A stretch of DNA of 36,412 bases from an uncultured Sphingomonas sp. (GTDB taxonomy: Bacteria; Pseudomonadota; Alphaproteobacteria; Sphingomonadales; Sphingomonadaceae), in assembly GCF_902806285.1 (NCBI RefSeq), contig NZ_CADCWA010000194.1, positions 1 to 36,412 of the forward strand, in the 5' to 3' direction. Every line of letters starts with the position of its first letter. Within the stretch, counting starts at the first letter, position 1. Below are positions 1 through 36,412 of this stretch, piece after piece. Both the position numbers and the translations under genes were made by a program. Below the pieces are notes generated by a model, which was given only the letters and a program-made list of their open reading frames with translations, was not told where the DNA came from and made no database searches.

Positions 1-478
1 CCATGATCGGGATCACCGCGCCGTTCATGGTCATGCTGACGCTCATCTCGCCGAGCGGGATGCCGTCGAACAGCAGCTTCATGTCCTCGACGCTGTCGAT
101 CGCCACGCCCGCCTTGCCGACGTCGCCGGCAACGCGCGGATGGTCGCTGTCGTAGCCGCGGTGGGTGGCGAGGTCGAAGGCGACGGACAGCCCCTTCTGT
201 CCCGCCGCGAGGTTGCGGCGGTAGAAGGCGTTGCTCTCCTCCGCGGTGGAGAAGCCGGCGTACTGCCGGATGGTCCAGGGCCGCCCAGCGTACATGGTTG
301 CATAGGGCCCGCGGGTGTAGGGCGGGACGCCGGGGAAGCCGCTGTCGATCCCGGCGGCATCCTCGGGACCGTAAACGGTCTGGAGTCTGATCCCCTCGGG
401 CGTGGTGCGCGTCAGGTCGGCGCCCCGGGCCTCCTTCGCGGCTAGGGCCTTCCAGGCTTCGTGCTCGTCGGTCGACAT
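1..478 (-). CDS. scpA: Methylmalonyl-CoA mutase large subunit, N-terminal part (cut by window edge)
   Basis: This is the first 159 codons of a B12-dependent mutase that interconverts (R)-methylmalonyl-CoA and succinyl-CoA in propionate metabolism. The translation starts [10 protein letters not shown] and contains blocks typical of the substrate-binding TIM barrel: [20 protein letters not shown], the stretch with [20 protein letters not shown], and [20 protein letters not shown] near residue 110. It then runs off the left edge in [10 protein letters not shown]. The start ATG is at 476-478 on the minus strand. The B12-binding C-terminal domain would lie outside the window. The opposite-strand reading of the same bases is a shadow. 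The family is clear; whether the B12 domain is fused or on a separate subunit cannot be seen. Confidence 0.95.
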
Positions 479-718
479 GGCGTTTCCTGTACCTTGGCGA
501 AGGCCGGGGTCCAGTCCTAAACGAAGGAGATCGCGGATCTCCGCCCGCCCGCCGTCCGCCGCCGGTAACACGCATGCGGCTCCATCGAGGTCCGTTATGG
601 ACCCGATCCTTGTTCCCGCTCTGTTCCGATACGTCTATGTGGGTGCAAGGGAGCTTGCATGCCGGGACGGTCGCCAGAGATTGCAGCAGCGCACGGCGCT
701 GTCCGAAGGCGGCCTGAC

Positions 719-1459
719 ATGCGCCGCTTCCTTCCCATCGCAATCGCCGCCACCTTGCTCGCCCTGCCCTCGGCCGCGCTCGCTCAGGAAGCGGGGGCAA
801 CGGCATCCGTCACCCTGGGCGAAGGCTCGCTGAGCGGGCGCGCGATCCAGCTCGTGCTCATGCTGACTGTGCTGAGCCTGGCGCCGGGCATCCTGATGAC
901 GGTGACCTGTTTCACCCGCATCGTGGTTGCCTTGTCCCTGCTCCGCACCGGCATCGGCGCGCCGGGTGTGCCGCCCAATCCGGTGATCATCAGCCTCGCC
1001 CTGTTCCTCAGCTTCTTCGTGATGAGCCCGACCTTCGAGGCGGCCTGGAGCGCGGGGGTCAAGCCGTACAACGAGGGGCGGATCAGCGAGGAACAGGCGA
1101 TGGAGCGCACCGCCGAGCCGTTCCGCCGGTTCATGCTCAAGCATGTGCGCGACGAGGACCTCACCCTGTTCAATGACCTTGCGCCCGAGCAGGCGAGAAG
1201 CCGCGCGGAGGTGCCGCTGTCGACGCTGGTCCCCGCCTTCATGATCTCCGAGCTGCGCCGCGCGTTCGAGATCGGGTTCCTGTTGCTGCTGCCATTCCTG
1301 GTGATCGACCTAGCGGTGAGCGCGATCCTGATGGCCATGGGCATGATGATGCTCCCGCCGCCCTCCATTTCGCTGCCGGTCAAGATCATCTTCTTCGTGC
1401 TGGTGGACGGCTGGGCGCTGGTCGCAGGCTCGCTGATCCAGAGCTTCGGCGGCGGCTAG
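719..1459 (+). CDS. fliP: Flagellar type III export gate protein FliP
   Basis: FliP is a core subunit of the FliPQR export gate in the flagellar basal body. I placed the start at the ATG at 719 rather than 659. It follows a GAAGG-like ribosome site at about 704-708 and yields a proper signal peptide (MRRFLPIAIAATLLALPSA...ALA), as FliP proteins normally have. The 246-residue product is the usual length. Diagnostic stretches are LMLTVLSLAPGILMTVTCFT, FTRIVVALSLLRTGIG, FLSFFVMSPTF and the C-terminal LPFLVIDLAVSAILMAMGMM. Four membrane segments are predictable. No other fli gene follows in this direction: the next gene is convergent, so fliP appears to end an upstream transcription unit or stand alone. 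Confidence 0.95.
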   Translation: MRRFLPIAIAATLLALPSAALAQEAGATASVTLGEGSLSGRAIQLVLMLTVLSLAPGILMTVTCFTRIVVALSLLRTGIGAPGVPPNPVIISLALFLSFFVMSPTFEAAWSAGVKPYNEGRISEEQAMERTAEPFRRFMLKHVRDEDLTLFNDLAPEQARSRAEVPLSTLVPAFMISELRRAFEIGFLLLLPFLVIDLAVSAILMAMGMMMLPPPSISLPVKIIFFVLVDGWALVAGSLIQSFGGG

Positions 1460-1633
1460 GGTCCAGGCCCATGGACCGCAACGGCCGGATCGACCGGAGA
1501 AGGCCGCTGACAAGGAGTGCTGCGCAGCCGCCCTGCGGCTGGCTGCTTGCGGCAGCCGCTCAGGACCAGCTGCACCCAAGCTACGCGCAAGCAAGCAACG
1601 ACGAGGCAGGTCGCCATGTCCCCCGGGCATGGC

Positions 1634-1657
1634 TGAAGCAGCCGGTGGGCTGCTTCA
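1634..1657. terminator. Strong 10-bp hairpin, possible terminator for fliP
   Basis: TGAAGCAGCC at 1634-1643 and GGCTGCTTCA at 1648-1657 are perfect complements around a GGTG loop. It lies 175 bases past the fliP stop, in a convergent gap. There is no downstream T-run, so the terminator role is inferred. Confidence 0.4.
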
Positions 1658-1701
1658 CCTGCTCATCAGCGGACTTCTCCGGGTTGACCGCGCAGCGGCG
1701 G

Positions 1702-1746
1702 GCGGGTTCCCGCGCAGGCGGGCGTCGCTCCTGCGCCGGAACCCGC
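1702..1746. repeat. 17-bp inverted repeat, diverged REP-like element
   Basis: Arms at 1702-1718 and 1730-1746 match at 16 of 17 positions around an 11-base loop. The left arm runs into a small inner hairpin (CCCGC-GCAG-GCGGG). That core resembles the core of the repeat units at 25224-25313 and 9475-9554, so it may be a decayed member of the same family. Confidence 0.6.
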
Positions 1747-1781
1747 TTCGTCACGGCTGCCGCGGTTCATGGGTCCGGACC

Positions 1782-2420
1782 CTAGGCCAGCTCGGCGGCT
1801 TCGTCGTCGCGGTACTCGCCCGCCGCCCGCACCATCAGCCATTCGGACAGCAGCTCGAACGGCAGCGGCTCGGCGAAGGCCACGCCGACCTCGTCCCGCA
1901 CCCAGCGCACGATCGCCAGCTTGAGCGGCAGGCCGGGGATCATCAGGATCAGCCGCTCGTCGCGGTGCAGGGCCAGCGGCAGGGCAAGCTTCGCCCCGCC
2001 CTGGCTGATGTCCGTCAGCCGCGCGTCGACCCGCTCGCCTTCCAGCTGCACTTCGATCGGGCAATCGACCGTCACGCGCGGACCGCGGGGCTGGCAGACC
2101 TTCAGCAGCCGGCTCCCGAGGTGGGGCGCCGTCCGGACCAGGTCCTCGACGATCACCGGCAGATGGAAAGCGACGCCCGCCCGCCCTTCCCGCGCCCAGA
2201 CGATCGCGCCTGACAGCAGGCCGGTCCCGCGCAGCTCAACGGACACGCGCTCGCCCAAGGCCAGCGGCATGCAGGTTTCCAGCATCAGGCCGCCGACCGA
2301 CAGGTTGCGCACGCGGCACAGCCCTTCGCCGCGGCCATCCACCAGCAGCTTGCCCACCATGAACAGCGTCACCGTGCGCTGGTCCCGCCCGACCAGGGAT
2401 GTCGGGTCGATCGGTTTCAT
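1782..2420 (-). CDS. Double PilZ-domain protein (first paralogue)
   Basis: This 212-residue soluble protein carries two PilZ domains in tandem, the family that binds cyclic di-GMP. Domain 1 has the basic start RDQR (residues 12-15) and N39-L-S-V-G-G44. Domain 2 has R112-G-P-R115 and D137-I-S-Q-G-G142, the canonical DxSxxG. Domain 1 carries Asn instead of Asp in that motif, so it may bind weakly. The ATG overlaps the upstream gene's stop (ATGA, 2417-2420), so translation is probably coupled to the motA-motB operon. It aligns along its whole length with the plus-strand double-PilZ gene at 5166. By position it probably modulates the stator or motor in response to c-di-GMP; that role is inferred. 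Confidence 0.85.
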   Translation of the reverse strand: MKPIDPTSLVGRDQRTVTLFMVGKLLVDGRGEGLCRVRNLSVGGLMLETCMPLALGERVSVELRGTGLLSGAIVWAREGRAGVAFHLPVIVEDLVRTAPHLGSRLLKVCQPRGPRVTVDCPIEVQLEGERVDARLTDISQGGAKLALPLALHRDERLILMIPGLPLKLAIVRWVRDEVGVAFAEPLPFELLSEWLMVRAAGEYRDDEAAELA

Positions 2421-2854
2421 GCGGGCCTCGCTTGGGTGATGGCGACGTGACGCACCCTACCGCGGCCGAACGCCGTGTCGGCAGCGATGGCGACCAGCCG
2501 GCGGAACGCCTGCAGGTCCGGCAAGCGGCCGTCGGCTCCCGCCGCGAGCGGCGTGCGGAAAGTCCGGAGATTGATCGCGTGCAGCAGCAGCGGCATCCGG
2601 GCGGCGACCGCTTCGCTTTCTTCGGCCACAACCTGCAGCTGCACGTCGATGCTGGCATAACCGGCGAGCTGGCCGTCCTCGAACACTAGCGGCACCAGGA
2701 CGCTGCCCGCCGGTACGAACTGCGGCGGCTCGTCACTCGGGTCCCGTCCGGCCACCTGCTCGGCCGGGCGAAGCTGCGCGACGGCCAGCGACGCGCCGCC
2801 GCCGGCCAGCAGACCGCCGGCGACGACGGCGGCGAAGGTGAACGCCCGCTTCAC
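2417..2854 (-). CDS. Membrane-anchored hypothetical protein in the motAB operon
   Basis: I do not recognise this 145-residue product with certainty. It begins with a basic N-terminus and one hydrophobic segment (FAAVVAGGLLAGGGASLAVA, about residues 6-25), so it is an inner-membrane-anchored or exported periplasmic protein. The remainder is a compact domain containing PAGSVLVPLVFEDGQLAGYA and a C-terminal RHVAITQA. The GTG start at 2854 sits two bases after the motB stop, and its own stop overlaps the next gene's ATG. Small size, a single anchor and the position beside the stator genes recall FliL, which assists stators, but FliL motifs are not evident. Treat it as a stator-associated protein of unknown family. 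Confidence 0.75.
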   Translation of the reverse strand: MKRAFTFAAVVAGGLLAGGGASLAVAQLRPAEQVAGRDPSDEPPQFVPAGSVLVPLVFEDGQLAGYASIDVQLQVVAEESEAVAARMPLLLHAINLRTFRTPLAAGADGRLPDLQAFRRLVAIAADTAFGRGRVRHVAITQARPA

Positions 2855-2856
2855 CG

Positions 2857-3723
2857 TCAGAACCGGAAGCTGGCGTCGGTGGGCAGCGGCGAGGTGTCGT
2901 TGAGCAGGACCACCGTAATGCGCCGGTTCTCGGGCCGGGCGGGCTCCTGCGGGTAGACCGGCTGGGTGGCGGCAAGGGCGATCACCTCCGAAAAGCGGTC
3001 GGGCGTGAGCCCGCCCTCGATCAGCGCCGCTCGCGCGGCAAGCGCCCGACTGGCGGAGAGCTGCCAGTTGGCCGAGCTCTGCCCGCCGGTGCCGTCCGTG
3101 TGTCCTTCGATCGCCAGCTGGAGGTTGCTGCGCGCGAGCTTGCGCGCGACCTCCCGCAGCAGTTCGCGCGCATAGGGGTTCAGCACCGCGGTTCCGCCCT
3201 GGAACATCGAGCGGTTCGCTTCATCCATCAGGCTGACGCGCAGGCCCTCGCGGCTTTGCTGCATCTGGATCGCCTGACGCTCGGCCCGGGGTACGCTGGT
3301 GGGCTGCAGCAGCAGCTTCAGCTCCTCCGCGATCACGCGGAGCGAGGCGTCAGCCATCACCGCCGAGCCGCCTGCTGCCTTGTCATCCGAGGCAGCCTGA
3401 GCCGCCTGCGCTTGCGAACTACCGGCCTGGACGCGGGTTCGCTGGCTGCCGAGTCCGGGCTCCGCCCCGGGCGTGGTCTCGACCGTCTCCCCCGGGCTCG
3501 AGCTCGCGGTCGAGGGCGAGAAATATTCCGCCAGACCCTTGAGTTGCTGCTTGTCCGGGCTGGCGAGCAGCCACAGCAGCATGAAGAACGCCATCATCGC
3601 GGTCACGAAATCGGCATAGGCGACCTTCCAGGCGCCGCCGTGGTGCCCGCCGCCGACCGCCTTCTTGACGCGGCGGATGACCAGCGGCCGAACCGCCTCG
3701 GTGTGGAGGGCGCGCGTGGCCAT
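2857..3723 (-). CDS. motB: Flagellar stator protein MotB
   Basis: MotB anchors the proton-conducting stator to peptidoglycan. The start at 3723 (MATRALHTEA) is chosen because longer frame extensions run into motA and show no family similarity. Residues 31-55 (AWKVAYADFVTAMMAFFMLL) form the plug and transmembrane helix, with the essential proton-carrying Asp at about residue 38. A low-complexity Ser/Ala/Gln linker follows. The C-terminal OmpA-like domain has EGHTDGTGG and NWQLSASRALAARAALIEGG, the peptidoglycan-binding signature. It lies four bases after motA and is followed immediately by the small anchored protein. The length of 288 residues is normal. Confidence 0.95.
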   Translation of the reverse strand: MATRALHTEAVRPLVIRRVKKAVGGGHHGGAWKVAYADFVTAMMAFFMLLWLLASPDKQQLKGLAEYFSPSTASSSPGETVETTPGAEPGLGSQRTRVQAGSSQAQAAQAASDDKAAGGSAVMADASLRVIAEELKLLLQPTSVPRAERQAIQMQQSREGLRVSLMDEANRSMFQGGTAVLNPYARELLREVARKLARSNLQLAIEGHTDGTGGQSSANWQLSASRALAARAALIEGGLTPDRFSEVIALAATQPVYPQEPARPENRRITVVLLNDTSPLPTDASFRF

Positions 3724-3727
3724 CGGG

Positions 3728-4612
3728 TCAGGCCGCCGCCAGCGCGGGTTCGCTGCGCGCTTCCTGCAATGCGGCCTCCAGCTCCCCGAAGCTAGGCGCA
3801 TGTGCCGACGGCGTAAGCCGCCGCGCAAGCTCCACCGCGACCTGCACCGCCACACCCTGGGCGTACGCCACCACCGCCGTCTTCACGATCGCATAAGGCT
3901 TGCTGTCCTCCGCGACGATCTCCCCCAGCTTGGAGGCGAGCGGACCGACGAAGCAGTAGGACAGGAGCACGCCGAGGAAGGTCCCGACCAGCGCCCCGCC
4001 GATCATCCCGCCCAAGATCTCCACCGGCTGGTCGATCGAGGCCATGGTCTTGATCACGCCCAGCACGGCCGCGACGATGCCGATCGCGGGCAGGCCGTCG
4101 GCCATGGTCTGCAGCGCGTGGTGGGGCGCATGCTCCTCGGCATGGTGGCGGTCGATGTCCGCTTCCATGGCTTCCGCGATCTGGTGCGGATCGTCGAAGC
4201 TGACCGTCATCATCCGGAGGTAGTCGCAGATGAACTCAACGAGGTGGTGGTCCGCCAGGATCTGCGGATGGCGGGAGAAAATGGGGCTTTCGCCCGGCGC
4301 ATCGAGATGCCGCTCGATCCCGGTCGCGCCGCCCTTCTTGAAGGTGCTGAGCAGGCCGAACAGCAGGGTGAGCAGGTCGCGGTACATGTCGCTGGTCCAG
4401 CGCGGCCCCTTGAACGCGCGCGTGATGCCCTTGCCGGCGAGCTTGGCGGTGCGGACGGAGTTGGCGACCAGAAAGGCGCCGAGCGACGCCCCGCCGATCG
4501 CCACCAGCTCGTGCGGCAGCGCGTGCAGGATCACCCCCATCTTGCCGCCGGCGACGATGAAGCTGCCGAACACGCAGCCGAGGATGATCAGAAATCCGAT
4601 GCCGTTGATCAC
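3728..4612 (-). CDS. motA: Flagellar stator protein MotA
   Basis: MotA forms the pentameric ring around MotB and touches the rotor through its cytoplasmic loop. I chose the GTG at 4612, giving INGIGFLIILGCVFGSFIVA as the first membrane segment. The longer frame from 4702 adds 30 charged residues with no family support. A purine-rich AAGGAGGGAAGG stretch precedes the GTG, somewhat far upstream. Visible features: four membrane helices, the basic/acidic cytoplasmic loop (residues about 75-160), LPAIGIVAAVLGVIKTM and GALVGTFLGVLLSYCFVGPL with the functional prolines. The product is about 294 residues, typical for the family. It heads an operon motA-motB-anchored protein-double PilZ. Confidence 0.93.
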   Translation of the reverse strand: MINGIGFLIILGCVFGSFIVAGGKMGVILHALPHELVAIGGASLGAFLVANSVRTAKLAGKGITRAFKGPRWTSDMYRDLLTLLFGLLSTFKKGGATGIERHLDAPGESPIFSRHPQILADHHLVEFICDYLRMMTVSFDDPHQIAEAMEADIDRHHAEEHAPHHALQTMADGLPAIGIVAAVLGVIKTMASIDQPVEILGGMIGGALVGTFLGVLLSYCFVGPLASKLGEIVAEDSKPYAIVKTAVVAYAQGVAVQVAVELARRLTPSAHAPSFGELEAALQEARSEPALAAA

Positions 4613-4745
4613 GCTTGGCGCCCTGCCTTTCCTTCCCTCCTTATAGAGGCCGAGCGATCGGCAGCGGCGGGCGGGACCAGAATCAGGGGCGCATGACCGC
4701 AAACCGGTGCCGGCGATCTACAATAAGGGCCTGGGGAGGATGAAT

Positions 4746-5105
4746 ATGTCGCTTGCCGCCTATCAGCGCGTCCGCACGCTGGCCGAAACGCCGCGCGCCA
4801 CCGAGCATCGGCTGATCAGCGAAGTCACCCGGGTGGTGGCGGAGGCCTGGGAGGGAGGCCTGCGGGGAGCCGCGCTGATGCCCCCGCTGCATCGCAACCG
4901 CGAGATGTGGAGCACCTTTGCCGCAAGCTGCGGGGCCGCGGGAAACGCGCTTTCTCCGGAACTTCGCGCCGGCATCATCTCGTTGTCGCTATGGGTCGAC
5001 CGGCACACCAGCGCAATCATGGCGGGCACGGAGACGATCGAGCCGCTGCTGGAGGTCAACCGCCTGCTGCTGGACGGATTGTCGCCTGCGCGGCCGGCCG
5101 CGTGA
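4746..5105 (+). CDS. flaF: Flagellar biosynthesis regulator FlaF
   Basis: FlaF is an alphaproteobacterial factor that supports flagellin secretion and expression; in Caulobacter it acts with FlbT. The 119-residue product begins MSLAAYQRVRTLAETPRATE, a very characteristic FlaF N-terminus, and continues with RLISEVTRVV and a helical C-terminal half. I prefer the ATG at 4746 to that at 4740, because the ribosome site GGGGAGGA ends directly at 4740 and gives sensible spacing only to 4746. It is divergent from motA with about 130 bases between. No flbT or flagellin gene is adjacent in this window. Confidence 0.88.
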   Translation: MSLAAYQRVRTLAETPRATEHRLISEVTRVVAEAWEGGLRGAALMPPLHRNREMWSTFAASCGAAGNALSPELRAGIISLSLWVDRHTSAIMAGTETIEPLLEVNRLLLDGLSPARPAA

Positions 5106-5165
5106 CGCGCAAAGGGTGGCGGCTTCGCCCCTCCTCTAACCAACCGGTAAGAAAGGCTGTGCGAG

Positions 5166-5855
5166 ATGAGGGTTGAGCATGCACTGCGGAGCTTGGCCGA
5201 CAGCGCGTCCACGGAGTTGCGGGTGAAGGCACCGGTCCAGACCACGCTTTATTCATTGAGCGAACAGCCGCCGCAGCCGAGCGACCGGCGCGGCGGCGAA
5301 CGGCACCTTACCCTGTTCCGCGTCGGCACCGTTCTGATCGGCGGACGCCGCGAGCTGTGCCTGATCAAGAACATCTCGGCGGGCGGCATGAAGCTGCAGC
5401 TTTATTGCGCGGTGGAGGTCGGGCAGCCGCTCCAGGTCGAGCTGAAGACCGGCATGTCGGTCGCGGGCAGCGTCAGCTGGATCCGCGATGGACAGGTCGG
5501 CCTGACATTCGAAGCGCCGATCGACGTGATCCGGATCCTCACCCATGACGAGGCAGGTCCGCGACCGCGGATGCCGCGGATCGAAACGGACGCGCCCATC
5601 TGTGTTCGGCATGGCGCCTCGACCTACCGTCTTCGCGCGTCGGACATCTCGCAGGGCGGCGTAAAGGTCGGACACGCCGCCGGGCTGCCCGTCGACGCCG
5701 AAGTGGTGATCACCTTGCCCGGCCTGACGCCGCAACCGGGAGTCGTGCGGTGGACGGAGCATGGCTTTGCCGGACTGTCGTTCAACTTGCCGCTGCCATT
5801 GTCGGAGTTGGTCGCCTGGCTGGAAGGGCAGCGACCGTCCAGCCGGGCCGCCTGA
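5166..5855 (+). CDS. Double PilZ-domain protein (second paralogue)
   Basis: This 229-residue protein again has two PilZ domains. After a 40-residue leader without motifs, domain 1 shows RRGGER (41-46, the RxxxR arginines) and N69-I-S-A-G-G, with Asn replacing the usual Asp. Domain 2 shows D160-I-S-Q-G-G, the complete DxSxxG. Shared phrases with the protein at 1782-2420 (TLFxVG, DISQGGxK, PGL....VVRW or IVRW) show a duplication. It follows flaF by 60 bases and may be co-transcribed with it. It is convergent, seven bases apart, with the single-PilZ gene. Cyclic di-GMP binding is expected for domain 2; control of the flagellar motor is inferred from location. Confidence 0.85.
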   Translation: MRVEHALRSLADSASTELRVKAPVQTTLYSLSEQPPQPSDRRGGERHLTLFRVGTVLIGGRRELCLIKNISAGGMKLQLYCAVEVGQPLQVELKTGMSVAGSVSWIRDGQVGLTFEAPIDVIRILTHDEAGPRPRMPRIETDAPICVRHGASTYRLRASDISQGGVKVGHAAGLPVDAEVVITLPGLTPQPGVVRWTEHGFAGLSFNLPLPLSELVAWLEGQRPSSRAA

Positions 5856-5862
5856 CCCGGCC

Positions 5863-6273
5863 CTACTCGCCGACGGAGTCGTGACCCGGCCGCCACATCC
5901 ACTCGGCGGCACCCCGGCGCTCGGCTTCGGTCAGCTGACCCGAGAAGCCGGGCCGCCGGAACTCCGGCAATACCCGCGCGCGCGGCATGGGAACGTGCCG
6001 CAGCACGATCTCCGGCGCGAGCGGCTCCTCGAAGGACAGGCCGGCCCGCCCGTCGCGCACCCAGACGACCTTGGCGGCAACGCACAGCTCCTGACGGCGA
6101 AAGGCGACCGACGATCCCTCCACCGGCAAACCGTCGCCCTCGACCAGGGCGCCGTCGGCCGACAGGTTGCGCAGCCTGACGGGCACCGACACGCCCGATC
6201 GCTCCAGCGAAGCCGCCAGCAGCACTTGGCTGCGTCTCTGGCGGCGATTCTGACTTGCGCTGCTCAGGTCCAT
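5863..6273 (-). CDS. Single PilZ-domain protein
   Basis: This 136-residue protein has one PilZ domain. R10-R-Q-R-R14 supplies the N-terminal RxxxR motif and N36-L-S-A-D-G41 the second binding motif, again with Asn for Asp. The barrel is recognisable in KVVWVRDGRAGLSFEEPL. The C-terminal third (residues 95-136), rich in Arg and ending in WMWRPGHDSVGE, has no recognised domain. The start at 6273 (MDLSSASQNR) is preferred to the upstream ATG at 6363, which would overlap the divergent PAP2 gene. This is the third PilZ gene within 4.5 kb. Confidence 0.8.
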   Translation of the reverse strand: MDLSSASQNRRQRRSQVLLAASLERSGVSVPVRLRNLSADGALVEGDGLPVEGSSVAFRRQELCVAAKVVWVRDGRAGLSFEEPLAPEIVLRHVPMPRARVLPEFRRPGFSGQLTEAERRGAAEWMWRPGHDSVGE

Positions 6274-6319
6274 CCCGCGACCAATAGACGGGGAGGGTAA
6301 AACTTCGTTTAACGAGACG

Positions 6320-6925
6320 ATGATCGTTCGACTTCTCCTTGCCTGCGCCCTGCTGCTCGTCATCCTGGTCGCGGGGCTGCTGGGCGGTGGCGGGCTGTAC
6401 GGGGATCAGGCGACCGTTGCACACTTCGTGGGCTGGCGCGCCCGCTACCCGGACGCCGCAAAAGCGCTGATCTTCCTCACGCACCTGGGCGGATCGCCCG
6501 CACTTCTGGCGGCCGCCGTAACTGCAGCGTTGGCCACGGCCATCCGCCGCAGGTCGGCCGGGCTTGCCCTGCTGGCCACGATCCTCGGCGGGCGGCTGCT
6601 GATCGAGCTGACGAAGATGGCGGTGGGCAGGCCGCGACCGTCGCTCGACGCGCACCCGGTGTATGTCTTCTCCCAGAGCTTTCCCAGCGGGCATGCGGGC
6701 AACACGATGGTCACCTTCGGTGCGATCGCCCTGTTCGCCCTGCCCGAACGCTGGCGGGTGCCCGGGTTGGTGGCGGCGGCGACGCTCAGCGTCCTGATCG
6801 GCGCGACCCGGCCGATGCTGGGCGTTCACTGGCCGAGCGACGTGCTGGGCGGATGGTGCCTGGGCCTGCTCTGGCTGCTCGCCTGCTGGACCGTGTGGGA
6901 GCGCGTCAGGCGCCCGCGGACCTGA
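6320..6925 (+). CDS. PAP2-family membrane phosphatase
   Basis: This is an integral membrane phosphatase of the PAP2 (phosphatidic acid phosphatase type 2) family, acting on lipid phosphates such as undecaprenyl diphosphate or phosphatidate. All three catalytic motifs are present: K99-MAVGRPRP, P122-S-G-H125, and R164-PMLGVH170-WPSD174, containing the nucleophile/acid histidines. About six membrane helices are predictable over 201 residues, including an N-terminal signal-anchor. The start ATG at 6320 is divergent from the single-PilZ gene, and the 3' end overlaps the convergent methyltransferase by 20 bases. The exact substrate cannot be told from sequence. Confidence 0.9.
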
Positions 6926-7505
6926 ACAGCAGCATGCGGTTGTTGGCGGGCATGGCGCGCTCCGCCTCCAGCGCCAGCCCGCGCCTCGCGGCCTCCGCCG
7001 CGAGGTCGCCGACCCGGCGCAGGCCCCAGGACGGGTTGCGGCGCTTGAGGTCGGCGTCGAACAGGAGGTTCGATGGAGCGGTCGGCTCCCCCTCGACGAT
7101 CCACGGCCCGTAGAGGATCAGCGGCCCGCCGGCGGGCAGCAGCAGCGCCGCGCCGTCGAGCAAGCCGAGCGAGGCTGCCCATGGGCTGATATGCACCATG
7201 TTGATCGCCAGCACGGCATCGGCCGCGCCCACCGGCCAGTCGGAAGCGGTCACGTCGAGCTGAAGCGGCGACAGCAGGTTGGCGGGTCCATCCTGCGCTC
7301 GCCAGGTCTCGATGGACGCCAAGGCGGCTGGGTCGGGATCGCTCGGCTGCCATTGCAGCGTGGGAAAGCGCCGGGCGAACGCCAGCGCATGCTCGCCGCT
7401 GCCGCTCGCCACTTCCAGCACCAGCCGGCCTGCCGGCAGCCAGCCGGAGAGCACGTCGCTGATCGGTTCGGTGTTGCGCGCTGCCGCGGGGGATCTCAGC
7501 TTCAT
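6906..7505 (-). CDS. DUF938-family SAM-dependent methyltransferase
   Basis: The 199-residue product starts [20 protein letters not shown] and matches the DUF938 class of Rossmann methyltransferases. The SAM-binding glycine-rich loop is [15 protein letters not shown] (residues 30-44), followed by the acidic DPD at 56-58. Further family phrases are INMVHISPW (101-109) and LILYGPW (129-135). The substrate is unknown. The start CAT at 7503-7505 is eight bases past the preceding membrane-protein gene, so it is likely the last gene of the gcv transcription unit. Its 3' end overlaps the convergent PAP2 gene. Confidence 0.87.
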
Positions 7506-7513
7506 TGCTCCGC

Positions 7514-8005
7514 TCAGCTGCGCTGCGCCGCGAGCAGGCGCCGTGCACGCCAGGCGATCTCCAGGCGAGTGAAGGTCAGCAGGCCGAACAGGAAGCCGAG
7601 CGTGAGGTCGGTCAGCAGCATGGCCGCCGAGCCGCGCTCCAGGTTGGCAGGCGAGCCGATGAACCCGCCGGCGATGAACCGCAGTGCGATCACGCCCGCC
7701 AGCAGCAGCACGGCGGCGGGCGGACGCCGCCGGAGCACAGTGCCCGACCGGGGGTCGAGGCGCAGGCCGAACAGCTGCCCGCGGTGCCACCCGAGGCCAG
7801 CGCCCATGAGCAGCCCGGCCGCGGCCAGCGCCCAGCCGGTCGCGTCGGGCGGGTGGCGAACCAGCACATAGAGGACGACGGCCGCGTAGAGCGTCGGCGC
7901 CAGCCACAGGAAGCGGCCCGACAACGGCTTCTCACGTCCGGTCCGCCGCAAGCGGAACGCGATCACCAGCGCGAGCACCAGCAGCGGCCCGATGACCGTC
8001 ATCAT
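7514..8005 (-). CDS. Small polytopic membrane protein, possibly DUF1453/CcdC-like
   Basis: The 163-residue product begins [20 protein letters not shown] and has about four hydrophobic segments (3-18, 34-50, 58-72, 96-115) plus a weaker one at 130-147. The layout, with a basic [13 protein letters not shown] loop before the third helix, is like the DUF1453/CcdC group of membrane proteins, but I am not sure of that assignment. It starts 23 bases after gcvPB and ends eight bases before the methyltransferase, so it is probably co-transcribed with the glycine-cleavage genes. A functional link to glycine metabolism is not shown by the sequence. Confidence 0.7.
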
Positions 8006-8028
8006 CAGGCTGTCGGCCGACAGGTCGA

Positions 8029-9702
8029 TCAGCGGTCTCCGACCGGGCTGGGCGTGGGCAGGTCGGCGCCGTCGGGGGCCGGGGTGCGGTAGGCGATCAC
8101 CGGCTTGCGCGCGGCCAGCGTCTCGTCCAGCCGCCGCCGTGGAGCGTGGACCGGGGCCGACTTGAGGTTCTCGTCCCCTGCCCGCGCCCGTTCGGCAATG
8201 GAGCGCAGCGCCGCGATGAACTGGTCGAGGGCGGCCTTGGACTCGGTTTCGGTCGGCTCCACCAGCATGGCGCCGTGCACCACCAGCGGGAAGTACATGG
8301 TCATCGGGTGGAAGCCCTCGTCGATCAGCGCCTTGGCGAGGTCGAGCGTCGTGATGCCGTTCGCAAAGCCGGCGTCGGAGAAGATCGCTTCGTGCATGCA
8401 CGGCCCCGAGCCGGCGAAGGGCGCGTCGAGCACGTCCTCCAAGCTACGGAGCAGGTAGTTGGCGTTGAGCACCGCATCCTCGGCGACCTGCGCAAGGCCG
8501 TCCGCCCCGTGGCTGAGGATATAGGCGAGCGCCCGGGTGAACATGCCCATCTGGCCGTGAAAGGCGGTCATCCGCCCGAAGCTCTGCATCACTCCGCCAA
8601 AATGCTCTTCGCTGAACTCGTCGGCCTGCTCCTCCTCGATGAGGTGCACGATCCCGTCCGCCGTCCGCGACACGTAGGGCAGCGGCATGAAGTGCGAGAT
8701 CTCCTTGGATAGCACCACCGGCCCCGACCCCGGGCCGCCGCCGCCATGCGGGGTGGAGAAGGTCTTGTGCAGGTTGATGTGCATCGCATCGATGCCGAGG
8801 TCGCCCGGCCGCACCTTGCCGACGATCGCGTTGAAGTTCGCGCCGTCGCAGTAGACGAAGCCGCCCGCGGCATGGACCGCGTCGCTGATCGCCTTCATGT
8901 CGGGCTCGAACAGCCCGCAGGTATTGGGATTGGTGATCATCACCGCCGCGACGTCCGGGCCGAGGCGCGCTTGCAAAGCCTCAAGGTCCACCCGGCCCGC
9001 GTCGTTCGTCGGGATGCTCTCGACCCGGTAGCCGCAGAAGGCGGCGGTCGCGGGGTTGGTCCCGTGCGCGCTCTCCGGCACCAGCACCACCTCGCGCGCG
9101 TCGCCCCGCGCCTCCAGCGCCGCGCGGATGCACAGCAGACCGCACAGCTCGCCGTGCGCGCCGGCCTTGGGGCTCATCGCCACCCCGTGCATGCCGGTGA
9201 GGTCGATCAGCCAGAACGCCAGCTCGTTGATGACCTCCAGCGCGCCCTGCACCGTCTCCCGCGGCTGCAGCGGATGGATGTCCGCGAAACCCGGCAGCCG
9301 CGCGACCTTCTCGTTCAGCCGCGGGTTGTGCTTCATGGTGCACGAGCCGAGCGGGAACAGGCCGAGGTCGATGGCGTAGTTCTGGCGCGACAGGCGGGTA
9401 TAGTGGCGGACGGTCTCGGGCTCGGTGAGGCCGGGGAGGCCGATCTCCGCGGTGCGGGCGAGGGTGCCGAGCTTGTGCCCCTGCGAAGGCAGGGGCCCAG
9501 TGCCTTCTTCAGCACGATCGAAAGAAGACTGGGCTCCTGCCTGCGCAGGAGCACTGAAGTCCACCCCCGTCGTGTCGCTGTCCCCGATCTCGAAGATCAG
9601 CGGCTCTTCCAGCATCAGCGCGCGGTTGCCGGTGGTGGTGCCGGTGTCGCCCGGACCCGCGACCGGGGTTGCCGGCTTCCAGCCGCTCTGGTTGATCGTC
9701 AC
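8029..9702 (-). CDS. gcvPB: Glycine dehydrogenase (decarboxylating) subunit 2, with in-frame palindromic insertion
   Basis: This is the PLP-binding half of the P-protein, which decarboxylates glycine and passes the aminomethyl group to lipoyl GcvH. The PLP lysine is K313 in [20 protein letters not shown]. Other family blocks are [20 protein letters not shown] and [20 protein letters not shown]. The start is GTG at 9702, overlapping the gcvPA stop (GTGA). At 557 residues it is longer than the usual ~520-530. The excess maps to about residues 50-76, where [18 protein letters not shown] and TGPLPSQGH are encoded entirely by an 80-bp double hairpin (9475-9554). The flanking VDF and [17 protein letters not shown] join smoothly, as expected of an insertion in a surface loop. 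The enzyme otherwise looks intact. Confidence 0.95.
9475..9554. repeat. Palindromic double-hairpin element inside gcvPB
   Basis: Two inverted units face each other. One has stem CCCCTGC/GCAGGGG (9478-9484 and 9489-9495, loop GAAG). The other has GCTCCTGC/GCAGGAGC (9533-9540 and 9545-9552, loop CTGC). The middle also pairs: CCCAGT...ACTGGG plus CTTCTT...AAGAAG. The outer ends are GTGC and GCAC. The element is an open frame throughout in the gcvPB frame and adds roughly 26 residues. Confidence 0.9.
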
Positions 9703-11057
9703 ACCACCACCTCCTTCAGCGCCGCTTCCAGCGCGTTCACGTCTTCGTCGGTGACCGTCTCGGTCACCGCCACCACCAGCCCGTTCTTCAGGCTGTCCAC
9801 CCCCGGGTAGAGCCGCCCAAGCGACACGCCGCCGAGCACCCCGCGCTCAACCATCGCATGCACCGCCGGCCGCGCTTCGACCGGCAGCTCCAGCGTGAAC
9901 TCGTTGAAGAAGCTGTCGTTGACCAGCCGCACGCCGGGGATCGCCGCCAGCCGCTCCGCCACCTCGACCGCCCGCGCATGGTTGAGCGCCGCGAGGCTCC
10001 GCAGCCCCTTTTCGCCCAGCAGGGTCATGTGGATGGAAAAGGCCAGCGCGCACAGGCCCGAGTTGGTGCAGATGTTGCTGGTCGCCTTTTCGCGGCGGAT
10101 GTGCTGCTCGCGGGTGCTGAGCGTCAGCACGAAGCCGCGCTTGCCCTCGGCGTCGACCGTCTCGCCGGCGATCCGCCCGGGCATCTGGCGAACGTGCTTC
10201 TCACGGCAGGCGAACAGGCCGACGTACGGCCCGCCGAACTGCAGCCCGACGCCGATCGACTGGCCCTCGCCCACCACGATGTCCGCCCCCATCTCGCCCG
10301 GCGCACGGATAGCCCCCAGCGCGACCGGCTCGGTCACCACCGCGATCAGTAGCGCACCCGCCGCATGCGCCGCGTCGGCGATCGGCTGCAGGTCCGTGAT
10401 CCGCCCGAGAATGTCGGGATACTGCACCACCACCGCGCTGGTCTCGCGGTCAATAGCGGCGATCAGCCGCTCGGCGTCGGTCTCCGCGGTCAGCTCCGGC
10501 AGCGCGGTGTCCAGCGTGTCGCCGGTGAACCGCGCCATGGTCTTGCACACGGAGACATAATGCGGGTGCAGGCCCGAGGAGATCACCGCCTTGGTCCGCC
10601 GGGTGATCCGCCGCGCCATTCCGATCGCTTCCCAGCAGGCGGTGGAGCCGTCGTACATCGACGCGTTCGCCACCTCGCAGCCGAGCAGCCGCGCGACCTG
10701 GCTCTGGAACTCGAACAGCACCTGCAGCGTGCCCTGCGCGATCTCCGGCTGGTAGGGCGTGTAGGCGGTCAGATACTCGCCGCGCTGGATCAGATGGTCG
10801 ACGCTGGCCGGGATATGGTGCTTGTACGCGCCGCAGCCGAGAAAGAAGGGCACCTCGCCGGCCGGCGTGTTCTTGCGCGACAGCGCGGTCATGTGCCGTT
10901 CGACCGCGAGCTCGGACGCGTGGCTCGGCAGGCCGGCGATCGGTCCACTCAGCCGTGCGCTTTCGGGCACGTCGCGGAACAGCTCGTCGATCGAGCCCGC
11001 GCCGACGGTGGCGAGCATCGCGCTGCGGTCGGCGTCGGACAAGGGCAGGTAACGCAT
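9699..11057 (-). CDS. gcvPA: Glycine dehydrogenase (decarboxylating) subunit 1
   Basis: This is the partner half of the two-subunit P-protein. The 452-residue product starts [20 protein letters not shown] and carries the family blocks [57 protein letters not shown] and [18 protein letters not shown]. The length is typical, with no insertion seen. The stop overlaps the GTG start of gcvPB, so subunits 1 and 2 are probably made in balance. One base separates its start from the preceding methyltransferase gene's stop. Splitting GcvP into two chains is normal in many bacteria and archaea, in contrast to the single chain of Escherichia coli. Confidence 0.96.
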
Positions 11058-11058
11058 C

Positions 11059-11832
11059 TTAGAAAGGCTTCCTCATGCTGAAGCGAAGTCGAATGTAGTC
11101 GGCGAACCAGCGTCCGCCAGGGTCGCGGAGCGTGGCTTCGAGCCGTTTTTCAATGGCTTGGGCGAGCGCGGGTCGCTCCGTCTCCGGAACCTTAGCTGCA
11201 TCCAGCCAGCCCGCGCGGAAGGTCAGCACCCATGCGGCAACCCCATGTTCCAGCAGCGTCGGACGCTCGATCAGCTCGGCTCGCACATCGGCGAAGCCTG
11301 CAGCGCGGTAAACGGCCGCGAACTCGGCCGGTGAAGGATACCATTGCGGATCCGCCGGCGGGACCGGGTAGCCTCGTTCGCTCAGCTCCGCGCGGATCGC
11401 GGCGCGCAGCTTGGCCAGATTGCCCTGGCCGCCCATCTCGCCCGCGAACCGGGCGCCCGGCTTCAACGCCCGGAACACCGCAGCCGCTGCTGCCTGTCGG
11501 TCGAGCATCCAATGCAACGCCGCATTGGAGAAGCCGGCGTCGAACTCCGCCGCGAACGACATGGCGGCCGCATCCATCAGCCGCGCGTCGAGCCCGCGGG
11601 CGCATGCCGCCTCGACCATGCTGGGACTGCTGTCGATCCCGACCACGGTCGCCCCGCGATCGACGATCTGCTGGGTGAGAGCGCCCTCGCCGCAGCCGAC
11701 GTCCAGGATGCGCTCGCCTTGGCGCGGATCGAGCAGGTCGAGCGCCGCGCCGCCGAGCCGCGACACGAAGCCGCCCACGCGCGCATACTCGGCCGCGTCC
11801 CAGCTGGAGGTCGAGGCGGCGGCTAGGGTCAC
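11059..11832 (-). CDS. SAM-dependent methyltransferase, trans-aconitate methyltransferase-like
   Basis: A class I methyltransferase of about 257 residues. The SAM site is [20 protein letters not shown], followed by [14 protein letters not shown] and [11 protein letters not shown], phrases shared with trans-aconitate 2-methyltransferase and related enzymes. I favour the GTG start at 11832, which overlaps the gcvH stop as GTGA; an ATG at 11847 would overlap gcvH by 19 bases. It lies inside the gcv operon between gcvH and gcvPA, an unusual place for such a gene. The substrate is unknown. A link to one-carbon metabolism is tempting because SAM and glycine-derived one-carbon units are connected, but this is inference. 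Confidence 0.85.
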
Positions 11833-12200
11833 AGCTTGCTCGACCACTCGCGGTAGCGGGCCTCGTCCATCAGCCCGTCGAGCTCCGACGGATCGGACAG
11901 GCGCAGCTTGAAGAACCAGCCCTCGCCTTCCGGGTCGGTGTTGATCAGCGCAGGTTCGTCGGCGATCGCTTGGTTGGCCTCGATCACCTCGCCGCTGACT
12001 GGCGTGTAGACGTCGCTCGCGGCCTTGACCGATTCCACCACGGCCGCCTCGTCGCCCTTGTTCAGCTGGCGGCCCGGCTCGGGTGCTTCGGCGAACACGA
12101 TATCGCCCAGCGCGTGCTGCGCATGTTCGGAGATGCCGACGGTGGCGGTGTCACCCTCGACGCGGATCCACTCATGTTCCTTGGTGAAGTACAGGCTCAT
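11829..12200 (-). CDS. gcvH: Glycine cleavage system H protein
   Basis: GcvH is the lipoyl carrier of the glycine cleavage complex. The 123-residue product starts [20 protein letters not shown], and the lipoylated lysine is K59 in [18 protein letters not shown]. Other conserved parts are [15 protein letters not shown] and [11 protein letters not shown]. The length is standard and no feature is missing. The start lies directly after the gcvT stop with no spacer, and its stop overlaps the next gene's GTG, so the operon is tightly coupled. Confidence 0.97.
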
Positions 12201-13316
12201 TCAGGCGGCTCCCTTGCGGTGGTAGCGGTGGGGGACGAACGGGGTCGGCGCGACGGTGGCGGGGAACAGCTTGCCGCGCTGCTCCAGGGTCAGCGGGGTT
12301 CCGGGCGCGGCGAGAGTAGTGGCGACATAGCCCATGCCGATCGGCCGGCCGAGCGAGGGCGCGAAGCCGCCGCTGGTCACCCGGCCAACCTCATTGCCTT
12401 CGCCGTCCAGGATGCGCGCGCCTTCGCGGACGGGCTGCCGGCCTTCGAGCGTGAAGCCGACACGCTTCTGCACCGGCCCGTTCTCCAGCTCGAGGAGGAT
12501 CCGCTCGGCCCCGGCGAAGCCGCCTTCGGCGCGGCGGCGCTTGGAGATGGCAAAGGTGACGTCCGCCATCACGGGCGTGGTGCGCTGGTCGAGGTCGTGG
12601 CCGTAGAGCGGCAGCCCCGCCTCCAGCCGCAGCGAGTCGCGCGCGCCGAGGCCGATGGGCTTGACGAGCTCGGACGACAGCAGCGCCTCCGCCACCGTCT
12701 CGGCCGCTGAGGCAGGGATCGAGATTTCGAACCCGTCCTCGCCGGTGTAGCCCGAGCGGCTGATCCAGGCGTCCGCGCCGGCGATCGTGAAGGCACCGCC
12801 CTGCATGAAGGTGAGGCCCGCCACGCCCGGTGCCAGCGGCTCCAGCGCCTCGACCGCTCGCGGACCCTGCAGGGCCAGCAGGGCTTGGCCGGCCAGATGT
12901 TCCGGCTGCAGTCCCGCGGCCTCGAACGCGGCGATGTCGCCGTGCTTGGTGGCACCGTTCACCACCAGGTAGAAATGATCGCCCCGGCGCGTCGCCATCA
13001 GGTCGTCGACGATCCCGCCCGCCTCGTTCAGCAGCAGCGAGTAGCGCAGCCGCCCGTCCTTGAGGCCGATGAGGTCGCCGGGCAGCAGCCGCTCCAAGGC
13101 GGCGTCCATGCCCTGCCCGCGAAAGACCAGCTGGCCCATATGGCTGACGTCGAACAGGCCGGCCGACTCGCGCGTCCACCCATGCTCGGCCATGATGCCT
13201 TCGTATTGGACGGGCATGTGGTAGCCGGCGAACGGCACCATCCGCCCGCCGCGGGCGCGGTGCCAGCTGTCGAGCGGTAGGGTCTGGATCAGGTCAAGCG
13301 TGTCGGCGTCGGCCAT
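12201..13316 (-). CDS. gcvT: Glycine cleavage system T protein (aminomethyltransferase)
   Basis: GcvT transfers the methylene group from aminomethyl-lipoyl GcvH to tetrahydrofolate and releases ammonia. The 371-residue product starts MADADTLDLIQTLPLDSWHR at the ATG 13316. A TTG codon directly upstream is a less likely start. Signature parts include the N-terminal MVPFAGYHMPVQYEGIMAEH, ESAGLFDVSHMGQ with the catalytic Asp, RSGYTGEDGFEIS, and DSLRLEAGLPLYGHDLD. A GGGAG ribosome site is at 13327-13331 on the minus strand. It is the first gene of the operon and lies directly below the tandem glycine riboswitch. Confidence 0.97.
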   Translation of the reverse strand: MADADTLDLIQTLPLDSWHRARGGRMVPFAGYHMPVQYEGIMAEHGWTRESAGLFDVSHMGQLVFRGQGMDAALERLLPGDLIGLKDGRLRYSLLLNEAGGIVDDLMATRRGDHFYLVVNGATKHGDIAAFEAAGLQPEHLAGQALLALQGPRAVEALEPLAPGVAGLTFMQGGAFTIAGADAWISRSGYTGEDGFEISIPASAAETVAEALLSSELVKPIGLGARDSLRLEAGLPLYGHDLDQRTTPVMADVTFAISKRRRAEGGFAGAERILLELENGPVQKRVGFTLEGRQPVREGARILDGEGNEVGRVTSGGFAPSLGRPIGMGYVATTLAAPGTPLTLEQRGKLFPATVAPTPFVPHRYHRKGAA

Positions 13317-13377
13317 CAATCAAGCACTCCCGGGCAAGTCCGTGCGAAGGCGTCATGCCCTTCGGATCACGAACCCC

Positions 13378-13573
13378 CGTCTGTCGCTTGCGGCCTGAGA
13401 GCTTTGCCCCTTCGGCGTTCCGCCATCGCGCTAGGCTCCGGCAGACACTTTCCAGACGTCCTTGTTCGCGCGCGGTCCTTGGTGCCTGAGAGATTCCGGG
13501 GGCGGTTGCTCCTTCGGCGTCCGCCATAGCTTCGGTGTTCACCCGGAGCGACGGCGGAACTCTCCCGCGCGCG
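13378..13573 (-). promoter_or_regulatory. Tandem glycine riboswitch controlling the gcv operon
   Basis: Read on the minus strand, aptamer 1 spans 13573-13468. It has P1 GCGCGC/GCGCGC, GGGAGAG, GCCGAAGGAGCAA and TCTCTCAGGCACCAAGGACC. Aptamer 2 spans 13458-13378, with P1 CGTCTG/CAGACG, GCCGAAGGGGCAAA and GCTCTCAGGCCGCAAGCGAC. These are the conserved cores of the glycine riboswitch, in the usual two-aptamer order with a short linker. The expression platform is the 60 bases before gcvT, where CGAAGG/CCTTCG can form a hairpin just upstream of the GGGAG ribosome site. Glycine would be expected to switch the operon on, as in other gcv riboswitches. A TTGACT -35-like site lies upstream (13648-13653), but no convincing -10 was seen. 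Confidence 0.95.
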
Positions 13574-13649
13574 CCTCCGTCAGCCAGGCCGGCGGAAGAC
13601 GGGCGAAGCCTTGGCGGCCACCCAGCCGCGAGTCAACGGTCTTTGAAAG

Positions 13650-13910
13650 TCAAGCGGCTCTCAGATGGTCGAGGTCGGCTGCAAGGCGGCGCAAGAGGGC
13701 GACCCCACCCGGGGTGTTCGCGATCAAACAGGGCTCATCCCACTCGAAGTAGAAGACGATCTGTTCGCCTGCCAAGCTGAAGGCGTCGTAGCAGGCGCCC
13801 TGCTCGGACCGAACCGCGCCAGCCCGCTTCAAACTCTCCAGGACGGCAGGAGTCTCCCTGGCCGTGAACTCGAGGCTTGCGCCGCCATTGTCGAGCGTGA
13901 GGATCTGCAT
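13650..13910 (-). CDS. Small acidic hypothetical protein (immunity-like by context)
   Basis: The 86-residue product starts MQILTLDNGGASLEFTARET and is unrecognised. I chose the start at 13910 because GGGAAGG precedes it by about seven bases. The upstream ATG at 13976 would overlap the previous gene. It is acidic (about 12 Asp/Glu against 7 Lys/Arg), with no signal peptide or membrane segment, and has an aromatic patch IVFYFEWDE near residue 52. It lies 41 bases after a small basic gene whose tail resembles a polymorphic-toxin C-terminus. The basic-then-acidic gene order is that of toxin and immunity pairs, which is the only hint at function. Confidence 0.6.
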   Translation of the reverse strand: MQILTLDNGGASLEFTARETPAVLESLKRAGAVRSEQGACYDAFSLAGEQIVFYFEWDEPCLIANTPGGVALLRRLAADLDHLRAA

Positions 13911-13951
13911 CCCACATCCTTCCCGAGGCGGAAGATATGTCCCCTTCCCGC

Positions 13952-14263
13952 TCAACTCAACTTGGAAGGACGGCAAGCGGCGCCGATCACCTCCGCCCAG
14001 CTGCCATACCGCCGTAGCAGCCCCTCTGCGTCGGGTCCTACGGCATTCCCGTATTTCGCTCGATTGCGAGCTTCAATGAGTACCAGGACCTCCGGGGAGT
14101 CGAAGCGCCTGAACTCGAGCTTGAGCATGTTGCGCCGCTCCACCAACTCGCGCGCGATCCGCTCGTCGCCCCAGCCCTCGCGGCGCAAGCTTGCCGCGAG
14201 TTCGCCAAGCAGCCGGACTTCTGCCTCATAGCGCCTTCGCCGCTCGGCCGGCGTGCCGGGCAT
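13952..14263 (-). CDS. Small basic protein with a polymorphic-toxin-tail-like sequence
   Basis: The 103-residue product starts MPGTPAERRRRYEAEVRLLG and is rich in Arg (18 Arg, 3 Lys). Residues about 55-100 (RNMLKLEFR, then EARNRAKYGNAVGPDAEGLL and SWAEVIGAACRP) remind me of a stretch seen at the C-termini of large filamentous-haemagglutinin/Rhs-type toxins (ARNxxKYGxxxGP...SWxxII). That comparison is from memory and is only suggestive. There is no signal peptide, so it would be a stand-alone cytoplasmic module. It begins one base after the stop of the lipoprotein gene (TGA-G-ATG), implying co-translation. Alternatively it is a simple conserved hypothetical with no toxin role. Confidence 0.6.
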   Translation of the reverse strand: MPGTPAERRRRYEAEVRLLGELAASLRREGWGDERIARELVERRNMLKLEFRRFDSPEVLVLIEARNRAKYGNAVGPDAEGLLRRYGSWAEVIGAACRPSKLS

Positions 14264-14264
14264 C

Positions 14265-14900
14265 TCACCGGGTAGCGTTGTAGCGCAGCTGCTCGCCGGT
14301 CAGCTGAAAGCCGACAAGGTGCTCGAACGTCGCGCGGGCGACCGCGTCGCGGATCTTGGGGTCGGATAGCGGATCCACCGCGGCGTTGGGGTCGCCGGCC
14401 TTGCGCTCGCGGGTGAGTTCGCGGCGCACCTCCTCGGGCAGGGCGGCAGCCGAGCGCGTCACGCGGACGGTCGACTGGCTGTTCGTCCGTGCCCGCACGC
14501 TCCCGGCCGGGAAGTTCAGCGCCACCGCGCCCACCTTTTTCGCCACCACCGCCGTCCCGCCCTGCACGGCGACCGAGTAGAAGGGCAGCACGACCTGGCG
14601 GGCTGAAGTCGGGTTGCGGCGGGTCGCGACCACGTCGAAGGTGGCGGTGGACACCAGGTTCTGCGTGTCCTCCGTGCAGGTGGAGCGAAGGTTGGTGATC
14701 GTCGCCACCACGTCGATCGCCGCCGCCGTGGTGTTGCCCGCAGGATCGAACAGGGTGATGTCCCCGGTGGCGCCCGGGATCGCGACCTGCGGGCAGCCCG
14801 TGCGCTTGGTGTAGACGCCGCCGGCGACCAGGTCCCCGCTCCGCGTGCAGGAAGTGGCCATCAGGGTGGCGATCGTCAGCGGAAGGAGGGCCAATTTCAC
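14265..14900 (-). CDS. Hypothetical lipoprotein
   Basis: The GTG start at 14900, with AAGGA about ten bases upstream, gives [18 protein letters not shown], a signal peptide with a lipobox (A-T-S-C, lipid Cys18). The longer frame from 14942 overlaps the divergent ispH leader and puts extra charged residues ahead of the signal. The mature part (about 190 residues) contains [18 protein letters not shown] and a beta-rich segment with [15 protein letters not shown], which could be an immunoglobulin-like fold. The C-terminal third is helical. No family is recognised, but its secretion to the envelope is well supported. Confidence 0.8.
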
Positions 14901-14991
14901 GAGGGATACGTCCTTACCGAGGAGGTGCGTGGTGGCGCGCATCCATAGGAAGCGCCTTTCAAGGCTGCAAGCAATCGCTTACATCGCGCTC

Positions 14992-15939
14992 ATGCTGTCC
15001 TCCCGCCCTCCGCTCACCGTCGTCATCGCCGCCCCGCGGGGCTTCTGCGCGGGGGTGGACCGGGCGATCAAGATCGTCGAACTGGCGCTGGAGCGCTACG
15101 GCGCGCCGGTCTACGTCCGGCACGAGATCGTCCACAACAAGTTCGTGGTCGACCGGCTGCGCCGCCTGGGCGCGGTCTTCGTGGAGGAGCTGGACGAGGT
15201 TCCCGACGGCTTCCCCGTGGTGTTCTCCGCCCACGGCGTGCCCAAGGCGGTGCCGGCCGCCGCGCAGGACCGCGGGCTCGATTACCTCGACGCCACCTGC
15301 CCGCTGGTCAGCAAGGTCCATCGCCAGGCCGAGCGGCTGATCGAGGCGGGTCGGCACATCATCTTCATCGGCCACGCCGGCCATCCCGAGGTGATCGGCA
15401 CCTTCGGCCAGGTGCCGAGCGGGTCCATGACGCTGGTCGAGACGGAGGCGGACGTCGCCGCGCTTCAGCCGGCCGATCCGGACAACCTCGCCTTTCTGAC
15501 GCAGACCACCCTGTCGGTGGACGACACGGCCGCGATCGTCGCCGCTCTGCAGGCGCGCTTCCCGACCATCCGGGGGCCGCGCGGCGAGGACATCTGCTAT
15601 GCCACCTCCAATCGCCAGGCGGCCGTGAAAGCGATCGCCCGGCGCTGCGACCGGCTACTGGTGATCGGCGCGCCCAACAGCAGCAATTCGGTGCGGCTGG
15701 TCGAGGTCGCCGAGCGCGAGGACGTTCCTTCGCGGCTGATCCAGCGGGCGGTGGAAATCAACTGGGACTGGCTGGGCGACGCGCGGGTTCTGGGCCTGAC
15801 CGCCGGAGCGTCGGCCCCCGAGGTGCTGGTCGAGGAGGTGCTCGACCAGCTCGCCACGCGCTTCACGCTGCAGGTCGAGGAAGCCGAGCATGTGCCGGAA
15901 GGACTGACCTTCAAGCTCCCCCGCGAACTGGTCGCCTGA
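14992..15939 (+). CDS. ispH: 4-hydroxy-3-methylbut-2-enyl diphosphate reductase (IspH)
   Basis: IspH is the last enzyme of the MEP isoprenoid pathway, converting HMBPP into IPP and DMAPP with a [4Fe-4S] cluster. The 315-residue product starts [20 protein letters not shown]. The three cluster cysteines are C19 ([11 protein letters not shown]), C103 ([11 protein letters not shown]) and C202 ([12 protein letters not shown]). The substrate-binding motifs [18 protein letters not shown] and [12 protein letters not shown] are present. No Shine-Dalgarno sequence is obvious before 14992; the mRNA may be leaderless or weakly initiated. The adjacent rnhA starts nine bases after the stop, suggesting one operon. 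Confidence 0.97.
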
Positions 15940-15948
15940 CCGACAGCC

Positions 15949-16449
15949 ATGGAGGAGCTGCCGGAGGTCGAGCTGTTCACCGACGGCGCCTGCCGCGGCA
16001 ACCCCGGCCGCGGCGGCTGGGCGGCGCTGCTCCGCCTCCGCGGCAAGGAAAAGGAACTGTCGGGCGGGGAACCGCTGACCACCAACAACCGCATGGAACT
16101 GCTCGCCGCCATCCGCGGGCTGCAGGCATTGAAGCGGCCGTGCCGCGTCACCCTGCACACCGATAGCATGTATGTCCGCGACGGTATCACCAAGTGGGTC
16201 CACAACTGGCGCCGCAACGGCTGGCGGACCGCCGACAAGAAGCCGGTCAAGAATGCCGAGCTGTGGCAGGAGCTGTGCGAAGCCGCGGCGGCCCATCGGA
16301 TCGAATGGAAGTGGGTGCGCGGGCACGCCGGGCACCCGGAGAACGAACGGGTGGACAAGCTCGCTTGTGCGGCGGCGGACGGGATGCGTGCTGGCAGCTC
16401 CTCCCCCTTGGGGGAGATGTCGGCCGCGCAGCGGACGACGGAGGGGTGA
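15949..16449 (+). CDS. rnhA: Ribonuclease HI with repeat-encoded C-terminal tail
   Basis: RNase HI degrades RNA in RNA-DNA hybrids, removing primers and R-loops. The four catalytic acids are visible: D12 ([14 protein letters not shown]), E50 ([10 protein letters not shown]), D72 ([11 protein letters not shown]) and D136 (NERVDKLA). The enzyme core ends near ADGMRAG at about residue 149. The remaining 17 residues ([17 protein letters not shown]) are encoded by the left arm of the inverted repeat at 16396-16512, so the original stop codon seems to have been replaced. The start follows ispH by nine bases. The tail is unlikely to disturb the core fold. Confidence 0.94.
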
Positions 16450-16512
16450 CAGCAGGCCGGTTCACCGGACCCCTCTGTCGCTTCGCGACATCTCCCCCAA
16501 GAAGGAGGAGCT
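16396..16512. repeat. Large palindrome spanning the ends of rnhA and the FAD oxidoreductase
   Basis: Outer arms at 16396-16422 and 16486-16512 are complementary at 25 of 27 positions. Inner arms at 16436-16447 and 16469-16480 match at 11 of 12. A small CCGG-TTCA-CCGG hairpin sits at the centre. The 117-bp element covers the 3' ends of two convergent genes. It could form a strong hairpin in either transcript and so act as a two-way terminator, though there is no T-run. Copies elsewhere in the genome are likely but cannot be checked here. Confidence 0.85.
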
Positions 16513-17568
16513 GAACCGCCCCGGATCGTAAGGCGCCGGATCGACCGGCATCTCCCCTTCCCCAAGGATCAGCGCCGCGCACAGCGCAGCCGCCGCCGGC
16601 GCCGTCTGGATGCCGAAGCCGCCCTGCCCTGCGCACCAGAAGAATTCGGGCTCATCCGACCCGAAGCCGAACACCGGCAGCCGGTCCGGCGCGAAGCTCC
16701 TCAGCCCCGCCCAGCTCCGCTCCACCCGCTCGACCGGCCAGTCGACGACTTGGCTGAACCGGTCGATCGCCACCGCCACGTCCAGCTCCTCGGGCGCGGC
16801 GTCGCACGGGTCCGTCGCAACCTCGTCATGCGGGCTGAGCCAGATCGACCGCTCGCCCTCCCCCTTGAAGTAGAAGCTCCCGTCCGCCGCGACCACCAGC
16901 GGCAGGCGCTTGCAACCGCTTCGACCGAGCCGCAGTTGCACCATGGTCCGCCGCTTGGGCGCGATGCCGAGCGGCCGCACGCCGCAGCGCTCCGCCACCG
17001 TGTCGGCCCAGGCGCCCGCGGCGTTGACGATCACCTCCGCCGCAACCTCCTCGCCACCGTCGAACCGCGCTCGCCAGCGCTCCCCCCGCCGCTCGGCGGA
17101 GGCCAGCCGCATGCCGGTCCGGACAGCGCCGCCGTTCGCCCGCAGCTCGGCCAGATAGTCGTTGTGCAGCCGGCTGACGTCGATGTCGGCCAAGGCGGGC
17201 TCGGCCAGTCCCCGCACCCACTCCGGCCTCAACCCCGGCAGCAGCCGCTCCAGCGCGGGGCGATTGAGCGGCTCCACCGCGCAGCCGGGAACGATCTCGA
17301 TTCCCTCGCCCGCCCTGGCGATGTGGATCGCACCGCGCGGGCTGAGGTAACCCCCTGCTTCCAGCACCGGCCGGCTGGCGCGGGTCAGCGGCGCGACCAG
17401 CGGCCCGCCATAGCCTTCGTGCCAGAAGGCCGCGGAGCGGCCGGTCGCATGGCGGCCGGGCCAATCCTCCGCCTCCGTCACCAGCACCCGGCGGCGCGGC
17501 GCGAGGGCGGCCCCAAGGCTGGCACCGGCGATCCCGGCGCCGATGATCAGGATATCGACGCTGTCCAC
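16462..17568 (-). CDS. FAD-dependent oxidoreductase of the DAO (D-amino-acid oxidase-like) family
   Basis: The 368-residue product starts MDSVDILIIGAGIAGASLGA, with the FAD-binding GxGxxG motif at residues 10-15. Family blocks are GRHATGRSAAFWHEGYGG, VIVNAAGAWADTVAERCG, SWAGLRSFAPDRLPVFGF and FFWCAGQGGFGIQTAPAAAA. Members oxidise amines, amino acids or hydroxy acids, but the substrate is not evident. The last 16 residues (SSSFLGEMSRSDRGVR) come from the right arm of the palindrome at 16396-16512 and match the tail of the convergent RNase HI. Otherwise it is complete, and it is divergent from cpaA with about 50 bases between. Confidence 0.9.
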   Translation of the reverse strand: MDSVDILIIGAGIAGASLGAALAPRRRVLVTEAEDWPGRHATGRSAAFWHEGYGGPLVAPLTRASRPVLEAGGYLSPRGAIHIARAGEGIEIVPGCAVEPLNRPALERLLPGLRPEWVRGLAEPALADIDVSRLHNDYLAELRANGGAVRTGMRLASAERRGERWRARFDGGEEVAAEVIVNAAGAWADTVAERCGVRPLGIAPKRRTMVQLRLGRSGCKRLPLVVAADGSFYFKGEGERSIWLSPHDEVATDPCDAAPEELDVAVAIDRFSQVVDWPVERVERSWAGLRSFAPDRLPVFGFGSDEPEFFWCAGQGGFGIQTAPAAAALCAALILGEGEMPVDPAPYDPGRFSSSFLGEMSRSDRGVR

Positions 17569-17621
17569 TCCGCTTCGCCGGTTACGGTTTGGAAAGACGG
17601 CTCGTCTAGGCCTGCGTCATC

Positions 17622-18104
17622 ATGAACGCCGAATTCACCCTATGGCTGCCCGATGCGCTGCTCATCGCCTTGGGGCTGCTGTTGCTCGTGGCGGCGGCGA
17701 TCGACGTTGGGACCTACACCATCCCCAACCGGCTGAACCTGCTGATCGCGGTTCTAGCGCCGCTCTTCTGGTGGTCGGCCGAGCTGGCCTTGTGGCCGGA
17801 CGTCGCCATCCGGATCGGCGCCGCCCTGCTCGTCTTCGGGCTGCTCGCCGCCGCCTTTGCGGCCGGGATGATGGGCGGCGGCGATGTCAAGCTGGCCGCC
17901 GCGGTGGCGCTGTGGTTTCCGCCGCTCGCCACCGTGAAGATGCTCGTCGTGATGTCGATCGCGGGGGGCGTGCTCACGCTGCTCGTGCTGCTGATCCACC
18001 GCGCCCGTCAGCGTGAGGGCCGCCCCAAGATCCCGTACGGCGTCGCCATCGCGGCCGGCGGCTGGGCGGTTCTCGCCGAACGATATCTTAACCAATTTGC
18101 CTGA
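17622..18104 (+). CDS. cpaA: Type IV prepilin peptidase CpaA/TadV
   Basis: CpaA is the inner-membrane aspartyl protease that cleaves Flp-type prepilins. The 160-residue product starts MNAEFTLWLPDALLIALGLL. The two catalytic aspartates are D28 (AAAIDVGTYTIPNRLN) and D88 (MMGGGDVKLAAA), the canonical A24 pair with GD. Six membrane segments are predictable, and there is no methylase domain, as expected of the short Tad type. It is the first gene of the cpa cluster and lies 46 bases before cpaB. The cognate pilin is not in this window. Confidence 0.93.
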   Translation: MNAEFTLWLPDALLIALGLLLLVAAAIDVGTYTIPNRLNLLIAVLAPLFWWSAELALWPDVAIRIGAALLVFGLLAAAFAAGMMGGGDVKLAAAVALWFPPLATVKMLVVMSIAGGVLTLLVLLIHRARQREGRPKIPYGVAIAAGGWAVLAERYLNQFA

Positions 18105-18150
18105 TGTCTGAGACGATCAAGGGAACCCACCTGGGGGAGGCGGATACGCC

Positions 18151-19197
18151 ATGGATGTGAAGAAGATCGCGCTTCTGGTCGGAGCGCTGCTGGTGGCCGC
18201 GGTGACCGCGATCATGGCCAAGAACATGTTCACCGGCGCCTCGGCACCGAGTGCGGAGGCAGCCGCGGTTCCGGTCGGGCCGAGGATCCTGGTCTCCAAG
18301 AAGGCCCTTCCCGTCGGCACCATCGTCGATGCGGAAAGCTTCACCTACCAGCCCTGGCCCAAGGACCTCGTTCAGAACGCCTACTACCAGGAGGGGCAAC
18401 CCGACAGCGGCATGCAGTCGCTCCTCGGCACGGTGGTGCGTCAGCCGATCACGGCCGGCCAGCCCCTGACCCGCGGCTCCCTGGTCGGCCCCAACGACCG
18501 CGGCTTCCTGGCCGCGGCGCTTGGCCCGGGCATGCGCGCGGTGACCGTTTCGGTGAGCACCATCGGCGGCGTCGCGGGCTTCGTCTTCCCGGGCGACCGG
18601 GTCGACGTGGTGCTGACCCAGGAAGTGAACGGCGGCGGCGAAGGTCCGCCGCTCAAGGTGTCCGAAACCATCATCCGCAACATCCGCGTGCTCGCCACCG
18701 ACCAGCGCACCGACACCAAGGGTGAGGACGGCAAGCCGGTGGTCATGACGTTCAACAACGTCACGATGGAGTCCACTCCGCGCATCGCCGAGAAGATCGC
18801 GGTGGCGCAGACCCTGGGTACCCTGTCCCTGTCCCTGCGCTCGCTGTCCGACACCACCGCAGAGCTCGAGCGCTCGGTCGCCTCGGGCGACATCAAGCTG
18901 CCCAAGGGCGTCAGCCCGGCGGAGGAGCGGCGCATGCTGCTGGCGGTTGCCAACCAGCCGCTGGACACGGCCAGCACCTACAGCACCGGCGGCGACGTGT
19001 CGCGGTTCCAGCGGCGGACGGTACCGGCCCGCAAGTCGGAAGCGCCGGCTGCGCCCGTTGCCGCCCCCGTGCGGATCGAAGCCCCGGTGAACGTCGCAGC
19101 CGCTCGCACCGCTTCGGGGGAAGCGCGTCCGGCCGGACCGATGGTCCGCGTCAGCCGCGGCAACAATGTCAGCTACGTTCCAGTGGGGGCTCGCTAA
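18151..19197 (+). CDS. cpaB: Flp pilus assembly protein CpaB/RcpC
   Basis: CpaB is a periplasmic component of the Tad secretion machine, thought to support the secretin. The 348-residue product has an N-terminal anchor (KKIALLVGALLVAAVTAIMA), then a SAF domain around residues 45-115 (RILVSKKALPVGTIVDAESF; PITAGQPLTRGSL) and the RcpC core (PGMRAVTVSVSTIGGVAGFV, FPGDRVDVVLTQEV). The C-terminal tail is Pro/Ala-rich. A GGGGGAGG ribosome site lies at about 18133-18140. The cpaC start follows one base after its stop. Confidence 0.95.
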   Translation: MDVKKIALLVGALLVAAVTAIMAKNMFTGASAPSAEAAAVPVGPRILVSKKALPVGTIVDAESFTYQPWPKDLVQNAYYQEGQPDSGMQSLLGTVVRQPITAGQPLTRGSLVGPNDRGFLAAALGPGMRAVTVSVSTIGGVAGFVFPGDRVDVVLTQEVNGGGEGPPLKVSETIIRNIRVLATDQRTDTKGEDGKPVVMTFNNVTMESTPRIAEKIAVAQTLGTLSLSLRSLSDTTAELERSVASGDIKLPKGVSPAEERRMLLAVANQPLDTASTYSTGGDVSRFQRRTVPARKSEAPAAPVAAPVRIEAPVNVAAARTASGEARPAGPMVRVSRGNNVSYVPVGAR

Positions 19198-19198
19198 G

Positions 19199-20671
19199 AT
19201 GACCAGTTCCACCATCCGCCGCCAGTCGCGCCTGGGCAGGGGCTCCATGCTCTCCGGCCTCGCCGCGCTGGCCCTGACCGCCGGCACCGTCGGCCTCGCC
19301 GCGCCCGCCGCGGCCCAGCCTTCGGCTGCCCGGCCGTCGGACACGCTGAACCTGGCCCAGAGCACCGGCACGCTGGTCCGCCTGCCGGCGCCGATGACCG
19401 ACCTGTTCATCGCCAACGACGCGGTGGCCGACGTCCAGGTCCGCTCGAACAGCCAGCTCTACATTTTCGGCAAGCAGCGCGGCGAAACCACCGTTTACGC
19501 CACCGACAAGGCCGGCCGGGTGGTCTACTCCGCCAACGTCCGGGTCGGCGCGAACGTCGGCTCCGTCGAGGACATGCTGCGGGTGGCGATGCCTGAAGGG
19601 CAGATCCAGGCCGTCCCGATGAACAATCTAGTGCTGCTGACGGGCACCGTCAGCTCGCCGGACGACGCGGCGGAGGCGCTGAAGCTGACCCAAGCCTATG
19701 TCGGCGAAGGCACCCAGGTCGTCAGCCGGCTACGCTCGGCCACGCCGCTGCAGGTCAACCTCAAGGTCAGGTTTGCCGAGGTTAACCGGAGCATGCTGAA
19801 GCAGATCGGCGTGAACCTGCTGGCTGGCGGCGACAATGGTTTCACCTTCGCGCAGGGCTCGGGCATCTTCCTTCCGGAAGTTGGCTCGGGCAGCAACGTC
19901 GATGCAGGCAAGATCATCCGCGGCGCTACCGGGGCTACCCTAGGCCGCACCGGTCGCTTGTTCGGCCTTGATCTTATTGCATCACTCGACCTTGCGGTGA
20001 ACGACGGTCTGGCGACCGTGCTGGCCGAACCGAACCTCACTGCCCTGTCCGGCGAAACCGCGAGCTTTCTCGCGGGCGGCGAATTTCCCGTGCCGGTCAG
20101 CCAGTCGCAGGGTGCCGTCACCGTCGAGTTCAAGCAATACGGCGTAGGCTTGGCCTTCACGCCGATCGTCCTGGCCGACGGCCGGATCTCCATGCGCGTT
20201 CGCCCCGAAGTGAGCGAGCTCACCAACGAAGGCTCAATCAAACTCGGCACCTTCACGATCCCGGGACTGACCACCCGCCGGGCCGAAACTACCGTCGAAC
20301 TTGGTTCGGGCCAGTCGTTCATGATCGCGGGGCTGCTCAAGAACACGAACACAAACAACATCAACAAGGCTCCCTTCCTGGGCGACCTGCCCATCCTGGG
20401 CACCTTGTTCCGCTCGACCCAGTTCCGCCGGCAGGAAACGGAGCTGGTGATCATTGTGACGCCCTATCTGGTGCGCCCGACGTCAGGCCGTTTGGCGCTG
20501 CCGACCGACGGCTACCGCGCGCCGAGCGACCCTGAGCTTCAGCTGGAAGGCCAGATCTTCAAGGGCGTCTCCGGACCGCGTGCCGCGCCTTCGACGGTGC
20601 GGCCCGGCGTCAGCGCCTCCACCACGGGCGCGGCCGCCACGACCGCGCCTGCGCCAGGCTTCAAGTTGTGA
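19199..20671 (+). CDS. cpaC: Tad pilus outer-membrane secretin CpaC/RcpA
   Basis: The secretin forms the outer-membrane channel for the Flp pilus. From the ATG at 19199, the 490-residue product has a signal peptide (about residues 1-39, ending AAPAAAQ). The N-terminal domain has APMTDLFIANDAVADVQVRS, then a BON-like module with LVLLTGTVSSPDDAAEALKL. The secretin domain has PLQVNLKVRFAEVNRSMLKQ, LAEPNLTALSGETASFLAGG and the C-terminal FLGDLPILGTLFRSTQFRRQ, ELVIIVTPYLVRP. An Ala/Thr-rich tail follows. Codons in 19750-20460 seem somewhat less GC-rich than the gene's first third, but the frame is uninterrupted. Confidence 0.96.
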   Translation: MTSSTIRRQSRLGRGSMLSGLAALALTAGTVGLAAPAAAQPSAARPSDTLNLAQSTGTLVRLPAPMTDLFIANDAVADVQVRSNSQLYIFGKQRGETTVYATDKAGRVVYSANVRVGANVGSVEDMLRVAMPEGQIQAVPMNNLVLLTGTVSSPDDAAEALKLTQAYVGEGTQVVSRLRSATPLQVNLKVRFAEVNRSMLKQIGVNLLAGGDNGFTFAQGSGIFLPEVGSGSNVDAGKIIRGATGATLGRTGRLFGLDLIASLDLAVNDGLATVLAEPNLTALSGETASFLAGGEFPVPVSQSQGAVTVEFKQYGVGLAFTPIVLADGRISMRVRPEVSELTNEGSIKLGTFTIPGLTTRRAETTVELGSGQSFMIAGLLKNTNTNNINKAPFLGDLPILGTLFRSTQFRRQETELVIIVTPYLVRPTSGRLALPTDGYRAPSDPELQLEGQIFKGVSGPRAAPSTVRPGVSASTTGAAATTAPAPGFKL

Positions 20672-20697
20672 CCCGCACCTCGACAGGAGATCGCACC

Positions 20698-21318
20698 ATG
20701 CGCAAGACCTTGGCCCTCCTGCTCCTCGCCTCGGCGGCCGGAGCCTGCGGTCACACCCCTAACGACCAGCCCGCCCGGGGCGTGTCCGCCGTGAACGTGC
20801 CGGTGGTCGCCCGGACCGACTACGCCTTCGACGCGGCTGCTCCCGGCGGCACCCTTGCGCCCGGCGAGGCCGCCCGCCTCGATGCCTGGTTCCGCGGCCT
20901 GGAGCTTGGCTACGGGGACGCCATCTTCGTCGACGGTCCTTATGCGGATACCGTGCGCAGCGAAGTCGCGCAGGTCGCCGGCCAGTACGGCATGATGGTC
21001 TCGCGCGGCGCGCCTGTCACCATTGGCGCGATGCCGGACGGCAGCGTCCGGGTGGTCGTCAGCCGCAACCGGGCGAGTGTCCCTGGCTGTCCCAACTGGA
21101 GCGAGCCCGCCTCGCCCAACTACCAGAACCGCATGATCTCCAATTTCGGCTGCGCGGTGAACAGTAATCTCGCTGCCATGGTCGCCAACCCGAGCGACCT
21201 GGTCCACGGGCAGGAGAGCGGCGGCGTGGTTGATCCGGCCACATCGGCCAAGGCCATCAACGCCTACCGGAGCAAGCCGGCCACAAGCGGCGGCGTGGCT
21301 GCCGTCAGCACCAAGTAG
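20698..21318 (+). CDS. cpaD: Pilus assembly lipoprotein CpaD
   Basis: CpaD is an outer-membrane lipoprotein of the Tad system. From the ATG at 20698 (AGGAG about ten bases upstream), the 206-residue product has a lipoprotein signal with lipid Cys17 (ASAAGACGHT). The CpaD domain is recognised by LDAWFRGLELGYGDAIFV, VVSRNRASVPGCPNWSEPAS and the C-terminal NYQNRMISNFGCAVNSNLAA and MVANPSDLVHG. It sits between cpaC (26 bases) and cpaE (13 bases). Confidence 0.93.
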   Translation: MRKTLALLLLASAAGACGHTPNDQPARGVSAVNVPVVARTDYAFDAAAPGGTLAPGEAARLDAWFRGLELGYGDAIFVDGPYADTVRSEVAQVAGQYGMMVSRGAPVTIGAMPDGSVRVVVSRNRASVPGCPNWSEPASPNYQNRMISNFGCAVNSNLAAMVANPSDLVHGQESGGVVDPATSAKAINAYRSKPATSGGVAAVSTK

Positions 21319-21331
21319 CGGAGCCTCAACC

Positions 21332-22594
21332 ATGAATGCGCCCTTTCAAGCACGCGCGGGCCTCCGCGATCCGTTCCAGGCGTTCGTCTGCGACGAAGCG
21401 ACCGCCGACCTGCTCCGGCCGCTGGCGGTTGAGCACGGCTGGAACCCGGAGAAGGTCAACAAGGGCGGGCTGCGCAACGCGGTGCAGACGCTGTCGGTCG
21501 CCGCTTCGCCCAACATCCTGTTCGTTGACCTGTCCGAGTCCGCCGACCCGTTGAACGACATCAACGCGCTCGCCGAAGTCTGCGAGCCCGGCACCATCGT
21601 GATCGCGGCCGGCCAGGTGAACGACGTCCGCCTCTACCGCGACCTCGTCGCCAGCGGCATCCACGACTATCTGCTCAAGCCGTTCAGCGTCGACCAGATC
21701 CGCGACACGTTCGCGCATGCCCAGTCGGTCCTGTCCGGCCCGCGCGGCGAGGTGCAGGCCGACAAGCCGCACGTGATGACCGCGGTGGTCGGGGTTCGCG
21801 GCGGCGTGGGCGCCTCCACGGTCGCCACCTCGCTCGCCTGGATGCTGGGCGACAAGGCGCATCGCTCCACCGCGCTGCTGGACCTCGACATCCACTTCGG
21901 CACCGGCGCACTCGCGCTCGACCTGGAGCCGGGCCGCGGGCTGACCGACGCGATGGAGAACCCCAGCCGGATCGACGGTCTGTTCATCGAACGGGCCATG
22001 GTCCGCGCCAACGAGCGGCTGTCCGTGCTGTCCGCCGAGGCGCCGATCAACACGCCGTTGATGACCGACGGCGCCGCCTTCTTCCAGCTGCAGGAGGAGA
22101 TGCGGAACGCGTTCGAGTCGACGGTGCTCGACCTGCCCCGCCACATGCTGATCCAGTTCCCGCACATGGTTCACGATGCCCATGTCGCCGCCGTGGTGGC
22201 GGAGCTGACGCTAGCTTCGACCCGCGACACCATCCGCATCCTCGCCTGGCTTAAGGCCAACGCGCCGCAGACCAAGGTGCTGGTGATCGCCAACCGCGTG
22301 CCCACCGGCGGCGCGCTGGAGATCAGCCGCAAGGACTTCGAGCAATCGATCGAGCGCCCGGTCGACATCGTGATCGGCGAGGACGGCAAGCTGGCGGCCC
22401 AGGCGGCCAAGCTCGGCAAGCCGGTGGCGGAGATCGCGGGCGGCAAGGCGGCGCAGCCCTATCTGCAGCTGTGCAACATGGTCCTGAGCCACGCCACGGA
22501 GGAGGGCGCGGCCAAGCCCGGCTCCCCGGCCGGTGCCAAGTCGCTCGTCGGCAACCTCAAGGCGATGCTGAGCAAGCCCAAGGTCGCGGCCTGA
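21332..22594 (+). CDS. cpaE: Tad pilus localisation ATPase CpaE/TadZ
   Basis: CpaE directs the Tad machine to a cell pole. The 420-residue product starts MNAPFQARAGLRDPFQAFVC. Residues about 15-130 form a receiver-like domain (PNILFVDLSESADPLNDINA; GIHDYLLKPFSVDQIRDTF). A ParA/MinD-type ATPase follows, with VVGVRGGVGASTVATSLAWM near residue 155 and LLDLDIHFGTGALALDLEPG. The Walker A has the degenerate RGGVGAST often seen in CpaE proteins. A Gly/Ala/Lys-rich tail ends the protein. In most cpa loci cpaF comes next; here it does not. Confidence 0.94.
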   Translation: MNAPFQARAGLRDPFQAFVCDEATADLLRPLAVEHGWNPEKVNKGGLRNAVQTLSVAASPNILFVDLSESADPLNDINALAEVCEPGTIVIAAGQVNDVRLYRDLVASGIHDYLLKPFSVDQIRDTFAHAQSVLSGPRGEVQADKPHVMTAVVGVRGGVGASTVATSLAWMLGDKAHRSTALLDLDIHFGTGALALDLEPGRGLTDAMENPSRIDGLFIERAMVRANERLSVLSAEAPINTPLMTDGAAFFQLQEEMRNAFESTVLDLPRHMLIQFPHMVHDAHVAAVVAELTLASTRDTIRILAWLKANAPQTKVLVIANRVPTGGALEISRKDFEQSIERPVDIVIGEDGKLAAQAAKLGKPVAEIAGGKAAQPYLQLCNMVLSHATEEGAAKPGSPAGAKSLVGNLKAMLSKPKVAA

Positions 22595-22604
22595 AGCGGG
22601 GACC

Positions 22605-22623
22605 GGAGGCGGCAACCGCCTCC
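22605..22623. terminator. Intercistronic hairpin between cpaE and tadB
   Basis: GGAGGCGG (22605-22612) and CCGCCTCC (22616-22623) pair perfectly around a CAA loop, flanked by GGGG and CCC that extend the stem with a bulge. It sits in the 67-base gap where cpaF stands in other loci. It may attenuate tadB-tadC expression or protect the upstream mRNA. There is no T-run. Confidence 0.45.
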
Positions 22624-22661
22624 CCCAACCGCTAGGGCGCGCAAGAAGGATTGAACGAGCC

Positions 22662-23639
22662 ATGTCCATGACGGTGATGATGCTGATGGCCGGGGCCGCC
22701 GCTCTGATGCTGTTCATGCTCGCGGCGGCGTTCAGCGGCCCCTCGCCGGCCAAGGCCTACAAGCGCCGCATGGAGCTGATCAAGGAACGGCATGGGGAGA
22801 ATGTGCTGGCGGCCAACGCCAATGCTCAAATCCGCAAGCTGTTCGCGCAACGGGAAAGCCGGGTCGACAGCTGGGCGTCCACCCTGATGCCCAAGCCCGC
22901 GCTGCTGCGCCGCCGGCTCGAGCAGACCGGCAAGCCGTGGACCCTCGCGCAATATGGGCTGGCAACGATCGGCATCGTCACGGTGGTTGCGGGCCTGCTG
23001 CTCCTGCAGGGCATGCCGGCTATTCTCTCCCTGATGCTGGCCCTGTTCGTCGGTGTGGGCTTCCCGCACCTGGCGATCGGCTTCCTGATCAAGCGCCGGG
23101 TCGCGGCGTTCAACGCCAACTTCCCCGACGCTATCGAGCTGATGGTCCGCGGCCTGCGCTCCGGCCTGCCGATCACCGAAACGCTGGGGATCGTCGCGAC
23201 CGAGCTGTCCGGCCCGGTCGGGGTCGAGTTCCGTGCCGTCGCCGACCGGATGAAGATCGGCCGGACCATGGACGCCGCGCTGCAGGAAACCGCCGAGCGG
23301 CTCGGCACGCCCGAGTTTCAGTTCTTCGTCATCACCCTCAATATCCAGCGCGAAACGGGCGGCAACCTCGCTGAAACCCTGTCCAACCTGGCCGACGTGC
23401 TGCGCAAGCGCGCGCAGATGAAGCTCAAGATCAAGGCCATGAGCTCCGAGTCCAAGGCCTCGGCCTACATCGTCGGCGCGCTGCCCTTCATCGTCTTCAC
23501 CATGGTCTACATGATGAACCCCGAATATATGGCGGGCTTCTTCACCGACGACCGGCTGATCGTCGCGGGGCTCGGCGGGCTGGTGTGGATGGGCATCGGC
23601 GTGTTCATCATGGCCAAGATGGTCAACTTCGAGATCTAA
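22662..23639 (+). CDS. tadB: Tad platform protein TadB (CpaG)
   Basis: TadB is one of two inner-membrane platform proteins of the T2SF family that convert ATPase motion into pilus extension. The 325-residue product has an N-terminal helix (MSMTVMMLMAGAAALMLFML), two further helices around residues 95-145, the T2SF domain (NFPDAIELMVRGLRSGLPIT, ETLGIVATELSGPVGVEFRA, GTPEFQFFVITLNIQRETGG) and C-terminal helices. An AAGAAGGA ribosome site lies upstream; either ATG at 22662 or 22668 could start. The gap to cpaE holds a strong hairpin. TadB needs the CpaF/TadA ATPase, which is not in this cluster. Confidence 0.95.
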   Translation: MSMTVMMLMAGAAALMLFMLAAAFSGPSPAKAYKRRMELIKERHGENVLAANANAQIRKLFAQRESRVDSWASTLMPKPALLRRRLEQTGKPWTLAQYGLATIGIVTVVAGLLLLQGMPAILSLMLALFVGVGFPHLAIGFLIKRRVAAFNANFPDAIELMVRGLRSGLPITETLGIVATELSGPVGVEFRAVADRMKIGRTMDAALQETAERLGTPEFQFFVITLNIQRETGGNLAETLSNLADVLRKRAQMKLKIKAMSSESKASAYIVGALPFIVFTMVYMMNPEYMAGFFTDDRLIVAGLGGLVWMGIGVFIMAKMVNFEI

Positions 23640-23654
23640 GGGGCACTTGTCGTC

Positions 23655-24656
23655 ATGCAGCCTGCTTCCGGCCCGACCCTGCTCGGCTTCGACGTCATCT
23701 GGGTGGCGACCCTGCTCTCGGCCGTGGCCACCCTCGCGGTGCTGGTTGCCCTTTATGCGGCAACCACCGTGCGCGACCCCATGGCGCGCCGGGTCAAGGC
23801 GCTGAACGAACGGCGCGAGCAGCTGAAGGCGGGCATCGTCGCCTCCACCAACAAGCGCAAGAAGCTGACCAACAAGAATGCGGCGGCCGACAAGGTCCGC
23901 GGCATCCTGTCCAGCTTCAGGATGCTGCAGGACGATCAGCTCAAGGCGACGCAGCTGAAGCTGATGCAGGCGGGCATCCGGGCCAAGGACCTGGCCTTCT
24001 TCATCATTCTCGCACGCTTTCTGCTGCCGCTGGTGCTGGGCGGGACGGCCATTGTGCTGATCTACGTGCTCAACAGCTTTCCGGATTGGGGCGCGTTCAA
24101 GAAATATGCGGTAACCGCGGGCGCGCTGATCGGCAGCTACAAGGCGCCCGACCTGTGGCTCAAGAACAAGGTCAACAAGCGCAGCGATGCGGTCCGCAAG
24201 GGCCTGCCCGACGCGCTCGACCTGCTGGTCATCTGCGCCGAAGCGGGCCTCACCGTCGACGCCGCCTTCGGCCGCGTCGCCAAGGAGTTGGGCAAGGCCT
24301 ATCCGGAGCTCGGCGACGAGTTCGGGCTGACCGCGATCGAGCTGGGCTTCCTGGCCGAGCGGCGTCAGGCGTTCGAGAACCTCGCGGCCCGCGTCGACCT
24401 GGAGGCGGTGCGCGGAGTGGTCACCACCATGATCCAGACGGAGAAGTACGGCACTCCGCTCGCCTCCGCGCTGCGCGTGCTGTCGGCCGAGTTCCGCAAC
24501 GAGCGCATGATGCGCGCCGAGGAAAAGGCCGCACGCCTGCCCGCGATCATGACCGTTCCGCTGATCCTGTTCATCCTGCCGACGCTGTTCGTAGTGATCC
24601 TCGGCCCCGCGGCCTGTTCGATCAGCGACAGCATGATCGGCGGCGGCGGCAAGTGA
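23655..24656 (+). CDS. tadC: Tad platform protein TadC (CpaH)
   Basis: TadC is the second T2SF platform protein. The 333-residue product begins MQPASGPTLLGFDVIWVATL and has an N-terminal helix, a basic cytoplasmic linker (NERREQLKAGIVASTNKRKK), two central helices, the T2SF domain (LPDALDLLVICAEAGLTVDA, LGDEFGLTAIELGFLAERRQ, MIQTEKYGTPLASALRVLSA) and a final helix. It starts 15 bases after tadB, preceded by AAGGGG. The stop lies at the foot of a perfect 18-bp palindrome. No tadD, tadE, tadF or tadG follows. Confidence 0.95.
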   Translation: MQPASGPTLLGFDVIWVATLLSAVATLAVLVALYAATTVRDPMARRVKALNERREQLKAGIVASTNKRKKLTNKNAAADKVRGILSSFRMLQDDQLKATQLKLMQAGIRAKDLAFFIILARFLLPLVLGGTAIVLIYVLNSFPDWGAFKKYAVTAGALIGSYKAPDLWLKNKVNKRSDAVRKGLPDALDLLVICAEAGLTVDAAFGRVAKELGKAYPELGDEFGLTAIELGFLAERRQAFENLAARVDLEAVRGVVTTMIQTEKYGTPLASALRVLSAEFRNERMMRAEEKAARLPAIMTVPLILFILPTLFVVILGPAACSISDSMIGGGGK

Positions 24657-24695
24657 CGAGCCTAGGCTCGTCACCCCGGACCTGATCCGGGGTCC
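24655..24695. repeat. Two adjacent palindromes after tadC
   Basis: GACGAGCCTAGGCTCGTC at 24655-24672 is a perfect palindrome that includes the last two bases of the tadC stop. A second hairpin (CCCCGGA, CCTGA loop, TCCGGGG) follows at 24675-24693, then TCCAG. The CCCCGG...CCGGGGTCCAG form matches half of the element inside glyS (26344-26367). They may also end the tad transcript. Confidence 0.75.
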
Positions 24696-24805
24696 AGCTT
24701 CAAAGACGCCGCCTCCGCCCTGCTGCTCGCAAGGCAGGCGGGGGAACTTACGCGCGGTCTCCTCGCTTTGCGTCGTTACGGACGCGACAAGGGGAACACA
24801 CGGCC

Positions 24806-25216
24806 ATGACGACCTTCACTCCCGACCAGTGGATCATTCTCGGGCTGGTCTTTGTGCTCGGCACGCTCATCGGCATGTGGCTGACCAGCGGCGGCCGCCG
24901 CAAGTGGAAGACCCGCTACAACGAGGAGGTCGAACGCCGCCGCACGCTGGAGCGCGAGGCCAAAGACCGCGAAACGCACTGGACGAGCCGCGAAAAGGAA
25001 TGGCGCGAGCAGGACAGCCTGCGCACTGCCGCGGGGCGGACCTCCGCTGGCGCGCCGCTCGCCGACCACCGCGACCCGCGTTATGTCGAAACGCGCGATG
25101 TCGATGCCTCGCACCGATCCGACCTGCGCGACCGCGACCACCCCCGCCACGACCTCGACCGCGATGGCGTTCCCGACCGTGACGATCGCCGCCCGCTGAA
25201 CGGAGGCCGTCGGTAA
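24806..25216 (+). CDS. Hypothetical single-pass membrane protein with a charged tail
   Basis: The 136-residue product starts MTTFTPDQWIILGLVFVLGT. One hydrophobic segment (about residues 9-26) is followed by a strongly charged cytoplasmic region: a helical KTRYNEEVERRRTLEREAKD, likely coiled coil, then an Asp/Arg-rich end (HRSDLRDRDHPRHDLDRDGV). GGGG lies about ten bases before the ATG. No known family was recognised. It is flanked by repeat elements on both sides. It could be transcribed from the tad operon, but the palindromes in between make an independent start more likely. Confidence 0.65.
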   Translation: MTTFTPDQWIILGLVFVLGTLIGMWLTSGGRRKWKTRYNEEVERRRTLEREAKDRETHWTSREKEWREQDSLRTAAGRTSAGAPLADHRDPRYVETRDVDASHRSDLRDRDHPRHDLDRDGVPDRDDRRPLNGGRR

Positions 25217-25223
25217 GAAGCTA

Positions 25224-25313
25224 GTGCTCCCGCGAAGGCGGGAGCCCAGTACTGGGCCCCTGCCTTGGGTCCCATCGAAGTATCACTTCGATGGGTGCCC
25301 TTCGCAGGGGCAC
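25224..25313. repeat. Composite palindromic element with a nested hairpin
   Basis: Unit 1 (25224-25250) has stem CTCCCGC/GCGGGAG around GAAG, then CCCAGT. Unit 2 is inverted and starts ACTGGGCCCC at 25251. Its stem is split by an extra segment containing an 11-bp perfect hairpin (25271-25281 and 25285-25295, loop ATC), flanked on both sides by CCTT. The outer ends GTGC and GCAC match the ends of the element in gcvPB. It ends six bases before the glyS stop codon. Confidence 0.85.
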
Positions 25314-25318
25314 GCAGC

Positions 25319-27535
25319 TCAGCCCTCGATCTTGGAGAAATCCGCCACCCGGTGCACCGCATCGCGGAAGCGCGCGAGGAGGTTCAGGCGCCGCGCGCGG
25401 ACCTGCGGCGCGGGGTCGTTGACCGTCACCTTGTCGAAGAAGGCGTCGATCGGCTCGCGCAGCGAAGCCAGTGCGGACATGGCCGCGCGGAAGTCCTCGG
25501 CCGCGATCGCCGCCTCGGCCCGCGGCTCCGCCTCGTCCAGCGCGGCGACCAGCGCCTGTTCCTCGGCCGGCGCATCGACCGGCGCAGCGGAGCCCTGAGC
25601 CATCTCCCGCACCGCTTCCGCGATCGCCGGCTCCTCGACCAGCACCAGCGGATCCTCCTCCCCCGTCTGCGGCATCGCCTGCTCGCCCGGCCCTGCCATC
25701 ACGCGGGGCAGCGACCAGTTCTCCTTCTTGAGAATGTTCGCCGCCCGCTTGTAGCCGGCGAGGAGGTTGGCGCCGTCCTCCGTCTCGACGAACGACTGCA
25801 GCGCCTCGGTTCGAGCAAGCAAGCGCACCAGATCATCCTCCCCGCCAAGCGCGAACACTGCGTCGATGAGGTCGTGGCGGACGCCGGCCTCACGCTGCTG
25901 AACCTTGAGGCGATCGGCGACGAAGGCAGTGAGTTCAGGGTAACTGCTTGCGGCACCCGTCTCGCTGAACAACCGCTGGATCGGAGCGCGCAGATCATTG
26001 TTCACGATCAAACTGATGAAGCCCAGTCCAGCTCGCCGAAGGGCGAAAGGATCCTTCGACCCGGTCGGCGGCATGCCAGCTGCGAAGAACCTAGCAAGCG
26101 TATCCAGCTTATCCGCCAGCGCCACGGCCACCGTCACCGGCGCGGTCGGCACCTCATCCCCCTGCCCGACCGGCTTGTAATGGTCGCGCACCGCATCCGC
26201 GACGGCCTTCGGCTCGCCCTGGCGCTCGGCGAGGTAGCCACCGATCAGGCCCTGCAACTCGGGGAACTCGCCGACCATGCCGGTGACGAGGTCGGCCTTG
26301 GCGAGGCGGGCGGCGCGCTCGGCCTGGTCGGCCAGCTCCGAGTTCCCCGGCGAACGCCGGGGTCCAGATTCCTTGAGCCGCTGGACCCCGGCGTTCGCCG
26401 GGGAGCTGCCAACAACACCCTGTTCCACCAGCCACCGCGCCAGCTTCGCCACCCGCTCGACCTTGTCGGCGACGGTGCCGAGCTTCTCGTGAAACAGGAC
26501 TCCGCCCAGCTTCGCCGCCTGCTCCTCCAGCGGGACCTTGAGGTCCTGTTCCCAGAAGAAGCGCGCATCCGCCAAGCGTGCCGCCAGCACCCGCTGGTTG
26601 CCCTCCACGATCGCCGCGCCGCCGTCGCTGGCGGCGATGTTGGCGGTGCAGATGAAGGCGTTGGCGAGCGCGCCTTCGTCGCCGCGAAGCACGAAATACT
26701 TCTGGTTGACCCGCGCGGTCAGCTGGATGACCTCGGGCGGGACATCGAGATAGTCGGCGTCGAACCGCCCGAGCAGCGGCTGGGGCCATTCGGTCAGCCC
26801 GGCGTTCTCCGCGACCAGTCCCTCGTCCTCGACCAGCTCCAGCCCGGCCTCCGCCGCCAGTGCGCGGGCACCGTCGCGGATGATCGCCGCCCGCTCGTCC
26901 TGGTCGACGATCACGTGGCAGGCGCGGAGCTTCTCGGCGTAGTCGCTGGAGCCGCCCAGGGTGATCGGGCCCGGGTGGTGGAAGCGATGCCCGACGGTGG
27001 TCGCGCCGCTCGCGATGCCGTCCACTTCTAGCCGAACGATCTCGTCGCCGAGCAGCGCGACGACCCCGTGCAGCGGCCGCACCCAGCGCAGGCTCGCGGT
27101 GCTCGCCGAGGCCTCGCCCCAGCGCATCGACTTGGGCCAGGGAAAGCCGCGGATAATGCGCTCGATGGCTGGCCCAAGCACCGCGGAAGTCGCCTGGCCC
27201 GGCCGGTCGATGGCCGCGAAAAGGACGCCGCCGCGGTCGACCAGCTGACTGAAGCTCAGGCTGTTTTTCCGCAGGAAGCCGTCAATAGCTTGCGACGGTG
27301 CGGACGCGCGCGGACCCTTGATCTCCTCGCTCACCGCAGCGGTCGCCACCGGCAGCCCGCGCGCGATCAGTGCCAGCCGCCGCGGCGTCGCAAAGGTCTC
27401 GATCGCCTCCGCCTGCAGGCCGGCCTTGTCCAGCTCCTCCGCGAACATCCGCGCCAGGCTGTTCCGCGCGCCGGCCTGCATCCGCGCCGGGATCTCTTCG
27501 GACAGGAGTTCAAGCAGGAAGTCGGCCGTGCTCAC
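25319..27535 (-). CDS. glyS: Glycyl-tRNA synthetase beta subunit, with in-frame palindromic insertion
   Basis: GlyS pairs with GlyQ to charge tRNA(Gly); the beta chain carries tRNA-binding and HD-like regions. The GTG at 27535 overlaps the glyQ stop (GTGA) and gives a proper start [20 protein letters not shown]. Family blocks are [52 protein letters not shown] and [20 protein letters not shown]. At 738 residues it is longer than the usual ~690. Part of the excess is residues about 378-398 ([26 protein letters not shown]), encoded by the palindrome at 26344-26404. The insertion lies just before [20 protein letters not shown], in the loop that precedes the conserved helix. The frame is open and the enzyme is presumably active, as it is essential. 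Confidence 0.95.
26344..26404. repeat. Perfect 24-bp inverted repeat inside glyS
   Basis: Arms at 26344-26367 and 26381-26404 are exact reverse complements around a 13-base centre. Each arm also folds on itself: CCCCGGC/GCCGGGG with loop GAAC on the left (26345-26362) and GTTC on the right (26386-26403), followed or preceded by the TCCAG/CTGGA joint. Perfect arms imply recent insertion or ongoing gene conversion. Confidence 0.93.
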
Positions 27536-28401
27536 GCCGCGAAGCCCCGGCACTCCATCCACTTCGCACACGCCGCCTTTGCCAGGTCCCGCACCCGGCC
27601 GATGTACGCCTGCCGCTCAGCGACCGAGATCACCCCGCGCGCCTGTAGCGTGTTGAAGATGTGGCTCGCCCGGATCGCCTGCTCGTACGCCGGGATCGCC
27701 AGCCCCGCGCCCAGCGAGTTCTCCGCCTCCGCCGCCGCCTTGCGGAAGCCGTCGAACAGCGCCTCGGTACCCGCCACCTCGAAGTTCCAGGCCGACATCT
27801 GCCGCTCGTTCTCGCGGAACACGTCCCCGTAGCTCACGCCCGCGTTGTTGAATGCCAAGTCGAACACATTGTCCACGCTCTGGATGTACATCGCCAGCCG
27901 CTCCAGCCCGTAGGTCAGCTCGCCCGCGACCGGGAGGCAGTCGAACCCGCCGACCTGCTGGAAATAGGTGAACTGCGTCACCTCCATCCCGTCGCACCAC
28001 ACCTCCCAGCCCAGCCCCCAGGCGCCCAGCGTCGGGCTTTCCCAGTCGTCCTCGACGAAGCGGATGTCGTGGCGGAGCGGATCGATCCCGATCGCGTCGA
28101 GCGACCCCAGGTAGAGCGCCTGCAGGTCGGGCGGGCTCGGCTTCAGCATCACCTGATACTGGTAATAATGGCCCAGCCGGTTGGGATTCTCGCCGTAGCG
28201 CCCGTCGGTCGGCCGCCGGCAGGGCTGGACGTAGGCGCACTTCCACGGCTCGGGCCCGAGCGCGCGCAGCACGGTCGCCGGGTGAAAGGTCCCCGCCCCC
28301 ATCTCCATGTCGTAGGGCTGCAGGATCAGGCAGCCGCGGTCGGACCAATAATGGTGCAGGGTGAGGATCAGGTCCTGGAAGCTTGGGGCCGGGCTGGTCA
28401 C
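27532..28401 (-). CDS. glyQ: Glycyl-tRNA synthetase alpha subunit
   Basis: GlyQ holds the class II catalytic core of the bacterial heterotetrameric enzyme. I chose the GTG at 28401 (289 residues, [20 protein letters not shown]); the longer frame to 28461 adds 20 Arg/Pro-rich residues without family support. Class II and family signatures: [60 protein letters not shown] and [20 protein letters not shown]. The length is typical. It is divergent from the TraB/GumN gene. The glyS start overlaps its stop, ensuring matched subunit synthesis. Confidence 0.96.
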
Positions 28402-28501
28402 GGGCGCGGGCTTTGGCACCTGCCTCCGCGGTCGGCAAGTGGACCGAAGCGGTACGCGCACCTACATCCGCTGTTAACCGAGGCGAGGGCAAGGCGGACG
28501 G

Positions 28502-29413
28502 ATGATCTTCAAGCATCGGCTCAAGCGGGGGCTCGCGGCCCTCGGCATCGCGACTCTGGCGGCGGGCTGCGGCAGCGCTGCCCCGGTTCAGCGCACGGCC
28601 GCGGCCCCACGCCCGGCGTTGTGGCAGGTCAAGGACCGCGACACGACGATCTACCTGTTCGGCACCATCCACCTGCTGCCCAGGGGCTACCAGTGGCGCA
28701 CGCCCAAGCTGGACGCCGCGGTGGCGCGCTCCAACGGGCTGGTGGTGGAGACCATCATCGACGCCAAGAACCCGGCCGAGCTGATGGGCGTCATGATGCG
28801 GCTGGGCATGAGCCCCAACCTGCCGCCGCTGGTGAACCGCGTGCCCGTCGACAAGCGGGCGGCGCTGCAGGCGGCGATCGCGCGCTCGGGCGTGCCCGCC
28901 GCGGCCTACGACCGGCTGGAGACCTGGGCCGCCGCCTTTACCCTGATCGGAACCCAGTTCCGCTCGATCGGCCTGCATGGCGACGAAGGGGTGGAGACCA
29001 CCCTCAAGCAGGCCTTCACCGCCGCGGGCAAGCCGGTCGGCCAGCTCGAGACCAACGCCGAGCAGCTCGGCTTCTTCGACACCATGCCGGAGGAGGCACA
29101 GCGCGCGCTGCTGATCGCCTCGCTCGACCAGCCGGACAAGGTCCGTGACCAGTTCAACGACATGCTGGCGGCCTGGGCCCGCGGCGACGTCCAGGCGATC
29201 GCCCGCACCTTCAACGACGACATGGCGGGGTCGAGCGCGCTGAGCGAAGCGCTGCTGCGCCGCCGCAACGCCAATTGGGCGCGCTGGATCGAGGGGCGCA
29301 TGGCGCAGCCCGGTTCCGTGCTGGTCGCGGTGGGCGCGGGACACCTGGCCGGGAACAGCTCGGTCCAGGCCATGCTGCAGCAGCGCGGCCTCAAGGTCAC
29401 CCGGGTCCAATAG
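28502..29413 (+). CDS. TraB/GumN-family lipoprotein
   Basis: The 303-residue product has a lipoprotein signal (ALGIATLAAGC, lipid Cys23) followed by a TraB/GumN domain. The family is marked by TIYLFGTIHLLPRGYQW near residue 50 and VAVGAGHLAGNSSVQAMLQQ near residue 275, which hold the conserved GxxH and GxxH/L motifs; the family is thought to be related to metallopeptidase-like Tiki folds. The middle (ETWAAAFTLIGTQFRSIGLH, GVETTLKQAF, GQLETNAEQLGFFDTM) is also typical. Its physiological role is unknown. It is divergent from glyQ. Confidence 0.88.
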   Translation: MIFKHRLKRGLAALGIATLAAGCGSAAPVQRTAAAPRPALWQVKDRDTTIYLFGTIHLLPRGYQWRTPKLDAAVARSNGLVVETIIDAKNPAELMGVMMRLGMSPNLPPLVNRVPVDKRAALQAAIARSGVPAAAYDRLETWAAAFTLIGTQFRSIGLHGDEGVETTLKQAFTAAGKPVGQLETNAEQLGFFDTMPEEAQRALLIASLDQPDKVRDQFNDMLAAWARGDVQAIARTFNDDMAGSSALSEALLRRRNANWARWIEGRMAQPGSVLVAVGAGHLAGNSSVQAMLQQRGLKVTRVQ

Positions 29414-29606
29414 CCCGCCCGGACTTGGCGCGGCGGCTCTTGCCGCGTGCTCGGCTAAGGCAGCTTAGCGCCCAATGCAGACGTTGCGGACAGCTGCGCC
29501 CAGACCTGTAAGCGGACGCCCGAGTCAAGCGATACAAGAACAGGGTTTAGGGCAGATCGGCGAGCATGGAATACCAACGTGGAATTTTTTGATTGGCGCT
29601 CGAAAC

Positions 29607-29981
29607 TCAGACGTTCTGTGCTCCAGCGCAGAGTGCAGTCCAGTTCTCAAACTTCCCGGGTTGGGAACGTGGATCGGCCTGGTGAGCATCACCAAAAATG
29701 AAAAATGTTAGCGGATCGCCGTGAGCGGCGAATTGCTGAGGTCGGATTGGGGCTGCAGCGCCATCCTCGCTGCTGACGGAGCCACAGTAAATTAGTTTGC
29801 CGTCGGATTCCCGTCCGGTCCATACAGCCGCCTTTAGCGGCACGTCCTCGCGCAAGCTTAGTTCCTGCCGCGCGTGTTCGATGGCAGCCTTCTCGATCTC
29901 TCGGGTCGATAAGCTTACGCCTCCGCAGGCGCCAAGGCTGAAGTAAGTCGCCAAGACAACTATGTTTAGTCCGGTACGCAC
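29607..29981 (-). CDS. Hypothetical lipoprotein
   Basis: The 124-residue product starts at a GTG (29981) with AGGAG about nine bases upstream. It begins MRTGLNIVVLATYFSLGAC, a signal with a lipobox (L-G-A-C, lipid Cys19). The mature part has two further cysteines (LIYCGSVSS and the C-terminal TALCAGAQ) that could form a disulphide. No family is recognised. The local sequence is visibly less GC-rich than the left two-thirds of the window, which may mean a later arrival. Confidence 0.7.
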   Translation of the reverse strand: MRTGLNIVVLATYFSLGACGGVSLSTREIEKAAIEHARQELSLREDVPLKAAVWTGRESDGKLIYCGSVSSEDGAAAPIRPQQFAAHGDPLTFFIFGDAHQADPRSQPGKFENWTALCAGAQNV

Positions 29982-30028
29982 GATCTCTTCTCCTGTGATC
30001 CGTCAAAGCCGCGACGATATTTTGCAAC

Positions 30029-30623
30029 TTATGCTTGCCGATCCTCACTTGGGTTGCCTGGTCCGGCCACCCTGCGCAGCAGGGCGGCGGCTGCCAGTGC
30101 GCCGGCGGTGTCCATCACAAGGTCGATGATGGTGTCGCGCAGATCGCCCATGATCCCGATCGCCCACTCGAAGCCTTCCCAAGCAACGCCGATCATTAGC
30201 CCGGTCGCCGCTGCCTTCCAGAGCAGCCCGCTTAGATGTGGCCGTTGCTTCAGTACGAACCAACCGCCAGCAGCCATGCCTGCAAAAGCGGTAAAGCCAT
30301 GGACAGTCTCATCAAAGGGCGTCCGCTCATGCCAGAGCGCCTGAAGATAACCAGCCGTGTTCACGGTCGCAGCAAGGGTAAGCAGCAGACCGAAAAAAGG
30401 GAGGGAGAGCGGTGCGGAACATGAGCGCGCCAACACCGAGCAATGCGCATACAACCCACGCAGCGACCGTGGCCCAGTGCGTGTGCATCATTGCGACGAC
30501 GCCGGCGACTGCAACCGCGAGGGCGAGGATAACGTTACCTGCAACCCAAAGCGGATGGTTAAGCCAGTCCGGCGAAGCTTGGGCGGGGTCCGGTTCCATG
30601 ATGGAGGCGAACTGGCTTGGCAT
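30029..30623 (-). pseudogene. Frameshifted four- to five-helix membrane protein (DUF2238/VanZ-like)
   Basis: Two overlapping frames look like one gene. The first half (from ATG 30623) reads WVAGNVILALAVAVAGVVAM, then WVVCALLGVGALMFRTALPP and stops being membrane-like. The second half, in the next frame, reads LPFFGLLLTLAATVNTAGYL, PFDETVHGFTAFAGMAAGGW and GVAWEGFEWAIGIMGDLRDT, then LVMDTAGALAAAALLRR. Removing one T from the six-T run (six A at 30393-30398 on the plus strand) restores a continuous protein of about 190 residues. It resembles DUF2238-like inner-membrane proteins. The disruption could be a true mutation, a sequencing error in the homopolymer, or a frameshift site. It follows the L,D-transpeptidase gene. 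Confidence 0.7.
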
Positions 30624-30648
30624 TGCTGAGGTTCCGGTCCGGCGAACC

Positions 30649-31587
30649 CTACAGGAAAGCTACCGTGGCACCCTTCTCGACTGCGCCCCCTAACTCGGCG
30701 GCATCCCAATTGGTTAGGCGAACGCAGCCGTGGCTGGCAGCCTTCCCGATCAGCCGCGGATCGGGCGAGCCGTGGATGCCATAGCCTTCCCTGCTCAGGT
30801 CGATCCAGGTTCCGCCAACGCGATTGTTAGGACCTGCAGCGATCGTGAGTCGCTTGTCCGGTCCCCATTCGCGCCCGGACGGGTCGAAGTGGTAGGTCGG
30901 CGCAGGGGCCACGGCGCGCACCGTCATGGTGCCGCTGGGAGAGGGGAAAGTATCGCTGCCGATCGTACCGGGATAGCTTGCCAGCAGCTTTCCGCTTCCA
31001 TCGTAGGCGCGCACCTCTGAGGTGCTCTTGTCTACCTCAATACGCGCAACCTTGCTTCCGAGCTCGTCCTTGCCGGGGCGGACGACTTTGATGCTCTCGC
31101 CGACGACGAACTCCGCGCCGGGGTTATGGTGTTCCAAGAGAGCCTGGCTCATGTGGTACTTCTCAGCGAGCGCTTCGGCTGCGCTTCCATAGCCCAAGTG
31201 ATCCAGTGCGACGTGCGCTTCCATCCCTGCGGGAACGTCAACAAGTTTATCGATGTCAGCCTCGAGGATGACATAGTCAGTTAGGAGTGGCTCTGTTGTT
31301 GATGAGCGCAGCCGTGTCATGACTTTCGCGTCCAGCTTACCATCGACTGGAAGGCCGCTCGCCTGTTCAAACGCCCTTAACGCTCGAGACGTGTTGGCAC
31401 CCGCTTTGCCATCGATGACGCCGGGGGAATGGCGCGCCCGATCCAGGAGGATCTGGGCTTCCAGCATCTGCGAGGCGCCTGTCTGAGCAAGCCCCGGGGA
31501 GAGAGGCAAGAAGCAAAGCAGCGCGGCGGGAAAAATTAGATGTGGCAAGCGGGGCAAGAATGATCTCCCAATCAAGGCTTTCCTCAT
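30649..31587 (-). CDS. L,D-transpeptidase (YkuD family)
   Basis: L,D-transpeptidases make 3-3 peptidoglycan crosslinks or attach proteins to the wall. The 312-residue product from ATG 31587 starts MRKALIGRSFLPRLPHLIFP with a signal sequence ending near GLAQ. A peptidoglycan-binding-1-like region (IDGKAGANTSRALRAFEQAS) and a LysM-like stretch (MSQALLEHHNPGAEFVVGES) precede the YkuD domain. The catalytic triad region is YGIHGSPDP (His272) and SHGCVRLTNWD (Cys288). The longer frame to 31644 overlaps the upstream DUF2254 gene and adds no signal features, so it was not used. Confidence 0.93.
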   Translation of the reverse strand: MRKALIGRSFLPRLPHLIFPAALLCFLPLSPGLAQTGASQMLEAQILLDRARHSPGVIDGKAGANTSRALRAFEQASGLPVDGKLDAKVMTRLRSSTTEPLLTDYVILEADIDKLVDVPAGMEAHVALDHLGYGSAAEALAEKYHMSQALLEHHNPGAEFVVGESIKVVRPGKDELGSKVARIEVDKSTSEVRAYDGSGKLLASYPGTIGSDTFPSPSGTMTVRAVAPAPTYHFDPSGREWGPDKRLTIAAGPNNRVGGTWIDLSREGYGIHGSPDPRLIGKAASHGCVRLTNWDAAELGGAVEKGATVAFL

Positions 31588-31627
31588 CAACGACTTGCTA
31601 ACCGAACCGTTCTGAGTTGCTCCTCGA

Positions 31628-32983
31628 TTAGGCGCTCCCGCCAAGCCAGTCCGTCTGCGCCGCGTCGATCTTCCTTATCCCGCGAGCAAGCAGGGCCTGC
31701 AGCTCTGATGCTCGCTGGTCGACCTTCCGGGCATTAGGACCCTCCAGGGAAGCTGCAGCCTGCTCGCCAAAGAGGGTTGCCTCTTCTTGCAGGACGTTGA
31801 TTTGGTCAGGCGTTCGACAGGACGCTGCGAGCTCGCCCACGACACGGAGCCAGTGAAGGGCAGCGATTACATCAGCCGAGGCGTACTGGCGCAGCCTTCC
31901 AAAGCCTTGATCCACGAAGAAGGCGAAACTGTCGGGGTCGGCAATCAAGCGAGCCACGCCCGTGTCGTCTTGCCTGGCCGACTGCGGCATTTCGCGAGTG
32001 GCGAACTCAGTGCCGCCTGCGCCAAGCCAATCAAGGCAAGTGACGGCTGTCATCGGGTCGTTCACGCCCGGCGAAAGAGCGCGGGCGGCGATCTCCACCA
32101 GTTCGCTGACCAGAAACATGAGGTCATGTTCGGGCGTGCGCTTGTTACCGACGGTGAAACAGTCTTGCAGCGCCTCCGTTCGCTGGTCGCTCCAATGCCC
32201 GGGTGGAGCAATGTCGGCGAGTCCTCGGCCGTACATCACGAAGTCGCCGGGCCGGTAGCGCAGCCGGACAAGCACGTCCGCCTTGCGCGCGATGGTCAGC
32301 AGACCATCATGATCGATGGACTGAATGTATCCGGTCGCCGCAGCTGGCACAGAGACGGATTGGAGCAGCGTTGGCACACCTCTGGCCAGACCTTCGTCAT
32401 CGTTGCTGCCGATCATGGCGGGAAAGTGAGACTTGGCATCGCGCACCAGCTGCTCGCCGATGCGAGCAACCACGTTGTTGATGTGGATGCTTTGCGGTAC
32501 GTGGTGGATGAAGTAGATCAACACGCCAATCGAGCAGACAGCCAGGAGCATGGCAACGATCACCGCATACTGCGGCACAAAGTCATCCTCCCCCCCACGG
32601 ATGGTACGAAGCACCATTAGGCAGTAGAGGAAGGTCGCAATCAAAGTGCCGAGCGTGATCGTGTTGCCGCGATCGCTCATGAAGTTGGTAAGCACGCGCG
32701 GTCCGTACTGGCTGGACGCGTAGGACAGGGCGACGATGGTAATGGAGAAGACCACGCCGGCAACCGTGATCATTGAGCCCGCGATGGTCGACAGGACCTC
32801 GCGGGCGCCATCCGCCCTGATCTGCTGATACCAGCTCACCCCCTTGATCCAGCTCGAGCCCAGGCGAACGTCGACCCAGATCATCAGCGCGCCCAGCAGA
32901 ATGGCGAGCAGCGCCATGATGCTGGGAATGAACCAGTAGCTGGAGCGGATCGCCTGAAGGCGTGCGCCGACGCCGCCGTTCAT
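31628..32983 (-). CDS. DUF2254 membrane protein
   Basis: The 451-residue product starts MNGGVGARLQAIRSSYWFIP and matches the DUF2254 family of predicted membrane proteins. Four membrane segments lie in the first 190 residues (FIPSIMALLAILLGALMIWV; AGSMITVAGVVFSITIVALS; TLGTLIATFLYCLMVLRTI; AVIVAMLLAVCSIGVLIYFI). A large cytoplasmic domain follows (PAAATGYIQSIDHDGLL; GVNDPMTAVTCLDWLGAGG). SYASSQYGPRVLTNFMSDRG is a family signature. Its function is unknown. The ATG overlaps the mscS stop (ATGA), so the two are translated together. Confidence 0.9.
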   Translation of the reverse strand: MNGGVGARLQAIRSSYWFIPSIMALLAILLGALMIWVDVRLGSSWIKGVSWYQQIRADGAREVLSTIAGSMITVAGVVFSITIVALSYASSQYGPRVLTNFMSDRGNTITLGTLIATFLYCLMVLRTIRGGEDDFVPQYAVIVAMLLAVCSIGVLIYFIHHVPQSIHINNVVARIGEQLVRDAKSHFPAMIGSNDDEGLARGVPTLLQSVSVPAAATGYIQSIDHDGLLTIARKADVLVRLRYRPGDFVMYGRGLADIAPPGHWSDQRTEALQDCFTVGNKRTPEHDLMFLVSELVEIAARALSPGVNDPMTAVTCLDWLGAGGTEFATREMPQSARQDDTGVARLIADPDSFAFFVDQGFGRLRQYASADVIAALHWLRVVGELAASCRTPDQINVLQEEATLFGEQAAASLEGPNARKVDQRASELQALLARGIRKIDAAQTDWLGGSA

Positions 32984-33957
32984 GTCATTGCCCGCGCTTC
33001 GTCCTGAGTGAGCTTCAGCACCGGAAGACCCGTGATCTCGTAGGTGGCCGACGCGATCCCGATGCCCTCTGCGTCGAGCCGAGACAGGATTTCACGGCTC
33101 ATCGCGTCCTTGATCTCTCGCGTGCCGTGGTCGGGCGAGAGAAATCTTACAGCGAGCTCCAGCCAATTGTCGGTAAGCCGCCAGTAGACCTTCGGCTGGA
33201 TGTCGCCGATGCGGATACCGTAACGGCGCTGCAGGTCGGCACTATGGCGCGGGTCGAGCTGCTCCTGAGAGACGGCGTGGCGCTGGGCGGCTTCGAGGAG
33301 GATGGTCTCGGCGGCGGCCCGATCGTCGCCATACTTCACCGGCAGCCGGATCTCCTCCCAAACGTACGGAAAGTGATAGGTGTAGTTGTAGATCGGCTCG
33401 TCGAAAATCTTGTCGTTGCTGACGGTGACGATGCGGCCGGTGAACTGGCGCGAGTGGACCCACATGGCCGGCTCGGCACCGCTAACTGGCGGCGGCTGGC
33501 CCATCTCCAGGATCTTGGTCTGCATGAAGGAGAGCGCGATCACGTCGCCGCGCACCCCGCCCATGACGATGCGGTCGCCAACGTTGAACGTCTTGCCGCG
33601 AAGGATCACGAAATAGCCGGCGATGGCGGTAATGACGCGCTGGAGCGCAAAGGCCACGCCCGCCGTGATCAGACCGAGGGCTGTTGTGAGCCTGGTTGGG
33701 TCGTCGAACCAAATCGACACAATGCCGAGGATCAACACGGCGCCTGCCAGGAGCCCGACCGCCTGCCGAGCCCAGAAGCGGAAGCGATTGAGCCGAGCGC
33801 GCTGACCGAGCGTACCGGCGAGCAGGCGACGGCCGATCATCGCGAACAGCACCACCATCGCCACTATGACGATTGTGAGCAGTAGCTTCTTCCCGTTCTC
33901 CGGGGTGGCTCCGACTAGCGTAATGCCGAAGAGCCGTAGCGCTTCGCTCTCTTCCAT
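32980..33957 (-). CDS. Mechanosensitive ion channel, MscS family
   Basis: MscS-type channels open under membrane tension and release solutes on hypo-osmotic shock. The 325-residue product from ATG 33957 (AAGGGG six bases upstream) has three membrane segments (KLLLTIVIVAMVVLFAMIG; AVGLLAGAVLILGIVSIWF; and the pore-lining region ITAGVAFALQRVITAIAGYF) followed by the MscS beta domain (GKTFNVGDRIVMGGVRGDVI) and FTGRIVTVSNDKIFDEPIYN. The C-terminal cytoplasmic part contains VYWRLTDNWLELAVRFLSPD. It heads the minus-strand operon mscS-DUF2254-ldt-DUF2238-like and is divergent from the ion-channel gene. Confidence 0.93.
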   Translation of the reverse strand: MEESEALRLFGITLVGATPENGKKLLLTIVIVAMVVLFAMIGRRLLAGTLGQRARLNRFRFWARQAVGLLAGAVLILGIVSIWFDDPTRLTTALGLITAGVAFALQRVITAIAGYFVILRGKTFNVGDRIVMGGVRGDVIALSFMQTKILEMGQPPPVSGAEPAMWVHSRQFTGRIVTVSNDKIFDEPIYNYTYHFPYVWEEIRLPVKYGDDRAAAETILLEAAQRHAVSQEQLDPRHSADLQRRYGIRIGDIQPKVYWRLTDNWLELAVRFLSPDHGTREIKDAMSREILSRLDAEGIGIASATYEITGLPVLKLTQDEARAMT

Positions 33958-34071
33958 AGTCGTCCCCTTGTCGGAAGAGATACGGTTCACGCACCGCTTG
34001 GTTTCAGTGGGGCAGGGAACGTCATGCGGCCAACAGACCTTCACTGCTCGAACAACTGTCGGGAGATGGTC

Positions 34072-34833
34072 ATGGCATCGGCCGCTGAGCGCTGGAGCGT
34101 GCTGGAGAATCTGGACGATTGGCTGCGGCTCCCGATGGCATTGCTTGGCCTTGCCTGGCTGCTGATCGTCGTTGCCGAACTGCTCTGGGGTGAGAACGCC
34201 CTTCTGTCTTTGGCGAGTACGGCGGTCTGGGTGATCTTCATCGCTGAGTTCGCGCTACGCTTGCTACTCGCTCCGGACAGGTCGAGCTTTTTCAAACGCA
34301 ACTGGTTGACGGTCATCGCGCTGATCATTCCAGCGCTGCGCTTCTTCCGGGCGCTTGCCGTTCTCCGGGCGGCGCGAGCGCTTCGTGGCCTGCGTCTCGT
34401 GAGGATTGTGGGTACCGCCAACCGCAGCATGAATGCCCTTCGCACCACCATGAGGCGACGGCGCTTCGGCTACGTGCTTGGTCTAACGTTGCTGGTTGTC
34501 GTGCTCGGCGCCGCGGGCATGCTGAGCTTCGAAGCCGCAGAGGAGGTTCCGGGTGGGTTTACCTCTTATTTCCATGCGCTCTGGTGGACCGCCATGTTAG
34601 TCACAAGCATTGGCTCTGACTTCTGGCCGCTGACCACCGAAGGACGGGTGCTCGCGCTTTTGCTGTCGATCTACGGTCTGGCAGTTTTTGGCTACATCAC
34701 GGCAAGCTTTGCAAGCTTTTTCGTCGGCCGTGACGCTTCGGAAGCCGATGCTCCCTTGGCCGGCTCGGCCGATCTTGCCCGCCTGACCGAGGAGATCCGA
34801 CAGTTGCGCCTGCAACTAAGCCTACGTCATTGA
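34072..34833 (+). CDS. Voltage-sensor-type ion channel with a non-canonical pore filter
   Basis: The 253-residue product has the six-helix voltage-gated channel layout. S1-S3 lie at about residues 22-38, 45-65 and 78-90. S4 is a regular arginine ladder (R90, R93, R99, R102, R105, R108, R111). Helix S5 lies at 134-152, then a pore loop at 165-188 and S6 at 193-219. The pore has VTSIGSDFWPLT where potassium channels carry TVGYGD, so ion selectivity is uncertain. ATG 34072 is preferred because GGGAG at 34061-34065 gives six-base spacing. The C-terminus is a short helix (LTEEIRQLRLQLSLRH), likely coiled coil. Confidence 0.85.
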   Translation: MASAAERWSVLENLDDWLRLPMALLGLAWLLIVVAELLWGENALLSLASTAVWVIFIAEFALRLLLAPDRSSFFKRNWLTVIALIIPALRFFRALAVLRAARALRGLRLVRIVGTANRSMNALRTTMRRRRFGYVLGLTLLVVVLGAAGMLSFEAAEEVPGGFTSYFHALWWTAMLVTSIGSDFWPLTTEGRVLALLLSIYGLAVFGYITASFASFFVGRDASEADAPLAGSADLARLTEEIRQLRLQLSLRH

Positions 34834-35348
34834 GTCCGGCGCACGCCTTCCAGCAGTCCCGGATCAACCTCGCCCGTCATCACTGCCATGTCTCCGGTCG
34901 TCTCCAGCACAACTGCGCGCACATCCTCGATTCGCTGTGCGTTAGACATGCGGATCTTCTCCAGCAGGGTCGCCTTAGTAACCCTGGTCTCCTGCATTGC
35001 GGCCTCAAGGAAGCGGCCATGTTCCATGAGCAGGACGGGCGTATTGTCGACCGCATCGGCGAACCGCCGCGAGCGGGTGCGTCCGCTTGCGAGCAGATAC
35101 TGCACTAGGAAAATGGCACCGATCGCAGCCATTGCCTGGCCATACTCGCTCCAGCTGCTCCGCGTGCCGGCCTGTGCGATGAGCGAGCCTGTCGCAATAG
35201 TCGCAGCGAAGTCGAAGGCCGTGGCTTTGCTAAAGGCTCGAAGCCCGACAAGGCGGACCAGCAGAAGCGTCCAAGCGATGGCGAGAGCGGTGAGCACGAT
35301 CGCTCGCAGGACGGGGGCGGCCGCGCCCAAAAAGTTGAAGATCTCCAT
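34827..35348 (-). CDS. DUF421 (YetF-like) membrane protein
   Basis: The 173-residue product from ATG 35348 starts MEIFNFLGAAAPVLRAIVLT. Three membrane helices (about 8-35, 48-65, 70-90) are followed by the DUF421 cytoplasmic domain: DNTPVLLMEHGRFLEAAMQE, VTKATLLEKIRMSNAQRIED and VRAVVLETTGDMAVM. GLRAFSKATAFDFAATIATG is a family signature. The function of the family is unknown. Its 3' end overlaps the convergent channel gene by seven bases. The longer frame to 35522 has no support. Confidence 0.9.
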   Translation of the reverse strand: MEIFNFLGAAAPVLRAIVLTALAIAWTLLLVRLVGLRAFSKATAFDFAATIATGSLIAQAGTRSSWSEYGQAMAAIGAIFLVQYLLASGRTRSRRFADAVDNTPVLLMEHGRFLEAAMQETRVTKATLLEKIRMSNAQRIEDVRAVVLETTGDMAVMTGEVDPGLLEGVRRTQ

Positions 35349-35497
35349 AGCACTCGAACGCGCAGGCCTACCTCCCAGTTCTCGTCCGACCTTCAGGTAA
35401 AATCCGTGCAAATCACTGAAATGACCGGGAGTAGCGACTCGGAGGCCAGCTCTCCCCCTGCCCGATCTACGAACGATATCGATTGAACCGGTGCCCG

Positions 35498-36412
35498 CTA
35501 CCGTTTCAAGGTCACCCGCCACACGGTGTTGGAAAGGTCGTCGGCCACGATGAGTGCTCCGCGAGGATCAGTTGAGACGCCTACCGGTCGCCCGAACGTC
35601 TTTCCGTCCGCCTGGAAGCCAGTCACGAAGGAAACTGGGGGTCCGGCCGGCCACCCGCCTCGGAACGGGACGTAAGAGACGCGGTACCCTACCGGCGTCT
35701 CGCGGTTCCAGCTGCCATGCTCGCCGATGAACGCGCCCTCGGCGAAGCGGGCACCCATCGCAGCGTTCGAGAAAGCCACCCCAAGCGGCGCATGGTGCGA
35801 GCCTAGCGAGTAGTCGGGTTTGATGGTCCTGCCGACCATCTCCTCCTTGAATGGACGCACACGCCGATCGGGGTTCGGGCCCCAGTACGCATAAGGCCAG
35901 CCGTAGAACGCGCCTTCACGCACGGAGGTCAGGTAATCGGGCACGAGATTCGGACCGAGCTCGTCACGCTCATTGACCACCGCCCAGAGCCGGCCAGTAC
36001 CGGGCTGAATGGTCAGCGCCGTGGGGTTGCGCAGGCCGGTCGCATAGGGGCGGACAGCGCCCGTCTGGGCATCCACCTGCCAGATCATGGCGCGGTTCTC
36101 CTCCACCTCCATGCCGCGCTCGCCGATGTTGCTGTTCGATCCAATGCCGACGTAGAGAAAGCGGCCGTCGGGGCTGGCGGCCAGCGCCTTGGTCCAATGG
36201 TGGTTGATGGCGGCTGGCAGGGGCGAGACCGTGACCGGGGGACCGCTAGCGCGGATTTGGCCGGGCTGGTAATCGAAGCGCACCAGCGCATCCTGATTGG
36301 CGACGTACAGGTGATTGCCGACCAGCGCGAGACCGTAGGGCGCATCGAGGTTCTCGGCGAAGACCGCGCGGCCTTCATAGGTGCCGTCCCCATCGGCGTC
36401 CCGCAGGATGGT
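35498..36412 (-). CDS. PQQ-dependent sugar/L-sorbosone dehydrogenase-like protein, C-terminal part
   Basis: The frame runs past the window's right edge, so the N-terminus and any signal peptide are missing. The visible 304 residues are a six-bladed beta-propeller of the sorbosone dehydrogenase/soluble glucose dehydrogenase group. Recognisable parts: RDADGDGTYEGRAVFAENLD, DAPYGLALVGNHLYVANQDA, NHHWTKALAASPDGRFLYVG, IGSNSNIGERG, GLRNPTALTIQPGTGRLWAV, VNERDELGPNLVPDYL, GWPYAYWGP, APLGVAF, FIGEHGSWNRETPVGYRVSY and the C-terminal DDLSNTVWRVTLKR. Such enzymes oxidise sugars in the periplasm; the real substrate is unknown. Confidence 0.9.
   Translation of the reverse strand, partial: TILRDADGDGTYEGRAVFAENLDAPYGLALVGNHLYVANQDALVRFDYQPGQIRASGPPVTVSPLPAAINHHWTKALAASPDGRFLYVGIGSNSNIGERGMEVEENRAMIWQVDAQTGAVRPYATGLRNPTALTIQPGTGRLWAVVNERDELGPNLVPDYLTSVREGAFYGWPYAYWGPNPDRRVRPFKEEMVGRTIKPDYSLGSHHAPLGVAFSNAAMGARFAEGAFIGEHGSWNRETPVGYRVSYVPFRGGWPAGPPVSFVTGFQADGKTFGRPVGVSTDPRGALIVADDLSNTVWRVTLKR

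Follow-up and report, generated by a model that had tools for sequence, protein, structure and literature searches.

How does a palindromic repeat come to be read as protein, and why in one and the same frame in two unrelated genes? This question is raised by the window, a stretch of 36,412 nucleotides from an uncultured Sphingomonas sp. An initial annotation, made from the sequence alone, had placed copies of one repeat in glyS and gcvPB in the same reading frame. Both were located there as REP dimers, each forming a single open frame with its host gene on the minus strand (Table 1).

Table 1. Repeat copies and host genes in the window.
Feature	Position	Strand	Remarks
REP dimer (GT tag) in gcvPB	9475..9554	-	80 nt; coding including the preceding codon base
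gcvPB dimer, first arm (coding sense)	9530..9549	-	CCA tail inward
gcvPB dimer, second arm	9480..9499	+	faces first arm
gcvPB, glycine dehydrogenase subunit 2 (host gene)	8029..9702	-	
REP dimer (GT/GC tag) in glyS	26342..26406	-	65 nt
glyS dimer, first arm (coding sense)	26382..26401	-	
glyS dimer, second arm	26347..26366	+	
glyS, glycine--tRNA ligase beta subunit (host gene)	25319..27571	-	
Third GT-tagged copy	25224..25313	+	intergenic, between convergent genes

Since relatives without them exist, the segments in glyS and gcvPB represent insertions. Judged by eye, the glyS site is empty in 26 of 30 aligned loci (the own locus counting among the 30), and the REP-like segment of gcvPB is absent in 28 of 30 loci, some of which display other length changes. 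When glyS is aligned by sequence with 7yse chain C, its insert falls in a gap, and that of gcvPB precedes the region aligning to 1wyt chain B. Folded as single DNA strands, the gcvPB and glyS dimers reach -30.8 and -36.2 kcal/mol, respectively (z of -7.1 and -10.0 against 200 shuffles). The second arm of the third copy is, in our own reading of its extent and split, interrupted by another palindrome (25267-25300).

Each dimer consists of two facing hairpins with their tails pointing inward, and each hairpin comprises an 8-bp stem, a 4-nt loop and a CCA tail. Tail-inward pairs were counted 82 times, tail-outward pairs never and head-to-tail pairs once. Stem and loop, which have the dimensions of CGTC family 1, were derived from the position profile of 308 arms together with stem pairing, 13 positions having been fixed by the arm search pattern. 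The window copies have the CCA tail, which the pattern required. This pattern gave 74 and 76 matches in the genome, compared to 0 for a reversed-pattern control; among plasmid records serving as annotated controls, 1 and 2 matched, with no annotated feature under the match. The variable stem pair is of Watson-Crick type in 720 of 742 unique arms and all four pair types are common. As the variable base occupies the wobble position of the Pro codon and of the second Ala codon, the stem differences between the two genic copies are mostly synonymous, and the convergence of subfamilies on one peptide, initially proposed, is not needed to account for the similar peptides.

A CGTC tag was found in 136 of the 308 arms of the first set. 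The window copies carry TTGT, CAGT, GAGT and CAGC, that is NNGT or NNGC, and none of them has a CGTC tag, for which TGTC or CCTC also count in the superfamily; they were therefore filed as GT-tagged relatives and not as CGTC REPs. The GTAG tag is absent from the window copies and from the 25 commonest tags. The own genome, 87% complete, gave no match to Y1_Tnp (PF01797), and 2 of 37 were positive in the genus.

Most copies lie between genes. Of 481 sites, 468 were tested, those lying no more than 200 nt from the end of a locus having been set aside. Of the tested sites, 36 proved genic, a count that becomes 31 of 460 when the window and the gene-targeted loci are excluded. At T=8, genic sites amount to 32 of 318 in the genus and 4 of 150 elsewhere, compared to 65% and 62%, respectively, of 1500 random positions each. 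Intergenic copies thus outnumber genic ones, as the initial annotation had proposed to check, and its label of a peptide-coding family does not describe the bulk of the copies. The genic calls could in principle be artefacts, either false coding calls or pseudogenes: at the loose threshold 5 of 34 genic dimers lack a family match, and in a relaxed scan the tail-outward control yielded 2 genic cases in 50 pairs. However, the element itself was excluded from the coding score, the other 29 dimers reside in recognised, conserved genes, and tail-inward pairs gave 30 genic cases in 411 with a strong frame skew, which leaves this explanation only a slight chance.

Within genes, the GT-tagged dimers show a real frame bias. 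Among high-confidence cases, 14 of 17 use the frame pair (0,1), which reads PAxAGxQ...GPxPSPG, against a null of 8.4% of open frames (p 5e-13). The bias persists without the window (12/15), on additional removal of the gene-targeted loci (11/14, p 4e-10) and after collapsing by hand to gene sites (10/13; first-arm frame p 0.0012). The non-random frame use suspected at the outset is borne out by these counts. By contrast, none of seven CGTC-tagged genic dimers uses this pair, for which 15 of 76 frames are open in that group; they mostly read RHPRxSGDP...LDPRxRGND or VTPAKAG...DPRLRGND.

Avoidance of stops was considered as the cause and rejected for the GT group, since open frames make up 61-75% of cases whichever of its nine frame pairs is considered; selection for a stop-free frame, as originally suggested, does not fit here. 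Stop avoidance does shape the frame use of the CGTC group, where the tag places a TGA at the second-arm exit in the GPxPSPG frame, which GT tags leave open.

A second regularity concerns length. Of 20 supported GT genic dimers, 18 have a length of 2 mod 3, compared to 62 of 240 non-genic ones. Such a pattern would be expected if the mechanics of insertion set the frame, i.e. if a fixed target (for instance between G and C) and a fixed net length were combined, so that the frame survives only at 2 mod 3 and the codon phase follows from the target sequence. In line with this, GT inserts keep one frame pair within a gene site (uup, ligA, gcvPB), the insert boundaries in ligA of genomes G000 and G031 are nearly shared on both sides, and a weak pyrimidine preference exists immediately outside the elements. 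However, the length class leaves three frame pairs with almost equal open stocks (93, 94 and 90) and these are used 16:0:2, whereas the CGTC sister group is spread over all three length classes (four, two and three genic dimers for 0, 1 and 2 mod 3). In addition, the ligA genes of G000 and G031 lack about 15 nt of host sequence next to the insert, and therefore entry, or a later change, was not clean there. Nor is there a clear target-site duplication in the GT and CGTC groups at fixed ends for lengths of 1 to 11. In the GT group, length 5 showed only a weak signal (z 2.7; one full-length match in 240) and length 3 was under-represented (z -4.2), and the largest z of the CGTC group was 1.1. 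With shifted ends some values of 3 to 3.6 and of -3.7 to -4.7 occurred among many tests, for which palindrome symmetry is a candidate reading. With weak or no signal at fixed ends, target-site duplication was rejected as the source of the frame rule, and we regard control of the frame by insertion mechanics as unlikely.

The same counts bear on the idea, put forward in the initial annotation, of a selfish element that codes for a peptide and is itself selected for a soluble open frame. The strong frame bias in genes would agree with it, as would the fact that this frame, closed by a TGA in most CGTC elements, meets no such stop in GT tags. Yet the non-genic copies are untuned, fewer than one third having the required length class, and the small genic share reported above argues against it as well; we consider it very unlikely.

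At several gene sites the repeat seems to have been gained repeatedly in related bacteria, as judged from alignments and tree. The minimum number of changes on the tree is four for glyS, two for gcvPB, six for uup and three for ligA, at least 15 at four places. Segments resembling other repeat families occupy the same places. In ligA, each of the three genomes with an insert reads it in a frame pair other than (0,1), two of them having nearly the same boundaries, which speaks against a frame choice by composition. Descent of the genic copies from a small number of old insertions would likewise explain why the same genes recur (uup, ligA and E2 genes) and why an ELADQ-like tail, absent from empty sites, follows three of four glyS inserts. 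Against such shared ancestry, presence of the insert is scattered on the tree, the sister genome G008 is empty in all four genes, and the glyS inserts appear to represent three repeat families, which makes it highly improbable. Of the claim that the repeats are a source of new protein segments, recurrent gain is thus indicated, and a functional role is a candidate only.

Which frame survives may be related to peptide composition. For 20 GT and 9 CGTC dimers, five genic dimers without family match (L209, L157, L135, L074 and L357) having been dropped, one rule based on the share of order-promoting residues gave a log-likelihood gain of 22.95. Its slopes were -4.32 for the GT group (p 7e-11) and -2.89 for the CGTC group (p 0.03), where the P-values treat sites as independent, the property is the best of seven chosen afterwards, the disorder and hydropathy scales were entered by hand, and the CGTC fit alone is weak with nine dimers. 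A low order-promoting share fits the frame use of the GT group better than the stop-free part of the soluble, stop-free frame initially envisaged, and it fits, more weakly, that of the CGTC group. Taken one at a time, none of the properties showed a significant correlation with usage over the nine frame pairs, whether in the GT or in the CGTC group, and a model combining charge with the Pro/Ala/Gly/Ser/Thr/Gln share was a poor predictor of the GT group. Composition also seems to call for less bias than the GT group shows: the pairs (0,0) and (1,1), with open stocks of 169 and 201, were used in 0 of 20 cases, one single case of each at T>6 being among the doubtful rows that were dropped.

Taken together, the reading that we favor, with a probability of roughly two in three, is that non-coding REPs persist within genes only at sites that can tolerate added length, and there in the most disorder-like open frame. 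The elements form a group with GT tags that is sister to the CGTC-1 REPs; most copies in the sequences searched lie between genes, and the activity that spreads them produces no clear target-site duplication. Three filters may then act on copies entering a gene. The site would have to tolerate added length, as loops or inter-domain linkers might; recurrence points to this, and tolerance itself is suggested by alignment gaps and linker genes. The net length change would have to preserve the frame and meet no stop, and the frame would have to yield a peptide with few order-promoting residues, as the statistical fit suggests. As the GT tag is free of the exit TGA that comes with the CGTC tag, the GT group enters genes mostly as PAxAGxQ...GPxPSPG. 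A further step, which we regard as rather doubtful, would be that the GT tag opens the least ordered frame pair and thereby makes the GT group a recurrent donor of disordered segments to essential enzymes, the frame being chosen by selection for disorder; if so, repeat tags decide which selfish DNA can become protein.

Two related repeat groups thus share a core and differ in frame, and one peptide property fits both. This natural experiment, recurring at the same enzyme sites, renders testable how random DNA becomes tolerated protein. For annotation, PAxAGxQ...GPxPSPG segments in such proteins should be regarded as probably repeat-derived. In the parts of the literature covered, the surviving frame and the reason for it are not treated, and within the open-licence literature, as far as seen, no report of a frame rule or tree-based recurrence for these REPs was found. 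Intragenic REPs as such are already known.

E. litoralis and S. alaskensis are sphingomonads. According to the available part of Di Nocera et al. 2013 (PMC3733652), REPs lie inside genes of both species and of Rickettsia, with tRNA synthetase and truB genes of the former two among the hosts, and RPE-4 and RPE-6 correspond to CGTC-4 and CGTC-1. As described there, CGTC-1 REPs resemble the window family in the 8-bp stem, 4-nt loop, predominance of facing dimers and mostly intergenic location; they have a CCA tail, are without an associated transposase and carry CGTC, TGTC or CCTC in place of NNGT or NNGC (PMC3733652). RPE-4 and RPE-6, likened here by description, belong to the same superfamily as the CGTC REPs and reside in protein genes, although of another genus (PMC3733652). 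RPE-1 (Ogata 2000) is, like the window copies, an in-frame palindrome in conserved genes including truB (PMC2229807, PMC3733652, seen in part). In-frame insertion into unrelated conserved genes, a feature of Rickettsia palindromic elements, was found here too, by orthologue alignments and host recognition, as had been claimed for the family; the Rickettsia elements are longer, 105-146 bp (PMC2229807, in part) versus 65 and 80 nt in the window. The proposed sphingomonad counterpart is supported as a likeness; its substance has already been published in the portion of PMC3733652 consulted. GTAG REPs with RAYT transposases likewise have small palindromes and facing dimers, but differ in tag (PMC3733652, same portion). 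Enterobacterial RU and Neisseria Correia elements, as far as covered by the sections seen of PMC2759123 and PMC2229807, share open frames fused in-frame to genes, but are longer and MITE-like, several of them having TA ends or target duplications.

Both genic repeats proposed by the initial annotation, one in gcvPB and one in glyS, are present at the positions it gave. Two short hairpins, or REP arms, make up each dimer, their CCA tails facing inward. Alignments of 30 loci per gene, which include the window's own and, for glyS, three loci from other families of the order, identify both dimers as insertions: judged by eye, 26 of the 30 glyS loci carry no insert at the site, and no REP-like segment is seen in 28 of the 30 gcvPB loci. 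In the sequence alignment with 7yse chain C the glyS insert coincides with a gap, and the gcvPB insert precedes the portion aligning to 1wyt chain B. The second arm of the dimer located between genes is split by another palindrome with TT on either side.

REP dimers and other inverted repeats of the window
Feature	Position	Strand	Description
REP dimer in gcvPB	9475-9554	minus	reads as 27 protein letters
REP dimer in glyS	26342-26406	minus	reads as 22 protein letters
Third GT-tagged REP dimer	25224-25313		between convergent genes
Palindrome splitting the third dimer	25267-25300		in second arm
Stretch with inverted-repeat ends	1456-1785		330 nt; ends 32 nt, 81% complementary, CTAG at either end
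Inverted repeat at gene end	16395-16513		28 nt, 93% complementary

The 330-nt stretch follows a gene which we take to be fliP; pieces of it give 10 matches in the same genome, itself included, with three occurring together in contig C64. The 28-nt inverted repeat seems to supply the last codons of a gene, presumably rnhA, and to extend to the facing gene.

The frame-neutral arm pattern CCNGCGNANGCNGGNNNCCA has 74 + 76 matches in the window's own genome, where the reversed pattern, serving as control, has none. At least one match occurs in 33 of 37 sampled genus genomes, those with only one to three being close to chance, since the control reaches a maximum of 1 match per genome and orientation. 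The 308 unique arms collected first included 136 with a CGTC tag, the majority of the remainder having a tag ending in GT, and the dimers among them were tail-inward in 82 cases and tail-outward in none. The enlarged set (742 unique arms, 481 sites) combines three sources: stretches around matches in thirteen genus genomes; search loci, including the glyS and gcvPB loci fetched by gene; and a contig scan using a narrower dimer pattern, in which at least 116 stretches matched and those 116 were included. Y1_Tnp genes were found in the 37 genus genomes only twice (loci L543 and L544, in genomes G005 and G034); both genomes are rich in REP arms (31 and 80 matches).

A site counted as genic when the flanking codons, up to 60 per side, scored as coding above a threshold T and one open frame ran through the element, which was itself excluded from the score. 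At T=8 this holds for 32 of the 318 sites in the genus and for 4 of the 150 elsewhere, compared with 65% and 62% of random positions (1500 per group). Omitting the window and the gene-targeted loci gives 27/310 and 4/150, and dimers alone, with the same exclusions, 20/243 and 4/142; all these shares are rough, because several genic single arms resemble, by eye, chance pattern matches and the genic call misses real coding positions. The elements are thus mainly extragenic, non-genic copies outnumbering genic ones (36 of 468 genic at T=8), which does not support the peptide-coding family that had been proposed. At T=6, 34 dimers were genic, five of which had no family match and were later dropped. 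Hosts of the remaining 29 are glyS (two places), gcvPB, uup, sucB, other E2 acyltransferases, a RarA-like ATPase, biotin carboxylase, ligA, murD, a class I tRNA synthetase, mutL, truB, sufC, polymerase III alpha subunit and a peptidyl-prolyl isomerase; for five of them, in glyS and gcvPB, the host was assigned by alignment.

Nine pairs of first-arm and second-arm frames are possible per dimer. In 240 non-genic GT-tagged dimers every pair is open in 61–75%, and pair (0,1), which reads PAxAGxQ...GPxPSPG, accounts for 8.4% of the open frames. Both window copies use (0,1), and the shared reading frame noted earlier extends to the genic GT dimers, of which 14 of 17 at T>10 read in (0,1), two in (2,0) and one in (2,2); at T>6 the share is 16/24. 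Since the window copies had prompted the frame question, use was recounted without them (12/15) and also without the gene-targeted loci (11/14), both at T>10. With doubtful rows dropped, (0,1) is found in 16 of 20 GT dimers, which collapse by hand to 10 of 13 gene sites. Of the 411 tail-inward pairs from a relaxed scan, 30 were genic ((0,1) 17, (2,0) 5, (2,2) 5, (0,2) 3), and these 30 include the same gene in several genomes, some gene-targeted loci and one or two cases with 4 mismatches that may be chance; the controls gave 50 tail-outward pairs, 2 of them genic, and 2 reversed-pattern pairs, none genic.

In 720 of 742 arms the variable stem pair obeys Watson-Crick pairing; all four types of pair are common, and in the favoured frame the pair occupies third codon positions. 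Different stem subfamilies therefore yield the same PAxAG peptide, and the convergence invoked by the initial annotation is not needed.

CGTC-tagged dimers do not share the GT preference. The seven genic cases at T>10 comprise (2,2) 4, (0,2) 2 and (2,0) 1, and the ten at T>6 add one each of (2,0), (1,2) and (1,0). Second-arm frame 1 is open in just 9–20% of CGTC dimers, because the tag brings TGA. A mechanical cause of the GT bias, possible but less likely, would agree with element length, which is 2 mod 3 in 18 of 20 supported GT genic dimers versus 62 of 240 non-genic ones; however, supported CGTC dimers are distributed 4:2:3 over lengths 0, 1 and 2 mod 3, and no clear target-site duplication was found. 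Seven peptide properties were compared in a model whose candidates were each open frame of non-genic dimers. Among them the fraction of order-promoting residues (CFILMVWY) improved the fit most as a single property (22.95 log units, GT and CGTC jointly) and had the same sign in both groups, the effect in CGTC alone being weak (p 0.03, 9 dimers); in a rank test across the nine frame pairs no property was significant. As the reason for frame choice, the fit to few order-promoting residues is suggestive, not proof.

REP-derived inserts were also observed in uup (6/30 loci, four caught by the relaxed scan and two, in genomes G007 and G000, judged by eye) and in ligA (3/30 loci). A tree of 40 genomes was inferred from the four host proteins after removal of columns filled in <75% of rows, genes not fetched being treated as missing data. 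The minimum numbers of changes on it, among which losses are possible, are 4 for glyS (including genome G004, whose insert resembles another repeat family), 2 for gcvPB, 6 for uup and 3 for ligA. The sister genome G008 carries no insert in any of the four genes. Compared with empty sites, about 15 host nucleotides are gone beside the ligA insert of G000 and G031. At the same places in glyS, gcvPB and uup of relatives (L004, L035, L048, L049, L488, L511) lie segments resembling other families, such as PHPNPLPAGER and SPGGGVSAERRRG, which we take to be repeats.

The initial observation was therefore sound and its reading overstated: these REPs are mainly extragenic elements that sometimes survive within genes, place and frame being most likely picked by survival. 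In the available text of the openly licensed literature searched, we found neither the GT-group frame bias nor the common peptide rule nor tree-based recurrence. The kind of element and the idea of tolerated loops are already known from the available text of PMC3733652, which reports that E. litoralis and S. alaskensis have REPs (tag unnamed) within tRNA synthetase and truB genes, that two Xanthomonas species carry different REPs at nearly the same position in recB, and that intragenic CGTC repeats are most numerous in R. conorii, describes RPE-4 and RPE-6 as identical with CGTC REPs, and suggests that inserts in flexible linkers or loops may be neutral.
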